Source: a gamma proteobacterium symbiont of Ctena orbiculata
GTDB lineage: Bacteria > Pseudomonadota > Gammaproteobacteria > Chromatiales > Chromatiaceae
Direction: 5' to 3'
DNA: 64,000 bases
Assembly: GCA_003058495.1 (NCBI GenBank)
Contig: QBVC01000018.1
Coordinates: 1-64,000 of the forward strand
The position numbers and the translations under genes are program-made. A model generated the notes under the pieces. The model was not told the DNA's origin, made no database searches, and saw only the letters and a program-made list of their open reading frames with translations. Positions within the stretch are counted from its first letter, which is position 1. Each line of letters opens with the position of its first letter. This document shows positions 1 to 64,000 of this stretch, piece after piece.

Positions 1-107
1 CGATCCAGGAGGCATCTCGAAAATGGACCATGCCCATCCGGAACTGGAAGACGGCACTGAACCGCTTTATGATCGAATTTGAAGACCGTCTCGCGGACTA
101 CGTGTGA
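1..107 (+). CDS. IS256-family (mutator-type) transposase, C-terminal end only
   Basis: A reading frame is open from base 3 and stops at 105–107. Its last 34 residues include KWTMPIRNWK and ALNRFMIEFEDRL, the typical C-terminus of IS256/mutator-family DDE transposases. Only this tail is in the window; the catalytic part lies upstream. The stop is followed almost at once by a sequence resembling the right terminal inverted repeat of such elements, so the tail sits at the element's right end. Identification is from recalled family sequence, not a search. Confidence 0.8.
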   Translation, partial: IQEASRKWTMPIRNWKTALNRFMIEFEDRLADYV

Positions 108-140
108 ATCGGGCAGTTACACAAAATTATTTACAGGCTC
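1..140 (+). mobile_element. Right end of an IS256-family insertion sequence with terminal inverted repeat
   Basis: Bases 111–140 hold a repeat containing ttacacaaaatt and then acaggctc. This is the usual look of an IS256-family right inverted repeat (an acaaaatt core followed by gacaggc/acaggct). It lies 4 bases after the transposase stop. The exact outer edge, about 138–141, and the 8–9 bp target duplication cannot be fixed without the left end, which is outside the window. Confidence 0.7.
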
Positions 141-2413
141 TTGCTCAATCGCTCGTGAATGAGACAAGAGACAAGATACTCTATGCCTGCAGCTCTATAC
201 AACTGGTCGAGCAGACCGCAGAAAAGGCACAGGGGTATGGCCTAGGCGTTACTACCTATTTCCGCCGCAACTACACTAATGATCTGTTTGCACGTGGTGA
301 AGCCCCATGTATAACTACTTATCAGGCCCTTTTTAACGGAAGATCAATATTCTTTAGTCAACAGATAGCTGCAGTAATATTTGACGATGCACACGCTGCG
401 GAGCACCTATTGAGAGATCATTTCTCTCTGAGAATTGAGAGAAGTACCTTTCCCGAAATCTATGAAGAATTGATAGCGCTATTCCGCTCATATCACGAAC
501 AAACAGGAAAGTCGGCGAGTTATAGAGAATTAGAAGACACTGAATGTAGTAAGATTTTCTTAGTACCTCCTTTCGAGACATTAACCAATCAAAGGGAGCT
601 CGAAAGAATACTCAATAGTGCGAAATTTCAAGAAACGCAATCAACAACATTCGCCTGGGAACATATAAAAGACTATGTGGATATCTGCTGTATCTTGATT
701 ACGGGCGCAAAAATTACCATTACACCACCTTTCATCCCTGTGCTCACGTTACCATATTTTAGTGAAGGTATAAGGCGAATATATCTATCAGCCACACTCT
801 CCGCGCCAGATGCCTTTACAAGGACTTTTGGAAGAACTCCCGATGAGGTTGTCGCCCCATCCACGACGGCTGGTGAATGTGAACGATTGATATTAATCCC
901 ATCACAATCCAGCATCAATCAAGAAGATACTCAGCTAGCTAAGCAAGTCATTGACAACAGAAAGGCGCTCATTCTAGTTCCTACCTACGCCCGTTCAAGT
1001 AACTGGCAAGGCGTATCTGAACCACCACCAAAGGAACATGTTTCTGAACATGTTACAGCATTTAGAAATTCAAATGACAAAGATAAGCTCCTGTTAGCAG
1101 CCCGATACGATGGAGTTGATTTGCCAGGAGACACTTGTCGTGTGATGGTAATCGATGATTTACCAATGGGAGTAGGCCATTTAGAACGATTTCTCTGGGA
1201 GAATTTGGGTCTGGCGAATACACTGAGGACAGCAATCGCATCTCGAATTGTACAGAGTTTTGGGCGCATATCGCGAGGAATGAGTGATCATGGCATAGTC
1301 TTACTTACAGGGCCACGGCTTGTTGAATGGGTACTCATACTCAAAAACAGAGCAGTTCTACCTGCCTTTCTTCAAAAACAGATTGACCTTGGAGATGCTG
1401 TATCTATAGAAGCTAAAACTGTAGATGACTTAAACATGGCTGCAGACCAGTGCTTAGCCAGGGATGAAGGATGGATCAACACCTATGATGAATTTATGGC
1501 TAATGCCGAACCGGAACTTTCCGACGTAGATGAGGATTTACTTACGCGATTAGCGCAATCCGAAGCAAAGTTCGCAGAGATGATGTGGCATCGTGATTAC
1601 CACCATGCTGCAAAAATATTGTCAACCACCTTAGAGGATGCCTTTTCTCTAAGTATAAACACCGGTGCTTGGCACTGTTTGTGGTTGGGCTCAGCCTATC
1701 TATACAGTGGTGATGAGGAATCAGCCAAAGAAATGTTTGCAAGGGCACATGGAAGTCAAAGAAACATACCTGCCTATCCGCGTAAAACAGAACAAATTCA
1801 GGGTGAGGACATTCCAAACCAAATTGTCGCCGTTGAGCAGCAAATTAAAATCAATGCTGATAGTACGGTTGCGTTACCTAAGGGATTGCATACCGACCTA
1901 GTTCATCTCAATGGCACAGGCTCTTCCTCTCAGACTGAGGAAGCCTTACGTGCATTGGGGCAGTATTTAGGGCTCCAGGCAAGTAGGCCGGATAAAGAGT
2001 ATGGAACAGGACCTGATGTATTATGGGTTCAGGATGGTCTACCAGCCCTATGCATTGAGGCAAAAACAGATAAAACTCATACATCAAGGTATCAGAAAAA
2101 GGAAGTTGGGCAATTAACAGACCATGTTCAGTGGGTGAGAGATAATCTAAACATACAGGATGTTATACCAATTTTTGTCGGACCAGCCGTCGGCGTGACT
2201 AACACAGCTAATCCACCCGAAGAATATTTAGTCATCGAACTCAATCAGTTCAATGATCTCTCGGAAAGGTTGATTGCCACTCTAAAGGACGCCGCAAATG
2301 AGGTACTACCCCTTACACTGGCAAACACTCTCAATGAGATGTTCAAGAAACGAACTTTGCTGTGGCCTGAAGTTTTCAATACACTTGAAAAATATCATTT
2401 AAAAAAATCATGA
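104..2413 (+). CDS. DEAD-like helicase with C-terminal PD-(D/E)XK nuclease-like domain, 5'-truncated by the IS
   Basis: The frame opens with GTG at 104, but that codon overlaps the transposase stop and lies inside the IS end. Authentic helicase sequence begins near base 141 (LAQSLVNETRDKILYACSS). Visible motifs, counted from the GTG: motif Ia-like KILYACSS, motif II DDAH (94–97), motif III SAT (229–231) and motif VI QSFGRISRG (384–392). The Walker A motif that should precede them is missing, so ATP hydrolysis by this product is doubtful. Near the end, GPDVLW (D638) is followed by IEAK (E652, K654), a PD-(D/E)XK signature. A helicase plus nuclease fits anti-mobile-element defence, but I cannot assign a named system. 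The remnant is probably a pseudogene, or is driven by an IS-borne promoter. Confidence 0.75.
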   Translation: MNRAVTQNYLQALAQSLVNETRDKILYACSSIQLVEQTAEKAQGYGLGVTTYFRRNYTNDLFARGEAPCITTYQALFNGRSIFFSQQIAAVIFDDAHAAEHLLRDHFSLRIERSTFPEIYEELIALFRSYHEQTGKSASYRELEDTECSKIFLVPPFETLTNQRELERILNSAKFQETQSTTFAWEHIKDYVDICCILITGAKITITPPFIPVLTLPYFSEGIRRIYLSATLSAPDAFTRTFGRTPDEVVAPSTTAGECERLILIPSQSSINQEDTQLAKQVIDNRKALILVPTYARSSNWQGVSEPPPKEHVSEHVTAFRNSNDKDKLLLAARYDGVDLPGDTCRVMVIDDLPMGVGHLERFLWENLGLANTLRTAIASRIVQSFGRISRGMSDHGIVLLTGPRLVEWVLILKNRAVLPAFLQKQIDLGDAVSIEAKTVDDLNMAADQCLARDEGWINTYDEFMANAEPELSDVDEDLLTRLAQSEAKFAEMMWHRDYHHAAKILSTTLEDAFSLSINTGAWHCLWLGSAYLYSGDEESAKEMFARAHGSQRNIPAYPRKTEQIQGEDIPNQIVAVEQQIKINADSTVALPKGLHTDLVHLNGTGSSSQTEEALRALGQYLGLQASRPDKEYGTGPDVLWVQDGLPALCIEAKTDKTHTSRYQKKEVGQLTDHVQWVRDNLNIQDVIPIFVGPAVGVTNTANPPEEYLVIELNQFNDLSERLIATLKDAANEVLPLTLANTLNEMFKKRTLLWPEVFNTLEKYHLKKS

Positions 2414-2632
2414 AGCAACAATTAACTCAAAACTGGCCAAGGCTAACTTTCGGAACAATCGGACCCTACACAAAACACAAATGGGGGTGGAGTAAGATCC
2501 GGTTTTGAACATTGTTTCCCCGCCTTTGCTTCGTAGAGAAATATACTCTAGCAATTCATTCTGGGGGTACTTTTTGGGGTACCTAGTAATTACTTAACGC
2601 GCAGTTTTCTTTATTTACAATATGTTATATTG

Positions 2633-2658
2633 GTTTTTCGAGTGAGCCCGCCCCACCA
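2633..2658 (+). other. tRNA/tmRNA-like 3' end, possible attachment-site remnant
   Basis: The sequence reads ttcgagt (T-loop-like), then a GC-rich stretch gagcccgcccc, then acca. This resembles the last ~22 nt of a tRNA or tmRNA with an encoded CCA. No body of a tRNA precedes it: the bases before it do not pair as a T-stem. About 60 bp upstream lie two gggg(g)tac words separated by five T, a motif I associate with integrase-proximal island ends. I infer an att-site remnant. Confidence 0.3.
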
Positions 2659-2923
2659 ATTTCATATTAAAAAACAATGCTGAACAAGTTTTTTTGCCTA
2701 TTCTGTACTTTGCTCTTGGATTTGTTTTAATCCATGGTAAACCCATCAAGTTGTATGGGCAACGGAGTAGCAATGTTTCACTTTCGATGAACCAAGTTGG
2801 GTAATCTCTGTTGGATGATACCAAAGCCGTTTGGTATGTCGTAAACGCGATATTTTTACGCCTGAGTCTGGTCGACTGAAATTCAACTGGAATGGATTCA
2901 AACACACTTAATCACAACACCAA

Positions 2924-2940
2924 TTGTCACTTTTTGACAA
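2924..2940 (+). promoter_or_regulatory. Dyad ttgtca-N5-tgacaa with −35-like ttgaca upstream of the Nudix operon
   Basis: A perfect 6-bp inverted repeat overlaps a consensus −35 hexamer ttgaca (2934–2939), about 115 bp before the Nudix start. A weak −10 (cactaa/actaaa) follows at 17–18 bp. It could be an operator over the promoter of the two-gene module. The dyad is short enough to be chance. Confidence 0.3.
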
Positions 2941-3056
2941 TGAGTACGACCTTGGTCACTAAAGAGACTCGGTAAAAAGCATCTATACTTCCTAAGACTC
3001 AATCAACCTTATTTAAAATATAAGTGCTTAAACACTGACCGTAATTCCATTTCAGG

Positions 3057-3830
3057 ATGAAGATCACTGTTGCAGATCTATTAGGGAACCAAATTCCAAC
3101 GGCATACAATGACCGTTTGTTCTGGTTCGCCAGCTCTACCCAGTGGCGCACTGGGGATCTACGAATCGACATCGATAATACAGCCGGATTGGTCTCTCTC
3201 GACCCAGAGCTGGCTACTTCCATGAGTCTTCCAACCGTAGATGACCTCGCCAAACAGTCACCGGCAGGAAAATTTGCCTCAGGGACGGGACCTATGCTTG
3301 TTTCTAGCGGGGTGCTCCTCTGGTTGAATGGGCGGCTTGCCGTCACCCGCCGATCTCACGATGCTCGCTACGATCCTGGCCATTGGACAACTCCCGCCGG
3401 CCGTTGTGACAGTACTCCGAGAATAACGGCTTTCAAGGAGGCGGCGGAGGAAATTCAAGTGCGGCAACCGGACACAGGACAGATTTGGATCCCACGGGAG
3501 GCGCACAAATCGCTTCAAGACAAGGCTAAGGAGTACCCAACAAAATTAGGCTTCCCTCCGCCGATCACGGCACCGTTGGTGACTGTACAAACGTTTCTGG
3601 ACGACACCCAGATCGAAGAATGTCAGATGTGGGCATGCTTTGTAGCCCACTGCAACACCCTGGAGTTGCGTCTGCCGCTAGTGGCGCAACTACCTTTCGA
3701 ACCCGAATTATCGAATCCGGAGTACGGTACGCCCGCGCTTATCCTCTCACATACAGAGTTGCGCCGCCGTGATCTAGTGCCCGCCTTGGCTTTTTTCTTG
3801 GAGGAAGTACAGCAGTATGAGTACGAATGA
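3057..3830 (+). CDS. Nudix hydrolase-like protein (divergent Nudix box)
   Basis: 257 residues. The centre carries a Nudix-like segment: a beta strand SSGVLLWLNGRLAVTRRS, then GHWTTPAGRCDS (G115) and KEAAEE (127–132). The canonical box is G-x5-E-x7-REUxEExGU. Here the REUxEE core is present as KEAAEE, but the loop is two residues shorter, the first Glu is Pro and the final Gly is Gln, so metal binding may be altered. Nudix enzymes hydrolyse nucleoside diphosphate-X compounds; the substrate here is unknown. The gene overlaps the next one by 14 bp, so the two are almost certainly co-translated. N-terminal residues 1–80 are not recognised. The start is ATG 3057 with only a weak cagg ahead of it. 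Confidence 0.7.
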   Translation: MKITVADLLGNQIPTAYNDRLFWFASSTQWRTGDLRIDIDNTAGLVSLDPELATSMSLPTVDDLAKQSPAGKFASGTGPMLVSSGVLLWLNGRLAVTRRSHDARYDPGHWTTPAGRCDSTPRITAFKEAAEEIQVRQPDTGQIWIPREAHKSLQDKAKEYPTKLGFPPPITAPLVTVQTFLDDTQIEECQMWACFVAHCNTLELRLPLVAQLPFEPELSNPEYGTPALILSHTELRRRDLVPALAFFLEEVQQYEYE

Positions 3831-5802
3831 AAGACCGAACCTGGTTTATCTGACCGGGCTGGCTTTAAATAAACGACTGTTACAAGAGCTGTTTCAGTTC
3901 GTGGCCCAAGATCCAGATTACACAAAGTACCTCGAAGAACTGAGCGATTTTCTCCAATCAGCCGGGAAGGGAACTTTATCCGATGACCAAAAGCAGATCC
4001 GTGATCAGCTTGAGGGTGCAAATGATGTTCTCGGATGGATCAGTTTAGGCGTGGCACCGATAGCCACCGCGACCACAGTAATGAGTGGTCTGTTTCTGCT
4101 GTCCAAATGGTTTTTGCATGCTTATGAGGCTAATCGAAGAGGTTTGCAGAAGGAGACGTTTGCTGGCCAGAAATTCCTTGACGAACTTAGTAAGAGTCGG
4201 GAAATTCTCAACCACATCGACGCTTACCGCCCATTGGATTTCTTCAGTCTCTATCTAGCAAATCCGACCGACATCCGGGGCGCAGTCGCCCTCGCGGCAG
4301 GTAACGAAGAGCTGGACCGATGTTACAACTTGAGTTGGGGATTCGCGGACGAACCATTCTACAAAAACCGATTCATCGATTCCGTTATCCTACGCTTCAA
4401 ACCATCTCTGTTGAATAAGTTACAGGGACATCCAAAGGTATTGGGAGACAGAATGTCGACCTTCGATGATATCCAACTTATTCTCGATTGTCTTCACTAT
4501 GTGTATTTCGCTCATGGGATGGACACCCTGACATCCCGCGCATTGGCGGAGCTCTCAACGAAGTCTCAACAGAATCGAGGCCCGACTGGCGGCTATTTGG
4601 ACGTTCTACAGCAAATGAGCGACACAACCCAAAATGAGTTCATTAAAGCCATGTCGAATCGTTCCTTGTTCGGCATCGGCTTGCTCAGTCGCTGTTTGGC
4701 AGAGTTAGTGGCGCAAATCTACAAAGCTTATGAAGAGCGCTCGACTACCACCTCGGAGAATCCGCCACGGTTAACAGTATACTGTGATGAGTCGGACAGG
4801 GTGCGTTGTTTATTCCTACGTGAACTGCTGGAGTGTGCAGGATCGCCAGAACTAATGGAGATCGTTGATAGCCCAGAAGAAGCAGACTTGTCGATACAGT
4901 TGATCGAGTTTAATGATCCACTGGACCACTTGTCAGACTTTCCGGAGTATAACGGCGCCAAATCCTTTGCGCACTTTTTCCGCGGTGACAATGGTGCGGC
5001 TCCAGACTTGGATAACCTGCGACTCAAGGTGCCAGTGAAGCTTTTATTGTCCCTCCCCTTGGAGAAGGGTACACCATCGCAAAAGGCACTACTACCATCC
5101 AACCTCGTGGGATCTTGGCCATCATCGGCAGAATTAAATGTCATTTGCGTGGGCGGTGTCGAACACAACCGCCCCCTCATGCGTTTGGTCAACCGGCACC
5201 GTCAGACACATCGTGAGAATCGAGTATTCGGATTTATGGATAATATCTTTGACTTCACGCACCGCTGGCAGCACAATAACGACGATAGCTTCGAGAACCT
5301 TTTCATAATGGGCGTGGGACAACCGGTGTCAGCCTTCAACCAAGTGCTACTGTCGCGCCAAGACAGCACAGACGGACTAAAAAGTGTGAGCCGTGAGGCT
5401 AAACTGTTGTATTTCGAGATCGACTGTCCTCATCTAAATCAGACTGTAAACGTGGTGAGCGTGTACGGTTTCTCAGCAGTTTCCTCAATGCTCGCGACGC
5501 TGTACTCAATTGCCAACATAAAGGAAGCCTGCACTTCTCGCAATGATCTCACCTTCAGCCTAGCCGCCCACGCAACCAGCTATCCCGATGATGTGGTTTC
5601 ACGTGGTACTACCATTTTTCTGCGATTTAAGGCCGACTCTGAGACGCACCTTCTGGATCTAGCCGGGGGGCTCGATGCTTTTTCATTTGTGCGCCAGGAC
5701 GCAGATGGAAAGCTATTATCATACATCAGAACACTCGAAAATAGGGGCGGCGCAGTCGAGGAACGAAGGACCGGACGAATCCATGCCACCCATCAGCCCT
5801 AG
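3817..5802 (+). CDS. Membrane-associated protein of unknown family, partner of the Nudix protein
   Basis: 661 residues, not recognised. A hydrophobic stretch at about 72–100 (GWISLGVAPIATATTVMSG and on to LFLLSKWF) should be one or two membrane helices. A soluble region follows. The C-terminal half has alternating strand/helix patterns that could be Rossmann-like: LTVYCDESDRVR, NVICVGGVEHNRP (from residue 441) and VVSVYGFSAVSS (from residue 546). This fold guess is weak. It begins inside the end of the Nudix gene, with a ggagga about 12 nt before the ATG. A nucleotide-processing enzyme fused by overlap to a membrane protein, in an accessory region beside a helicase–nuclease, suggests a signalling or defence effector pair. 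No function can be asserted. Confidence 0.65.
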   Translation: MSTNERPNLVYLTGLALNKRLLQELFQFVAQDPDYTKYLEELSDFLQSAGKGTLSDDQKQIRDQLEGANDVLGWISLGVAPIATATTVMSGLFLLSKWFLHAYEANRRGLQKETFAGQKFLDELSKSREILNHIDAYRPLDFFSLYLANPTDIRGAVALAAGNEELDRCYNLSWGFADEPFYKNRFIDSVILRFKPSLLNKLQGHPKVLGDRMSTFDDIQLILDCLHYVYFAHGMDTLTSRALAELSTKSQQNRGPTGGYLDVLQQMSDTTQNEFIKAMSNRSLFGIGLLSRCLAELVAQIYKAYEERSTTTSENPPRLTVYCDESDRVRCLFLRELLECAGSPELMEIVDSPEEADLSIQLIEFNDPLDHLSDFPEYNGAKSFAHFFRGDNGAAPDLDNLRLKVPVKLLLSLPLEKGTPSQKALLPSNLVGSWPSSAELNVICVGGVEHNRPLMRLVNRHRQTHRENRVFGFMDNIFDFTHRWQHNNDDSFENLFIMGVGQPVSAFNQVLLSRQDSTDGLKSVSREAKLLYFEIDCPHLNQTVNVVSVYGFSAVSSMLATLYSIANIKEACTSRNDLTFSLAAHATSYPDDVVSRGTTIFLRFKADSETHLLDLAGGLDAFSFVRQDADGKLLSYIRTLENRGGAVEERRTGRIHATHQP

Positions 5803-5982
5803 TCCATTCGGCTGGGGAAATGTGTGATTTGTGTATATTGCTCTCGATCAGTAACTATGCTGATTAAATTCACCGTGGATCACTTGTAAGGAATTCAATG
5901 AAAGCAAATACCACGAAGATGGCTGCCTGCCCTACGTTGATAGAGCTGCTATCTGAAAAGCCCATCCGTGGGATGGTCAGAG

Positions 5983-6156
5983 CTAATGGCGAGAAATCAG
6001 TAGATTGTCCAGCTTGTTCATATCCAGAAAACGCTGATACATGCGAATCATCTCTTTATCGTGGTCATTGACCGGTGGCGTATGCTCAGAGATCTTCTTT
6101 TTGTAGTAATCGCGCCGATCATCGGATGAGATAGCGAAAAGTTTTACAAAATCCAT
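5983..6156 (-). CDS. Small acidic/basic hypothetical protein (57 aa)
   Basis: I chose the ATG at 6156 because ggagg lies 5 nt upstream of it. A TTG at 6210 would add 18 residues but has no ribosome-binding site. The product starts MDFVKLFAISSDDRRDYYKK, is charged, has no cysteine or membrane segment, and ends DNLLISRH. It is not recognised. It stands alone between the accessory region and the EPS locus, in the same direction as the ATPase that follows. Confidence 0.45.
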   Translation of the reverse strand: MDFVKLFAISSDDRRDYYKKKISEHTPPVNDHDKEMIRMYQRFLDMNKLDNLLISRH

Positions 6157-6381
6157 ATCCGCCTCCAGGTAGTCGTTATCGCCCGGTTGAGCGGGAATAA
6201 AACTACTCAAGGAAGCTTAAGAGTTGCTGAAGGTCCGTCGTCCTATTTGTGGATATTGGGAAATTGTGTGACCTATTTCACAGAATAGATCGGCCCGGGA
6301 TAGGCGAATCCCATTGACTTAAATCCTTACCATATTGATCGGATAAGTTGACGATACCCTGCTCCCCAGGCAGGGAGAAGA

Positions 6382-7365
6382 CTATTTCTCATTGTTGTAT
6401 TTTTTGAACAACAGCTTTGCCGACTCCCGATTGAAGTTGGTAACCCGACGCTCCTGGCCCTTGGCGTCCGCCTGTTGTCCCGAGACAGCGGCCGGCTGTT
6501 GATTGAAGGGGTAGGTGCCTTGCGCGCCGGACTTCTGCCCGTGGTCGTCTGCATGATGCGCGACGGCAGCATGTTTGTCCCGCAAGACCTTGGCTACCAG
6601 TGCGCTGTTAAGCTGAGACCGCTGGTCGGCGAATCCGTAGACCAGCGAGGTGTCGCAAATGGTATTGATGACCCGGGGAATACCGCCGCTGGCCTGGTAG
6701 ATCAGGTTTATCGCGTTGCGGGTAAAGAGCGGTTCATTGCGCCCGGCGATCCTGAGCCGCTGATAGATATAGAACCGGGTCTCCTCTTCATTGAGCCCCT
6801 GCAGATGGTAGTCCACCGAGATGCGCTGCTGAAACTGGAGCAGATCCCGGTGTTTGAGAAGTGACCGAAGCTGGGGCTGTCCCACCAGGATTATCTGCAG
6901 CACCTGGTGCTTGTCGGCATTGATATTGGACAGCAGGCGCAACTCTTCCAGTACCTCGGGTTGGAGATTCTGCGCCTCGTCTATGATCAATACGGTACGT
7001 TTATTGTTGGCATACTGATCGATGAGAAACTTGGTGAAGAGGTCGTAGAGGCCGACCTTTTGGGTTTCCCGGTAATCCAGGCTGAAGGCAAACAGCAGCC
7101 ACTGCAGCAGCTCTCCCATCTCCTGATGACTGCTGCTGACGAGGCCGACAGTGATATCGTCATGAATCTGGTTGAGCAGGTGGCGTATCAGGGTCGTCTT
7201 ACCGCTACCGACCTCTCCGGTAACCACGGTAAAACCGGCCTGACTGAGCAGACCATACTCCAATGCCGTATAGGCGGCGCTGTGCTTTTCACCAAGCACC
7301 AGAAAACCGGGATCCGGGAGCAAGCTGAATGGCTTTTCGGTCAATCCGTAAAACTTTTCATACAT
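6382..7365 (-). CDS. ExeA-type AAA ATPase of the EPS/exosortase locus
   Basis: A P-loop ATPase of the ExeA/GspA-like family. From the ATG at 7365 it starts MYEKFYGLTEKPFSLLPDP, the classic family opening; an upstream TTG at 7374 is less likely. Walker A is GEVGSGKTT near residue 50 and Walker B is VLIIDEAQNL near 126, followed by the sensor-like LVGQPQLR. About 327 residues, with a low-complexity Gln/Ala-rich tail after residue 265. Such ATPases are standard members of PEP-CTERM/EPS loci, where they are thought to energise or regulate export. It lies 200 bp beyond rmlD in the same direction and starts its own transcription unit or extends the rml operon. A second ExeA-type protein closes the locus at 33.5–36.1 kb. 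Confidence 0.85.
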   Translation of the reverse strand: MYEKFYGLTEKPFSLLPDPGFLVLGEKHSAAYTALEYGLLSQAGFTVVTGEVGSGKTTLIRHLLNQIHDDITVGLVSSSHQEMGELLQWLLFAFSLDYRETQKVGLYDLFTKFLIDQYANNKRTVLIIDEAQNLQPEVLEELRLLSNINADKHQVLQIILVGQPQLRSLLKHRDLLQFQQRISVDYHLQGLNEEETRFYIYQRLRIAGRNEPLFTRNAINLIYQASGGIPRVINTICDTSLVYGFADQRSQLNSALVAKVLRDKHAAVAHHADDHGQKSGAQGTYPFNQQPAAVSGQQADAKGQERRVTNFNRESAKLLFKKYNNEK

Positions 7366-7577
7366 CCGACTCAAAATCCCTAGGAATGCAATTTAACTAC
7401 GCACGGCCAATTGGGCTCATTGTCTCATGCCATCACAATATCGGGCAATTCTTTATCGGGAGCGGTATGATCCTGATAAAGCGCAATAAAATTATAAGTT
7501 TATGAAATATTCAGCGATCCCTCAAACAACCGGGGAAATAAAGGCATAATGTGATGCAATCGACTCTATCTGAAGGG

Positions 7578-8477
7578 TCAGCCTGCCCGGTCGGCGATGC
7601 ACTGCTGCAAAGAGATCCGCCAATCGGGTAGCTGCAGTCCGAATCTCTGTTTCAGTTTGCTGTTGTCGAGCACTGAATAGGCCGGACGTTTCGCAGGCGT
7701 CGGGTAGTCCTGGGTGGGAACCGGTTGAATCGAACAGCTCTCTCCCATGAGCTCCAATATGCTCGAGGCGAAGCCATACCAGCTGGTTTCTCCCGCCGCA
7801 GTCAAATGGTAGGTCCCAAAAGGAGAGGGTGCGTCAGGCGCGAGCATGGGCAGCTTGTGCACGATCTGCGCGGTTGCCTCCGCAACCATCCGGCTCCAGG
7901 TTGGAGCGCCGATCTGGTCATCCACCACCGAGAGCTGTCCCTTTTCCCGGAATAGGCGCATCATGGTCAGCATGAAGTTGTGGCCATGGTTGCCGTATAC
8001 CCAGCTGGTTCGAAGCACCAGGGCATCGGCTCCGCTCGCCAGCAGTCGCTGTTCTCCCTCCAACTTGGTTTTACCATAGACACTTATCGGTGCCGGACTA
8101 TCCTCTTCCCGGTAGGGCCGGCCGCTATCGCCGGAGAAGACAAAATCGGTGGAGTAGTGGATGACTGTGGCCCCCAGCTCCGCTGCCAGTTGGCCGAGCA
8201 ACTCTGGTACATCTGCATTCAGCCGTCGTGAGAGATCGACCTCGGTCTCGGCTTTGTCCACCGCCGTATGGGCCGCGGCATTGATGATGAAATCCGGACG
8301 CTGCTGCTTCACCGTTGCGGTGACGGCCTTGGTATCCAGTAGATTCAGGCGAAGGCCTTCATCACCCGATAGTGTGGTGGGTATTACCTCACCGAGAATT
8401 CCCAGGGTACGCTGCAGCTCCCGGCCAACCTGGCCGTCGCTTCCCAGGAGGAGAAATTTCGCCGTGGCTGCTGTCAT
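7578..8477 (-). CDS. rmlD: dTDP-4-dehydrorhamnose reductase
   Basis: RmlD (RfbD) catalyses the last step of dTDP-L-rhamnose synthesis, NADPH-dependent reduction of dTDP-4-dehydro-L-rhamnose in the cytoplasm. The 299 residues begin with a Rossmann motif (LLLGSDGQVGREL) and carry the SDR catalytic YxxxK as YGKTK. The substrate-binding motif TSWVYG is also present. Length is normal. The start ATG overlaps the rmlC stop by 4 bp, so it is translated as the last gene of the rmlB-A-C-D operon. Confidence 0.95.
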   Translation of the reverse strand: MTAATAKFLLLGSDGQVGRELQRTLGILGEVIPTTLSGDEGLRLNLLDTKAVTATVKQQRPDFIINAAAHTAVDKAETEVDLSRRLNADVPELLGQLAAELGATVIHYSTDFVFSGDSGRPYREEDSPAPISVYGKTKLEGEQRLLASGADALVLRTSWVYGNHGHNFMLTMMRLFREKGQLSVVDDQIGAPTWSRMVAEATAQIVHKLPMLAPDAPSPFGTYHLTAAGETSWYGFASSILELMGESCSIQPVPTQDYPTPAKRPAYSVLDNSKLKQRFGLQLPDWRISLQQCIADRAG

Positions 8478-9052
8478 GGAATTGCGCCCCCCTTGGATCG
8501 ATAACCCGGCAGTTGTTCAGCCCCGATCTCGCTCAGCAGCGGCGCATCCCGATCCTTTTCGGCAAGAATCGGATCCACCCCGCCAGGCCACTCGATTCCA
8601 ATTTGCGGATCATCCCAGCGGATAGAGAACTGGGTTTCCGGGTGATAGTAGTCGGTGCATTTGTAGCTGAAGATCGCATCCTCGCTCAGCACCAGATAGC
8701 CATGGGCAAATCCGACAGGCACATAGAGCTGATGATGGTTGGCTTCCGACAGGCGCACCCCGACCCATTGGCCGAACCAGGGTGACCCTCGACGTACATC
8801 CACCGCGACGTCGAACACCTCGCCGCGAATAACCTGTACCAATTTGCCCTGACCGAACGGATTCTGAATATGCAGGCCGCGCAGTACGCCCTGCTGGGAA
8901 TAGGCCTGATTATCCTGCACGAATTGCTCGGGCAGGCCGGACTGTCGATAGCGCTCAGCCTGCCAGCTCTCCATAAACCATCCGCGCTGATCGCCAAAAC
9001 GCTGCGGCATCACCAGCAACACGTCAGGTATCTTTGTCGGGGTCACTTCCAT
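8474..9052 (-). CDS. rmlC: dTDP-4-dehydrorhamnose 3,5-epimerase
   Basis: RmlC epimerises dTDP-4-dehydro-6-deoxy-D-glucose at C3 and C5. From ATG 9052 (MEVTPTKIPDVLLVMPQRF) it is 192 residues, close to the family's usual ~180. Cupin signatures are visible: RGWFMESW, the QGVLRGLHIQ segment with the catalytic His, and the motif GFAHGYLVLSE. A longer frame running up to 9151 overlaps rmlA and is spurious. It starts 2 bp after the rmlA stop and overlaps rmlD by 4 bp. Confidence 0.95.
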   Translation of the reverse strand: MEVTPTKIPDVLLVMPQRFGDQRGWFMESWQAERYRQSGLPEQFVQDNQAYSQQGVLRGLHIQNPFGQGKLVQVIRGEVFDVAVDVRRGSPWFGQWVGVRLSEANHHQLYVPVGFAHGYLVLSEDAIFSYKCTDYYHPETQFSIRWDDPQIGIEWPGGVDPILAEKDRDAPLLSEIGAEQLPGYRSKGGAIP

Positions 9053-9054
9053 GG

Positions 9055-9945
9055 CTATATCTTTCTCGCGCACAGGCTGAGCAGATATTGGCCGTAGCCA
9101 TTCTTGCTGAGCGCCTCGCCCATCTGCTTCAGCGCCGATATGTCGATCCACTTCTGGCTGAACGCAATCTCCTCGGGACAGGCGATCTTCAGCCCCTGGC
9201 GCTGTTCAATGGTCTCGATGAAGTTGCTCGCCTGAATGAGGCTTTCATGGGTCCCGGTATCAAGCCAGGCGATGCCCCGCCCCATCTTCTCCATCTTCAG
9301 CCTGCCCTGTTCGAGATAGAGCTTGTTGAGATCGGTGATCTCGAGCTCTCCGCGGGATGAGGGCTTTAGCGAGGCCGCCAGCTCAGTGACCTGCTGATCG
9401 TAGAAATAGAGACCGGTTACCGCATAGTTGGACTTCGGTTTGGCCGGCTTCTCCTCAATCCCTATCACCTGGCCTTGAGGATCAAATTCAACCACGCCGT
9501 AACGTTCGGGATCCTTGACCCAATAGCCGAAAACGGTAGCCCCCGAGGTTTGCAAGGCGGCGCGTCTCAGCGACTCCACCAGGCCATGGCCATAATAGAT
9601 ATTGTCGCCAAGTATCAGGCAGCAAGGTTCGCCGGCAATGAAATCCCTGCCGATGAGGAAGGCCTGGGCCAAGCCCCCCGGTTCCGGTTGGACCGCATAT
9701 TCGAGAGTGATTCCCCATTGACTACCATCACCCAGCAAACCCCTGAAGAGCGCTTCATCCTGGGGGGTGGTAATGATCAGGATCTCTCTGATACCTGCCA
9801 GCATCAGGGTTGTCAGCGGATAGTAGATCATCGGCTTGTCATAGACAGGCAGCAGCTGTTTCGAGATCGTCAGCGTAAGCGGGTGGAGGCGGGTACCCGA
9901 GCCACCCGCCAGGATAATACCCTTGTTAATCTGTTTATCCGACAT
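9055..9945 (-). CDS. rmlA: Glucose-1-phosphate thymidylyltransferase
   Basis: RmlA makes dTDP-glucose from dTTP and glucose-1-phosphate. The 296 residues open with the nucleotidyltransferase signature [16 protein letters not shown] and then [25 protein letters not shown] holds the metal-binding Asp. Length is normal. Its ATG overlaps the rmlB stop by one base (taatg), giving tight translational coupling. Confidence 0.96.
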
Positions 9946-11000
9946 TATGCATTTCCCAACCGTTCACCTAGGTAACTGCCGTCCATAACCCTTTGACACC
10001 AGGCCTCGTTGGTCAGATACCAGGTGACCGTCTTTCTCAGGCCTGTGGCAAAGGTCTCATCCGGTGTCCAGCCCAGCTCATGCTGCAGCTTGGCCGCATC
10101 GATGGCATAGCGCTGATCGTGCCCCGGCCGGTCCTTGACGAATTGCTTCAACTGACTGTGGGGCCTGTAGCGCGAATCGGGCACCAGCTCATCCAACAGT
10201 TCACAGAGCATCTCGATCACTTCGAGGTTACTCATTTCATTGTTGCCGCCCACGTTGTAGACCTCGCCCGGCCTACCCGCCTCGAGTACCCGCCAGATCG
10301 CCTTGCAGTGATCCTCCACATAGAGCCAATCCCGTACATTGCTGCCGTCTCCGTAGATCGGCAGCGCCTCACCCGCCAGGGCCTTTTGAATAAACAACGG
10401 GATCAACTTCTCGGGGAACTGGTAAGGGCCGTAGTTGTTGGAGCAGTTGGTGGTGAGCACCGGCAAGCCGTAGGTATGGTGCCATGCCCGCACCAGATGA
10501 TCCGACGCCGCCTTGGAGGCTGAATAGGGAGAGTTGGGCGCATAGGGGGTGGTTTCAATGAATTTCCCCTCCTCACCCAGGGAGCCGTATACCTCATCGG
10601 TGGAGACATGGAGGAAACGAAACGCCTCGGCCTCATGGCTCGCCAAACCGGCCCAGTAGGCACGTGCGCACTCCAGCAGGTTGAAGGTGCCGCCGATATT
10701 GGTGTCGATGAACTCGGCCGGTCCGTCTATGGAGCGGTCCACATGACTTTCGGCGGCAAAGTTTACGACTGCACCCGGGCTGAAGCGTTCGAACAGACCG
10801 GAGACCAATTCCCGGTCCTGTATCTTTCCCTGAACGAAGTGGTGGCGGGGGCTCTCCATGATCGTCTGCAGGGTATCCAGATTTCCCGCGTAGGTGAGCG
10901 CATCGAGGTTCACCACCTGAATATCCGGCTTAGCCAACAGGTGGTGTACAAAATTACCGCCAATGAAACCGGCTCCTCCGGTTACAATTATCGTCTGCAT
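9945..11000 (-). CDS. rmlB: dTDP-glucose 4,6-dehydratase
   Basis: RmlB converts dTDP-glucose to dTDP-4-dehydro-6-deoxy-glucose with bound NAD. The 351 residues begin [19 protein letters not shown] (NAD-binding GxxGxxG). They carry the catalytic YxxxK as YSASK and the family motif [12 protein letters not shown]. First gene of the rmlBACD operon, which supplies L-rhamnose donor for the polysaccharide assembled by the genes that follow. A −10-like tataat lies about 60 bp upstream. Confidence 0.97.
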
Positions 11001-11062
11001 GCTCTATTTGCCACTTAATTTACAATAGGTTAGAACGTATACCCAGGGAGTATCAAAGCGGC

Positions 11063-11068
11063 ATTATA
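11063..11068 (-). promoter_or_regulatory. Candidate −10 element (tataat) for the rml operon
   Basis: Read on the minus strand, ctctgTATAATgcc lies 63 bp before the rmlB ATG. The −35 at 17 bp spacing (atgtta) is poor. The same ctctgtataatg word precedes dapL at 42.27 kb, which makes a shared housekeeping promoter plausible. Confidence 0.4.
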
Positions 11069-11157
11069 CAGAGAGCGGGGATGCCTAACATAATGTTTTT
11101 TTGATATTAATTATTTATTTAACGGATTAGCGTCAATACTCCCCAGTGTGCGGACAA

Positions 11158-13566
11158 CTATTCTATCTGATTCAACAGCGCCTTCGCCTCTTCAATGCCC
11201 TCAAATTGCTTTTTTGACCCCAGGGCGGTGTTGATATGCCGTTTGGCGTCTTCCATCCGCCCCTGCTGGAAGTAGGCGAATCCGAGATGATAATCGATAT
11301 CCGGGAGTCCTGAACCCTTGCGTGCGGCGCGCTGCAGGATTGGCAGCGCCTTGTCTATCTCACCCCGCTTGACGTGTACCCAGCCCAGGGTATCCAGAAT
11401 AATGGGATTCTCAGAGAGTTCGAAACCTTCAACCAACTCAAGCGCCTTGTCCAGCTCGCCCTGGTTTGCCCCGTCATTGAGCATCAGCATGGCCAGATTA
11501 TTGGAAGCCAGCAGGTGTTTGGGGTGCTTTTTCAGAATCTCCTCATAGATCTCCACGGCATCCTGTGCGCGACCGGCAAGGGAGTAGTTGTTGGCCAGAT
11601 CGATGCCCAGCATTGAGTCCGCCGTCTTGTCAAAGCCCTCTTCCAGTATGCCCACGACCTCATCCTTGCTGCCCTTGAGGATGTTGAGTTTTACCAGGTT
11701 TCGATAGGGCACGGGCCACTGCGGGCTCAGCTCTCTTGCACTGTTGAAGGCCGCCTCGGCCAAATCCCACTGCTTCTGCGAAAGATGCACCTCGCCCTTG
11801 AGATTCAAGGCGGCGAAGTGCTCGGGATTGACCTTCACCACCTGCTCGATCCGCTGCAAGGCATCGTCGGGCTTTTTCATCGCGAAATAACCCTTCGCCA
11901 ATCCAACCAGGGCCTCGATGGAGTCAGATTTGTATTCGAGCACCTTCTCGAAATCGGTGAGGCTCCGATCGGCCATATCGCGGTTCAGCCTGGAGACCCC
12001 CCGGAAGTAGTACCCGAGTGGGTTCTCAGGATGCTTCGTCACCAGCACCTGGGCGACACCCTCAACCTCGTCCCAATGGGCAAGTTTTTCATGGACCAGC
12101 GCCAATGCCTGCAGAACCTTGACATTGCCAGGGGCGAAGCGACGCATCTTCTGCAGCACCTCGATGGCGTCATCGAACTCCCGGGTATTGATCAGCAACT
12201 GCACCAGCTCGAAATTGGCGGCCGCCTCTTCAGGCTGAACCTTTATCGCATCCTCGAGGCTCTCCCTCGCCAATTGGATCTCCCCCTTTTTCAGATGGGC
12301 CCTGGCCTTCAGGCGGTGGGCCTTGACATAGCTTGGATCCTCACGCAAAAGGGTGCGAAGATCCGCAATACCCTTGTCTGCATCGTCGCTCATCAGCGCC
12401 AAACCGGCCCTGATCATCAGTGCATCCTTGAATTTCGGATCTGCCGCAAGGACCTCATCGAGCAGAGCGCCGGCTTCCGCAATGGACTGCTTCTTGATCA
12501 GGGTGCTCGCCTTCATGCTCTTGGCCGCCAGCCCATCCTCCGAGGCGCCCGCCAGATCGATGACCTGGGAAAGGGTGTTGTTCGCTTCATCGTCGCGCCC
12601 AACCGCCAGGTAGTGCCTCGCCAGTTCGAGCTTCAGTCCGGTGTGTTCCGGGGTCTCGCTGACATACTGCTCCAGCAGTGCCTCCGCCCGATCCGCTTCA
12701 CCCTGATTTTTCAGCAGGTAGATCAGGGCCAGTTTTGCGTCCATGTTCTGCGGGAGATCCGTAATCGCCTGTTGCAGGACCTCAACTGCCCGGGCGTTGT
12801 CCCCCTGCTTCTGAAAATAGGTGGCGAGATGGAGTCGGTTTTGCAGATCATTGGGTTTGTTACTGATCAGATCGGAAAGTACCTTGACCACCTCCTCATG
12901 GCTCTCGGCTTGCGCATGGAGCCGCGCAAGCAACAGGTAAGAGGCCGCCCGGTCGGTATGCTTCGCCAGAGACTCCTTAGCGATCCGGATCGCCCGCTCC
13001 ATCTCCCCCTGGTCCGCATAGAGCGCCGCGAGCAGGGAGGAGGCCTCGACATTGCTTGGATCCGACTCGATAACAGCGAGGACATCATTGATGGCGGCAT
13101 CCTTCTCCCCCATCTTGGCCTTGACAAAGCCCTTGAGCACCATCGCGGCGGCGTCGTTCGGTTTCACTTCCAGCGCGGCATCGGCGGCGGCAAGCGCCTT
13201 TTCGGTCTCTCCGGCCAGCGCGAAAATCGTGCCCAGATGTACCTGGGCGTCCACATGCCTGGGATCGAGCTCAGTCGCCCGTAAAAAAAGCGCATAGGCC
13301 TTGGGCCAGTTCTCCTCCTTCTCCTCGATCTGCCCGAACATGTAATAGGCATTGGCATCCTTCGGGTCGATCTGCAGCACATTTTTGAATTCCAGGCGGG
13401 CCTTTGTGAAATTCCCTTGTTCAAAAAGCTCCATGCCCCGGTCGAAGTACTTTTGTTTGCTTTCCGTTTTGTCAGCGCAAGCCGTACCGAGGAGCAACAA
13501 AAGGCTGATGATGATCAAAGAGAGAAGCTTGTTAATGGAGAATTGATTGTCCAGATTCATCTTCAT
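11158..13566 (-). CDS. TPR-repeat lipoprotein of the PEP-CTERM/EPS system (PrsT-like)
   Basis: 802 residues. The N-terminus has a signal peptide rich in Leu ending LLGTAC, so Cys30 is a likely lipidation site and the protein is probably anchored in the outer membrane. The rest is a continuous array of about twenty tetratricopeptide-type helices (for example KYFDRGMELFEQGNFTKARL and ANAYYMFGQIEEKEENWPKA). Large TPR lipoproteins of this kind are a hallmark of PEP-CTERM/EPS loci (PrsT family) and are thought to scaffold polymerisation or export. It sits between the rml operon and the exosortase gene on the same strand, with 157 bp to rmlB and 387 bp to xrtD. Confidence 0.88.
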   Translation of the reverse strand: MKMNLDNQFSINKLLSLIIISLLLLLGTACADKTESKQKYFDRGMELFEQGNFTKARLEFKNVLQIDPKDANAYYMFGQIEEKEENWPKAYALFLRATELDPRHVDAQVHLGTIFALAGETEKALAAADAALEVKPNDAAAMVLKGFVKAKMGEKDAAINDVLAVIESDPSNVEASSLLAALYADQGEMERAIRIAKESLAKHTDRAASYLLLARLHAQAESHEEVVKVLSDLISNKPNDLQNRLHLATYFQKQGDNARAVEVLQQAITDLPQNMDAKLALIYLLKNQGEADRAEALLEQYVSETPEHTGLKLELARHYLAVGRDDEANNTLSQVIDLAGASEDGLAAKSMKASTLIKKQSIAEAGALLDEVLAADPKFKDALMIRAGLALMSDDADKGIADLRTLLREDPSYVKAHRLKARAHLKKGEIQLARESLEDAIKVQPEEAAANFELVQLLINTREFDDAIEVLQKMRRFAPGNVKVLQALALVHEKLAHWDEVEGVAQVLVTKHPENPLGYYFRGVSRLNRDMADRSLTDFEKVLEYKSDSIEALVGLAKGYFAMKKPDDALQRIEQVVKVNPEHFAALNLKGEVHLSQKQWDLAEAAFNSARELSPQWPVPYRNLVKLNILKGSKDEVVGILEEGFDKTADSMLGIDLANNYSLAGRAQDAVEIYEEILKKHPKHLLASNNLAMLMLNDGANQGELDKALELVEGFELSENPIILDTLGWVHVKRGEIDKALPILQRAARKGSGLPDIDYHLGFAYFQQGRMEDAKRHINTALGSKKQFEGIEEAKALLNQIE

Positions 13567-13953
13567 GCATATATCCCAACTAATGTGTCAGTTAGTCATT
13601 TCCCACAAATCACGAAATAGACTATCCAATTAAATACTATTAAATCAATTATTTATTGAGGTATTGTGAATGTATTAACACGCATGCGCAAAGCATGCGG
13701 TCAACCCATTGATTGATATGTAGTGGCCCATCGCCATGTTGCTCAGAAATCCTCAGCCGATTTCACTGCGGCCTCTTGCGCAAATTCAGCAGGCATAGAA
13801 AGCCCCATCCTGCTCGACTACCGCACCATAAGAGACTGAAAAAGAGGAGATTTGCGTTCATTTGCGACAATAACACTCGGTTCCTATTAGGCTCGCCTCC
13901 TGTAAAACCATCCTATGGGTATGTCGACAGTGAAATAGGAATCAATCAATTAA
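13567..13953. other. 387-bp intergenic region with a small hairpin
   Basis: It lies between the TPR lipoprotein and the exosortase gene. A perfect 7-bp hairpin (cgcatgc-gcaaa-gcatgcg) sits at 13681–13699. There is no T-tract on either side, so it is not a clear terminator. A 117-residue plus-strand frame beginning here runs into xrtD and looks accidental. AT-rich sequence at 13620–13680 could hold the promoter of the lipoprotein gene. Confidence 0.4.
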
Positions 13954-15531
13954 TCAATTGGGAATGTAGTCAGCCAAATGGGGTACAACCTTGCCTGCAA
14001 AATCCGCCAAACGCCTGTCTCCGTCAACCCATTCCTCACCCACACCAATCGATGTGGTCAATCTAACCAGGGCGCCGTCTGTCCGGTGTTTAGTCAGGCC
14101 ATCGAAAAACAGATACCATTTAGCCAGCCATTCATTGGTAATCACTCGCCCTCGTTGCTGAAACCAGTAGTAGACCAGTTGCTTAATCTCGCCCCGCTTG
14201 ATGATCAAGCGGTTAACACTCAGTGGCTTTCCATTGACCTGCAATCCAGGCAGTTCTATCTCTGTTACCGTCTCAATCTCCCATCCCCCGCCTGGTATGC
14301 AGGAGCGAGGACTATGAATAGAGGAACCGGCCTGTTGGTTGGCATAATAGGCAACATAGAAATTAACTTCCGACCCCAAAGAATCGGCATAGTCACCGAT
14401 CAGGTAATCGTCCAGTTTCAATGTCTTGAGATAGACATCCTCTAGCCTATCCTCGTCACCTCGCCAATTGTCGATCTGCATGGGAAAACCACTGAAGGCC
14501 TGACGCTCGGGCAGGGTATCCTGCTGTGTCTGTATGTACAGGGTGCTCACCGCTATCGCGGCAACGGAAGCAAGGATCGCATAGTGAACGGGGGTTACAG
14601 GCCGGGTGTTATAGTCAATACCTTCAGGCAGGGCCTTGGACGCCTCCAGCCCGAACACATCCCTTAGCCGCTGTTTTTTTCCACCAAGCCTGGCCAGCAA
14701 GGCCATCTCCAGCAACAGAATCAAGAGACAAGCCATAAAGATGACCCAACCCTCGAAATAGTGTAAGAATCCGTCGGCATGTTCCTTACCCCAGTTATCC
14801 ACCAATACACCGATCACACCGATACGAAAACTGTTCATGAGCACGGTGATGGGGATACTGGAGAGAAAAACGACAACCCTCTTCCACAACTCCACCCGGT
14901 AGAGATAGACGGCAAGAAATGCCAGGCTTACCAACGGAAACAGATAACGCAGCCCATCACACGCCTCCACGACCTGGAGCTTGTAGTCACCCAAGTCAAT
15001 TACATTCCCCTCGAGATATACGCTGATGCCGAACCAGCGAATCACCTCAACACCTAGCTGGGATGATATAAGCTGGAGTTTTCCTGAGAGAGAGTTGTAG
15101 AGAAATGGAGGGAGTGGAACGATGAAAAAAAGTAATATAAGGGGGCCGGCGACTATCTTGAATGCCGGCCACCCCAGGAGTGCATAAGCCAGACCGATGA
15201 CAGTAAGGACCAGGGCATACTGTACCAGCGTATATGTCCCGCCCAATTCACCCATAAGGAGGAATATTCCTCCAATCAGTACTATAGAAATACCAAGCAA
15301 AGAGGGTTTGAAAGTCTCTAATATGAGTTGATCACGACGCTGCCATATGAGGTACGCTGAAATGAAAGGAATAAAGTATGCATAGCCGTACTCCTCCCTT
15401 GCACTCCATATGCGTATAAAATCCTTTATCCCGCCCCAGAATCCGTAGCACAGCAGAATTGCAGTAACTGCCAGGATCAACCATACCAGCGACGAAGTTT
15501 TCCATCCTTTTATTACTTCTACATTTGTCAT
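13954..15531 (-). CDS. xrtD: VPLPA-CTERM-specific exosortase XrtD, fused to an EpsI-type domain
   Basis: 525 residues. The first ~280 form a polytopic exosortase core with the catalytic triad visible: Cys191 in EACDGLRYL, Arg236 in NSFRIGVIG and His257 in FLHYFEGW. The second half (about 345–520) is an EpsI/DUF3485-like periplasmic domain (FPMQIDNWRG, then HSPRSCIPGGGW). Exosortases are membrane transpeptidase-like enzymes that cut C-terminal sorting signals and are coupled to EPS production. The XrtD subtype recognises VPLPA signals, and such a protein is encoded at 29.9–30.4 kb in this same locus, which supports the subtype. Upstream gene order places it between the PrsT-like lipoprotein and the polysaccharide assembly genes. 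Confidence 0.88.
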   Translation of the reverse strand: MTNVEVIKGWKTSSLVWLILAVTAILLCYGFWGGIKDFIRIWSAREEYGYAYFIPFISAYLIWQRRDQLILETFKPSLLGISIVLIGGIFLLMGELGGTYTLVQYALVLTVIGLAYALLGWPAFKIVAGPLILLFFIVPLPPFLYNSLSGKLQLISSQLGVEVIRWFGISVYLEGNVIDLGDYKLQVVEACDGLRYLFPLVSLAFLAVYLYRVELWKRVVVFLSSIPITVLMNSFRIGVIGVLVDNWGKEHADGFLHYFEGWVIFMACLLILLLEMALLARLGGKKQRLRDVFGLEASKALPEGIDYNTRPVTPVHYAILASVAAIAVSTLYIQTQQDTLPERQAFSGFPMQIDNWRGDEDRLEDVYLKTLKLDDYLIGDYADSLGSEVNFYVAYYANQQAGSSIHSPRSCIPGGGWEIETVTEIELPGLQVNGKPLSVNRLIIKRGEIKQLVYYWFQQRGRVITNEWLAKWYLFFDGLTKHRTDGALVRLTTSIGVGEEWVDGDRRLADFAGKVVPHLADYIPN

Positions 15532-15905
15532 AACGGCTGCTGATTACACTATCCAAATCATCGATTTCAGCTTATCAAGCCTATCAATTTAAGGCCTAAT
15601 GTACAATTACACAATGCACATATCCATTCTTTGAATAATCCAACTTTTCTGAACTTAGCTAATTGTTTTTACAGTCAAACTTCACTGTTGTGCCGGCAAC
15701 TTTCAGATAGTCAACAATCTCTGAATTGGAGCATTTTTGGTCAATTGACATTGATCCTTGCATTTAATGGAAGATTGGATAGATTCTGCAGGCAATCAAA
15801 TCAGATTAGGCATATATCGACGTACCCGATTGTATTTTTCAATTGGTGAGAATCTGTCCTCATTATGTTAAATGAAACAGCACCATTTAGATAACTACCT
15901 CGCGG
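15532..15905. other. 374-bp AT-rich intergenic region
   Basis: Upstream of xrtD. A 72-residue plus-strand frame (15631–15849) shows no recognisable features and is probably chance. I see no hairpin or repeat of note. It may hold the xrtD promoter. Confidence 0.4.
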
Positions 15906-17267
15906 TTAAGCTCGGATTACCTCGCTGTAATGGCTCCAAGACCAAGGATAAACTGGAGGCGAACTAATTTCCCTGCCGCTATAACGATTGATAATTATTT
16001 TTTTGTCTCGTGCCAATTGGAAATGCTGTCGACCGGGTGCCGACGGAGCACGCCAGTGAGATATACCCTCCGGGGCATCGAAATGGATAGGTTTATTACT
16101 GCCACTAATCACTGTTATTGTGGCTGGAGCCGTAAGCAATGCCGACACATAAACTATATCTAATGCCCTATCCGGCTTGTATTTATGTATCGGGAACGGA
16201 GGATCTCCCTCCATTGCCATCTGACTAAGGTGAAATACACAAAGTGTGTCTTCATCGATAATTGGTTTAGCCTCTGATTTCCACCAGTCCAAGTAATACT
16301 TCAATATAGTTGCATAACCTATGTGGCACCAAACCGGATGCTTTCCTCTTTTCGGAATGTAAGGAGGAAACGGCGTGATATGGTGATCCTCTCCAAAATC
16401 ATTCCATGTAGCAATATTCAAAATTCTGCAATCACTGATGTCTCCATTGACGAAGGGATTCATCTGCGTACTGATTGCCTCGGCAGCATGCTTATTGACA
16501 TAGATAGGCGCCTTATTGATATGAAGCATGTTAAACCCCTGCCCGCCGATAAGCGTTTTGTTTTGTTCGCGACATAACTTTGCCGCTATCTCATTATAAC
16601 GAACAGCCAAATCGGCACTTTTGCCGGGCACCCAGGGAAAAAATCCATCCATAGAAGACCAGTCATCAAAAAGCCGCTTCATCTGACGATAATTCGCTTT
16701 AGTTGCCAGCCACGGTACAAAGGAAATTGGCATTCCTGATTTACTCAGTATTTCCTTTACATTCTGAAAATAATCATTGCCTACTCTTCTGGCTTGCCAT
16801 ACCGTCAACAGTGGCAGGTTGTTGAGTCTGAAATGGTTTGGATGATTGTAGTAGTTTAAAAACCAAGTATTAATTTCTTTAATATCCGGTTTTCGTTTAC
16901 GGTTGCAATCGAAAGACGGAAAAAATAAAAAATCACTTGCCGGCTCTCCCAAATCCTCTAGTGCTTCAATAAATGTTTCAACATTTCTTTGGAAGCGCCC
17001 ACGAAAATGACCAAAGTTAAACTGCCAACCGTCAATTCCATAACTCATCGCATCAAGAATATCATTTTTCCAATCTTCGACAGTTTGTTTACGCCGTCTT
17101 GTACCTTTTCCAGTCATATAATGAGCGAATACCAGCTTTTTATTCTTATCGCCAGCGACCGGTATCATTTTTGATACGCCAGCATAACTACGGTTAGATA
17201 AATGAAAAATGTTAATAGCACCAACTGCTAATGCCTTTAACATCATTCTGCGATTTTTATTGAGCAT
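15906..17267 (-). CDS. GH71-like secreted glycoside hydrolase (predicted alpha-1,3-glucanase family)
   Basis: 453 residues. The N-terminus reads NRRMMLKALAVGA, a twin-arginine-like signal, so Tat export is plausible. The mature part starts with KLVFAHYMTGK and continues VEDWKNDILDAMSYGIDGW, then FFPSFDCN. This is the beginning of the (beta/alpha)8 barrel of GH71-type proteins, which in fungi hydrolyse alpha-1,3-glucan. A C-terminal region from about 370 looks like a small beta domain. In an EPS locus such an enzyme could trim or release the polymer. Placement in GH71 is from family memory; GH99-like enzymes are an alternative. Codon use is AT-rich compared with the rml genes. Confidence 0.65.
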   Translation of the reverse strand: MLNKNRRMMLKALAVGAINIFHLSNRSYAGVSKMIPVAGDKNKKLVFAHYMTGKGTRRRKQTVEDWKNDILDAMSYGIDGWQFNFGHFRGRFQRNVETFIEALEDLGEPASDFLFFPSFDCNRKRKPDIKEINTWFLNYYNHPNHFRLNNLPLLTVWQARRVGNDYFQNVKEILSKSGMPISFVPWLATKANYRQMKRLFDDWSSMDGFFPWVPGKSADLAVRYNEIAAKLCREQNKTLIGGQGFNMLHINKAPIYVNKHAAEAISTQMNPFVNGDISDCRILNIATWNDFGEDHHITPFPPYIPKRGKHPVWCHIGYATILKYYLDWWKSEAKPIIDEDTLCVFHLSQMAMEGDPPFPIHKYKPDRALDIVYVSALLTAPATITVISGSNKPIHFDAPEGISHWRAPSAPGRQHFQLARDKKIIINRYSGREISSPPVYPWSWSHYSEVIRA

Positions 17268-17663
17268 AAATTATTTAATCTGGTGATAAATTCATCATTG
17301 CATTTCAATAAGCAACATGTGGATGGATGATAATTGTGTACCACATAGAGTTAATATTACGAATAACCCGAGCAGCTGTAGCATTTTTTATTGCATAAAC
17401 TAATAAATTAACCAATGCATACTTACTGGAAAATAACAATCATTACCAATAACAAATGGTTAATGGAATAGTTCGACTCTCAACACAACCATAAGATCCA
17501 TAACGCAGCGTGTCTGAATGTAAGTGATATGATTTTAAGATTTTTATTACTGGCACAAGGGAGTTGCCGTACTTTTGATATATATCATATTAATATATAT
17601 CAATATTCCGACTTAAGCCAGCTTATCCGGCACAGAGTATTATTATTCCTAATGAGCTAGTTG
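17268..17663. other. 396-bp AT-rich intergenic region with an AT dyad
   Basis: Between the GH71-like gene and the polymerase gene. It contains a gatatata/tatatatc inverted repeat near 17577–17601. A TGGCAC/TTGC pair near 17551 looks like a sigma-54 promoter but the spacing is two bases too long. No gene is visible. Confidence 0.4.
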
Positions 17664-18995
17664 TTACTGTTGGTAAGCTGAAAGTGGGCTTGATGATATC
17701 TTTCTACCCGTTTTATTTAGAATAAATGATAATAGATATATAGGAATCATTATCAGAACAATATCCTGGAAAAATCCAGTGCCTACACCGCCATCAAACA
17801 ATAGTAATGCCATTGAGGGTGCTATCGCCGCCTGCCAGTAAGACTTAGTGACGGATCTGTAACTAGCATCAAATAAAGAGGCAAAAATACCTGAAACGAT
17901 GCTGCCAAAAACTATTCCAAAGATGCCAAAGTTTACATACCAACTACCTATGGTGGTTATGGGCCATCCATTTACCATCTTAGGTTGATAGACTCTTCTA
18001 AACCACCCACCGACGTGATACGTCTCCTTTTCCGGGTATAATTCCCTTGGAACCCATGCCAATAATCCATTGATAAAATCCTTACCCTCACGAAATGGAA
18101 AACGATCACCAGCATCACGAAAAGCAAGAATAAATGCATCAAATTGACTTAAATGAAGTGATGTTGAAATATCCAACCAAAAAGAACGAGTTGATTGAAT
18201 ATCCACGTCTAATGCGTCATAAACAGCTTCTGTACGAAATGTTTTTAGTGCTTGTAATATTGCTGCGGCAATTAAAACCAGAAAAATCACCCTTACTACA
18301 CTGATGCGCTGTATTAAATAGTGCCAACCAATACCTAACGCAAAGGAAAGCATAGCGATGTTATACCTATTGCCCCATAAATAGTTAAATGTCAGATTTA
18401 TAATAAATAAAATCGCTGACAAATAGACCATTCTACGCAATTTTTTATTGGCCGATCGTACTTTTTTTTCGTAATACAGAATACTTAAAATTGAGAATAT
18501 CGCACCTAGAACGGAAATTGTTCTGATAAGGTATGTTCCACGTAATGCCTTTTCTACTTTTACTTGAAATATGAAGTTACCCACAGAACCCGCATTCAGA
18601 ATCAGCGCGGTGGTTAAAACCACTCCCAAAAGAGTTGTGAACAATGCAACAAAAAAAAGTATTTTAGTATTTATTTGCACATTTACTTGAGGTAAAAGCG
18701 GGGTAAAGGGTGTTAGAGGCCTGTAAATCAGTATGTGGGTGATGGAAAAAATGACAATCCAAGCAGTAGCCAAAAGTATACCCATCGCAATCAAATGCCA
18801 ATCATACCCTCCAAAAAATTCATGAGGGAAAGGCTCATCAAGTCCTGCAAAAAATATTACAGGGCGCACAAACACCTGAGAAGCTAAAACGATTAAAACG
18901 GCAACTGCAGTTATATTCTTCCGCTGGACAAACCAACGGAGCATAAACACCAAGATAAATGCACCTACCGTCCATGCAATTATTGCAAATAACAT
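17664..18995 (-). CDS. O-antigen/EPS polymerase-like membrane protein (Wzy type)
   Basis: 443 residues with about ten to eleven hydrophobic helices and a large extracytoplasmic loop (around 280–350, containing GKDFINGLLAWVPRELYP). The motif after this loop, ITTIGSWYVNFGIFGI, resembles the oligosaccharide repeat-unit polymerase family. Such proteins polymerise lipid-linked repeats in the periplasm after flipping. It is adjacent to the flippase and glycosyltransferases, as expected for a Wzx/Wzy pathway. Sequence in this class is poorly conserved, so assignment rests on topology and context. Confidence 0.75.
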   Translation of the reverse strand: MLFAIIAWTVGAFILVFMLRWFVQRKNITAVAVLIVLASQVFVRPVIFFAGLDEPFPHEFFGGYDWHLIAMGILLATAWIVIFSITHILIYRPLTPFTPLLPQVNVQINTKILFFVALFTTLLGVVLTTALILNAGSVGNFIFQVKVEKALRGTYLIRTISVLGAIFSILSILYYEKKVRSANKKLRRMVYLSAILFIINLTFNYLWGNRYNIAMLSFALGIGWHYLIQRISVVRVIFLVLIAAAILQALKTFRTEAVYDALDVDIQSTRSFWLDISTSLHLSQFDAFILAFRDAGDRFPFREGKDFINGLLAWVPRELYPEKETYHVGGWFRRVYQPKMVNGWPITTIGSWYVNFGIFGIVFGSIVSGIFASLFDASYRSVTKSYWQAAIAPSMALLLFDGGVGTGFFQDIVLIMIPIYLLSFILNKTGRKISSSPLSAYQQ

Positions 18996-19372
18996 ATCAA
19001 TTACCGACCTGAAAGATTTTCCACCTAATCATGATATATATAGATACTATTGAGTAACATGTCTATTTTGACAACCGCACGTTAAAACAGATCAAGCAAA
19101 GACGAACTCCTGGCTGTTTGAACTGCAAACAGGTCAGCGGATACGAGTGTTTCGAACATCCTCATGATCGGAAATTCATATCGCATCACCGCAATCTTTG
19201 TGCGGCACCGTCATAAGTGAATAATTGGAACATAGGTGCTGGAGTGCAACTGGTTCTACTTATGCTTGATATTCCTCATTTGAACACTGCAGAAGATGAA
19301 TCGAAAAACGCACAGGCCGGGTTACACCTCACTCTGCCTCCCAATCATCTGATTATTCTCTTAGAATCAACA
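18996..19372. other. 377-bp intergenic region
   Basis: Between the polymerase and flippase genes. It holds one 7-bp hairpin (ctgtttg-aactg-caaacag, 19114–19132) without a T-tract. A plus-strand frame that begins at 19217 runs into the flippase gene and is a shadow. No gene seen. Confidence 0.4.
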
Positions 19373-20635
19373 TCAAACACAGTTGATTCCCTTTTCCTCA
19401 TTTCCAGAACGGCCCTGACTGCCGAACAAGAGCCAGTACAAGAAGCCCGCCTGTCCCAAATATGCAAATGCCATTGCCAGGGCAACACCTTCCAGTTCAC
19501 CATATATGGCACTCGGTATGGTAAACACGAGCATCAGAATCAGCAGCAGCAGGCGGTTTATTGCATGATTGGCAAACTCTCGCTTCGCGATTACGCCTGT
19601 CTGCAGTATATTACTCCAGGTATTTACAATGAAGACAATCATAATCAGGGTGAATAGAACGTTAAGACCCTGATATTGATCCCCAAAAAACAGTACGATC
19701 AAAAAGTCACCAAGGTAAAAGGCGATCGGCAGCATCATGAGTCCAAGCGCGGTAAACATCCCTATAATTCGAAACAGCAGACGCCTGAAGGCCCGATCCT
19801 TGCCTTCAGCCGAGTAACGGGAAAGTGGGGAAGTTATTGAATGGCTGACCGCCATAATGACTGTTGTTCCTGCCTGCAGCGCATAGGCAACCACGGTAAA
19901 GTAACCCAGTGCCGCCAATCCCATGACCGAATCTATAACCAACCTGGGTACACTGGCCGTCAATCTAGCGAGAAAGCCTGCATACCCCAGGGGCAGAGAC
20001 TGCCTTGTTATACCTAATAAAGATTTTAAGGTGACAGCTCGGTCAGCACTCGTTGAAATCCGTTTCGCATATCTGTAGTCGAATAGAAAAGCAACCAATA
20101 ACCAGCTGAAAAGATGGCCTGCAAATGCGATTTCTACTGAATCCATGCCTATCAGTAATCCTGAAAACAACAGCGAACTTATCAGACTCCGTGTTATCTG
20201 TGATCTAGCAACCAAGACCATCTGTTGCTCACGTTGAAATACGCCGTAAAACAGGTCTGAGAATGTTTCAACAGCTTTTGCCGCTCCGAAAATAATCAGA
20301 ATCCAACGGGTTGATTCATCGGAAACGATGAAGAATCCAATTCCAAGTATAAGCAGGTAACCCAATAGAGTAGTCAGAGATCTGAGCACAAGATACTCGG
20401 TGAAAGTGCTTTCCTGCTCTGTATCAGTGGCCTGATTGAATCTTAATCCCAGGTTGAAAAACGCGTATACGGGCATTATTATCGCGCCTGCCAGGGCGAA
20501 CCGGCCTACGTCTACCGGTGACGCAAACCTTGCAAGGATCGACAGAACCACGAATTGACCGACAACATAGGTCACTTGGCCGATCAAACCCCAACCAATC
20601 TGTCTTTTTACTCCAGTTTGACGCTTGTTCCCCAT
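19373..20635 (-). CDS. Polysaccharide flippase (Wzx/MATE-like)
   Basis: About 420 residues with twelve predicted helices. The opening IGWGLIGQVTYVVGQFVVLS and LARFASPVDVGRFALAGAI is typical of Wzx-type polysaccharide transporters, which flip undecaprenyl-linked repeat units across the inner membrane. I used the ATG at 20635; a GTG at 20644 would add three residues. It is the first half of the predicted Wzx/Wzy export route and lies next to sulfotransferase and glycosyltransferase genes on the same strand. Confidence 0.88.
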   Translation of the reverse strand: MGNKRQTGVKRQIGWGLIGQVTYVVGQFVVLSILARFASPVDVGRFALAGAIIMPVYAFFNLGLRFNQATDTEQESTFTEYLVLRSLTTLLGYLLILGIGFFIVSDESTRWILIIFGAAKAVETFSDLFYGVFQREQQMVLVARSQITRSLISSLLFSGLLIGMDSVEIAFAGHLFSWLLVAFLFDYRYAKRISTSADRAVTLKSLLGITRQSLPLGYAGFLARLTASVPRLVIDSVMGLAALGYFTVVAYALQAGTTVIMAVSHSITSPLSRYSAEGKDRAFRRLLFRIIGMFTALGLMMLPIAFYLGDFLIVLFFGDQYQGLNVLFTLIMIVFIVNTWSNILQTGVIAKREFANHAINRLLLLILMLVFTIPSAIYGELEGVALAMAFAYLGQAGFLYWLLFGSQGRSGNEEKGINCV

Positions 20636-20697
20636 CCTATTCACACATGGTTTTCATACTTATATTGCCGATACGGAATATCTCAATGCTATTGCCT

Positions 20698-21567
20698 TTA
20701 TCTGGTCCACTTTTCGGCAAATGTAAACCCCATAGACATGAGTTGCCTATTGCTTTCTTCAAACCTTTCGCGCAATTCGCAGTTGGTCTCTTCCTTCATC
20801 ACAGGATACTTGAATTCCTTACTCGTACCCTCCAGTATCTTGCGACCCACTGCGCTCCGAAACTCTCGCGGAACCAGTTTTTGTACCAGTGATTTGAGCG
20901 GACTTTTCCCTTTCACCATCTTCTGTATGGTACGAAACCGCGGCATGCTCGAAACGTTCCTTTCTCTTTCGGTGAAATCATACTGATTCTCTACACCAAG
21001 AAATAAAGGCAATGCGTTGACGAGGAAATCACTATCATTCAGTTGGTTTTGCTCAAGCACCAGCACACAAGAGCCATCGACTCTGTCAAAGAGATAGGAC
21101 AACTGTTCGGCATACATCCCTACCTTCGTATAGGCATGCCTCCACCATCGTGTTTTACTTGCGTGTGCCTCGTCAATACGCTTGTCTTCAGCCGCAAGCG
21201 CCTCCTCAAAGCTCAGCTCCTCATTGCCGAGGCGAACCTGGTGCCAATAAGCTGAGTAAGCGCGGTGGACCGGGTCGCGTAGCAGGATAATGTAGCGAGT
21301 ATCCTTGTCGGCGAAGTTTAAAACTCGATCCAGCGCTTTTTGCGAAGCAAGATAGAAAGGCGTAGCATCCAGTAGAATGTGTTCGTTACGTTGTGCATAA
21401 AACTCATCGCGATACCATTTTTCACCCTTTTCGTACTTATCGTCGTCACAGAAAAAATAGGTCTCCTTAACAGACGGGAGAAATATATCTGGATGTGTCG
21501 ACAGAAGTGAGGCAAGCGAGGTTGTGCCGCATTTCTGCACCCCTAATATAAATAGATGCTTACTCAT
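20698..21567 (-). CDS. PAPS-dependent sulfotransferase (Sulfotransfer family)
   Basis: 289 residues from the ATG at 21567, giving MSKHLFILGVQKCGTTSLAS. The 5'-phosphosulfate loop is VQKCGTTS (10–17) and the 3'-phosphate loop is IILLRDPVHRAYSAYWHQ, so the PAPS site looks intact. SVKETYFF after the first helix is also typical. The ATG lies inside the last codons of the upstream glycosyltransferase gene (8-bp overlap), which implies coupled translation. It probably sulfates a sugar of the EPS repeat. A longer start at 21615 would intrude into the neighbour and is unlikely. Confidence 0.88.
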   Translation of the reverse strand: MSKHLFILGVQKCGTTSLASLLSTHPDIFLPSVKETYFFCDDDKYEKGEKWYRDEFYAQRNEHILLDATPFYLASQKALDRVLNFADKDTRYIILLRDPVHRAYSAYWHQVRLGNEELSFEEALAAEDKRIDEAHASKTRWWRHAYTKVGMYAEQLSYLFDRVDGSCVLVLEQNQLNDSDFLVNALPLFLGVENQYDFTERERNVSSMPRFRTIQKMVKGKSPLKSLVQKLVPREFRSAVGRKILEGTSKEFKYPVMKEETNCELRERFEESNRQLMSMGFTFAEKWTR

Positions 21568-22840
21568 TAAATTCTGCCACCTCTCTACCCTGTGACGGAC
21601 GACAATCTGAACCACTGACGCGGCCGGTCAATAACTTTGCATACACGTCCAGCAATCTGTTTAAATGTTGTTCAGAACCAGGGGTTTCCTTTTCCATTAG
21701 CCGGATGTTGTTAAAGACCGGATGATTGTTATCTTTCAATTCCTCAATTGCAGATGTCAGGGACTGCACAGTCTGATCTTGAAATATCAGACCATTTACT
21801 TGATGTCTCACGGGTTCTGACCCGGCAGTCCAAGCACCTGCAATGACAGGTATTCCAAGGCTCAACGCTTCGAATGGCACCAGCGGCATACACTCGTACC
21901 ATAAGCTTGAAAATACCAAACACCGTGCTTTTGATATCCATTGCTGAACTTGTTCCGGGGTTTGCCAGCCAGTAATCAGTGCATCCGGATTCTCATTCTC
22001 GATCATGCTCCGGTCAGCACCATCACCAACGAAGACTGCCTTTACACCGGCCTTTTTTGCAGCTTTGGCAAACAACACTCCACCCTTTTCAGGATTCAAC
22101 CTGCCGATAAACAGAAATATGTCATTGTCACTGGCTATAACCTCTGACCGTTCAGAGGTCGGAATAGGATTTGGCACATAGTGCAGATTGGTATCTTTAC
22201 TCAAATAAGACTTAACCGCACGATGCTGTGTTTCTGATATATAGATGATGTCTTTGAGCGAAACCGGCATCCTGCCAAATGTTTTTGTCACTTTCTGCCT
22301 GATTGATCTCCAAGCCTTGTGTGCGGCATGTCGCACGTCACAATTGGTCGAAAGACAATCCAGACCAAGGGCGCGCCTTGTACATATCTCATTTTTCTTA
22401 TAGTCGTAGAATCCACCGTTTGGGCATGCGAGGAAATATTCATGCATGGTATAGATGCTGGGTAATCTTCCATGGGTAAGGATGGGCCCGATGGAAGCAG
22501 ACAGTGCCTTGGCGAATCCGTGGCAATGCAGTACTGTATTATTTGGGTCAAATTGCTCAGTCAGTTCTGATAAGACTCTTGCTGTCTCGCTGTTCCAAAT
22601 ACCCTTAATAGCAGCCCGTACTCTATTTGGATCAGTTAAAATATCATGCTGTTCCAGGCACAGAGTTTTAATCCTTGGGTGATGCAGGGCCTTATCAACC
22701 GGGCCGCATGCAGCGAAATAGACCACATTTATACCATGCTCCGCCAGTAATCTGGCGCTATCTATCGCTACTTTCGCCTGACCTCCGTTAATGTGGGCGA
22801 AATCATAAGCAATGATCACATTTTCGACTTGCATATCCAT
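21560..22840 (-). CDS. GT4-family glycosyltransferase
   Basis: 426 residues with a GT-B fold. The N-terminal domain starts NVIIAYDFAHINGGQAKVAI (Gly-rich acceptor loop). The C-terminal domain has FLFIGRLNPEKGG and the retaining E-x7-E motif in PFEALSLGIPVIAG. Such enzymes add sugars to the undecaprenyl-linked repeat at the cytoplasmic face. A basic region with several Cys (CPNGGFYDYKKNEICTRRAL) is seen in many GT4 members. Translationally coupled to the sulfotransferase downstream. Confidence 0.88.
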   Translation of the reverse strand: MDMQVENVIIAYDFAHINGGQAKVAIDSARLLAEHGINVVYFAACGPVDKALHHPRIKTLCLEQHDILTDPNRVRAAIKGIWNSETARVLSELTEQFDPNNTVLHCHGFAKALSASIGPILTHGRLPSIYTMHEYFLACPNGGFYDYKKNEICTRRALGLDCLSTNCDVRHAAHKAWRSIRQKVTKTFGRMPVSLKDIIYISETQHRAVKSYLSKDTNLHYVPNPIPTSERSEVIASDNDIFLFIGRLNPEKGGVLFAKAAKKAGVKAVFVGDGADRSMIENENPDALITGWQTPEQVQQWISKARCLVFSSLWYECMPLVPFEALSLGIPVIAGAWTAGSEPVRHQVNGLIFQDQTVQSLTSAIEELKDNNHPVFNNIRLMEKETPGSEQHLNRLLDVYAKLLTGRVSGSDCRPSQGREVAEFNE

Positions 22841-22903
22841 GTGTTATCTACAATTCATTATATTTTCGTAACCTTATCTCGCGTCTGGCAAAGCTATGAC
22901 AGA

Positions 22904-23683
22904 CTACGCCCGAATCGTCTCCCAGATCTTGATATCAGGTCGGCAAAGCTCCTCAATCTTCTGCTTGATCTCCGGAGAGATGGCGCTTTTAACCTCAGTT
23001 GAACTTCTGCGAGAGCGATTTTCATGTCCTATTCGCAGATTGACACCCAACTGCCTTTTAATATTGTCTGCAAAAGCGGGGAGGTCATTCAGTCTGCCGA
23101 CAACGTCAAATTTCTTCAGGTTGGATATTGCAGCCTCTATTGCATCGTCTGATGTAAAATCAACGTCTTTAGGAAGACCACAAAAAAATTCTGCATAAGT
23201 TGCGCCCAATTTCTTGGCACGTTCAGTTTCGATGAATTCTTCTATTGGCTCATCTATTCTCGCATGCGCATGCTGTTTTCCGTGGCTCCAAAAATAGTGT
23301 GAGACGAAACGTGACACCGGCTCTCTGAGTATAGTGATGAATTTGTATTTTTCACGAAACATGTTATGCGCCGGCTCGCTGAATCGGACATGCAGTGACA
23401 CACAGCGTACGTCCTCATACAGCAGGTAAAGCAACATCTGCTCTCTAAGATCTAAAACGTCGACCAGCATCTGCTCGCGATCATCACGGCCAGAGAAGGC
23501 CTCAAATGCACGAAAACTTGATTCTGGCGTAACCGTGCCCTGGCTTAACAGGTAACGCCGTCTCAATGCCCTGCCCACCGATGTACCGCCACACTTCGGT
23601 ACATGATGGAACACTACTCTCTGAGGAATAGTAGCGTCCGCCAATTTCTTGTGTAGATCCTTTGCCTTATCGACTATACCCAT
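22904..23683 (-). CDS. Sulfotransferase family 2-like protein
   Basis: 259 residues. VVFHHVPKCGGTSVGRAL (24–40) is the 5'-phosphosulfate loop of the heparan-2-O/chondroitin-type (Sulfotransfer_2) family, and FITILREPVSRFVSHYFW is the 3'-phosphate loop. It differs from the other three sulfotransferases in the cluster, suggesting a different acceptor position. The start is ATG 23683, 10 bp after the preceding sulfotransferase gene, so the two are in one operon. Confidence 0.82.
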   Translation of the reverse strand: MGIVDKAKDLHKKLADATIPQRVVFHHVPKCGGTSVGRALRRRYLLSQGTVTPESSFRAFEAFSGRDDREQMLVDVLDLREQMLLYLLYEDVRCVSLHVRFSEPAHNMFREKYKFITILREPVSRFVSHYFWSHGKQHAHARIDEPIEEFIETERAKKLGATYAEFFCGLPKDVDFTSDDAIEAAISNLKKFDVVGRLNDLPAFADNIKRQLGVNLRIGHENRSRRSSTEVKSAISPEIKQKIEELCRPDIKIWETIRA

Positions 23684-23692
23684 GACATCACC

Positions 23693-24589
23693 TCAAGACC
23701 AACCACGCAGATCCAGATCAAATTCATTTGCCAGTCTTTGATTTGATTCGACAAACTCATTTTTTAGCTCTTCTATAGAATTCTTTTCTTCCCCACTAGG
23801 ACCTTTGGGCTTTGATGTGTTTACTTGTCTGTATATTGATTTGAGCCAGTTGTACATCCGTCCTTTAGGCAGCCTGCTCCTCATCGCTATATTCAATCTT
23901 TGTAAATTATTGCTTTTAGCGGTATATGTTTCATTGTCGCGAGGAAAACCGTATGAATCATAAAATCCAGAATCCAATCCCAACCAACATGCCACATTTT
24001 TCGTGAACTCTTGTTCGTCTCTCTTTAGTTCATCAAAGGTAAGGACCATCATCCTCTCTTCACCCAGTTTCTCTCTCCACAGCAAAAGATAATCTATATA
24101 TTTTGCATATCTAATTGCATTATCCGCCAGCTCATTCCCTTTGTAGTCGGCAGAATTATTTCTCAGGGAGTCCAAGTACTCGAGAAAGGAGATATTTTGC
24201 GGAATCCAATTCCAGTTATTTTTAAAGTATTGATACAATGAATATATTTGTTCTGATGGTTCTCTTAGAATAAAAAGGCACTTGGGTTTTGTGGGTAAAT
24301 CCGGGATATATTTTAAAGCGTTATGGTTGTACATGTACGATGGCGTTGATTCTAAAATGACATTTGGCCTTTCCGAATCGTCTATTACGAAATATTGCTT
24401 ATATCTCTCTAGACCGTGTTCAATATTTGCGTGCTCACGATACATATGGGTGCCTTGGTCCACAAAGTAGTATGTCTCTTTCTCGATTGAGCCGTGAGCC
24501 TGTGGATGATCAGCAATCCAGTTGTGAACAGAACTTGTGCCTGCCTTAGGCGCACCCGCAATAATCAAATTTGGCAATTCCGAATACAT
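23693..24589 (-). CDS. Sulfotransferase (Sulfotransfer_1/3-like)
   Basis: 298 residues. NLIIAGAPKAGTSSVHNWI (7–25) carries the PAPS 5'-loop GAPKAGTSS. Then come IEKETYYF and the 3'-phosphate-binding FILREPSEQIYSLYQYF. Both halves of the PAPS site are present. The gene is AT-rich, begins 4 bp after the GT4 stop at 24594, and is separated by 9 bp from the next sulfotransferase, so it belongs to a tight four-gene run. Confidence 0.87.
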   Translation of the reverse strand: MYSELPNLIIAGAPKAGTSSVHNWIADHPQAHGSIEKETYYFVDQGTHMYREHANIEHGLERYKQYFVIDDSERPNVILESTPSYMYNHNALKYIPDLPTKPKCLFILREPSEQIYSLYQYFKNNWNWIPQNISFLEYLDSLRNNSADYKGNELADNAIRYAKYIDYLLLWREKLGEERMMVLTFDELKRDEQEFTKNVACWLGLDSGFYDSYGFPRDNETYTAKSNNLQRLNIAMRSRLPKGRMYNWLKSIYRQVNTSKPKGPSGEEKNSIEELKNEFVESNQRLANEFDLDLRGWS

Positions 24590-24593
24590 TTAC

Positions 24594-25718
24594 TTACTTG
24601 CCCATACAAAGATTTTCATAAAGGTCTTTGAACTCAGAAATGTATCTTTTGGCAGAAAACCGATTTTTGTAAGTTTCATAGCAGTTGTCGCGCAGGCTAT
24701 CCAGCTTTGATTTTGAGAGTGATATGAGTTTTTCACTTAACATTGACACATTTAGTTGCGTTATATAGCCGGTAACTCCTTCATCTACCAGTCCTGGCAA
24801 ACTGCCTTTATCGCTCACCATAACCGGCGTACCAGCTCTCATGGATTCTGCAACAACCAATCCAAAACCTTCCCATCTGGATGGCACAATCACGATATCC
24901 GCTCTTGAAAAATGTTTTTCTAACTCCGCTGATGACAACCAACCATAAAATGTCACGTTTTCTGTATCTGATATGCTTGTTTTATATTGATGCAATACTG
25001 AGTCGCCAATCACATGTAGGTGTAAATCATTCCTTTTGACGGAAGCTGCTTTAAAAGCGTCTAACAGGATATCCAACCCTTTTTGGCGATCAAAGCGTCC
25101 GACGAATAAGAGATTTAGATTTGGAGGATTATCATCCGTTTTCGCACCTGCCAGTCTTGGCGGCAGCGTTGGCTCACACACTGCATTTTCAATGACTACA
25201 TGATTGCCGTGATAATTGACTGATCGCGCATGATTGATTTCATTGTGTGATATGTTTATTGCTGTATTTGCAAATCCACATAAATATCCTTCGATTATTT
25301 CAATTAGTTTTCTTTTTAATGATCCTTTTTTAATTGACAGCGCACCCCACCCATGAGCACAGTAGATAATCTTGGACTTAAGCCCAATTAAACGTAACAT
25401 CGCCATTATAGGCATTGTAAAACTGCTATGAAAATAGATTAAATCCGGTTCCCATTTTTTTATCGTTGTTCTCGTTGTTTTGAATAAGCTGATTAATCGT
25501 GCAATGCCACGCTTATCTCCACTGTATAATATTTTATGAGAATTTGAATCTAACTGATCTCTATGGATATCCGGTAAAATTACTCTATGCATTAATCCGT
25601 CATCTTTATATTTGTCAATCAAATTAAGATATGTTGCTATTCCTCCTTTTACTGTTTCGCAGACACTTAAAATTTTTATATCACTGCTTTTGTCTGTTTG
25701 CTGATTGCTACTCGCCAT
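24594..25718 (-). CDS. GT4-family glycosyltransferase
   Basis: 374 residues, GT-B fold. KILSVCETVKGGIATYLNLI is the N-terminal glycine loop. LLFVGRFDRQKGLDILLDAF and ESMRAGTPVMVSDKGSLPGL (E-x7-E region) mark a retaining GT4 enzyme. It probably extends the EPS repeat unit at the cytoplasmic membrane. It precedes two sulfotransferase genes with only 4–9 bp gaps. The strongly AT-rich sequence contrasts with the rml genes. Confidence 0.88.
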   Translation of the reverse strand: MASSNQQTDKSSDIKILSVCETVKGGIATYLNLIDKYKDDGLMHRVILPDIHRDQLDSNSHKILYSGDKRGIARLISLFKTTRTTIKKWEPDLIYFHSSFTMPIMAMLRLIGLKSKIIYCAHGWGALSIKKGSLKRKLIEIIEGYLCGFANTAINISHNEINHARSVNYHGNHVVIENAVCEPTLPPRLAGAKTDDNPPNLNLLFVGRFDRQKGLDILLDAFKAASVKRNDLHLHVIGDSVLHQYKTSISDTENVTFYGWLSSAELEKHFSRADIVIVPSRWEGFGLVVAESMRAGTPVMVSDKGSLPGLVDEGVTGYITQLNVSMLSEKLISLSKSKLDSLRDNCYETYKNRFSAKRYISEFKDLYENLCMGK

Positions 25719-25762
25719 AGTCGCTCACCATATCAATGGAATTCTTTGTATCCTTGTTTTTT

Positions 25763-26674
25763 TTATTCTTTAACCAGCAGCATTTCATTCCAGAGATCTG
25801 AATTTATTTCTCTTACTATCCTTATCTCCTCATTTTCAAGGGTATTCTTCCAGTAAGAGTTGGCTTGCGACGAAGTTCGATTGAAATCATGCACTTTTGT
25901 TGGTTTCTCGATAGTCGCTGTATTTTGGGACGTCCTGTGTTTTATTTTCCTCCTTGCTGATTCGGTAATCGGGTGGCCCAACCAAGAGAATAACTTTTCG
26001 TAAGCCTCTATTTCCGACTCTTCGTTCTGTAAATTCAATAAATAGCAGTTATTCCTTTGTTCTTTTGGCATATCAAGTACGTATTGATATACCAGTCGCC
26101 ACAATAGGGCGGCTGATCCAACAACAGATTTGGAAAATTTCTGATACAACTCATCAAATCCCTCTATTTCTCCATACTTTTTGTTGTATCTCGGGTATAT
26201 TTCATCAATTCTTGATACCCAACCCAATCGTTTATAACTTGCTGCATGGGCTTCTGGTGGTCTGATTGTTATAATTGATGAGACATCAGGTAACACGCCT
26301 GCACAAAATATTGCATGTGGATCCTTCCATACCAGTATCTCCTTCTTCAACTGCATTTTTGCCAATCTATAGCTTAATAGTGAACGGGAGCCAACTATTC
26401 TTGCTCTTATTTTCTGTAATGCTGTATGACCTTCTCTGATTTGTGATTTATACCTAATTCTCAGATCAACCAGATCTTTGTGGAACAGCTTTAAATTATC
26501 ATAAGTAAATGATGGTTCTCCGGGCATAGGAAATTCTGTTTTAATTCTAACATCACCTGTTGGTCCCATTGGCTCATAAAGCGTGTAGGCACCATCTAGG
26601 GTACTTATAAGATCACCTACAGGTGTTGTTCCACTTCGTGGCGCACCTGTAACCAAAACTGTTTTTTTACTCAT
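25763..26674 (-). CDS. Sulfotransferase-like protein
   Basis: 303 residues. The N-terminus TVLVTGAPRSGTTPVGDLIS (P-loop 10–18) matches the PAPS 5'-loop of the Sulfotransfer family. VLPDVSSIITIRPPEAHAAS sits where the 3'-phosphate loop belongs, but the usual R-[DE]-P is R-P-P. It is therefore the least certain of the four. It leads the run of GT and sulfotransferase genes. Confidence 0.72.
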   Translation of the reverse strand: MSKKTVLVTGAPRSGTTPVGDLISTLDGAYTLYEPMGPTGDVRIKTEFPMPGEPSFTYDNLKLFHKDLVDLRIRYKSQIREGHTALQKIRARIVGSRSLLSYRLAKMQLKKEILVWKDPHAIFCAGVLPDVSSIITIRPPEAHAASYKRLGWVSRIDEIYPRYNKKYGEIEGFDELYQKFSKSVVGSAALLWRLVYQYVLDMPKEQRNNCYLLNLQNEESEIEAYEKLFSWLGHPITESARRKIKHRTSQNTATIEKPTKVHDFNRTSSQANSYWKNTLENEEIRIVREINSDLWNEMLLVKE

Positions 26675-27114
26675 TTAAAACTCACTTTTGGTGATTATCT
26701 TACTACTAGCATTGATAATTTTGTGCGAACGGCGGTTTACTTTCGCGACATACATCATTCCATGTGCTCTTAAGAAGGCACCTCCAATGCAAAAATTTCA
26801 AACGTCCGATAATCGATGGGATCTTATATTTATTGATAGCCAAGAAGTAATTAATTATTGATCTATGTTGCAATAGGGTTTGTATTAATTGAACTTTCGA
26901 ATGCTGCACAGACAAGGTTGTATACAGTGCAATAGCAATCTTCACACGCTTAGCGATAATTTTTTCAATTTTATGGGCTGAATGCATGTAACTGATCTGG
27001 TCTGTATTTTAAGCAAATAGCCTATGTTTTTTGAAAATTCTATACTTTCAGATTTTTGTCTACACAATTATTTACAGGCCAGTGAGGTAAATACTAACTT
27101 GGATGAAGAATTTA
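26675..27114. other. 440-bp intergenic region
   Basis: Between the sulfotransferase run and the BY-kinase gene. A minus-strand frame of 93 residues (26706–26987) has no recognisable domain and a composition like AT-rich noncoding DNA, so I do not call it. This is the likely promoter region of the GT/sulfotransferase run. Confidence 0.4.
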
Positions 27115-27930
27115 TCAGTAGCCATAAGCAAGATAGGTTTCTTTTGACTTATTTAGCACGACACCGACTATATTGAATTTACTTGTTAACTCGTATGCTC
27201 TCTTGAGTTCATCTTTGCGAGTTACACCCTCTTCTATTACCAACATGAGCGCATCGACATAAGGAGAAAACGCAATCACATCATCGCAAGATAAGACAGG
27301 CGGCATATCAAATATGACAATTCGATTCGGATAACGATTTTTAAGCTCATCTACCAGTTTGACAACCCTAGGCGACGACAACATCTCAGATGAATTTTCA
27401 AGTGATTCATTACCTGGCAGTATCACAAGCCGCTCTAAACCAGGATTAATCAGTAACTCGCTCAGCTCTTTATCTTCATTGATAAAATCGCTGATACCTG
27501 GCAGTTTCTCATCCATAAAATGAGGCAGAATACTGGGCCGCCTGAGATCTAAGTCTACGAGTAGTACTGATTGATTTACTTCACGAGCTATGCTTATCGC
27601 AAGATTTATCGATGTCAGCGTTTTTCCGCAATTTTCGTTCGGACTGGTGATAGCTAATGAATTCCATTGATTCGATTTTAAGCTTTGTAATACATGCGTT
27701 CGCAGCACTTTATACTGATCGAAAATTGGATCACTTTTGTTGCCTGAATAAACGCGTTTTTCTCTGAGAAATTCTGCCGGTATATTTATGGATTTCGTAC
27801 TTGTATAGGTAATTTTCGTCAAATCAACGCTTTCTGGTGATTGACTAACCGTCTTCTTGTGACGGTTTTCTGTCACGGTAGCATTCTTTCGGTCTCTTGC
27901 TCTATCAAGTGCTTTCTTAAGCTTTTCCAT
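27115..27930 (-). CDS. EPS/PEP-CTERM-locus tyrosine autokinase (BY-kinase, CpsD/Wzc C-domain type)
   Basis: 271 residues. Bacterial tyrosine kinases act with a Wzz-like membrane partner to control polymer length. Walker A' is VLLVDLDLRRP (122–132) and Walker B is RIVIFDMPP (203–211). Walker A is unusual: SPNENCGKT (96–104) keeps only the final GKT of GxxGxGKT. The C-terminus KETYLAYGY holds three tyrosines, a short autophosphorylation cluster. It follows the Wzz-like gene at 78 bp on the same strand. Confidence 0.85.
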   Translation of the reverse strand: MEKLKKALDRARDRKNATVTENRHKKTVSQSPESVDLTKITYTSTKSINIPAEFLREKRVYSGNKSDPIFDQYKVLRTHVLQSLKSNQWNSLAITSPNENCGKTLTSINLAISIAREVNQSVLLVDLDLRRPSILPHFMDEKLPGISDFINEDKELSELLINPGLERLVILPGNESLENSSEMLSSPRVVKLVDELKNRYPNRIVIFDMPPVLSCDDVIAFSPYVDALMLVIEEGVTRKDELKRAYELTSKFNIVGVVLNKSKETYLAYGY

Positions 27931-28007
27931 ACATTGCCATGCCTACAAATATTCTAACAAACACTATTTAGTTGAATATCAGTGAATAGTTTTAATTGAA
28001 TTATTTA

Positions 28008-29615
28008 TCATTGCCCAATCTCTATACCCATTTTTCTCAGCGCTATATATAAAACAACATCCATTGGTTTAATAAATAGATGTACTGCGGCTATAGCCAA
28101 GACCAGGGTAGCGATCAAACTTGATAGTACTGCGATAGTTTTGTTCGTGTGCCTTCTGGTGTCCTCACTGGTTTCAATGTATGGGATAACTGCCAACGGC
28201 GGAGATTTCGTAATCACCATGACATCCTTAACGCCATATATAGCATCATCCATACTTTCTTTGACAAAAACGTTACCTATGCCACCCGCAATCCCGAAAA
28301 CAAAGCCGAGAAGCAGAATGGCAATTCGGTTCGGTTTGTCAGGCTCTTCAGGTAACTGCGGCGGTTCTATCAGTGAAAATTTCTCGCCCTTCCTCTCCCG
28401 CTCAAGGGATTCTGCCAATTCAGCCTCCAGTTGCTTAGCCTTTACCTCCTGATACTTGGCCAGGGCGTTTTCATAGTCGCGGGTCAGATTGCGGTACTCT
28501 CTCTCTACCTGAGGGCTTTGCAGTAAACGATTTTCGAAGTCATTGATCTTTTCTTTGATATCGTTCCTCATACTCTTGAGGGTAGCCAATTCACTCTCTG
28601 TAGCTTGGAGCTGAGTTTCCAGCTGCAGGTAAGCGGGATTGTCAGCATGGGTTTTGTTCCGCTTGGCACTGGGATTAGCCTCGACCTCCATTTTAAGCAC
28701 CTCAATCTCATCCTTCATCTTGATCAAGGTTGGGTGGTTTTCCGTATAGCGCGTTGCCAATGCCAGGTATTCTGTTTCCAAAGACATTAGGCGGTCTTCA
28801 GCACCCAAGACCCTGTCACCTCTACTGTTATAGAGATCACTGGTCGGATTAATCTGCGACAGTTCAGACTGAAGATAAATTTTACGCTCTTCAAGGCTTC
28901 GTATTTGTTGAGCGGTGTCCGTCAACTCTCTTTCACTGCGTTCCATTAGCTGCATATTGAGCTGTTGTAGTTCCGGCAAATTATTTACATGCTTCTCCTT
29001 GAACTTAGCCAGTGATGTCTCCAGATCCGCAATTTCCTGTTTGAGTTTATTGGCCTCAGCACCTAGGAAGCTCGAGGTTTCCAGAGCAGATTGCGTGCGA
29101 CGCCTAAGGTTTTCATCGAGATACAATGAAACAAGCTCATTGGTAACCTTTTGGGCGATACGCGAATCTTTACTGCTGAAGGCTAGTGTGAAGGCAATCG
29201 TCGCTGTTGTAGGACGGCCACTGCGCGGGTCAACCACATCGGCACTGATCATTTCCAGTTTGATATTTTCGCGGAGCTTTTCTGCCAGAAGCGATAGACT
29301 CGTATCATCCCGCTCTTCCTTGAATAGCCCGTAATTCTCGATAATACTTCCCAAGTTCTCTGTCGTCATTACCCGCTGACTGATCACCTGGATCCGCTCA
29401 CCGGCATAGGAGGTAACTGTCGAACGGACGAGTTCGCTGGGAATTTCTTGCTGTTCAATTAAGATGGTGGCTTCAGAACGATAGATGGATGGCAGACCAA
29501 GCGCCAGTCCAATGCTCAATAGCAGTATGATCGCAGCCGGTACGATCAGCTGCATTTTTCGTCGTTTCAGGATGGCCAGATAGTCGCCGATTCCTAGTAA
29601 CTCTTCCTCTTCCAT
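28008..29615 (-). CDS. Wzz/Lyp-like chain-length determinant of the EPS locus
   Basis: About 535 residues. It has an N-terminal membrane helix (LIVPAAIILLLSIGLALGL), a long periplasmic coiled coil (about 180–400) and a C-terminal pair of helices. The proline-rich EPPQLPEEPDKPNR just before the helix is the usual Wzz signature. This is the polysaccharide co-polymerase that pairs with the BY-kinase encoded next. I used ATG 29615; a GTG at 29627 would add four residues and neither has a strong ribosome-binding site. A hydrophobic tail (490–520) beyond the second helix is longer than in most family members. Confidence 0.87.
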   Translation of the reverse strand: MEEEELLGIGDYLAILKRRKMQLIVPAAIILLLSIGLALGLPSIYRSEATILIEQQEIPSELVRSTVTSYAGERIQVISQRVMTTENLGSIIENYGLFKEERDDTSLSLLAEKLRENIKLEMISADVVDPRSGRPTTATIAFTLAFSSKDSRIAQKVTNELVSLYLDENLRRRTQSALETSSFLGAEANKLKQEIADLETSLAKFKEKHVNNLPELQQLNMQLMERSERELTDTAQQIRSLEERKIYLQSELSQINPTSDLYNSRGDRVLGAEDRLMSLETEYLALATRYTENHPTLIKMKDEIEVLKMEVEANPSAKRNKTHADNPAYLQLETQLQATESELATLKSMRNDIKEKINDFENRLLQSPQVEREYRNLTRDYENALAKYQEVKAKQLEAELAESLERERKGEKFSLIEPPQLPEEPDKPNRIAILLLGFVFGIAGGIGNVFVKESMDDAIYGVKDVMVITKSPPLAVIPYIETSEDTRRHTNKTIAVLSSLIATLVLAIAAVHLFIKPMDVVLYIALRKMGIEIGQ

Positions 29616-29627
29616 TGTCCGCGTCAC

Positions 29628-29946
29628 TTCGATTCGTCAAGAATGGAATTGTATCATAGAAAGAATAGTTTAGAAGAAAAATCTAATATTCTACAACTTC
29701 AATTCGGAATATCCGTAGACATTTTGATGAGGAGTGGTTTGACCATTCGGGATCGAGATCACGTTTCCCTCTCCCGACAATCGAATCGGCGCAAACTGAT
29801 GGACGCCGGCAGCTTGCAGAGGAATATAATTAAATATTGATGGTCAGAAATAAGCGAAGGACAAGATGCCCCGCTCAAAGTGAGTATGCGGAAGAGTGCG
29901 CAGGCCCTGGGTCATAGAAACTCCATCCTTGGAGTATCCAACCCGG
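29628..29946. other. 319-bp intergenic region
   Basis: Between the Wzz-like gene and the VPLPA protein. Two short frames within it look accidental. I see no terminator with a T-tract. The region should contain the promoter for the Wzz/BY-kinase pair. Confidence 0.4.
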
Positions 29947-30435
29947 TTAGACTGAACGACGCGCGCTAAAGGTCGCAAAGCCGACCAGAGCAGAGCCAAA
30001 CAGCCACACGGCCGCCGGGAGTGGAACCGCACTAACGGTCACATCGTATACCGCGCCGGCAAAACCATTTGAAGTGCCATTGAAAGTAAGCGTGTATGTG
30101 TCAGCAACCAAGTTTCCCAGTGAGAAAACGTGGCTTGTAAGGTCGTCGAATGTCGCAGTGAAGCCGCCAGAAGTCACGGTGAATGATGACACATCGAGAA
30201 TAGGACCAAATGTCGAACCGATTTCATTGTCAACAAGCGACACGCTGATAGGCGAATCTGCAAGTAGCGTGAAGGTACCCGTATCAGTAAATGTACCCGG
30301 GTCGTTTACATGATTGTAAGTTTCGGTTTCGCCTAGTGTCAGAGTACGATCCAGATTAGCCGCCAGTACACTACTGCTAGCAACCAGCGCTAATACACCA
30401 ACTGTCAGGTTTGATATCCATCTATACGACTTCAT
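29947..30435 (-). CDS. VPLPA-CTERM sorting-signal protein, predicted XrtD substrate
   Basis: 162 residues. A signal peptide (to about residue 25, SSVLAAN) is followed by a Thr/Ser/Gly-rich beta-strand body with no cysteine and the FxxTF-type segments DPGTFTDTGTFTLLADSP. The C-terminus has VPLPA (137–141), a hydrophobic helix and a basic tail SARRSV. This tripartite signal is the VPLPA-CTERM type that XrtD processes. It is the only such protein I can see in the window and it sits in the same locus as the exosortase. A gagg lies 8 nt before the ATG. The body gives no biochemical function. Confidence 0.9.
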   Translation of the reverse strand: MKSYRWISNLTVGVLALVASSSVLAANLDRTLTLGETETYNHVNDPGTFTDTGTFTLLADSPISVSLVDNEIGSTFGPILDVSSFTVTSGGFTATFDDLTSHVFSLGNLVADTYTLTFNGTSNGFAGAVYDVTVSAVPLPAAVWLFGSALVGFATFSARRSV

Positions 30436-31377
30436 GTCACTGCCTCATCATTGATAATAAAAATCCATGCTCACCTTAGGTCAAACAGTAAATATTATCC
30501 ATATGGATATGGTACTGCGCTTTTCTCTAGTGAGCGTCACAATCACAAGCGTTCAAGATTAATATTGTGATTCTCGCGATTTTTTCGCAAAAAACATGCC
30601 CGCCTGAACATTTACTCACTTAACCTGTTGAAAACCGAATACAATCTGATAGATCAAATTTATAATAACAGCCAGGCTTATCAGTTTGACTCATATTGAC
30701 TGTTAATTTTTCCGACAGGTCGCCGCTTCTCAAAGGTGATTTGAGAAATCTCTTAAGCAAACCTTAAGGTTGGGAAGTTCGATAGTGGCCAGACATCCGA
30801 GAATAGAAATTTACACGTAATTATTATCAACCAAACAGATAGTTACGTATCAACCAGGAGTGACTATATCCGGTGAGGCAGAGCCTGTTAATCGATCTGC
30901 ATACCAATTCTAATTACTGCTATTTGAGACCGGGTCGACATATTTTCGTTACCAGGTTGTAAAAGAGACGAAGCGACTAGTCATTTAATTCATTTATAGC
31001 TAATAGCACAATCTCAGAGTGTGTAAATTATCTCGACGACCCACTTTTTCTTTGGCAATTTGCGCTTTAGTAGTGCAAAAGTTCAGTTACCTGCACTGAT
31101 ATCTTTCAAACCGAGCGACGCATCTTGAATGGTACTAGCTATGCTTTCGGAGCATTCTTGATTGATGATTGTTTAATAGACAATCGCTCAGCCAGCTGAC
31201 CTGTAATGTGAATGGTCCAGCTATTAGCGGTTCTCTTCAGCGGCAGATATGATCGCCTTCACCGTTTATAATTTTCGTTCATAAATAAAGCATTTCCCTA
31301 CTTTTCTTGACTAATTATTTAGACCATACTTCCTACCTCGAAATCATCTTGATGAAGCAGCTCAGGGGGAAAGGGAC
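30436..31377. other. 942-bp divergent intergenic region with possible operators
   Basis: It separates the minus-strand VPLPA gene from the plus-strand priming transferase and so should hold promoters for both. It includes a perfect palindrome atccatatggat near 30500 and an 8-bp inverted repeat (aatcacaa-N16-ttgtgatt, 30541–30572). A ttgact word is at 31307–31312 but has no good −10. I see no gene. Confidence 0.5.
30541..30572. promoter_or_regulatory. Inverted repeat aatcacaa-N16-ttgtgatt, candidate operator
   Basis: Perfect 8-bp arms about 105 bp upstream of the VPLPA gene start. The TCACA/TGTGA half-sites recall CRP/FNR-type elements but their orientation is reversed (arms point outward). 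It may be a binding site of an EPS regulator; the regulator itself is not in the window. Confidence 0.3.
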
Positions 31378-32793
31378 TTGCTTGATGTTAAGCAAACCGA
31401 TCGGTCTCTACTTCAACGACGCAACAGTCTGACCACTTCGCTACAGGCCTTCCTGGACGGCCTGGCCGTGGTGATATTGATTATCGCTCTGCCTCTTCTG
31501 TTTCACGGTAATTTAAGCTCCCACTACATCATATTGGCCCTGGCACTGCTGGGTATCATGTCGGTGATCTATGACCGCATGAACATCTATCGTCATCACG
31601 GCACCATGACGAAGAAGGCCTTCAAGCTCCTGAAGGCATGGAGCAGCGCCTGCGCCTTTCTGCTGCTCTTGGCCTTTGTTACCAAATATACAGAAACCTA
31701 CTCCAGATCGGTCGTGTTGATCCTGTTCGTACTGGGTTACCTGGCCCAGGTCAGCCTCCATTTCGGGGTGAGATTGATCCAGCGGCACATGGTCTCCCAG
31801 GAGGCCAATACCAAGGCCTTGATCATCGGCAGCGGTGCCTTGGCGAACCACTTGTATGAGCGCATCAATACCAACCCGTGGATGCCGGAAGAGGTCATTG
31901 GCGTTGTATCATCAACCGGTAACGACAATGCAACAGATGCGTCAAACAGATCGTCCATGCCGATCCTCGGCAACCTGGAAGACATAAAGCGCTTGATTAA
32001 AGTCCATGACATCCAGACGATCTATATAGCTGTCTCCCTGGACAGTTCGCCGATGATCCAAAAGATCTATTTCGATCTGTTGAATGAAAACGTCAATATA
32101 CACTGGGCCCCAAATATCTTCGCCTTGAATCTGATCAACCACAGTGTGAAGGAGTTGGCAGGGATACCGATTCTGACCCTCTCGGAAACCCCGCTGATCG
32201 GATCCCACCTGTTGATCAAGGCGATCGAGGACCGGGTACTGGCGTTCCTGATTTTGATCCTCGTCAGCCCGATCATGCTGGTAACAGCAATCCTGATAAA
32301 GTTCGAATCTCCGGGTCCTGCCTTTTTCAGGCAGGAGCGTACCGGGTGGGATGGCAAGAACTTCAGGATCTGGAAGTTTCGCAGCATGAAGCTGCACACT
32401 GAAGAGCATGGCGTGGTCAAGCAGGCAACCAGGGATGATCCGCGCGTCACCCGCATCGGACGCTTCATCCGCCGCACCAGCATCGATGAACTGCCGCAAC
32501 TGTTCAACGTATTGGCGGGCCAGATGTCCCTGGTCGGCCCCAGGCCCCATGCCCTGCAACACAACCTGGAATACTCAAAGCAGATCGAGGCCTACCTGGC
32601 GCGTCACCGCATCAAGCCCGGCATTACCGGGTTGGCGCAGATTCGTGGATTTCGTGGCGAGACCAAGGAGCTGGAGCAGATGGAGAAGCGGGTCAAGTAT
32701 GACCTGGAGTACATCAACAACTGGTCGCTCTGGCTCGATCTCTCGATCCTGGTGAGGACTCCCTTCTCCCTGAAGAATGACAATGCCTACTGA
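31378..32793 (+). CDS. Undecaprenyl-phosphate sugar phosphotransferase (priming transferase)
   Basis: 471 residues. The N-terminal half has four to five membrane helices and a Rossmann-like central domain (TKALIIGSGALANHLYERI). The C-terminal bacterial sugar transferase domain starts near 280 (IEDRVLAFLILILVSPIMLV) and has FRQERTGWDGK, SIDELPQLFNVLAG and MSLVGPRPH. Enzymes of this WcaJ/PssY type transfer a hexose-1-phosphate from a nucleotide sugar to undecaprenyl phosphate, starting each EPS repeat. I chose the TTG at 31378, since aggggga is 7 nt upstream and there is no other in-frame start nearby. It begins a plus-strand unit continued by cysC. Confidence 0.9.
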   Translation: MLDVKQTDRSLLQRRNSLTTSLQAFLDGLAVVILIIALPLLFHGNLSSHYIILALALLGIMSVIYDRMNIYRHHGTMTKKAFKLLKAWSSACAFLLLLAFVTKYTETYSRSVVLILFVLGYLAQVSLHFGVRLIQRHMVSQEANTKALIIGSGALANHLYERINTNPWMPEEVIGVVSSTGNDNATDASNRSSMPILGNLEDIKRLIKVHDIQTIYIAVSLDSSPMIQKIYFDLLNENVNIHWAPNIFALNLINHSVKELAGIPILTLSETPLIGSHLLIKAIEDRVLAFLILILVSPIMLVTAILIKFESPGPAFFRQERTGWDGKNFRIWKFRSMKLHTEEHGVVKQATRDDPRVTRIGRFIRRTSIDELPQLFNVLAGQMSLVGPRPHALQHNLEYSKQIEAYLARHRIKPGITGLAQIRGFRGETKELEQMEKRVKYDLEYINNWSLWLDLSILVRTPFSLKNDNAY

Positions 32794-32856
32794 TTCTTCG
32801 ATTTGACTCTTTAGACGATTTTTCCTTAACCACTTGTTGAAATAAGGTGTACCAAC

Positions 32857-33465
32857 ATGGATGACAATGTCTTTTGGCATCATGCTACCGTGACCCGTGA
32901 ACGGCGGGAAAAGATGAACCTGCACAGGGCCAAGCTGCTCTGGTTTACCGGTCTCTCCGGGTCCGGCAAGTCTACTCTGGCCCACGCCCTTGAAGAGCGG
33001 CTCCACCAGCGCGGTTGCAGGACCTATGTCTTCGATGGCGACAATGTCAGGCACGGCCTGTGCCGGGATCTGGGCTTTGGCATCGAGGACCGCACGGAGA
33101 ATATCCGTCGCATCGGCGAGATGTCAAAGCTGTTCGTGGATGCGGGCACCATCGCATTGACCGCCTTCATCTCCCCCATTCGGGAAGACAGGGGGAAGGT
33201 ACGCAACCTCTTTCAAGTCGGCGATTTCATCGAAGTCTATGTCAAGGCGTCGGTTGACACCTGCGAAGAAAGGGATGTGAAGGGGCTCTATAAAAGGGCG
33301 CGAGCGGGGGAGATCCCCAATTTCACTGGCATATCCTCGCCCTATGAAGAACCGGAAAACCCCGAGATCGTTATCGATACGGAAAACAGGGAGATCGATG
33401 AATGCGTGGATTCCCTCGTCGAATCGCTGGAGTCACTTGATGTGATCCCCACCGTGGTGGTTTGA
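32857..33465 (+). CDS. cysC: Adenylylsulfate (APS) kinase
   Basis: CysC phosphorylates APS at the 3' position to make PAPS, the donor for all sulfotransferases. The 202 residues carry the P-loop GLSGSGKST (32–40), the APS-binding [10 protein letters not shown] and the family motif FISPIREDR. Length is normal. It follows the priming transferase by 63 bp on the same strand, inside the EPS locus. The four sulfotransferase genes lie a few kb away, so this copy is probably dedicated to EPS sulfation. No ATP sulfurylase is visible in the window. Confidence 0.95.
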
Positions 33466-33524
33466 GTGGCGTATTGCATGCGTTCCCACGCCGGCGTGGT
33501 GGGAACGCGCCATCCGGCAACCGC

Positions 33525-36146
33525 CTATTCCCCACCTTCGCTCAATACGATCTCGACCCGCCTGTTGCCAAATCTTTTCTCAAAATCTTCATGCTCTTCA
33601 TTCGTCGTCTTGGGTACAGGACCCCTCCCCTCGACTCTAATTCGTTCAGTCGTGATACCCCTTTCGGTGAAGTATCTGGAAACCGCGTTTGCCCGGGCGA
33701 TGGACAGGTTCTTGTTGTAAACAGGATCACCACTCGCATCCGTATAGCCTGTAATGGTCACCGTTGATTTGTCGTTGAGCGAAAGGACGATGTAGAGATC
33801 GTTCAGCATTTCCTTGAATTGTTCAGGAATATTGGGATTGTCAAACTCAAAGTAGATCTGAAATTTCATATCGATAGGGGCAGTGACCACCGGCCCCGCC
33901 TCTCTGGCAGACTCACCAATTTCAATCTTCTGGTATTTTGACTGTGTCGCTATGTAGTCCTTGCTCGCCCTCTCCACGGCATCCGCATCATCAATTGAAT
34001 CGATCATTTCCGATTGCATGCGCCGGTCGCCGTCTATATTGGCCTCACTACCAGTTCCACTATCGGTTGATGCCGTGGTGGTACCCGTTGTCCCCGGTTC
34101 CAGACTACTCTCGGGCGTCACCTGGGGCGCATCGATTGCGGAGACATCCGACTCGCTTTTGACAAGCTCTTTTTTCTGCTGACTGTCGTGCTCAGGCGCT
34201 TCCGGTATTTGTTGCTTTTTTTCAACCGCAATCGAAGCCGGATCGTCAGCCTCCGTTTGCGGTTCGGATAGCTTCTGCCACTTCGCAGTCAAACCATCAA
34301 CGGCCCGTTGAACGCTCTCCGGTTGGATGACAAACAGCGCCAGGAAGAAAGCCCCTGCAATCACGAATAAGAATATATTGCGCAGCGACCTCCCTAGTGT
34401 GCCGGTGAAGAGCTCATCGGCCTCGAACGTCTCGATGGTATTGATCAACCCTCCCTTCTCATCAATTTCATGTTTACGTCTTTCCGCCTGCATGGACGGC
34501 AGGTTGAGGATCTCTTCCGGTTTCCCTTCACCGCTCGTCTTGGCGGCTTCAAGCGCGACCGGGGCGGTCACATCGTGAACTTGCGATGTGACGACATCTA
34601 TTTCAGATGCATCGACAGAAGCTTTTTCAACAGCTCCCGATAGCTGCTCCAGGCTCTCTGTATCGACACGTATCTCTGCTGCGTCAGCTGGGATAGTCGG
34701 TGCTGTATCGCTGCCGACCTGCTCCTCTGCGGTCACTGTTCTCTCTACCGTGGCATCGGTTTCTACCAGCTCCTCACCGTAAGGGAAAAACTCGGCCGCA
34801 TGTTCCGTATCTTTCAGTCCCGTCTCTTCATAGCCTTCATCTTCTGCTTCCACATCGGGTGTAAATACCGCTTCTGCATGATCCTCGGACTCCCCGCTCA
34901 ATCCCTCCCCGACCGTTTCAGAGACGGGCCCGTCAAAACCAGCATCCGCTTCTTCAGCCACATCCCCGTGTTCACTTCGAACAGCATCTTCCTCTTCAAC
35001 CACATCCGCGAGTTCGCTTTGCCCGGCCTCCTCATGTTCGGCCATTTCCGCGAACTCGCTTTGTTCAGCATCCACTTCCAGGGCCGCTTGCGGGTGTTCG
35101 TGTCGGCCAACATCCTCATCTACGGCGCCTGCAGTAAGCTTGTTTCGATCGACCTCCTCCCCTTCGAGCCCTTCCCTGTGTTCGCTTTGGCCAACACTTT
35201 CACCTGTAATCGCTTTTGCTGAGTCACCAACCTCACTCGCTGCCTCACCGTCGTCCGGCAGCTCCGCTTGCCCTTCTCCCCGATCATAGTTTTCCCTGAA
35301 TTCTGTAAAGGTCTCTCCGCTCTTTATGGACAAACGCTCTTCATCGAAGAGCTCCTTCGCCACAATCCATACATCTTCTTCTGTGAACTCATGCTTGGCC
35401 TCCAATGCGCCATAGAGAAGCAGTCTACTTACTACATGGTTGATCTTTCTTGGGATGCCTTCTGTCAAGTAGTGGATGAGTGGATAAATCACCTCATCCA
35501 GTTCAGGATCGTGATCCCAGCCGACAATCCCCAGCCTGTGCTCGATGTAGCCTTGTGTCTGCTCAAGATTCATCAACTCAATCTTGCAGCTGGCGATCAA
35601 CCGCTGGCGGATCTGCTCCATTCCCGGACTCAATATCAGCGAACGAAGCTCATCCTGACCGACAAGGAATATCTGAAAAAGCGGGTGACTGCCGCTCTGC
35701 AGGTTGGAGAGGAGACGCAGCTCTTCCAGACCGTTCAAGGTCAGATTCTGCGCTTCATCGATGACAATGACGGCCCGCCTACCCGCGTTGTACTCTTTGG
35801 TGACGAAATCTTCGATATGTGTGAGCAGCGTGGCCTTGTTGTAGCTCTCGGCAGGCAGACCGAACTCCAGGGCCACCTTTCGCAGCAGCTCTTCCGCCTG
35901 CAGCTGGTTGGTTACCAGGTTTATGGCAAGGATTTCGGAGCTATCTATTTCCGACACGATATCGCGTATCAGTGTCGTCTTGCCTGAACCCGGGCGCCCT
36001 GTAATCATGACGAAGCCTTCACCCTGCTGCAGGGCGTATTTCAAATGAGACCACGCCTTGAGGTAGTTTTTGTGTGCAAACCTGAACTGTTCATCGGCGC
36101 TCAACCGGAAAGGATTTGCATTTAATTTATAATAGGATTCAAACAT
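33525..36146 (-). CDS. ExeA-type ATPase fused through an acidic linker and membrane helix to an OmpA-like domain
   Basis: 873 residues with four parts. An AAA ATPase (1–275) has Walker A GRPGSGKTT (50–58) and Walker B VIVIDEAQ (126–133). A long acidic linker (280–585) includes four 14-residue repeats (347–402). A membrane helix (about 591–607, IFLFVIAGAFFLALFVI) follows. The tail has a Ser/Thr-rich spacer and an OmpA-like domain (763–868) with the peptidoglycan-binding pair D803 (YTDASGD) and R818 (LSIARANAV). This predicts a cytoplasmic ATPase tethered by its periplasmic end to the cell wall. ExeA-family ATPases often have a C-terminal peptidoglycan-binding domain, but an OmpA domain is unusual to me. 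It closes the EPS locus, opposite in strand to cysC and converging with it. Confidence 0.85.
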   Translation of the reverse strand: MFESYYKLNANPFRLSADEQFRFAHKNYLKAWSHLKYALQQGEGFVMITGRPGSGKTTLIRDIVSEIDSSEILAINLVTNQLQAEELLRKVALEFGLPAESYNKATLLTHIEDFVTKEYNAGRRAVIVIDEAQNLTLNGLEELRLLSNLQSGSHPLFQIFLVGQDELRSLILSPGMEQIRQRLIASCKIELMNLEQTQGYIEHRLGIVGWDHDPELDEVIYPLIHYLTEGIPRKINHVVSRLLLYGALEAKHEFTEEDVWIVAKELFDEERLSIKSGETFTEFRENYDRGEGQAELPDDGEAASEVGDSAKAITGESVGQSEHREGLEGEEVDRNKLTAGAVDEDVGRHEHPQAALEVDAEQSEFAEMAEHEEAGQSELADVVEEEDAVRSEHGDVAEEADAGFDGPVSETVGEGLSGESEDHAEAVFTPDVEAEDEGYEETGLKDTEHAAEFFPYGEELVETDATVERTVTAEEQVGSDTAPTIPADAAEIRVDTESLEQLSGAVEKASVDASEIDVVTSQVHDVTAPVALEAAKTSGEGKPEEILNLPSMQAERRKHEIDEKGGLINTIETFEADELFTGTLGRSLRNIFLFVIAGAFFLALFVIQPESVQRAVDGLTAKWQKLSEPQTEADDPASIAVEKKQQIPEAPEHDSQQKKELVKSESDVSAIDAPQVTPESSLEPGTTGTTTASTDSGTGSEANIDGDRRMQSEMIDSIDDADAVERASKDYIATQSKYQKIEIGESAREAGPVVTAPIDMKFQIYFEFDNPNIPEQFKEMLNDLYIVLSLNDKSTVTITGYTDASGDPVYNKNLSIARANAVSRYFTERGITTERIRVEGRGPVPKTTNEEHEDFEKRFGNRRVEIVLSEGGE
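34941..35108 (-). repeat. Four tandem 42-bp coding repeats (14-aa acidic units)
   Basis: Residues 347–402 of the ExeA–OmpA protein are four consecutive 14-residue units: GRHEHPQAALEVDA, EQSEFAEMAEHEEA, GQSELADVVEEEDA and VRSEHGDVAEEADA. They share an SE(or HE)-xxxxxEE-xxA pattern. A fifth degenerate unit may begin at 319. Such repeats make a flexible, highly acidic spacer and may vary in number between strains. Confidence 0.65.
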
Positions 36147-36435
36147 TTATTGGCTGCGTATGTTGAATGTACAAACACTACGATCCTATAGGAGAATGCG
36201 TCTGATATACAGTCTTGCGGATAACTTTCATTTTCGTCCCGATCCTTCAGTCGAAGCAAGAATTATCTCCGGCGATTTGCTTGCGCTGTAGATACCGTCC
36301 AGCCCGGCCACCGCCTCGTCAAGCACACAAAGCGGCCGCTCAGCCATGGCAAACGGCTGTTGATTGGCGGAAACCTGGAAGACCGTGAAATCGCATGAAA
36401 GCAGAGTTGGGCACCGCCAGTTTGAATATTCGCCT

Positions 36436-37380
36436 TTAAAGGGATTTCAACTCGACCCTGGAGAGTCCGGGCGCACTCCCTCGACAGGCGATGTAGGAGT
36501 GGCAGCGATCGATATACGTCCTGGTACTCTTCGGCATGGGAACCCTCGCCCTCGCAATATGGGTGATTAAATCTGCACCATCCTTGATCAGTTGATGCCC
36601 TTCATCCGCTTCCCAGCAAGCCAGGCAGGAGTCGTTGTTTTTCTCTAAGGGCCCGACTTGCATAAGTTTTTCACAAGCCACAGCAAATTTTGGCCAGATA
36701 TCGAAGATTACCGGGTCTGTGCGCAGGGTTTCACACTTGAGCTTTGCAGCCCCCGCGAATTGCCGGATCAGCGCGTCCACACCCTTGAAGAAATGACTCT
36801 CCTGGAATGCCTCGATCATTGCATGCGAAATGAGATCGATATCGTGCATGGTCTGCGCGATTTTTATATAGCGGCTCTCATAAAATGATTCTATGGGGAT
36901 AGTGAATGCGCGGAAGGGCTCACCCCAGAGTTCATCGATGCCCTCTTCACCGCTGCGGTGCTTCACGAGGCTGCCAAGCTCGAGGGCCTCCAACAGATAC
37001 TGACCACATTCATGCAGCATCTCCCTGCCTCTGCCGCTCTGAATGTCCTGATCCTCCAGTTTTACCAGCTCTCGGAAGATGTCAATGCCGCGATTGAACA
37101 GGGCACCGGCCAGCATCGCACCCTTGACACGCTTCAGATCCCCGTCGCTCTCCATTTCGTAGGCTTCTCTTGCCTCTTCCAGCCTGTCACCCGGCATGTT
37201 GATACCGTGTTCGACATGATTGAAGAGACGACGGGTAAGCGCCTCAATCAGGTACTTTTTCGTCTCGAGACTGTCCTCCATCGGCACATAGTACTTAATC
37301 CAATAACCATCATAGAAGATACAGGTCTTCCCATCGATATCCTTGATCGAGCCGTTAGGTATAGTGTCTGGGTTATGCAT
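36436..37380 (-). CDS. Hypothetical protein (314 aa) after the EPS locus
   Basis: The frame is long and well composed, with the N-terminal motif KTCIFYDGYWIKYYVPMED and a mostly helical remainder. It is not recognised. Four to five cysteines are clustered in the last third (ACEKLMQ, DSCLACWEADEG, RCHSYIACRG). It lies 289 bp from the ExeA–OmpA start on the same strand. The Cys pattern could be a metal site, but no canonical motif is seen. It might be linked to the EPS locus by position only. Confidence 0.6.
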   Translation of the reverse strand: MHNPDTIPNGSIKDIDGKTCIFYDGYWIKYYVPMEDSLETKKYLIEALTRRLFNHVEHGINMPGDRLEEAREAYEMESDGDLKRVKGAMLAGALFNRGIDIFRELVKLEDQDIQSGRGREMLHECGQYLLEALELGSLVKHRSGEEGIDELWGEPFRAFTIPIESFYESRYIKIAQTMHDIDLISHAMIEAFQESHFFKGVDALIRQFAGAAKLKCETLRTDPVIFDIWPKFAVACEKLMQVGPLEKNNDSCLACWEADEGHQLIKDGADLITHIARARVPMPKSTRTYIDRCHSYIACRGSAPGLSRVELKSL

Positions 37381-37562
37381 CGGTACTTCCCAACATCAGC
37401 TGCACTAAAAATTTGACCTTACATGCATAGGTTTGTCTCAAGAATCTGGCCCTGAGGCGATAAATATTTTCCTAGCAGTTATTTCAGAAAAGTCCAACTT
37501 TTTCCCATTGGATCCTGTCCGGACACAATCAAACCGTGAATCCCGGACTGCCCGAAAAATAG

Positions 37563-37898
37563 TCAGATAACTTCCAACCGCCTGACCAGCGCCGCCAGCC
37601 GTTCATCTTCCTCCAGCGCGCCTTCCCAGAAGCCGTAGACTACCTGCTTCTCACCCTCGCCAACAACAAGTTTGGCCTGAAACGCCTGCCCTGTACCGGG
37701 CCTGGGCTGCTCAGAGATCTCGCCCAGGGATTCGATCGCACTTTTCAGCTCCGCCTCCTGTTCTCCGGAAAGCTTTCCGGTGCGGGGCTTTTGTGTCGTA
37801 TAAGTACCTGTGTGAACTGTATAATTTCCATTATTGTCGATTTCAATATGAAACGAATACTCCTCTTCGCCCGTGACTTGGTAGTTGATGGGAATCAT
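37563..37898 (-). CDS. Hypothetical protein (111 aa)
   Basis: From the ATG at 37898, preceded by a good aggag 6 nt upstream, the product starts MIPINYQVTGEEEYSFHIEI. It is a small, acidic, strand-rich protein with no membrane segment. A pattern VVYGFWEGALEEDERLAALV near the end suggests a compact alpha/beta domain. It is not recognised. A longer start at 37928 has no ribosome-binding site. Divergent from the SDR gene. Confidence 0.6.
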   Translation of the reverse strand: MIPINYQVTGEEEYSFHIEIDNNGNYTVHTGTYTTQKPRTGKLSGEQEAELKSAIESLGEISEQPRPGTGQAFQAKLVVGEGEKQVVYGFWEGALEEDERLAALVRRLEVI

Positions 37899-38035
37899 AC
37901 TTATCTCCTGAAGATGGCTTGTCAGCAAATGCGAATTCTGCCCCTCTGGGCTCCATTTTAAAAGTGGTTGGCAAATGCGGATCGGCTATATATTGAGCGC
38001 TTTCGATAAATTGTGTTAAACCTGCTGGAGAGACC

Positions 38036-38749
38036 ATGCCTGACAATACTGTTGCTATCGTAACCGGCGCCAATCGCGGACTCGGCTTGGAGACCAGCCG
38101 GCAACTGGCCAAGCTCGGCTACCACGTCCTGCTCACCAGTCGTAACGAGGAAGGGGGGCAGGCTGTCCGGGAGGCGCTGCTCAATGAGGGGCTGGATGTC
38201 TCCTACCATCAGCTGGATGTCCGCAGCGACGCCTCCATTGAGGCGCTGGTAAATCATTTCAGGCAGCATCACCAACGCCTGCAAGTCCTGGTCAACAATG
38301 CGGGTATCTTCCCAGACCCGGCCCCTCAAAGTGCGGAAAGCTCTATCTTTAGCGCCGATATCGAGACCATACTCGAGGGATTCGATACCAATACCCTCGG
38401 TCCGTTTCGGGTCTGCAGGGCACTCATCCCGCTGATGGATGGAACAGGTTGCGTGGTCAACGTCTCGTCCGGAATGGGACAGCTCAGTGAAATGAATGGC
38501 TGCTGCCCCGCCTATCGCCTGTCGAAGACAGCCCTCAATGCCTTGACCCGGATATTCTCCGAGGAGTTGACACAGACCCGGATAAAGATCAACTCCATCT
38601 GTCCGGGCTGGGTGCGTACCGATATGGGAGGTGAGGAAGCGACGCTCTCGATTCCTGACGGCGTGAAGGGGATCATCTGGGCGGCGACGCTCGAGGAGGA
38701 TGGTCCGAGTGGCGGTTTTTTCCGCTTCGGAGAGCCCATAGCCTGGTAA
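38036..38749 (+). CDS. Short-chain dehydrogenase/reductase (SDR)
   Basis: 237 residues of the classical SDR family. TGANRGLG (10–17) binds NAD(P); LVNNAG is the NNAG motif; NVSSGMG and YRLSK supply catalytic Ser, Tyr and Lys; ICPGWVRTDM is the usual segment after them. SDRs reduce or oxidise small carbonyl compounds; the substrate is not predictable. Start ATG with ggagag 5 nt upstream. It ends 20 bp before the convergent yceH-like gene. Confidence 0.9.
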   Translation: MPDNTVAIVTGANRGLGLETSRQLAKLGYHVLLTSRNEEGGQAVREALLNEGLDVSYHQLDVRSDASIEALVNHFRQHHQRLQVLVNNAGIFPDPAPQSAESSIFSADIETILEGFDTNTLGPFRVCRALIPLMDGTGCVVNVSSGMGQLSEMNGCCPAYRLSKTALNALTRIFSEELTQTRIKINSICPGWVRTDMGGEEATLSIPDGVKGIIWAATLEEDGPSGGFFRFGEPIAW

Positions 38750-38768
38750 CCGGCAAGCACTGACCGAC

Positions 38769-39443
38769 TCAGTTGCGACCTGACTCCAACGCTTCGACCC
38801 TTGCCTTGAGGTCGGCGAGTTCGCTGCTCAACTCGGACAATCGCGTCTCCAGCGTCTCTATTCTCCCAGCCTGACCGGATTCCTGCCGGGTTTCGACCCT
38901 GTCCACCGCGCCAAAATCACTGTTTTCCTCAATATCGCCACAAAACAGGTGAGCATAACGGGACTCACGTCTTCCCGCTTCACGGGCCAGTCGGGTGACA
39001 AATGGCCCATCCTCTCGCTGCATCAACCCATGCAAAACGGCTTCCACCTCCTGTACATCCGAGAACTGGCATAGACGATTGCTGCGGCTGCGCAGTTCAC
39101 CGGGGGTCTGCGGGCCCCTGAGCAGCAGGAGGCAGAGAATACCCAGTTCCTGGCGGGAAAACTCCAAAGCGCCAAACCCCGTGTTACAGAATCGATGTTG
39201 ATATTTGGCCACCCGGCTGCCGAAACCGGTGCGATCACTGACCAGGTGTTTTTTCTTCAACTCGTCGAGCAGATCCTGGACCTCCGCCTCATCCAACTGC
39301 AACACCGGGGCACGGCTGCTCTTCTGGTTGCAGGCGTGTGTCAGCGCACTGAGTGAGAGCGGATACTGATCAGGGGTAGTGACCTCCTTCTCAAGCAGAC
39401 AACCGATTACCCGCGCTTCCAAGGGTGTGATTTCTATTTTCAT
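38769..39443 (-). CDS. YceH family protein (DUF480)
   Basis: The sequence [25 protein letters not shown] is the near-invariant start of the YceH/DUF480 family, followed by [18 protein letters not shown]. These are winged-helix-like proteins of unclear role. About 224 residues, with a C-terminal coiled coil ([20 protein letters not shown]). I took ATG 39443; a TTG at 39455 would add four residues. Confidence 0.9.
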
Positions 39444-39583
39444 GTTGAAACTCAATATAGGGCCTTTCAGGGCCGGTTAACAGGCCCCAATACAAATTGG
39501 AACTCTCTTGCTTCCTATCATCGAAGGCATATATTCCTCTTGTTAGAATTTACCCGGCGACCGATCATTTTCAATCAAAACCT

Positions 39584-41050
39584 ATGAGCCGACTCAAATT
39601 TGCCGTTTCCCGGCTGTTTCAGCCCGCCTCGGAACAGCGACTGATCAGCTGGCTGTTTCTACGCCTGCTGGCCCTCATCTACCTGGCGGCTTTTGCCTCC
39701 CTCGCTGTCCAGATAACGGGATTGGTGGGTAACCAGGGCATCCTGCCGCTGGATGAGCATTTTAACCTTGCCCGGGAGCACTACGGGCAGCGTGCCTGGC
39801 TACGGTTCCCATCCATTTTCTGGTTTACCGGGAGCGGTGACGCCGCACTTCAGGCCACAGCCCTGTTGGGGATTCTCTTCTCCCTGTTGCTGCTCTTCGC
39901 GCGTTGGCAGCGGATAAGCCTGATCCTGCTGTTTCTGCTCTATCTCTCGCTCTATCACGCCGGTCAGATCTTCACCAATTTCCAATGGGACACCCTGTTG
40001 TTGGAGGCAGGATTTCTCGCCATCTTTCTGCCCGGCGGGGGAAATCTCTTATTGATCTTCCTCTTCGACTGGCTGCTGTTTCGGTTGCGTTTCATGTCTG
40101 GTCTGTTCAAGCTGGTCAGCGGTGATCCATCCTGGTCCGGTCTGACCGCGTTAAACCACTATTTCGAAACCCAGCCACTGCCCCACATCGGTGCCTGGTA
40201 CGCCCATCAGCTACCGGAACTACTGCTCAAGGCAGGGGTTGTCCTGACCCTTTTCAGCGAACTGCTGGTTCCCTTTCTGATCTTCTTTCCCCGCCGTTTT
40301 CGCTACTTCGCGGCCACTATCACCATCCTCATGCAATTGCTGATCATCGCCACCAGCAATCATAACTTCATCAACCTGCTGACCATCGTGCTCTGTCTGT
40401 TTCTGCTCCATGATGATCTGCTGAAGCGCATTCTTCCGCATTCACTCGTGCAACGGATCGAGGCGCCTGATCCATCACCCGGACGCCTCCGTTCTGCGCT
40501 GATCCTCATCGCCCTGCTGCTGATCCTGCCGGCCAGCCTGATCACTTTTACCAGCCGCGTCATCGGTCACCCGGCGCCATCCATTCTCCAGGATTTCAGT
40601 CAATCGGTGCAGCGCTTCGGGATCGGCCATATCTTCCATGTCTTTCCCACCATGCAGACCCAGAGGCAGGAACTTGTAATCCTGGGATCGAATGACGGCA
40701 AGTCATGGCAAACCTATGATTTTAAATATAAACCTGGCAACCCATCCAATCCACCGGCAGTCATCGTCCCGCATCAGCCACGCCTCGATTGGATGGTTTG
40801 GTTCGTTCCCACACAACAGCCTCTGCAGATGCATTGGTTTGGACGCTTGATGGAGCGCCTGCACCAGGGATCCGAGAGTGTCACGGCACTGTTGGCGAAC
40901 AATCCCTTTCCCGAGGGCCCGCCTAGATATCTGCGGGTGGATAGCTACAGCTACAGCTTTGCCACACCTCAGGAGCGGGAGCGGAGCGGCAACTGGTGGC
41001 GCATAGAGCACCTTGGGCAGTTTCCGCGGGTGGCGCCGAGGATACCCTAG
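39584..41050 (+). CDS. Lipase maturation factor-like membrane protein
   Basis: 488 residues from ATG 39584 (MSRLKFAVSRLF). A run of eight to ten hydrophobic helices contains the LMF signature elements GNQGILPLDE, FQWDTLLLEAGFLAIF and FMSGLFKLVSGDPSW. A C-terminal soluble part carries QELVILGSNDGKSWQTYDFKYKPG and LDWMVWF. In vertebrates LMF1 matures lipases in the ER. Bacterial homologues are of unknown role. A further upstream start at 39497 adds an unlike N-terminus and is unlikely. Confidence 0.85.
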   Translation: MSRLKFAVSRLFQPASEQRLISWLFLRLLALIYLAAFASLAVQITGLVGNQGILPLDEHFNLAREHYGQRAWLRFPSIFWFTGSGDAALQATALLGILFSLLLLFARWQRISLILLFLLYLSLYHAGQIFTNFQWDTLLLEAGFLAIFLPGGGNLLLIFLFDWLLFRLRFMSGLFKLVSGDPSWSGLTALNHYFETQPLPHIGAWYAHQLPELLLKAGVVLTLFSELLVPFLIFFPRRFRYFAATITILMQLLIIATSNHNFINLLTIVLCLFLLHDDLLKRILPHSLVQRIEAPDPSPGRLRSALILIALLLILPASLITFTSRVIGHPAPSILQDFSQSVQRFGIGHIFHVFPTMQTQRQELVILGSNDGKSWQTYDFKYKPGNPSNPPAVIVPHQPRLDWMVWFVPTQQPLQMHWFGRLMERLHQGSESVTALLANNPFPEGPPRYLRVDSYSYSFATPQERERSGNWWRIEHLGQFPRVAPRIP

Positions 41051-41161
41051 GAGGATTTGGCCGTTGATCCATTCAATGGGATGCGCATGCAAGCAGTGAG
41101 ACGCGACAACTTCCGTTCGGCCTGGCATTCCTGCCCAGATAAGGCAATGGAATACAGAATC

Positions 41162-41365
41162 TCACGTTTTCTTTTTTGCCTCGGCGAGTATCTCTTCGGC
41201 TTTTACCACCATGTTTCTTATGTCTCGGATGGTTGCCTCAATGGGAAAGTGTTTGATTCCATAGATCTCACATCCCTTGAATTCGGCTTCGAAACCACAG
41301 CTGTGTCTGATCAACCGCTGTTTCGCATCGATTTTCCAACCGTCATTGCGATCAAACTGGATCAT
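41162..41365 (-). CDS. Small conserved-looking hypothetical protein (67 aa)
   Basis: Start at ATG 41365, with aagga 8 nt upstream, gives MIQFDRNDGWKIDAKQRLIR and on to AKKKT. It looks like a compact alpha/beta protein with two Cys and a Lys-rich end. The longer frame from 41530 has an unnatural N-terminus. Not recognised. Stands alone between the LMF-like gene and the ArsC-like gene. Confidence 0.55.
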   Translation of the reverse strand: MIQFDRNDGWKIDAKQRLIRHSCGFEAEFKGCEIYGIKHFPIEATIRDIRNMVVKAEEILAEAKKKT

Positions 41366-41760
41366 CGAAAAAGTCCTTTTCTGAATAATACATCTACAAA
41401 AAGTGTGTTTATGGGATTTTAACACCAAAAATGCTCGAGTTGGCCAGCAATTGACAGAATTATCCCCTAATCGGCAGGAAATCGAGGACAAAACCGACCC
41501 GGAGCCTACCCAAGTCGTTAACCAGCTCAAGGTCTGTCAGCTTCGACCGCCGCGCCAGACGCTTTTTTTTTGGCGCAAATCAGGGTTTGCCAGTAAAACC
41601 CTACCAGATTCCACTGGTTGATAGAGATACTCTATTTTATACTGACGGGCCAGTTGACTCACCCGGCCAACTGATTCAACACTTTGTTTGTATTGTTAAA
41701 ATTCAGTCGATATGTTGATCGGGCCATGATCTATCAGATGCGATGCGTGAGAGAATCACA
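41366..41760. other. 395-bp divergent intergenic region
   Basis: Between a minus-strand small gene and the plus-strand ArsC-like gene. It contains a 6-bp inverted repeat with a T-rich loop (gcgcca … tggcgc, 41552–41576) and a ttgaca word near 41453. I see no gene; a 72-residue plus-strand frame here is not convincing. Confidence 0.4.
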
Positions 41761-42105
41761 ATGACAGAACTCTACGGTATTAAAAATTGCGATACCATGA
41801 AAAAGGCCCGTCGCTGGCTGGAGGATAAAGACATTGCCTACAGCTTTCACGACTTTAAGCGGGAGGGGGTGGATGAAAGGCTGTTGCGGCAATGGGTGAA
41901 AATGGTCGGCTGGGAGATCCTGTTGAACCGCCGCGGCATGATGTGGCGCAAGTTGGACGACCGGGTGAAGGCCGATATTGATGAATCGAGCGCAATCCGC
42001 ATCATGCTCGAGACCCCTTCGATCATCAAACGGCCCGTGCTGGTGGAGGGTGAAAGCGTGCATGTCGGATTCAACGAAGCGCTCTATTCGAAACTCTTTG
42101 CCTAA
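41761..42105 (+). CDS. ArsC/Spx-family reductase-like protein (YffB type)
   Basis: 114 residues from ATG 41761: MTELYGIKNCDTMKKARRWL. This is a thioredoxin-fold protein with the ArsC-family Cys10 in KNCDTMKK and the cis-Pro region IKRPVLVEG. It is the YffB/Spx-like subfamily rather than a dedicated arsenate reductase, since no arsenic operon surrounds it. Upstream ATG-like and GTG starts are less consistent with the family's N-terminus. Confidence 0.88.
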   Translation: MTELYGIKNCDTMKKARRWLEDKDIAYSFHDFKREGVDERLLRQWVKMVGWEILLNRRGMMWRKLDDRVKADIDESSAIRIMLETPSIIKRPVLVEGESVHVGFNEALYSKLFA

Positions 42106-42269
42106 GATCACCCAGGGCCCGTTGACACCCACCCGGCGGCGTAATCACTCGCTCATGTGGAGTAACTACAGATCGCTCATTCTGCCTTGCTGGATGAAAT
42201 ACTAGTGCCGACAGAGCGGATTGGATTTGCGCTAACAGACCCTGGCCTCCTACTCGCCCATAAACTCTG

Positions 42270-42275
42270 TATAAT
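42270..42275 (+). promoter_or_regulatory. Candidate −10 element (tataat) for dapL–lysA
   Basis: actctgTATAATggccc, 30 bp before the dapL start; the upstream context ctctg matches that before rmlB. No clear −35 at 17 bp. The RBS is gagg before gtgcggcATG. Confidence 0.4.
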
Positions 42276-42305
42276 GGCCCGTTTTTCGATTCCCCGAGGT
42301 GCGGC

Positions 42306-43526
42306 ATGATCAAGATCAATGAGAACTATAAGAAACTCCAGGCTTCCTACCTGTTCTCAGATATTGCGAAAAGGGTTAGCGCGTTTCAGCAGGCCAATCC
42401 CGACAAGCACATCATCCGTCTCGGCATAGGCGACGTCACCCGTGCCCTGCCGGACGCCTGTATCCAGGCCTTTCATGCCGCCGTTGACGAGATGGCCAGT
42501 GACGCAAGCTTCCACGGCTATGGTCCCGAGCAGGGATACGACTTTCTGCGCGAGGCGATCGCCAAGGGTGATTTCCAGTCCCGGGGATGCAATATCGATG
42601 CGGACGAGATCTTTGTAAGCGATGGCGCCAAATGCGATTCGGGTAACTTCCAGGAGATCTTCGCCAACGATATCCGGGTCGCCATTCCCGATCCCGTCTA
42701 TCCGGTATACGTCGATACCAACGTGATGGCGGGAAGGACGGGAGAAGCCGAGGCTGGACGCTACAGCGGTCTTACCTACCTGGAAGGCACCCAGGAGAAT
42801 GGCTTCATCCCCGATCTGCCCGGCGCGCCGGTGGACCTGATCTATCTCTGCTTTCCCAATAATCCGACCGGTGCAACCGCCACCAAGGCGCAGTTGAAAC
42901 AGTGGGTCGAATACGCCAGAGACAACAAGGCCCTGATCCTGTTCGACGCCGCCTACGAGGCCTTTGTCCAGGATCCGGATCTGCCGCGCTCCATCTACGA
43001 GATCGAGGGGGCCCAGGAGGTCGCGGTGGAGTTTCGCAGCTTCTCCAAGACCGCCGGATTCACCGGGACCCGCTGCGCCTATACCGTGGTGCCCAAGGCG
43101 TGCAAGGCCTATACCGCATCGGGCGAGGCCGTCTCCATCCTCGATCTCTGGAACCGCCGCCACACAACCAAGTTCAACAGCGTCTCCTACCCGGTGCAGC
43201 GGGCCGCCGAGGCGGTCTACAGCGACGCGGGCCGTGCCCAGGTCGGGGAACTGGTGGCCTACTATCTCAACAATGCGAAATATATCCGCGAAAAGATGGA
43301 GGGCCTGGGTTATCGCTGCATCGGTGGAGAGAACTCGCCCTACATCTGGATAGACGCCAAGGGCGACTCCTGGGATCTCTTCGACATGCTGCTCAACAAG
43401 GCAGGCGTGGTCTGTACCCCGGGCGCCGGTTTCGGCAAGTGCGGTGAGGGCTACATTCGCATCAGCGCATTCAACAGCCTTGAAAATGTAGAGGATGCCA
43501 TGACCAGAATCAGCGGAGCGCTCTAG
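42306..43526 (+). CDS. dapL: LL-diaminopimelate aminotransferase
   Basis: DapL converts tetrahydrodipicolinate directly to LL-diaminopimelate using glutamate, a one-step alternative to the succinylase route of most gammaproteobacteria. The 406 residues begin [20 protein letters not shown]. The PLP lysine lies in [12 protein letters not shown], and FPNNPTGA and ISAFNS are family motifs. Length is normal. The stop overlaps the lysA start by one base (tagtg), so the two lysine/peptidoglycan genes are translated together. Confidence 0.95.
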
Positions 43527-44779
43527 TGCCCCAGTCAGCAGATTTTGCACGCCGACTCGCGGGATCCCTGGAACAGATCGTCGAGCATTTCGGCACCCCC
43601 TTTCATCTCTATGACGAACAGGGGATTCGCGAGAATGGCGAGGCCCTGATTCGCGCCTTTGCCGGCGTCGACCACTTCAAGGAGTATTTTGCGGTCAAGG
43701 CGCTGCCCAATCCCACGATCATGAGGATCATGCAGGATCTCGGATTCGGCTTCGACTGCAGCTCCACCTCGGAACTGGCGCTGAGCCGGGAGATCGGCGC
43801 CAGGGGCGAAGAGATCATGTTCACCTCCAACAACACCAGCGCGGCTGAGTTTGCCGTGGCCGGGGCCGATGGCGGTTGCGTGCTCAATCTGGACGATATC
43901 TCCCTGATCGAGAAGGTGCCGCAGATGCCGGAGCTGATCTGCTTCCGCTACAATCCGGGGGAGAGGCGCAGCGGCAACAGTATTATCGGCAATCCGGTGG
44001 AATCGAAGTATGGCGTTGCCCACGATCAGCTGCTCGATGCCTATCAGATGGCCAGGCAGCGGGGCGCCCGCCGATTCGGCCTGCATACCATGCTCGCCTC
44101 GAACGAACTCAACCATGCCTATATGGTTGAAACCGCCCGTATGCTCCTGGACCGGATACGCTGGCTCTCGGAAGCACTCGACACCGAGTTTGAATTCATC
44201 AATATCGGCGGCGGTCTCGGTATTCCCTATCGTCCCCAGGAGAAACCCCTCGACATCGTCAGCATGGGGCATGAAATCGCCGAACTTCTCCACAGCTTCA
44301 AGGCGCATCAGGGTTACGCCCCCAAGCTCTTTCTCGAGAGCGGTCGCTATATCACCGGACCCTATGGAGTCCTGGTCACCCGCGCCATAAACCGCAAGCA
44401 GATCTATCGCACCTACGTGGGTGTCGATGCCTGCATGTCGTCATTGATGAGGCCCGGTATGTATGGCTCCTATCACCATCTCACGGTTCACGGCAGACAG
44501 GGAGAAGAGGAGACGGTGGACGTGGTCGGTTCGCTGTGCGAGAACAATGACAAGTTCGCCATTCAGCGCCCGTTGCCTGCGATCGAGGATGGGGATATCG
44601 TCGTCATTCACGACACCGGGGCCCACGGCCATGCGATGGGTTTCAACTACAACGGCAAGACAAGACCCAAAGAGCTGCTGCTGCGCTGCGACGGCAGCGT
44701 GGAGCTGATTCGCCGCGAAGAGACCCAGGATGACCTCTTTGCCACCCTCGACTTCGAGCCCGATCGCTTCATCCCTTGA
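43526..44779 (+). CDS. lysA: Diaminopimelate decarboxylase
   Basis: LysA makes L-lysine from meso-diaminopimelate with PLP. The alanine racemase-fold N-terminal domain has the PLP lysine in YFAVKALPNP and the Gly loop INIGGGLGIPY. The C-terminal beta-barrel contains LCENNDKF, with the conserved Cys-Glu pair. 417 residues, normal length. The start codon is GTG, overlapping the dapL stop. Confidence 0.93.
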   Translation: MPQSADFARRLAGSLEQIVEHFGTPFHLYDEQGIRENGEALIRAFAGVDHFKEYFAVKALPNPTIMRIMQDLGFGFDCSSTSELALSREIGARGEEIMFTSNNTSAAEFAVAGADGGCVLNLDDISLIEKVPQMPELICFRYNPGERRSGNSIIGNPVESKYGVAHDQLLDAYQMARQRGARRFGLHTMLASNELNHAYMVETARMLLDRIRWLSEALDTEFEFINIGGGLGIPYRPQEKPLDIVSMGHEIAELLHSFKAHQGYAPKLFLESGRYITGPYGVLVTRAINRKQIYRTYVGVDACMSSLMRPGMYGSYHHLTVHGRQGEEETVDVVGSLCENNDKFAIQRPLPAIEDGDIVVIHDTGAHGHAMGFNYNGKTRPKELLLRCDGSVELIRREETQDDLFATLDFEPDRFIP

Positions 44780-44782
44780 GCC

Positions 44783-44812
44783 GTCAGGGGCTGAGCTTTG
44801 CCGGCCCCTGAC
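44783..44812 (+). terminator. Hairpin 4 nt after lysA stop (terminator-like)
   Basis: gtcagggg … cccctgac is a perfect 8-bp stem that extends to about 11 bp with one wobble pair, loop 8 nt. There is no adjacent T-tract, so it may be a processing or weak terminator signal for the dapL–lysA operon. Confidence 0.45.
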
Positions 44813-45009
44813 CCAGCTGGACGCAAGTAATAAGATTCTTTAAAAATTCCTTTAATTCTCGTGGGTTGCATATAAATACCCCATACTGAGTAGTGGTTCT
44901 CATATCCGTTTGAAAATTCTTCCTCAGACTCAAGCTTGATTCCGCACTACCGCTGAGAGTCCTACATCAGTTCAAGGTTGAAAGTAAGAATCAACATGGG
45001 AGAAGTATC

Positions 45010-45801
45010 ATGGAGATAGTTGCAGCCATTACCATCCTCGTAGCGATCGGCCTGTTCGTTGCCTACCAGAAGACCCTGTCCGCACCGAACAAAAGCGACA
45101 GGATCAACATGGATGATTTCCAGGAGCAGATCGAGACCGCCTTGAATCTGCCCCGGGAATCGAAGGATGACTGGCAGAATGAACCCGCCACGGAGACCAT
45201 GCTGCAGGAGCTGGCGGATCGAGGTATCTGGTTGGAGCAACAGCTGAGCAAAGGCCAGGCGATGAACATCCTCGGTCTCTTTACACCACCGGACGGCAGG
45301 CAGGTGGATATCCTGAAGCACTTCAATATCCCCTACTCCTTCAAGATGAATCAGACCATGGCCTACTATCTGATCCGGGAGCTGTTCAAGGATCCGGCGA
45401 AGGTCAAGGAGTGGAACAACCGCCCACCCACCACCACCGTACGCCAGGGTCTGCTGTTTATGGAAGGCAGGTTGATCAGCGGCATGAGCCACGTAGAGGC
45501 CCAGAAGCGACTCGATCGGCTTGGGATGGGAATGCCCGAACGCTATCGCGAATGGAAACAGATCGACCGTCTCTTTCTCGAAACCAACAATCCTGAAGTT
45601 CGGGCCAAGTATCAGGTGCGAAAAATCACCTGGAAGCGCTTCTTCGATAGCTATGAAGCGGTGAAAGGCACCGGGATCAATCCCCGCGCGATGCGTGGCG
45701 AGCACATAATCGAACACTCGCTGAGGCAGGATGACAGCATTGTCGCCCATGCCAAGATTCGGGACGCAATGCAGCCTGCGTCTGCACCTTCCTTAAGTTG
45801 A
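45010..45801 (+). CDS. Hypothetical membrane-anchored protein (263 aa)
   Basis: The N-terminus EIVAAITILVAIGLFVAYQ is a single membrane helix, then a soluble, charged region. Two patterned segments stand out: QLSKGQAMNILGLFTPPD and HVEAQKRLDRLGMGMPERY. They suggest repeated helical units of a helix-turn-helix type. Not recognised. Start ATG with ggaga 8 nt upstream. It has its own promoter region of about 230 bp after lysA. Confidence 0.6.
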   Translation: MEIVAAITILVAIGLFVAYQKTLSAPNKSDRINMDDFQEQIETALNLPRESKDDWQNEPATETMLQELADRGIWLEQQLSKGQAMNILGLFTPPDGRQVDILKHFNIPYSFKMNQTMAYYLIRELFKDPAKVKEWNNRPPTTTVRQGLLFMEGRLISGMSHVEAQKRLDRLGMGMPERYREWKQIDRLFLETNNPEVRAKYQVRKITWKRFFDSYEAVKGTGINPRAMRGEHIIEHSLRQDDSIVAHAKIRDAMQPASAPSLS

Positions 45802-45898
45802 TTGTTGATCTTGAAGGCTATCGCCCGACAGTCGCCTTGACAGGGATGTCATCGATGATCCGCCTGTTGGCTCAGTAGCTCTCATGCTCAGTCTTGAT

Positions 45899-45961
45899 TG
45901 GTGGGGCAGGGCCCCACCCTACCGAAGGGGATTATGCGTAGGGTGGGCCCCCGCCCCACCA
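45899..45961. repeat. Long imperfect palindrome (GC-rich hairpin, REP/MITE-like)
   Basis: Arms of 22 bp (45901–45922 and 45938–45959) match at 20 positions; flanking pairs extend the stem to 24. The arms read gtggggc…cccaccctac and its complement, a type common as dispersed repeats in gammaproteobacteria. It lies between two converging genes and could act as a bidirectional transcription stop or be a mobile repeat. Confidence 0.75.
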
Positions 45962-45986
45962 TTAGTGTTTGAAAAGTATCCAACCC

Positions 45987-46298
45987 TCAAGCGTAGACGT
46001 CGATACCGAGCACTTCGCTGACGTAGTCTCTCTCCTGGCCAGCCTGTACTGTCTGATAGGAAGCGAGGGCACGCTGTTTGCGGGGGTCGTCGCTCGCCTG
46101 GGTGAAGCTGGGTCTCGATCGCTGGCGCTGCAGCAGCTGCTCCGCCTGTTTTACCTGCTCCACGCTGCGCAGGGTCTGGGTGGCCTCCCCGATCTGCGAG
46201 GCCAGCGGCAGCACATGGGTCATGCGCGCCGCGCTCTCCCGCTGCTGTTCCAGGGAGAGTGTCAGGGAGGGGAGTGCGAGTGAATTGGCGATCTGCAT
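45987..46298 (-). CDS. Small conserved-type hypothetical protein (103 aa)
   Basis: Helical, Gln/Arg-rich protein with no Cys. It begins MQIANSLALPSLTLSLEQQR and ends with a motif LGIDVYA that I have seen at the end of short proteins of unknown function in gammaproteobacteria. Coiled-coil character in the middle (EQVKQAEQLLQRQRSR). Sits 24 bp downstream of the copper ATPase gene on the same strand, so co-transcription is possible. Confidence 0.55.
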   Translation of the reverse strand: MQIANSLALPSLTLSLEQQRESAARMTHVLPLASQIGEATQTLRSVEQVKQAEQLLQRQRSRPSFTQASDDPRKQRALASYQTVQAGQERDYVSEVLGIDVYA

Positions 46299-46321
46299 CG
46301 GTTAAGGTGCCCGCCCAGTCC

Positions 46322-49294
46322 TCAACTGGAGACCGATTCCACGCTGTAGCCCGCCTCTACCACCGCCTTGACCAGGGAGTCCTGATCCGCAGAGCCGGTA
46401 ACCAGGGCCCGACCATCCTCCAGGGTCACTTCCGCGCTCTCCACGCCCGCTTGGGCCTGCAGCGCACTGGTCACGTTCTTCACGCAATGGGGGCAGGTCA
46501 TGCCGGACACTTTCAGCAGGGTAATACTCAAGGGTACCTCCTCAACAGGTTGAAAAAACCGCAATCGGTTGGCATTGGTGACCACGGTCACCGAGGACAG
46601 TGCCATGGCTGCGCTGGCGAACATGGGCGGCAGCAACCATCCCGTCAGCGGATAAAGGACGCCTGCCGCCATCGGGATACCAATCACATTATAGATAAAG
46701 GCGCCGAAAAGGTTCTGTTTAATGTTCCTCAAGGTTGCCCTGGAGATTGCAATCGCGGTCGTGAGGTTGACCAGCGAGTCGCCGACCAGGGTGATATCCG
46801 CGTTCTCGATGGCGACATCGGTACCGCTGCCAATCGCGAAACCGGTGTCCGCCTGGGCAAGCGCGGGTGCGTCGTTGACGCCGTCCCCCACCATGCCTAC
46901 ACGGAATCCCTGGGCCTGCAGTCCCTTCACTACTTCGAGTTTCTCCGCCGGCAGGAGTTCACTGTGGAACTCCTCAACCCCCAGGGCAGCGGCCACCGCC
47001 TGCACGGTTGCGCGATTGTCTCCGCTGCAGATGACCAGCCTGACATCCTGTTTCCCGAGCGCCTCTACCGCCGCCCGGCTGTCGTGGCGCAAGGGATCCT
47101 TGAGGATCAGCAGGCCGATGATCCCGCCCTCGCGCACCACCCATACCGGGGTGCCCCCTTGAGCGGCCTCTCTCTCGGCATGGGCCAGCAGTGCCGAATC
47201 CGGTGCGAGCTTGTTCGCCTTGAGGAACTGATCCCCTCCCAGCTCCACCAGCAGGCCGTCGACGCGTCCCTCAACACCCTGCCCGGCATGGGAGTTGAAC
47301 GAGGTCACGGCAGCGCGTCCGATGCCGTGCTGATCCGCGTATTCGATGATCGCCTCCGCCAGGGGATGCGTGGCCTGGGATTCGACACTGGCGGCGAGGG
47401 CAATGAGCATTTTCTCATCCATACCGGCAACCGGTTGGATCGAGGTGACGGTCGGTCTCCCCCGGGTCAGGGTGCCGGTCTTGTCGACGACCAGGTGGGT
47501 CAGTCCGCTTGCCCGCTGCAGGCCATCGCTGTTGCGGATCAGGACATTCAACTGGGCGGCGCGACTGGTGCCCACCATGATGGCGATCGGCGTCGCCAGT
47601 CCCAAGGCACAGGGACAGGCGATGACCAGTACGGCGATGCTGGCGGTCAGTGCATGCGGAAGTGCGGGTTCCGAACCCAGCATCAGCCAGACACTGAATG
47701 TGATCAAGGCGATCACGACCACCACCGGGACGAAGATCGCGGATACCCTGTCAACGAGGCGTGCAATGGGAGGCTTGCTCATCTGTGCCTGACGCACCAT
47801 CTCGATGATATGGGCCAGGGTCGTCTCATCACCCAGCCGGGTCACCCGAAAACGCAGGCTGCCGTTACGGTTCATGCTGCCCCCGGTGACGGCATCCCCC
47901 GGCTGTTTGCCCACCGGTACCGATTCCCCGGTCAGCATCGACTCGTCGACACTCGACTCGCCCGCGACGACCTCACCATCGATGGGAACGCGCTCCCCGG
48001 GCCGAAGCTGTATCTCATCCCCTATCCGCAGCAGGGAGACGGGAACAGAGACCTCCTCCCCTTGATAGACCACCCGGGCGACCTTTGGCGCCAAACCGAC
48101 CAGGGCACCGACTGCCTCGCTGGTGGTCCGTTTGGCGCGGGTCTCAAGGACATGCCCAAGCTGGAGAAAGGCGAGGATCAACACCGAGGCGTCAAAATAG
48201 AGCTTCTCGGTCTGCAGCAACAGGCCATCGGGCTGGATCACGATCAGCAACGAAGCAGCCCAGGCCGTTCCGGTCCCCAGCGCCACCAGGCTGTCCATGT
48301 TGGCGGAGAGGTGTCTCGCCTGCTTGAGGGCCCCCAGATAGTAGTGGCCGCCGCTGAATCGCATCACCACGAAGCAGATGAGCGCTATCCCCAACCAGAA
48401 GCTTTCACCCCCGGGCTCGCCCAGCTGCGGTGTGTACCCGGCCATCTCCGCAACCATCAGCGGCAGACCCACCAATCCTGCGAGCAGCGCCCGCTGCCAG
48501 GAGCGCCTGACCTCGACGGCTGCCGCAGCCGCCTCCTCTTCATAGGGATCGCTGAAGGGCTCCACCAGCCTTGCTGAAAGGCCCGCCCGTTGCAGCGTGA
48601 GCATGAGATGCGCCGGATGCAGGCCGGTGTGGATTCGCCACCGCTCTTCCGAGCCGCTGATCTCCGCATCCGGGTCGAGGTTTTGCAGCAGTCGGCGCAG
48701 TTGACCCTCGCTCTCTTCGATGGCAGCAGGGATCTCCAGCAGCAACTGGTCGGCGCTGCGACGAGGGGCCTCGAGGCGCGCGTCGTAACCCTGGTCGATC
48801 ACCGCCTCGACCACCCTTCGGGGGTCGCCGCCGACCACTTGGGCGCGCTTCTCCACCAGGTTGACCGCGGCCTCCGACACCCCCTCCACCGAACGGATCG
48901 CCCGCTCCACCGCGGTGACACAGCTGGCACAGGTCATGTCGTCGACGGCCAGCATGTAGCCGTTGCTCAGGGTCAGCGGCTGATCGATAACCTCGGCGGG
49001 TAGATCGGTGGCCGGCAATGGACAGTGTTCGGGTACCCTGCTCTGGGGGTGGGCGTCGTATCCGGCTTGCTTGATCGCCGCAATCGCAAGCTCGGGACTT
49101 CCCCCGGTGACCTGAGCGCTGTTGGAGTCGAGACTCACCTCGACCCGATCCACATCCGGGAGTGCGGCGACCGCCTTCTCCACCGCCGCCACGCAGTGCT
49201 GGCACGACATGCCTTGAATCCCCAGGCGGTAGCTCCCGGCCGGGATTTTCGTCTCAGGCCCTGCAGTGAGTTGTTGCCTATCGATTACCGGCAT
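46322..49294 (-). CDS. Copper-exporting P1B-type ATPase with N- and C-terminal heavy-metal-associated domains
   Basis: 990 residues. Two N-terminal HMA domains have GMSCQHC (C31, C34) and MTCASC (C122, C125). A third HMA-like fold (about 183–245) lacks the CxxC. The pump core has the metal-gate CPC (560–562), the phosphorylation site DKTGT (D604), the TGE motif and GDGVNDAPAL. A further HMA domain at the C-terminus (about 917–990) has GMTCPHC (C934, C937). Typical bacterial CopA has one or two N-terminal domains, so the C-terminal one is unusual. It exports Cu(I) across the inner membrane. No cueR-like regulator is visible. Confidence 0.92.
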   Translation of the reverse strand: MPVIDRQQLTAGPETKIPAGSYRLGIQGMSCQHCVAAVEKAVAALPDVDRVEVSLDSNSAQVTGGSPELAIAAIKQAGYDAHPQSRVPEHCPLPATDLPAEVIDQPLTLSNGYMLAVDDMTCASCVTAVERAIRSVEGVSEAAVNLVEKRAQVVGGDPRRVVEAVIDQGYDARLEAPRRSADQLLLEIPAAIEESEGQLRRLLQNLDPDAEISGSEERWRIHTGLHPAHLMLTLQRAGLSARLVEPFSDPYEEEAAAAAVEVRRSWQRALLAGLVGLPLMVAEMAGYTPQLGEPGGESFWLGIALICFVVMRFSGGHYYLGALKQARHLSANMDSLVALGTGTAWAASLLIVIQPDGLLLQTEKLYFDASVLILAFLQLGHVLETRAKRTTSEAVGALVGLAPKVARVVYQGEEVSVPVSLLRIGDEIQLRPGERVPIDGEVVAGESSVDESMLTGESVPVGKQPGDAVTGGSMNRNGSLRFRVTRLGDETTLAHIIEMVRQAQMSKPPIARLVDRVSAIFVPVVVVIALITFSVWLMLGSEPALPHALTASIAVLVIACPCALGLATPIAIMVGTSRAAQLNVLIRNSDGLQRASGLTHLVVDKTGTLTRGRPTVTSIQPVAGMDEKMLIALAASVESQATHPLAEAIIEYADQHGIGRAAVTSFNSHAGQGVEGRVDGLLVELGGDQFLKANKLAPDSALLAHAEREAAQGGTPVWVVREGGIIGLLILKDPLRHDSRAAVEALGKQDVRLVICSGDNRATVQAVAAALGVEEFHSELLPAEKLEVVKGLQAQGFRVGMVGDGVNDAPALAQADTGFAIGSGTDVAIENADITLVGDSLVNLTTAIAISRATLRNIKQNLFGAFIYNVIGIPMAAGVLYPLTGWLLPPMFASAAMALSSVTVVTNANRLRFFQPVEEVPLSITLLKVSGMTCPHCVKNVTSALQAQAGVESAEVTLEDGRALVTGSADQDSLVKAVVEAGYSVESVSS

Positions 49295-49364
49295 TGAAGG
49301 TCACCCGGGGGATTCGCCGAGCGGTGGCGAACCGGCGCCCGGTCAGTCGGCTGGACCACTTCCG

Positions 49365-49709
49365 CTATCCGGGAGGCCAGCTCATGCCGCGGCCACCGAG
49401 CAGATGCATGTGGATATGAAACACACTCTGTCCCGCATCGCTGTTGCAGTTGAGTACCAGTCGATAACCGCTGCCATCTATGCCCTCATCCTTGGCGATC
49501 TTCTGCGCCGCCAGGGTGAGTTTGCCCAGCAACGCCTGATCGCCGGGCTCGAGTTCATTGAGGGTGGCGATATGACGTTTGGGGATGACCAGGATATGGG
49601 TCGGCGCCTGTGGGTTGATATCCCGGAAGGCAAACAGATCGTCATCTTCGTAGACCTTGTCGGGTTGAATCTCACCCGTGACGAATTTACAGAAAAGGCA
49701 GTCGCTCAT
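49365..49709 (-). CDS. HIT-family protein (HinT-like)
   Basis: 114 residues of the histidine-triad family. SDCLFCKFVTGEI is the family opening and VFHIHMHLLGGR gives the HxHxH triad. HinT-like proteins hydrolyse purine nucleoside phosphoramidates. It lies 9 bp after recR on the same strand. Confidence 0.95.
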   Translation of the reverse strand: MSDCLFCKFVTGEIQPDKVYEDDDLFAFRDINPQAPTHILVIPKRHIATLNELEPGDQALLGKLTLAAQKIAKDEGIDGSGYRLVLNCNSDAGQSVFHIHMHLLGGRGMSWPPG

Positions 49710-49718
49710 AGGTTCTCC

Positions 49719-50315
49719 TCAAAACTCAGATCGTCCTCGGAAGGCGTGCGCCAGGGTAGCGCCATCCACATATTCCAGTTCACCGCCCATCGGAACCCCC
49801 TGGGCGATCCGGGTCGTCTTTATCCCCCTGGCCAGCGCCATGTCATGAATATACTGAGCCGTGGCATCTCCCTCGATTGTCGGATTGGTGGCAAGAATAA
49901 TCTCTTTGACCTCGCCCTCGGCGAAACGCTCATCCAGACGATCGAGCCCGATCTCCTTCGGACCGATGCCGTCCAGCGGCGAGAGGTGCCCGCCGAGTAC
50001 GAAATAACAGCCCCGGTAGTCGATGGCCTGTTCGATCATGGCCTGGTCGGCCGGCGTCTCCACGATGCAGAGTTGCGCCGGATCCCGCTCCGGATTGGCG
50101 CACAATTGACAGCGCTCGGTTTCGCTCAGCGTGCGGCAGCGGCTGCAATGGCCGATCCGCTCCATCGCCTCGGCCAGGATCCTCGACAACTCCCTGCCAC
50201 CCTCCCGGTCCCTTTCCAGCAGATGATAGGCCATGCGCTGGGCGCTCTTGGCGCCAACCCCCGGGAGACACCTCAAGGCGGAGATCAACTGCTGCAGCAG
50301 CGAGGGACTAGGCAT
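49719..50315 (-). CDS. recR: Recombination protein RecR
   Basis: RecR works with RecF/RecO in gap repair. The 198 residues have the zinc-binding cysteines C57, C60, C69 and C72 ([17 protein letters not shown]) followed by a Toprim domain ([13 protein letters not shown]). The order dnaX–ybaB–recR is the classic block of gammaproteobacteria. Start ATG 50315, 30 bp after ybaB. Confidence 0.97.
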
Positions 50316-50345
50316 GCCGGATCCCGGTAAGCGGTGACATGATAT

Positions 50346-50669
50346 TCAGAAGGGAAGTTTCATGCCCGGTGGCAGTCCCAGACCGGCAGTCAGGCCGGAC
50401 ATGCTCTCCTGCATCTTTTGGCTCACCCGTTGCGCGGCATCGTTCACTGCAGCGGCGACCAGGTCCTCCAGCATCTCCTTGTCATCCGCCATCAGACTCT
50501 CGTCGATCTCCACGCGGCGCACCTCGTGCTTGCCGTTCATGACGACCTTGACCAGGCCACCACCCGATTCGCCGGTGACCTCTTCCTGCGCCAGGCGCTC
50601 TTGTGCCTGTTGCATCTCGGCCTGCATCTTCTGGGCCTGCTTCATCAGATTGCCTATACCACCCTTCAT
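50346..50669 (-). CDS. YbaB/EbfC family nucleoid-associated protein
   Basis: 107 residues beginning [20 protein letters not shown], the YbaB/EbfC opening. The middle [20 protein letters not shown] and [16 protein letters not shown] are conserved. A small dimeric DNA-binding protein. Between dnaX and recR as usual; it is 180 bp after the dnaX stop. Confidence 0.96.
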
Positions 50670-50848
50670 GTAAATAACCTCATCATCAAGCTTGTCAAAA
50701 CCCCTCAGCCAGGGGTACGAAGTCTCTATGTATCAACAACTGCAGTTCCTAGAATCGACTTGAAGTTAGCTGCCAAGACATCAAAAAATCAGCATGTTAC
50801 TCTCAATTCCTCAGAACACATCAAACCGGACACCAAGGCCGGCTGCGC

Positions 50849-52459
50849 TCAATTCCCCGGTTCATCCATGGGTCTGATGGAATCGGTCAGCAACTGTGCC
50901 GAAAAACGCTCCTCCATCTCGCGCACCAGGGGATCGCGCATCATCACCGCTTCGGCCTCTTTTTGCCGCTCCTGGCGCTCCCGTTGCTGACGCATTGCCG
51001 GCGTCTCCTTCTCGGGTACCGCCTCCGAGATCACCAGTTTCACCCTACTCCCCAGGGTCCCGGTAATGCTCTGCAGCAGGCGTTTTTCCGACTGTCCCAC
51101 CCGCAGCTGCCGCATCGAGGCGTCGAGGGTCAGGCGCAGCGTCTCACCGTCCCAGCTGTCGAAGACGCAGTTACGGGCAAGCTGGCTGGTAATACCGCCC
51201 AGCTTCATCGCCTCGACAAAGGCGCCCCAGTCGGCGGGGCCGGGGCCTGTCGGGCCCTCACCCGGCGTGGCGGCGGGTGCGGCGGTGTCGATTTTGCCCG
51301 CAACCGGTTTGGCCTGCCGGACTCCACGGGACTCGGCCGCAATGCCCTCTGAAGCGGGCGGTGTCGATTCCGACGAATCCGGCCTGAAGGCCAGCATGCG
51401 CAGGAGAATCATCTCGAAGCCGCTGCGGGGATCGGGTGCCAGCTCGAGTTCCTTCTGCCCCATCAATGCAATCTGATAGTAGAGTTGCACATCCTCCGGC
51501 GACAGGACCCGGGCTAGCGCCTGCAGGCGCTGCGGGTCATAGGCGTCGTCAGCTTCATATTCGGCCAGGATCTGCAGCAGCGCGATCTGATGCAGCATGG
51601 CAAGCAGCTCCTGCAGGGCATTGCCGAAGTCAGCCGCCCGTGCACCCATCTCCGCCACCAGGGAGATCATTCGCTCCCCTTCAGCGGCGGCCAGCGCCTC
51701 GATCAAAAGGTAGATCTGGTCCGCACCGATGGTGCCGATCATCACCGCGACGTCAGATCCCTTTACCTCACCGCCACCGAAGGCGATGGCCTGGTCGAGC
51801 AGACTCAAGCCGTCGCGCATGCTGCCGTCGGCGCCCCTGGCGAGCAGCGCAAGCGACTGCTCGTCGAACAGGACCTTCTCCTGTTGCAGAATATGTCTCA
51901 GCTGCGACTCGATCTGCCCCCTGCTGAGACGCTTGAGATTGAACTGCAGACAGCGCGAGAGTACGGTCACCGGCACCTTTTGCGGATCGGTGGTGGCGAG
52001 GATGAACTTCACATGGGGAGGCGGTTCCTCGAGGGTTTTCAGTAACGCATTGAAACTGCTTGCTGAAAACATGTGTACTTCATCGATCAGGTAGACCTTG
52101 TAACGCCCGCGGACCGGCGCGAAGGGAACGTTTTCCAACAGCTCCCGGGTCTGATCCACCTTGGTCCTCGACGCGGCGTCCACCTCGAGGAGATCGACAA
52201 ACCGCCCCTCGTCGATCTCGCGGCAGGCATCGCATACGCCACAGGGGGAGGCGCTGACACCCTGTTCGCAATTCAGCGATTTGGCGAAGATCCTCGCCAA
52301 CGTGGTCTTGCCCACACCCCTCGTCCCGGTAAACAGATAGGCGTGATGCAGCTGTTCACGCTCCAGTGCATTGGTAAGCGCTTTCACCACATGTTGCTGA
52401 CCCACCAGCTGACTGAACAGTTGGGGACGCCATTTACGTGCAAGTACCTGATAAGACAT
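50849..52459 (-). CDS. dnaX: DNA polymerase III subunit tau/gamma
   Basis: The clamp-loader ATPase. Walker A is GTRGVGKTT (45–53), the zinc ligands are C64, C73, C76 and C79, Walker B is LIDEVHMFS and SRC is in VLSRCLQFNL. 536 residues, so shorter than the E. coli tau form. The C-terminal part (400–536) has a proline-alanine linker and a polymerase-binding-like domain. I see no A-rich slippery run near the usual frameshift site, so separate gamma synthesis is not evident. First gene of the dnaX–ybaB–recR unit. Confidence 0.95.
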   Translation of the reverse strand: MSYQVLARKWRPQLFSQLVGQQHVVKALTNALEREQLHHAYLFTGTRGVGKTTLARIFAKSLNCEQGVSASPCGVCDACREIDEGRFVDLLEVDAASRTKVDQTRELLENVPFAPVRGRYKVYLIDEVHMFSASSFNALLKTLEEPPPHVKFILATTDPQKVPVTVLSRCLQFNLKRLSRGQIESQLRHILQQEKVLFDEQSLALLARGADGSMRDGLSLLDQAIAFGGGEVKGSDVAVMIGTIGADQIYLLIEALAAAEGERMISLVAEMGARAADFGNALQELLAMLHQIALLQILAEYEADDAYDPQRLQALARVLSPEDVQLYYQIALMGQKELELAPDPRSGFEMILLRMLAFRPDSSESTPPASEGIAAESRGVRQAKPVAGKIDTAAPAATPGEGPTGPGPADWGAFVEAMKLGGITSQLARNCVFDSWDGETLRLTLDASMRQLRVGQSEKRLLQSITGTLGSRVKLVISEAVPEKETPAMRQQRERQERQKEAEAVMMRDPLVREMEERFSAQLLTDSIRPMDEPGN

Positions 52460-52604
52460 TTAGACGATCTGTCATCCGCAGAGTGAAGATGGGCAGTTTA
52501 ACCTGAATCATCAGCGGAATCACTGCCGTTGCCGGGGATCGAAGCGACCCAAGCCGGCATAAGCGCATGAAATTGTGCAGATAATCGGATTACCCTGCGC
52601 CGCA

Positions 52605-52868
52605 TCAAGCAACCTTAGTCTGGCGTATGGTCGAGATCAACTGCAGAAACTCTTCATCCTCGGGGGGTTCGCCGCCAACGCACCAGGCGTGGATAACGGG
52701 ATCGGGAAACTCCAGCAGCTGGACGAAAAGGCGCTTCAAGCGCGGTGGGAGATCACCGTAGTGCTGCTCCAGGAAGGCCTCCAACAGCACATCCAATTCG
52801 AGCATGCCGCGACGGCACTGCCAGCGCAGACGCTCGATATTCGACAGGTCACTCTCCTGGATAACCAT
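52605..52868 (-). CDS. sdhE: FAD assembly factor SdhE (YgfY family)
   Basis: SdhE promotes covalent attachment of FAD to SdhA. The sequence NIERLRWQCRRGMLELDVLL contains the family RGM(x)E motif (CRRGMLELD), and the protein is about 87 residues. It follows sdhB at 36 bp. I took ATG 52868; a GTG at 52877 would add three residues. Its place after sdhCDAB fits its role. Confidence 0.9.
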   Translation of the reverse strand: MVIQESDLSNIERLRWQCRRGMLELDVLLEAFLEQHYGDLPPRLKRLFVQLLEFPDPVIHAWCVGGEPPEDEEFLQLISTIRQTKVA

Positions 52869-52903
52869 GCCGCTCACTCATCGATCAGCCGATCGGCAGC
52901 CAC

Positions 52904-53596
52904 TCAGATCGCATCCTTGAGCATGATCGCCTTGATATGGCCTATGGCCTTGGTGGGATTGAGATCCTTGGGACAGGACTCCACACAGTTCATGATGGTA
53001 TGGCAGCGAAACAGCTTATAGGGCCCCTCCAGCTTGTCGAGCCGCTCCTCCTTGGCCTGATCGCGGCTGTCGGCGAGGAAGCGGCAGGCGGTGAGCAGCG
53101 CCTGTGGACCGAGGAACTTGTCGGGATTCCACCAGAACGAGGGGCAGGAGGTGGAACAGCAGCCGCACATGATGCACTCATAGAGACCGTCGAGCTGGTC
53201 CCGCTCCTCCGGCGACTGCAGGATCTCCTGCTCGGGCATGGGGTCCTTGTGGATCAACCAGGGATCGACCTGCTTGAACTGGGCGTAGAACTGACTCATA
53301 TCGACCACCAGGTCGCGAATCACCGGCCGTCCGGGGAAGGGCCTGACCTCCACCGGCTCCTTGAGATCCGCCAGGGCGGTAATGCATGCGAGCTTGTTGC
53401 TGCCGTTGACGTTCACTCCGTCGGATCCGCAAACCCCCTCGCCGCAGGAGTGCCTGAAGGTAAACGACTCGTCCTGGGCCTGGATCGCCAACAGGGCGTC
53501 GCGCAACATCATCCCCTGACGCTGTTCGACCTCGAACGCCTGCATGTAGGGTTCGCTGTCGGACTCCGGATTGTAACGGTAGACGCTGAATTTCAT
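52904..53596 (-). CDS. sdhB: Succinate dehydrogenase iron-sulfur subunit
   Basis: 230 residues. The 2Fe-2S ligands are in CGEGVCGSDGVNVNG; the 4Fe-4S and 3Fe-4S ligands are in CIMCGCCSTSCPSFW and CVESCPKDLNP. The Asp at the third position of the first cluster is also present in the E. coli enzyme. It passes electrons from SdhA to the membrane quinone site. An AT-rich repeat separates it from sdhA. Confidence 0.97.
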   Translation of the reverse strand: MKFSVYRYNPESDSEPYMQAFEVEQRQGMMLRDALLAIQAQDESFTFRHSCGEGVCGSDGVNVNGSNKLACITALADLKEPVEVRPFPGRPVIRDLVVDMSQFYAQFKQVDPWLIHKDPMPEQEILQSPEERDQLDGLYECIMCGCCSTSCPSFWWNPDKFLGPQALLTACRFLADSRDQAKEERLDKLEGPYKLFRCHTIMNCVESCPKDLNPTKAIGHIKAIMLKDAI

Positions 53597-53613
53597 CTCA
53601 AATCCTCAATCGA

Positions 53614-53790
53614 TTTTTGGAATTTTGAATTTTGAATTATTAATTTTGAATTATTAATTTTGAATTTTAGTGTTCGCTTCGCTCACAACTTATTTAAAAA
53701 AATGTGGCAACACCCTCATCCAAAATCCAGGCGTGCGCGTAGCGCGCACATTCAATTCAAAATTCAACATTCAAAATTCATAATTAATAA
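53614..53790. repeat. AT-rich inverted and tandem repeat between sdhA and sdhB
   Basis: Left part: tandem ttttgaattattaa (53631–53644, 53645–53658 and a partial third). Right part: an inverted counterpart rich in attcaaaattca (53749–53790) running up to the sdhA stop. In the middle a perfect 7-bp hairpin (gtgcgcg … cgcgcac, 53733–53749). The arrangement resembles a MITE-like element inserted in an operon that is normally contiguous. It breaks the short spacing expected between sdhA and sdhB. Confidence 0.65.
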
Positions 53791-55547
53791 ACTCTTTCTT
53801 TCGGCGGAAAACTCTCCACGGTCAAAGGCTGAGAGCGCACGCCCTTGTAGTCGAGTCTGTCGTTCTCCATCCAGTAGAGGGTATGCTTCATCCACGCTTT
53901 GTCATCCCGATTCGGATAGTCGGGACGCGAATGGGCGCCGCGGCTCTCCTTGCGGTGCAGCGCCGAGACCGCGATCGACAGACCGACGTCGATCAGGTTC
54001 TCCAGCTCCAGGGCCTCGGTGCGATTGGTGTTGAAGGTGGAGGAGTGGTCGGTGAGGCGGACCTGGCTCAGCCTTTCACGGATCTGTCTGACCTTTTCCA
54101 CCCCTTCCACCATCATCTCCTCGACACGGAAGACGCCGGCATGATCCTCCATGGTCTTGCGGAACTCGTTGCGCAGCTGGCTGACGGTAATGCCGTCACC
54201 CTTGGCATCCCACTTCTGCAGCCGCGACATCGCCTGCTCCACGCTCGCCTCGTCAAGGCTGCGGTGGGCGCTGTTCTCCTTGACGTAGTCGATGATGTTG
54301 TGTCCCGCGAGGCGCCCGAACACCAGGATATCGAGCAGGGAGTTGCCCCCCAGCCGGTTGGCGCCGTGCACCGAGGCGCAGGCGCACTCCCCGGCCGCGT
54401 ACAGACCGGGCAGGTGGTCGCCGTCGTCATCCGCGCTGGGCATGACCCGGCCGAAACGGTCGGTGGGGATACCGCCCATGACATAGTGGGCGGTGGGAAA
54501 TACCGGAATCGGCTCCTTCACCGGATCGACGCCGGCGAAGATCTTGGAGCTCTCGCGTATTCCCGGCAGGCGCTTGGCGATCACATCCTCGCCAAGATGG
54601 TTGACCTTCAGCAGCACATGATCCGCTTCCGGGCCGACGCCGCTCCCCTCGCGCACTTCGGTGATGATCGACCTCGCCACCACGTCGCGGCTGGCGAGAT
54701 CCTTGGCGTTGGGCGCATACTTCTCCATGAAGCGCTCGCCGTTCTTGTTGATCAGGTAGCCGCCCTCGCCGCGCACACCCTCGGTGATCAACATCCCCTT
54801 GCCGGCGATGCCGGTGGGATGAAACTGGAAGAACTCCATGTCCATCAGCGGCAGGCCGGCGCGCAATACCATCGCCATGCCGTCACCGGTATTGATGTGC
54901 GCATTGCTGGTGGTCCTGAAGACCTGGCCGCAGCCGCCGGTCGCCAGCAGGGTGGTCTTGGATTCGATCAGCAGCGGCTCACCGGTGGCGATGTTCAACA
55001 CCAAGGCACCCAGCACGTACCCCTCGTCGTCCCGGATCAGGTCAACCGCGAAATACTCGTCGTAGAAGTGGGTCTTGGCGCGTATGTTCTGCTGATAGAG
55101 GGTGTGGAGTATGGCATGGCCGGTACGGTCGGCCGCGGCGCAGGTCCGTGCCGCCTGCTCACCGCCGAAGTTCTGGCTCTGGCCGCCGAATGCCCGTTGA
55201 TAGATCTTGCCGTTGGGCAAGCGGGAGAAAGGCACCCCGTTGTGTTCCAGTTCGTAAACCGTGGGTATCGCTTCACGGCACATATATTCGATGGCGTCCT
55301 GGTCACCGAGATAGTCGGACCCCTTGACGGTATCGAACATATGCCAGTGCCAGTTATCGGGCAGGACATTGGCCAGGGCGGCGTTCACCCCCCCCTGTGC
55401 CGCGACCGTATGGGAACGGGTGGGAAACACCTTGGAGACCACGGCCACCTTCAGATTGGCGTTGGCCAGTTGCAGGGCGGCATTCAATCCGGCACCGCCG
55501 GCCCCCAGGATGAGTGTATCGAATCGTTGCTTTTCCAGTGCCATCAC
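53784..55547 (-). CDS. sdhA: Succinate dehydrogenase flavoprotein subunit
   Basis: 587 residues. The FAD fold is [15 protein letters not shown], the covalent FAD His is in [11 protein letters not shown], and the active site includes HPTGIAGKG and the motif [21 protein letters not shown]. Normal length. It oxidises succinate to fumarate on the cytoplasmic face. The C-terminal end RPDYPNRDD and YTLESF-like tail are typical. Confidence 0.97.
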
Positions 55548-55562
55548 TAGTTAACCTTTGTC

Positions 55563-55904
55563 TCAGGCGGTAGCCGCGGTAATGATAATCTTAAGGACCC
55601 AAAACCCACAGCCGATGAGGATGAAGCCGGCCAGGGTCAACAGGGTCACGCGTATTGCAGTGGGGTGGACATAGTCGATCAATACATCACGGAAACCGAC
55701 CCAGGCATGCACTAGCAGTGAGGCAAAAAAGAGGATCAGGCCGAGCCCGACCAGGGGTTGCGCCACCCAACCCTGCCAGGCGGCAAAATCCTGCGGCGGG
55801 TTGAGGATCATCTGCTGCAGCAAAAAGACGATGAAGAGAAGAAGATAGATTGCCGTGGCCCGCTGCAGAAACCAGGCCCTCAAACCAGTCGCCCGACGAC
55901 TCAT
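55563..55904 (-). CDS. sdhD: Succinate dehydrogenase membrane anchor subunit
   Basis: 113 residues with three helices. RRATGLRAWFLQRATAIYLL and the HAWVGFRDVLIDYV segment (heme-ligand His) are family marks. Its start overlaps the sdhC stop by 4 bp, so the anchor genes are co-translated. Downstream is sdhA after 15 bp. Confidence 0.93.
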   Translation of the reverse strand: MSRRATGLRAWFLQRATAIYLLLFIVFLLQQMILNPPQDFAAWQGWVAQPLVGLGLILFFASLLVHAWVGFRDVLIDYVHPTAIRVTLLTLAGFILIGCGFWVLKIIITAATA

Positions 55905-56281
55905 GACAGACCTCCCAGCAGGACCAGCGCCAACAGGGGGGCGGCGAGAGTCACTGCCCAGGCGGTTTGGCGAAAGAGCGGCTTTTCGACGCCGATATCG
56001 ATATCGATCAACAGATAGCGGATACCCGCCAGGAAATGGTGCATCAGTCCCCAGAGGAAAAGAAACAGAATCAGTTTGACAAGGCCGCTGGCAAAAAGCC
56101 CTTTGGCAGCCGCAAATCCTTCGGCACCGCTGAGGGAGAGATCGAGAAGATAGATGAGAAGCGGTATCGCCAGCACCATCACCACGCCGGTGGCGCGATG
56201 GATGATCGACATCACGCCGGCCATGGGCAGGCGGATCTTGACTAGATTGAGAAAGACCGGCCTCGGATTAGTCTGTTGCAT
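55901..56281 (-). CDS. sdhC: Succinate dehydrogenase cytochrome b556 subunit
   Basis: 126 residues with three helices. RPVFLNLVKIRLPMAGVMSI holds the quinone-site motif, followed by HRATGVVMV, and the heme-binding His is in HHFLAGIRYLLID. First gene of sdhCDAB–sdhE; about 120 bp separate it from maeB upstream. Confidence 0.94.
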   Translation of the reverse strand: MQQTNPRPVFLNLVKIRLPMAGVMSIIHRATGVVMVLAIPLLIYLLDLSLSGAEGFAAAKGLFASGLVKLILFLFLWGLMHHFLAGIRYLLIDIDIGVEKPLFRQTAWAVTLAAPLLALVLLGGLS

Positions 56282-56401
56282 ATTTCTCTATTCCAATACT
56301 GTTCGATGTAAACGGGATCAGAGTCGAACTGCCTGAAGCTCTGAGGGTCACTACTGCATTGTCGTCTATCCGACTTACTCCAGACGCGATTGAATCACTG
56401 T

Positions 56402-58681
56402 TCACTCCTTCTGCATCATGCAGCTGGCGCGCACCGATGCGAGTGCAGTCATATTCAATAGGCCGCGCACACTGATGCTGGGGGTCACCACATGGGCCGA
56501 TTTCGCACAGCCGATCAGAATCGGACCTATCATGATGCCGTCGCCCAGTACCTTCAACATATTGAAGGCCACATTCGCGGCATCCTGATTTGGCATGATC
56601 AGCAGGTTTGCCCGCTCCTTGAGCCGGGAGTTCGGAAAGCGGGTTGTGCGCAGCGGCTCCGACAGCGCCAGGTCGGCATGCATCTCGCCCTCGACCTCCA
56701 GCTCGGGCATGCGCTCCCGCACCAGGGCAAGGGCCTCGCGCATCTTGATTGCGGAAGGCGAATTGTGGCTGCCGAAGTTGGAGTGGGACAGCAGCGCCAC
56801 CTTGGGTTCGACGCCGAACCACAAAACCTCTTCCGCACAGAGAGAGACGATTTCGGCAAGGTCTTCAGCCGAGGGATCCTCCTGGACATAGGTATCCGCG
56901 ATGAAAAGGGTGCCCGACTGCAGTACCAGGGCGTTCATCGAGGTGAGCTTGTTGACCCCCGATTCGGTACCGATGATCTCGCGCACATAGTCGAGGTGCT
57001 TCCAGTAGCGCCCCACGGTGCCGCAGATCATGGCATCGGCCTCGCCCATTGCCACCACCACCGATGCCAGCACAGTGGGATTGTTGCGCAGAGCTTCCCG
57101 CACCTCCTTGGGCGAATAGCCTCTGCGCTGCACCCGTTGCAGCAGCGTCTCCGCGTAGCTTTCGAAGTTGGGGATATCGAAGGGATCGAGAAGTTCGTAA
57201 TCGACACCTTCCCGCATTCTCAATCCAAGGCTCTCGACACGCTGGCTGATCACACCACGACGGCCGACAAGTATGGGACGCGCAATCAACTGATCCACGG
57301 CCTGTTGGGCCGCCTCGAGTACCCGCGACTCCTGACCCTCGGCATAGACCACGCGCCGCAGATCCCTGCGCGCCTGGTCGAACACCGGCCGCATGGGTAT
57401 GCTGGAGCGGAAGACGGTATGCTGCAGCCGGTTGCGGTAGGCCTCCAGGTCCTCGATGGGGCGTTTCGCAACCCCCGATTCCATCGCCGCCAGCGCAACC
57501 GCGTAGGGAACGCTCTCCATCAACTGGGGATCGAACGGCTTCGGGATCAGGTATTCGGGTCCGAAATGGAGCTGCTGGCCGCCGTAGGCGGAGCGCACCA
57601 CGTCAGAAGGCTCCACCTGGGCCATCTCGGCAATGGCGCGGATACAGGCCAGTTTCATTTCCCGATTGATCTCGGTCGCCCCCACGTCGAGGGCGCCGCG
57701 AAACAGAAACGGAAAACAGATCACATTGTTGACCTGGTTGGGATAATCGGTACGGCCGGTGGCGAGAATCGCATCGGGCCTGACCGCCTTCGCCTCTTCC
57801 GGCATCACTTCCGGGTATGGATTCGCCAAGGCCAGGATGAGGGGATCGGATGCCATTTTCGGCAGCCACTCGGGCTTTAGCACACCACCTGCGGAGAGCC
57901 CCAAAAAGATATCGGCCCCGTCGAGGGCCTGCTCCAGGGTACGATGGGGTGTAGCCGCGGCATAGTTCCCCTTGTAGGGGTCCATATCTTCGCGACGACC
58001 CTCATAGATCACGCCGCTGATGTCCGTAACGATGATATTTTCCTGCTTCATACCCATCTCGATCAGCAGATCGAGACAGGCCAGAGCGGCGGCGCCGGCG
58101 CCCGCGGTCACCAGCCTGACCTCATCGATGGCCTTGCCCACCACCTTGAGCCCATTGAATATCGCGGCACAGACCACGATCGCGGTGCCGTGCTGGTCGT
58201 CGTGGAAGACCGGTATGTTCATGCGCTCCTTGAGCGCTTTTTCGATGATAAAACAGTCAGGCGCCTTGATATCCTCGAGATTGATGCCGCCGAAGCTGGG
58301 TTCGAGCCGGGCCACCGTGTCGATGAACTGCTGGGGATCCTGCTCGTCGATCTCGATATCGAAGACATCGATGTCGGCGAACTGCTTGAACAGCACCGCC
58401 TTGCCCTCCATTACCGGTTTCGAGGCGAGACTGCCGATTGAGCCGAGGCCAAGGACCGCCGTGCCGTTGCTGACCACCGCCACCAGGTTGCCCCGCGCGG
58501 TATAGTCGGCCGCCTTATTGGGATCCTTTTCGATCTCCTGGCAGGCGGCTGCCACCCCTGGGGAATAGGCCAAGGCAAGATCCCGTTGATTGGCCATCGG
58601 TTTGGTGGCCTTGATCTCAAGCTTGCCTGGTTTTGGTGAGCGATGATAGTCGAGTGCAGCCTGTCTCAACTCATGAGGCAT
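56402..58681 (-). CDS. maeB: NADP-dependent malic enzyme with phosphotransacetylase-like domain (MaeB type)
   Basis: 759 residues. The N-terminal malic enzyme domain has [20 protein letters not shown] and the metal-binding region [15 protein letters not shown]. The C-terminal half (about 430–759) is phosphotransacetylase-like ([18 protein letters not shown]) and usually regulatory rather than catalytic. It decarboxylates malate to pyruvate. Next to the sdh operon, so both act around the TCA cycle. Confidence 0.95.
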
Positions 58682-58754
58682 AGAGTGCTTGTCCTCGATT
58701 CAGGTGGTCAGTGATTCAGTAGAGTGTAGCCGAGGGTCGTTTTATCGTTGAACT

Positions 58755-58784
58755 ATAGTAATTATTGATAAATTCAATCCTCAA
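58755..58784 (-). promoter_or_regulatory. Candidate promoter for maeB
   Basis: On the minus strand, ttgagg (58779–58784) as −35 and tactat (58755–58760) as −10 with an 18-bp AT-rich spacer. About 75 bp before the maeB ATG. Consensus fit is moderate. Confidence 0.35.
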
Positions 58785-58930
58785 TCACGGTACTATTAAT
58801 ATCTTCGTATTAAACCAATAAAGCGGAGGAATGTCCAGAATCAATGCAAACCATTCGCAACATCCGGGTGATCAAATCGGAATATAGGGGGGAGCGGGCA
58901 ATCCAAGGGGGAGCCAATCGATTGAGCCGA

Positions 58931-59809
58931 TCACGGCTTCTTGTCATTGGTTATCTCATCCCAGGAGACATCCCATGGGCTGTTGAGCCAGCGGCTCGCT
59001 GCGGCGGAAAAACCCATATCGGCGGGCGCCTCTTCCACAGCGCCGATCTCGATCTCTTCGATCTCGATTTCCTCCTCCACACCGAGAATCTCATCCGACT
59101 CCATGACAAAACTGAGTTTGCTCAGCGACGCCCCCCGATCCAGCAACCCGATATCCCGCTGCAGATTGTCAACGACGCCCTTTAGCACCTGCTTCATGGC
59201 GTCGGGGTAGTCCGGGTTTTCAAGCATCATTTTGACATCATCCTGCATCTCAACGACTTTCTCCTTGGCCTTGGCCCGCTGTTGTCTCTCTTGCCGGTCC
59301 AGATGCTGAAGCTGCTGCTTGAGCAGCGACGGCGCAACCGGAATCGGTGAGCCGGGCGTTGTCACGCCGCGCTTGCGCAACAAAACCCTCAAAGAGACCG
59401 CGGTCTGTGCAGTTCGCTTGAACTCGTCGAGGAGCGCGCAGGGATTCTCTTCACTGTCGCCGCTGGAGAGGGAGATAAACTCGATACCCTCGGCGCTGGA
59501 ATAGTCGAGCCCGGAGTAGCTCAGGATTTTTTCCAACTGCCCCTTGAGGATCAGTTCCAGGTTGTTGAAATATTGCTTGATCCTGCTGACCGGCAGGTTG
59601 CGCAGACTGTCGCTCAGGGAGCTGTACAGATTCAGTGCATCTTCCGGCATCTCCTTGGAGTCAACCCCGAGCACCAGCATGGCATTGAGGCTGTCCTGCA
59701 TAGTCTCGATAGCCTTGGTGATCTCGACAATCCGCTGCAGGATCTGGCGCTTGCTTTCCAAAGAGGAGATATCAGCCTGCATGGCATCGCTGTTGGTATC
59801 GACTGTCAT
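58931..59809 (-). CDS. Hypothetical protein (292 aa), helical
   Basis: From ATG 59809 (MTVDTNSDAMQADISSLESK). Mostly helical with a coiled coil near 180–225 (DRQERQQRAKAKEKVVEMQD) and a very acidic run (EEEIEIEEIEIGAVEEA). The C-terminus has SRWLNSPWDVSWDEIT. Not recognised. A longer frame up to 59932 has an unlike N-terminus, so I chose the internal ATG with aagaag close upstream. Confidence 0.65.
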   Translation of the reverse strand: MTVDTNSDAMQADISSLESKRQILQRIVEITKAIETMQDSLNAMLVLGVDSKEMPEDALNLYSSLSDSLRNLPVSRIKQYFNNLELILKGQLEKILSYSGLDYSSAEGIEFISLSSGDSEENPCALLDEFKRTAQTAVSLRVLLRKRGVTTPGSPIPVAPSLLKQQLQHLDRQERQQRAKAKEKVVEMQDDVKMMLENPDYPDAMKQVLKGVVDNLQRDIGLLDRGASLSKLSFVMESDEILGVEEEIEIEEIEIGAVEEAPADMGFSAAASRWLNSPWDVSWDEITNDKKP

Positions 59810-60042
59810 GACTTCTTGTAACCTCGGGGAACCGTAATTTCCGTATATCTCCATCCGGGAGATCTTATTCTTGGGCGCTGGGCAGGCGTTCCATCGGACC
59901 ACGCCATGCAGTCGGCCGGGCGACTCGCTCAATCACGAATATCGGCAGAGTGCAGCCTCGCTTGAACAATCAAGGTGTTGTTTTCCCAATCCGAATAAGG
60001 CAGCGGAGGTAGCGAGTATTTAACGCCGGTAGCCAGAAAAAC

Positions 60043-60864
60043 TCAGGGGTGAGCGCGAATTATGTCGGCAATCTCCTGGACAAAAGCGGATGCCACCCTG
60101 GTGCGCCCCCGATCATTGAGGTGGCCGCCATCGTCGGTATAGTCCCCGATTAGCGAGTAGTATGTCCCGCCATCCATTTTGAACGATTCCCTTTTGCCGT
60201 TGGCATGGGTGGATTCGCTCGCCGCAATATCGACAATCCCGGAGTCGCTGTAGTTTGAACGGAGCATCTGATTGAATTGATTGCGTTTTATATTGTCCAG
60301 CTTGCTCTTGTTGGGCCTTCCGAGCAGCTCTCTCAACCAGATAGACGGGCCGCCGGGCGAATGCCGCAACGGCATCGTGGTATGGATGAATGTGACCTCG
60401 GGATGACGCGCGATAAGGTCGTCCATGGTTCGCTTGTAATCGCCGAACACCTTCGCCACATCCGAATCACGGTTGATGTCGATATAGCAGAATTTCAATA
60501 GCGCGTAGTCGATCCTGCCGGCAAGTTCCTCGTCAATGATCCTGCCGAAATCCACACATTTACTGAGGGGTTCGGTGTTTCTGCCCACCGCGGCGTGAAG
60601 AAGGCATCCCTCCGATTGGCCGACCTCGCTCGTATAGTCCGCAATTCTAAGATCGATCCCCGGATGATCCCGCAACAACCCCGCTATGCCCTCGAGAATG
60701 TTTTTACCTACGGACTGATGTCCAAAAAAAACCCTTGCGCCAGCCAGGGTTTGCAAGTCCTGCTCCAACGTCTGCGGCACGTTCGATGCCTCCTCTTGAT
60801 TACTGGATGTACAACCATTGAAAACCAACAGCATTATAACCAATAGCGGCCCGCTCAATCTCAT
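60043..60864 (-). CDS. SGNH/GDSL hydrolase-like lipoprotein
   Basis: 273 residues from ATG 60864 (MRLSGPLLVIMLLVFNGC), a signal peptide with a candidate lipidated Cys. The first block is VFFGHQSVG, similar in position to the SGNH block I, and the C-terminal DDGGHLNDRG gives the D-x-x-H of block V. Members of this superfamily are esterases or acetylhydrolases. No catalytic Ser in a GDSL context is obvious (S in GHQSVG may be it). Envelope location is inferred. Confidence 0.65.
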   Translation of the reverse strand: MRLSGPLLVIMLLVFNGCTSSNQEEASNVPQTLEQDLQTLAGARVFFGHQSVGKNILEGIAGLLRDHPGIDLRIADYTSEVGQSEGCLLHAAVGRNTEPLSKCVDFGRIIDEELAGRIDYALLKFCYIDINRDSDVAKVFGDYKRTMDDLIARHPEVTFIHTTMPLRHSPGGPSIWLRELLGRPNKSKLDNIKRNQFNQMLRSNYSDSGIVDIAASESTHANGKRESFKMDGGTYYSLIGDYTDDGGHLNDRGRTRVASAFVQEIADIIRAHP

Positions 60865-60919
60865 CACGTCGATAATCCCCCGTCTTTCCATTGTTTACGG
60901 GCCTGACGGCAACAGGCAT

Positions 60920-61993
60920 TCAGCCCAGTTGTCGATAACCCCGTTGCAACAGCTCCTCCGTGGTCTCCCAGTCGATGCAGGCGTCGGTGATCGACACACC
61001 ATAGGCCAAATCATCCTCGATATCCTGTCGGCCGGCGTTGATATGGCTCTCCAGCATCGCCCCTAGAATATACGACGGCTCACTGTTGCTTCTTGCCTGT
61101 CTGATCTGGTCAATGAGGTTATCCCAAACCATGACCTGGCGAGAGTAATTTTTACCACTGTTGGCGTGGGAACAATCCACCATCAACCTGGGATTGAGAT
61201 TTTTCGAACGCAACATCTCCGCCGCCTTGAACACCTCCTGCTGATCGTAATTCGTCCCCCGGCTGCCGCCGCGCAGAATCAGGTGGGTATCGCTGTTGCC
61301 CGTGGTCTCGACAATCGAGGTCTCACCCAGTTCGTTGATCCCGAGAAAGGTATGCGAGCTGGCGGCTGCCAGCATGGCGTCAACGGCCACCTTGGTGTTG
61401 CCGTCTGTGGAATTCTTAAAGCCCACCGGCGCCGAAAGGCCGGACGCCATCTGGCGGTGAGTCTGGCTCTCGGTGGTGCGTGCGCCGATCGCCACCCAGC
61501 CGAGCAGATCACCGATATACTGCGGGGTGAACGGTTCGAGTATCTCGGTCGCCGTCGGCAAGCCGAGACCATTGATGTCGAGCAGCAGTTGCCTTGCCAG
61601 ACGCAGTCCCTTGCCCATGTCGAAGGAGCCGTTCAGGGCCGGATCATTGATCAGTCCCTTCCAGCCGACTGTGGTGCGAGGCTTTTCAAAATAGACCCGC
61701 ATCACCACATAGAGGCGATCGCTGACACTCGCCGCCAACGGCTTGAGTCTTCGCGCATAATCCATGGCCGCAACAGGATCGTGGATCGAGCAGGGCCCGA
61801 CGATGACAAGGGGACGGTCGTCGCCGCCGTTGACGATGCGATGTATGGTCTCCCGCACTTCAAGCACATGCTCGTAGACGGCATCGCTCACGGGCATCTC
61901 GCGCAACAGGTCGAGCGGGCGGATCAATCTGTGGGTGGAGGAGACCCGGGTGTTGGAAACCCGACTGTCAGCTATCGTCTGTTTATCGGCCAT
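60920..61993 (-). CDS. 3-deoxy-7-phosphoheptulonate (DAHP) synthase, class I
   Basis: First enzyme of the shikimate pathway. 357 residues of the AroF/G/H family. LVIVGPCSIHDP, MRVYFEKPRTTVGWKG and VDCSHANSGKNY (metal and substrate residues) are clear. Normal length. Feedback specificity (Phe, Tyr or Trp) cannot be read from the sequence by eye. Confidence 0.96.
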   Translation of the reverse strand: MADKQTIADSRVSNTRVSSTHRLIRPLDLLREMPVSDAVYEHVLEVRETIHRIVNGGDDRPLVIVGPCSIHDPVAAMDYARRLKPLAASVSDRLYVVMRVYFEKPRTTVGWKGLINDPALNGSFDMGKGLRLARQLLLDINGLGLPTATEILEPFTPQYIGDLLGWVAIGARTTESQTHRQMASGLSAPVGFKNSTDGNTKVAVDAMLAAASSHTFLGINELGETSIVETTGNSDTHLILRGGSRGTNYDQQEVFKAAEMLRSKNLNPRLMVDCSHANSGKNYSRQVMVWDNLIDQIRQARSNSEPSYILGAMLESHINAGRQDIEDDLAYGVSITDACIDWETTEELLQRGYRQLG

Positions 61994-62168
61994 TGCAATT
62001 ATCCTGCATGAAGCGGTCCCTATCTATGAATATAGACCGCCGACAGATCGTCGAATTGCGTGGATTGGAGGATCGGTCCAAATTCCTGCCGGCCTTGCAG
62101 GCGGGCAAATTGACAGCTGTCTATTATCATGCGGTAGCAAACGGGCTGAGCCCTTTGCCATAAGAACA

Positions 62169-62636
62169 CTACTTGGCGATCGCCGTAAAACGGGCATCCA
62201 GCAAGCGCGCCAAGTCTTCCGCCACCAGCTCAATCTCCAAACCACGCCGCCCTGCGCTGACGAACAGCGTTGGCAATTCGGCGGCAGAACGGTCGATCAG
62301 GGTCAACAGGCGCTTTTTCTGTCCCAGGGGGCTGACTCCGCCCACCACATAGCCGGTAGTGCGCTCCACTTGCCCGGCGTCCGCCATGGCCGCTTTTTTT
62401 ACCTTCGCCGCCCTTGCGAACGCCTTCAGGTCGAGCTGCGTCGAGACCGGGACCACGGCAACGGCCAACTCCCGGCCGTCCAGCGAGACCACCAGGGTCT
62501 TGAACACGCGTTGCGGGGGAATCCCGAGTTTTTCCGCTGCCTCCATGCCGTAAGAGGGATGCTTCGAATCGTGTTCGTAGCTGTGAGTCCGAAACTCGAT
62601 GCCTGCCTTTTTTGCGGCATTGATTGCTGGTGTCAT
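62169..62636 (-). CDS. ybaK: YbaK/EbsC-family Cys-tRNA(Pro) deacylase
   Basis: 155 residues from ATG 62636 (MTPAINAAKKAGIEFRTHSY). Family signatures are VFKTLVVSLDGRELAVAVVP, KKAAMADAGQVERTTGYVVGGVSPLG and the Lys in RVFKTL. It clears mischarged Cys-tRNA(Pro). A much longer frame up to 63086 is a shadow of the pqiA gene. The start overlaps the pqiA stop by 4 bp. Confidence 0.93.
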   Translation of the reverse strand: MTPAINAAKKAGIEFRTHSYEHDSKHPSYGMEAAEKLGIPPQRVFKTLVVSLDGRELAVAVVPVSTQLDLKAFARAAKVKKAAMADAGQVERTTGYVVGGVSPLGQKKRLLTLIDRSAAELPTLFVSAGRRGLEIELVAEDLARLLDARFTAIAK

Positions 62637-63157
62637 TGTGTCAGTCGAAAACCTGCGACCCGATGGGTGATGAACATGATCAGCAACACCGCCGCCGCGA
62701 ACAGATAGAGCCCGGCATGTATCTCGATCTCTGCGATCACATCCAATTTTACCGCAACCACCATTACCGCAACCACCATGACATCCAACATACCCCATCG
62801 TCCGTAATCGTGCATCAGCTTCAACAGCCTTAGATAGCGTGTTGAATTGAGATCGCGCAGCTGCAGCAACAGAAACAGCAACACGATCTTCATCACCGGC
62901 AGCACCACGCTGAACAATCCTACAAGGATAAAGAGAAACCAGTGGTCCCGCTGCAACAACGCCATGATCCCCGAAATCACGGAGAACGAGTTGGCGATGA
63001 AGAGAAACTTTGTCAGTGTCAACATGGGCAGGGAGAGACCCGCCACCAACAGGCAACTGGCGAGCAGCAGCAGTAAGCGTAGCCACCTCACCGACCGATG
63101 CGGAATCGGCACCGGTATTGCTTCATCCCGCTGTTGCATGCTATCCCCGGTCTTCAT
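62633..63157 (-). CDS. Paraquat-inducible protein A (PqiA) family membrane protein
   Basis: 174 residues with four helices. LSLPMLTLTKFLF and HDYGRWGMLDVMVVAVMVVAV are the classic PqiA segments. ATG 63157 is preceded by ggaggg at 8 nt. These proteins belong to MCE-associated lipid transport; this single-domain member is shorter than E. coli PqiA. Coupled with ybaK. Confidence 0.9.
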   Translation of the reverse strand: MKTGDSMQQRDEAIPVPIPHRSVRWLRLLLLLASCLLVAGLSLPMLTLTKFLFIANSFSVISGIMALLQRDHWFLFILVGLFSVVLPVMKIVLLFLLLQLRDLNSTRYLRLLKLMHDYGRWGMLDVMVVAVMVVAVKLDVIAEIEIHAGLYLFAAAVLLIMFITHRVAGFRLTQ

Positions 63158-63245
63158 CGGGGACGCCCTCCCATCGACAATCCATGCCAGGGTGTCGCGC
63201 CTCTTCCCTTATGGTCAACATGGCCGGTCAATCCCATCCCTGCCG

Positions 63246-63695
63246 TCAGTGGTATTTCCTGCCCCGGTGCCTGATCCATCCCCCCGCTCGCCTGCCCTGG
63301 GGGTCGTGATGGGTCCAGTGCACCACCCCACCCCGCTCATTCCATTCATAGACACCGGAAAACTCGACGCTGTCGCCGGTATCGAGGGCATCCAGTCGTG
63401 GCGCAAGATCGATATTGTGGGCGATCATCAGGGTATGTCCGGAACCGAGGCGGACAATGAAGCGTTGATGGCGACTGCCGTCGAGGTCATCCGCGAGCAG
63501 CCTGACGACCTCTCCCTCGCCCGCCACAGGAAGATCATTGGCCCGCTGCCGGAAGGCGTCGGATATCAGATCGTCGGAGCTGGACCGGGTCGGGTTCTCG
63601 GGTATCCCGAGCGTCTGTTGATCACGCTGTTGCAGACCATAGTAGCCGGCGACAAGCACGATCAGTACAGCAACCACTTTGTTTGACAGTGACAA
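63246..63695 (-). CDS. DUF3465 family protein
   Basis: 149 residues. One N-terminal hydrophobic helix (VVAVLIVLVAGYYG), then a soluble beta-rich part ending VHWTHHDPQGRRAGGWIRHRG, the hallmark of DUF3465. Periplasmic, function unknown. Confidence 0.8.
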   Translation of the reverse strand: MSLSNKVVAVLIVLVAGYYGLQQRDQQTLGIPENPTRSSSDDLISDAFRQRANDLPVAGEGEVVRLLADDLDGSRHQRFIVRLGSGHTLMIAHNIDLAPRLDALDTGDSVEFSGVYEWNERGGVVHWTHHDPQGRRAGGWIRHRGRKYH

Positions 63696-63712
63696 GCTGG
63701 ATATCCCCGGGT

Positions 63713-64000
63713 TCAGTTGATCCGCTTGCCGGTGGTATACCTGCCGTCAACGAAGTCATCAAAAAACTCCTTCACCAACGGATGGTCCACGGGATCGATA
63801 TTCTCGTCGAGGGTCAGATTGCGCTCTGCCACATAGGTCTCGTTATTGGAGCTGTGGACCAGGACCCGGTACCAGGGTTGGTCCTTGGGCGGACGGGACC
63901 GGGCAACCTGATCGTACCACTCATCACTCAGCATGAATTGTGCATCCACGTCCACAATCACACCGCGATAGTCGAACAGACGATGGTGGACGAGTTCGCC
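63713..64000 (-). CDS. hspQ: Heat shock protein HspQ (YccV family), 5' end outside window
   Basis: The frame is open to the right edge and reads GELVHHRLFDYRGVIVDVDA, then PWYRVLVH and TYVAERNL, typical of HspQ, a hemimethylated-DNA-binding and protease-regulating protein. The start lies beyond 64000. The last residues are DGRYTTGKRIN. Confidence 0.9.
   Translation of the reverse strand, partial: GELVHHRLFDYRGVIVDVDAQFMLSDEWYDQVARSRPPKDQPWYRVLVHSSNNETYVAERNLTLDENIDPVDHPLVKEFFDDFVDGRYTTGKRIN

Follow-up and report, generated by a model that had tools for sequence, protein, structure and literature searches.

The synechan (xss) cluster of Synechocystis PCC 6803 is, as described in PMC8205485, a Wzx/Wzy-type exopolysaccharide (EPS) cluster with sulfotransferase genes, the product of which was shown to contain sulfate. 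Genes in that study were sought through PF00685, PF03567 and PF13469, the families also matched in the locus reported here from Candidatus Thiodiazotropha, a genus of lucinid clam symbionts. Two sulfotransferases and eight glycosyltransferases are described for xss, against four and three in the Thiodiazotropha locus, and xss has the regulator set XssQRS whereas the latter has an exosortase D (XrtD) frame; PAPS, APS kinase and exosortase are not mentioned in the main text on xss (PMC8205485). The capsule loci described for Vibrio sp. KMM 8419 and Cobetia marina KMM 1449 resemble ours in joining PAPS-synthesis genes, sulfotransferases and dTDP-rhamnose genes; a sulfated polymer was isolated from both strains, and the in-locus PAPS-synthesis genes of the Vibrio are described as second copies (PMC11641403, PMC11766843). 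However, these are ABC-transporter capsules with cysN, cysD and cysC, whereas the Thiodiazotropha locus combines Wzx/Wzy and exosortase D with cysC alone. Further likeness is seen with the XrtA/PEP-CTERM (EpsH) loci described in PMC1569441, as the PrsT, ExeA-like ATPase, co-polymerase and kinase families match, but in Thiodiazotropha the exosortase is XrtD, and sulfotransferases and CysC are added. The general design is known; the pairing of a swappable, probably sulfate-adding cassette with an additional CysC, and the history of that cassette, look new.

The locus lies in a window of 64,000 nucleotides, the whole stretch that was analysed (contig QBVC01000018.1), and its features are collected in Table 1. 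Family profile matches placed every gene of the initial annotation where it had been listed, namely rmlB, A, C and D, Wzx, the Wzy-, Wzz- and BY-kinase-like proteins, the exosortase, the APS kinase beside the priming transferase and, between 20.7 and 26.7 kb, two GT4 genes alternating with four sulfotransferase genes, three of which pass their Pfam cut-off while ST4 falls below it. Two genes absent from that annotation were also noted, one encoding a GH71-like hydrolase, possibly a polymer-trimming or release enzyme, and the other a VPLPA-CTERM-like protein. A promoter and terminator scan of 19000-33700 returned fewer sites than shuffled sequences, and nothing was concluded from it.

Table 1. 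Features of the XrtD locus, with positions in the window and profile evidence
Feature	Position	Strand	Evidence
ExeA-like ATPase, exosortase/EPS system, frame gene	6382..7374	-	TIGR03015 293 bits, cut-off 324.5
rmlD	7578..8477	-	PF04321 324.5 bits
rmlC	8474..9151	-	PF00908 242 bits; listed start is upstream GTG; overlaps rmlA
rmlA	9055..9945	-	PF00483 261.6 bits
rmlB	9945..11000	-	PF16363 310 bits
PrsT-like TPR protein	11158..13566	-	TIGR02917 326.6 bits, cut-off 312.2
Exosortase D (XrtD), EpsI-like C-terminal domain	13954..15531	-	TIGR04152 569 bits, cut-off 400
GH71-like glycoside hydrolase	15906..17267	-	PF03659 145 bits; GH71 structures E 1.5e-18
Wzy-type repeat-unit polymerase	17664..18995	-	TIGR04370 48 bits, cut-off 40
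Wzx flippase	19373..20644	-	PF01943 39.1 bits, cut-off 28.2
Sulfotransferase ST1	20698..21615	-	PF13469 46.0 bits, cut-off 27
GT4 glycosyltransferase GT1	21560..22840	-	PF00534 76 bits
Sulfotransferase ST2	22904..23683	-	PF03567 39.0 bits, cut-off 22
Sulfotransferase ST3	23693..24589	-	PF00685 49.4 bits, cut-off 22
GT4 glycosyltransferase GT2	24594..25718	-	PF00534 110.6 bits
Probable sulfotransferase ST4	25763..26674	-	PF13469 21.4 bits, below cut-off 27
BY-kinase-like tyrosine autokinase	27115..27930	-	TIGR03018 170 bits, below cut-off 230.65
Wzz-like polysaccharide co-polymerase	28008..29627	-	TIGR03007 252.5 bits, below cut-off 278.85
Small secreted protein, VPLPA-CTERM-like signal	29947..30435	-	TIGR03370 22.4 bits, cut-off 25.35
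WcaJ-type priming hexose-1-phosphate transferase	31378..32793	+	TIGR03023 484 bits, cut-off 410.75
APS kinase CysC, locus copy	32857..33465	+	PF01583 224.5 bits
ExeA-like ATPase, C-terminal OmpA domain, frame gene	33525..36146	-	TIGR03015 289 bits, PF00691 58.6 bits

Profile matches make the Wzx/Wzy-dependent set complete for the priming transferase, Wzx, Wzy and the co-polymerase/kinase pair; the last two are under their NCBIfam cut-offs, yet exceed the Pfam cut-offs for GNVR (PF13807) and AAA_31 (PF13614). The Wzy-type polymerase has no Pfam match and is 35% identical to an O-antigen polymerase on a Pontibrevibacter plasmid. Since no member of the polysaccharide export family (OPX/Wza) was matched among the scanned locus proteins, the earlier description of a complete factory was overstated. 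The XrtD assignment of the exosortase is clear from its profile score, far above that for XrtA (186.5 bits, under the cut-off of 208), and of the five frame proteins tested PrsT alone reaches an XrtA-system cut-off. The protein at 29947-30435 ends in VPLPA, a hydrophobic stretch and RR, though its TIGR03370 score is under the cut-off, and is a putative substrate of XrtD.

In the whole genome of 4.53 Mb, six ORFs have a match (E <= 0.001) to any of three sulfotransferase Pfam families, and four of these lie within 6 kb in this locus, a clustering that is not due to chance. The 5' and 3' PAPS-binding motifs can be recognised in ST1, ST2 and ST3 and, in a looser form, in ST4; the meaning of such motifs is described in PMC11625862. 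When sequences were compared with solved structures, the top match for both ST1 and ST3 was 3rnl, named only 'Sulfotransferase', and the nearest structures with a named substrate were heparan sulfate 3-O-sulfotransferases for ST1 and a heparan sulfate N-sulfotransferase for ST3, cytosolic sulfotransferases matching ST3 weakly. The nearest structure for ST2, a heparan sulfate 6-O-sulfotransferase, was reached at only E 0.011. ST4 matched neither solved structures nor phage records, and a single-sequence fold prediction, with a mean pLDDT of 34.6, was discarded. Nevertheless, ST4 is probably a sulfotransferase because it combines a weak PF13469 match with a PAPS-loop-like PRSGTT motif and full-length identity of 38% to a protein annotated as sulfotransferase adjoining a Wzy on the Pontibrevibacter plasmid, which itself reaches only 23.6 bits with PF13469. 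The families PF00685 and PF13469 include small-molecule enzymes, and these sulfotransferases might accordingly modify small metabolites or host-derived compounds, their position in the locus being accidental, a reading that the weak cytosolic matches of ST3 would also fit. We regard it as highly improbable in view of the glycan sulfotransferases nearest to ST1 and ST3, the tight packing of the run from ST4 to Wzx (gaps of 4–63 bp or overlap) and the recurrence of the sulfotransferases with homologous glycosyltransferases on plasmids.

Four Rhodobacterales plasmids, from Leisingera S132 (CP083559), Pontibrevibacter (CP049814), Paracoccus alcaliphilus (CP067126) and Jannaschia W003 (CP083545), carry related sets. 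Homologues of GT1 (49–55% identity) and ST3 (40–56%) occur on all four, of GT2 (36–42%) and Wzx on three and of Wzy on two; the four records with an ST3 homologue (E <= 1e-20) are the four best of 35 plasmid records matching GT1. The Leisingera plasmid has GT1 (55%), GT2 (42%), ST3 (56%), ST2 (about 62.5%), Wzx (37%) and Wzy (34%), keeping the order GT2-ST3-ST2-Wzx-Wzy with GT1 inverted and ST1 absent, and that of Pontibrevibacter has GT1 (54%), GT2 (39%), ST3 (54%), ST4 (38%), Wzx (27%) and Wzy (35%). The plasmid loci have other frame genes, and XrtD is not annotated in the stretches examined. The Leisingera locus also holds an exosortase E (XrtE), and as this plasmid pairs an exosortase with sulfotransferases, and the Vibrio and Cobetia capsule loci pair sulfotransferases with cysC/cysND, the initial annotation's wording that such combinations are not often seen does not hold. 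The joint occurrence of GT4, sulfotransferase, Wzx and Wzy homologues indicates that the sulfotransferases travel with sugar-assembly genes, which in turn favours a single sulfated repeat unit, and this is the strongest support for that reading.

Taken together, we estimate a probability of about three in four that this is a Wzx/Wzy EPS locus of the exosortase D kind, with an inner cassette that builds a sulfated repeat unit and a linked CysC that supplies PAPS. Sulfated EPS, as first predicted, is still the interpretation that fits best, and the plasmid sets reinforce it, although the claims then made on completeness, PAPS supply, rhamnose and rarity were too strong. Gene families, the frame and cassette architecture, the grouping of locus CysC and the plasmid-shared sets are seen directly in the sequence, whereas sulfation of the polymer, the number of sulfated positions, the order of steps and co-expression are inferred. 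WcaJ would load the first hexose phosphate onto undecaprenyl phosphate, GT1 and GT2 would then add sugars, and ST3, ST2, ST4 and ST1 would transfer sulfate from PAPS to different positions in the cytoplasm. Wzx would flip the repeat unit and Wzy polymerise it, with Wzz and the BY-kinase setting length; XrtD would sort VPLPA-CTERM proteins and anchor them in the same matrix, and the GH71-like enzyme may trim or release the polymer. CysC would make PAPS from APS, and its place next to WcaJ on the same strand may allow joint expression of priming and sulfate-donor supply.

In exosortase loci the polymer is coupled to sorted proteins, and the sulfotransferases could instead act on another surface glycan, such as lipopolysaccharide, a glycolipid or a glycan on exosortase-sorted proteins, leaving the secreted polymer unsulfated. 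Lipo-oligosaccharides are described as targets of bacterial sulfotransferases in rhizobia and mycobacteria (PMC8205485), and the missing OPX match would fit; but the sulfotransferase genes lie between GT4 and Wzx genes that belong to this locus, and plasmids of another class carry related sulfotransferase genes alongside homologues of those genes, which makes this alternative unlikely.

Comparison across the genus separates a conserved frame (ATPase-rml-PrsT-XrtD ... BY-kinase-Wzz-WcaJ, mostly with CysC) from an exchangeable inner cassette, here at about 17.7-26.7 kb. The frame ATPase at 6382..7374 is 64–82% identical in 10 other genus loci, and G+C is 42% in the cassette against 54% in the frame part 6382-15531. 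The polymer had been called rhamnose-containing, which goes further than the rml genes allow, as they are part of the frame whichever cassette is present. Ten cassettes are complete, excluding those of genomes G118 (on two contigs), G151, G153 and G157 and of locus L100 (the last four cut at contig ends); G156, with a wcaJ only 33% identical, was not counted as a carrier. L100, also outside the 14 loci, ends within cysC (82 residues, 90% identical) and its partial cassette has one sulfotransferase by profile match. The comparison of sulfotransferase sets proposed in the initial annotation recovered them in six of the ten, and their presence showed no significant association with locus CysC (p = 0.5; p = 0.18 with a Pfam-less sulfotransferase-like protein of G160 counted), such that covariation was set aside as proof of linkage. 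The 241-residue proteins of this type in G096 and G160 were left out of the strict count because profile comparison with the ST1/ST3 group gave a probability of 5.5%. XrtD neighbourhoods in other genera contain sulfotransferases in at least 5 of 22, by three home-made profiles derived from, and thus by construction matching, the window's four sulfotransferases and those of G007, G063, G096 and G118; this is a lower limit because they missed a Pfam match near the XrtD of G004, and they also missed the contig-2 sulfotransferase of our own genome.

The locus CysC, an apparently intact APS kinase, starts 63 bp after wcaJ on the same strand. It is beside WcaJ in 11 of the 14 genus loci, and in 8 of the 11 genomes concerned it adds to two other full copies. 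The locus copies group together with 100/100 support in a tree of 33 sequences; of the 39 full APS kinases encoded outside the locus this tree includes 22, that of G036 being left out. Neither CysD, CysN nor Sat turned up in the locus; the ATP sulfurylase gene is on the same contig at a distance of 63 kb, and no CysD was seen in the genome, because its single PF01507 match adjoins sulfite reductase genes. With two further full cysC copies in this genome, CysC, the last step, as the sole linked enzyme, and a G159 cassette that has two sulfotransferases but no locus CysC, the earlier phrase 'its own PAPS supply' claimed too much. Moreover, tblastn found no cysC in the 18–50 kb examined of each of the four plasmids, indicating that cassettes of this type can do without a linked source of PAPS. 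These plasmid cassettes and the non-significant association would suit a different role for the linked CysC, with PAPS as a regulatory signal or the gene as captured general sulfur metabolism; in Vibrio vulnificus, induction of the brp exopolysaccharide is described as needing PAPS (PMC6113621), and G146 keeps its locus CysC with no sulfotransferase recognised. We consider such a role improbable, as most genus genomes hold two other full cysC, one of them here next to cysH-like (PF01507) and sulfite reductase genes, and as one sulfotransferase-free cassette common to three loci (89–99% identical) lacks locus CysC in two (G150 and G161).

Searches of the open-licence literature on exopolysaccharide or, in this spelling, sulfotransferase found no such locus in Thiodiazotropha; where sulfotransferase occurs with Thiodiazotropha it refers to clam foot genes, and the main texts of the symbiont papers searched do not mention polysaccharide, sulfotransferase or exosortase. 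The locus offers candidate bacterial carbohydrate sulfotransferases with homologues in defined neighbourhoods, which should aid the assignment of specificity. Lucinid clams are described as acquiring their symbionts from the environment (PMC6461927), and a variable, probably sulfated surface polymer in the symbiont genus is a concrete candidate for their recognition by the host. We suggest, as a tentative possibility, that Thiodiazotropha may keep a fixed frame for secretion and PAPS supply while swapping cassettes, some common to marine Rhodobacterales plasmids, and that the resulting lineage-specific sulfated or unsulfated coat, possibly resembling sulfated glycans of the host, may serve in recognition, host-mucus binding or tolerance in the clam gill.

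Scans with Pfam and NCBIfam confirmed the presence of all genes named in the initial annotation, which had viewed this exosortase D (XrtD) region as encoding a sulfated exopolysaccharide with its own PAPS supply. On the minus strand, from low to high coordinate, an ExeA-like ATPase is followed by rmlD, rmlC, rmlA and rmlB, a PrsT-like TPR protein and XrtD; then by a GH71-like hydrolase, a Wzy-type polymerase, the flippase Wzx, and a run of two GT4 glycosyltransferases and four sulfotransferases in the order ST1, GT1, ST2, ST3, GT2 and ST4; and finally by the BY-kinase, a Wzz-like protein and a VPLPA-CTERM-like protein. After the latter gene the plus strand encodes the priming transferase WcaJ and, 63 bp away, the APS kinase CysC, beyond which the minus strand carries an ATPase-OmpA fusion. 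In the stretch from ST4 to Wzx the genes overlap or are spaced by 4–63 bp. Across the 4.53 Mb genome, three sulfotransferase families match six separate ORFs at E ≤ 0.001: four lie in the window's 6 kb run, and contigs 2 and 15 have one each. The weakest call is ST4, which scores 21.4 bits where the cut-off is 27. Measured against the NCBIfam cut-offs for the XrtA system, the kinase, both ATPases and the Wzz-like protein fall short, and PrsT reaches its own.

The WcaJ of the window, used as a query, matched 17 loci. Among the best 11, which show 76–89% identity, ten carry titles that name Candidatus Thiodiazotropha or gamma-proteobacterial symbionts of the lucinid clams Ctena and Stewartia; the remaining six of the 17 match at 42–44% identity over the C-terminal domain only. 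The eleventh, titled as a Bacteroidales MAG (JAKSBD010000676.1), carries a Thiodiazotropha-like locus with a WcaJ at 82%, and its title is probably a binning or labelling error. The genus, as far as the consulted portion of the literature goes, also includes plant-root relatives, so that a clam is the likely host of the strain behind the window. Within 22 genus genomes WcaJ was detected at 77% identity or more in 14. In one genome wcaJ is interrupted by an in-frame stop (G153:C36:6506-7915), suggesting a possibly non-functional locus or an assembly error at this gene.

Comparison of these loci revealed a conserved frame around an exchanged cassette. The ATPase, rmlD, C, A and B, PrsT and XrtD were retained in 11 of 11 XrtD-side frames read, the window included, and on the other flank of intact neighbourhoods the BY-kinase, Wzz and WcaJ are conserved, with CysC present in most. 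Conserved frame genes are 55–92% identical to those of the window; more variation is seen in the ATPase-OmpA fusion (34–81% over parts) and the VPLPA-type protein (39–64%), the latter not being found in genomes G063 and G159. Between the BY-kinase and XrtD the gene content is replaced from one genus member to another. Among ten complete single-contig cassettes, we recognised four sulfotransferases in the window (G000; one weak), two each in G007 and G159, one each in G063, G096 and G149, and none in G146, G150, G160 and G161. All sulfotransferase-positive cassettes were confirmed with Pfam; for the zero calls Pfam covered all eight cassette ORFs of G146, four ORFs of G160 and none of G150 and G161, these last three genomes being otherwise checked with home-made sulfotransferase profiles. 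The G150 and G161 cassettes are 89–99% identical, gene by gene, to that of G146. The window cassette shares its Wzx with G149 (71%), and its Wzy and GH71 with G063 (52% and 51%), and the cassettes are therefore mosaic. G+C content is 42% in the window cassette versus 54% in the XrtD-side frame. Two related 241-residue cassette proteins (L082:12916-13641 and L142:6937-7662) display sulfotransferase-like PRSGNT/PRSANT and IRxP motifs with no Pfam sulfotransferase match, and are possibly an unrecognised sulfotransferase family.

Several genus cassettes encode a glycan-active protein of their own, mostly of differing families, as if it were a processing enzyme matched to the polymer. Pfam matched none of the large cassette proteins in G007, G096 and G160, so such a protein may not be common to all cassettes.

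Glycan-active proteins encoded in genus cassettes
Protein	Location	Remark
GH71	window 15906-17267; G063	G063 by identity to window
Pectate-lyase-like protein	G149 cassette	
Carbohydrate-binding domain with weak GH39/GH10 matches	G118 cassette	
Hypothetical glycosyl hydrolase (GHL15)	G146 cassette	

CysC directly adjoins WcaJ in 11 of 14 genus loci. In the other three (G150, G161 and G159) the ATPase-OmpA gene begins 55–84 bp after WcaJ, and the surrounding 21 or 40 kb yielded no cysC. Eight of the 11 genomes with a locus CysC encode three full-length APS kinases (two in G160 and G157, one in G151), and the 11 genus genomes lacking it encode two each, except for one in G158. A midpoint-rooted tree was built from 33 APS kinases, comprising the 11 locus copies and 22 of the remaining 39. 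All 11 locus copies formed a single group with support of 100/100, which adjoins or is nested in the stand-alone copies exemplified by that of contig 13. The contig 26 cysC comes after sulfite reductase genes and a cysH-like gene (PF01507), and given these neighbours is assigned to assimilation; just past this run is a 176-residue protein with a CGSTT motif and no Pfam match (L086:7715-8245). These patterns are consistent with CysC having joined the locus once, early in the history of the genus, and having been lost afterwards from some loci; in G159 it may instead have been lacking from the start. The ATP sulfurylase Sat is 63 kb distant from the locus, and no CysD was seen. Tabulating locus CysC against recognised sulfotransferases over the ten complete cassettes gave 5, 1, 2 and 2 (p = 0.5), or 6, 1, 1 and 2 (p = 0.18) when a sulfotransferase-like G160 protein was counted; the rows behind these values are not independent, since three share one cassette. 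This 2 x 2 table weighs against a strict supply role for the locus CysC.

Among 22 XrtD neighbourhoods from the family's other genera, each read over at most 40 kb and in some cases to a contig end, only that of G036 contained an APS kinase. It forms part of a 583-residue ORF lying some 16 kb away from the XrtD gene (G036:C1 near 3510314), which may be a Sat-CysC fusion and an independent instance of linked PAPS synthesis. Hence, barring G036, linked CysC is peculiar to the genus among the loci examined. Sulfotransferases occur in at least six of the 22 (five by home-made profiles, G004 by Pfam). The portions of the literature consulted already describe, for Vibrio and Cobetia, sulfated polysaccharide loci that include both sulfotransferases and PAPS genes, and a Synechocystis Wzx/Wzy cluster that makes the sulfated exopolysaccharide synechan (PMC8205485). 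The latter paper was the sole open-licence match for sulfotransferase, exosortase and exopolysaccharide combined, and the word exosortase is absent from its main text. Among the open-licence matches listed there was no report of an exosortase D frame with CysC, of cassette exchange in the genus or of a link to Rhodobacterales.

The WcaJ family suggests glucose as the first sugar, and the pair of GT4 enzymes points to a short repeat unit. Provided that no glycosyltransferase outside the locus contributes, the ratio of four sulfotransferases to about three sugars would be high beside that of synechan, whose cluster is described as having two sulfotransferases for eight glycosyltransferases (PMC8205485). 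Rhamnose, predicted initially as a component, is possible given rml in 11 of 11 XrtD-side frames, but need not enter the window polymer because rml stays whichever cassette is present. Mannose is a rival sugar, as a mannose-1-phosphate guanylyltransferase gene lies near the related cassettes on plasmids of Leisingera and Pontibrevibacter.

These plasmid relatives emerged from 72,556 plasmid records, four of which had ST3 homologues at E ≤ 1e-20; the same four, all from Rhodobacterales, head the 35 records whose GT1 homologues reach E ≤ 1e-30. Leisingera S132 (CP083559) encodes homologues of GT1 (54.7%), GT2 (42%), ST3 (56%), ST2 (62.5%), Wzx (37%) and Wzy (34%), and shares the order GT2-ST3-ST2-Wzx-Wzy with the window; GT1 and ST1 stand between ST2 and Wzx in the window, and GT1 is inverted beyond Wzy in Leisingera. 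The Leisingera set is housed in an exosortase E locus (4397-23000) that also encodes a VPEID-CTERM protein; with its two sulfotransferases this locus links another exosortase type to a probable sulfated polymer. Pontibrevibacter (CP049814) has GT1 (54%), GT2 (39%), ST3 (54%), ST4 (38%), Wzx (27%) and Wzy (35%), with rml genes also on the plasmid; Paracoccus alcaliphilus (CP067126) has GT1, GT2, ST3 and Wzx, and in Jannaschia W003 (CP083545) GT1 adjoins ST3. ST1 had weak matches only among the four, and cysC was not found in the stretches read of these plasmids. As judged from sequence, these relatives are the best evidence that the sulfotransferases would act on the polymer of the locus. They fit a scheme in which GT1, GT2 and ST3 would make a shared sulfated core, to which ST2, ST4 and ST1 would add optional sulfates, and transfer between classes is the likeliest explanation for a glycosyltransferase and sulfotransferase set common to the genus and the Rhodobacterales plasmids.
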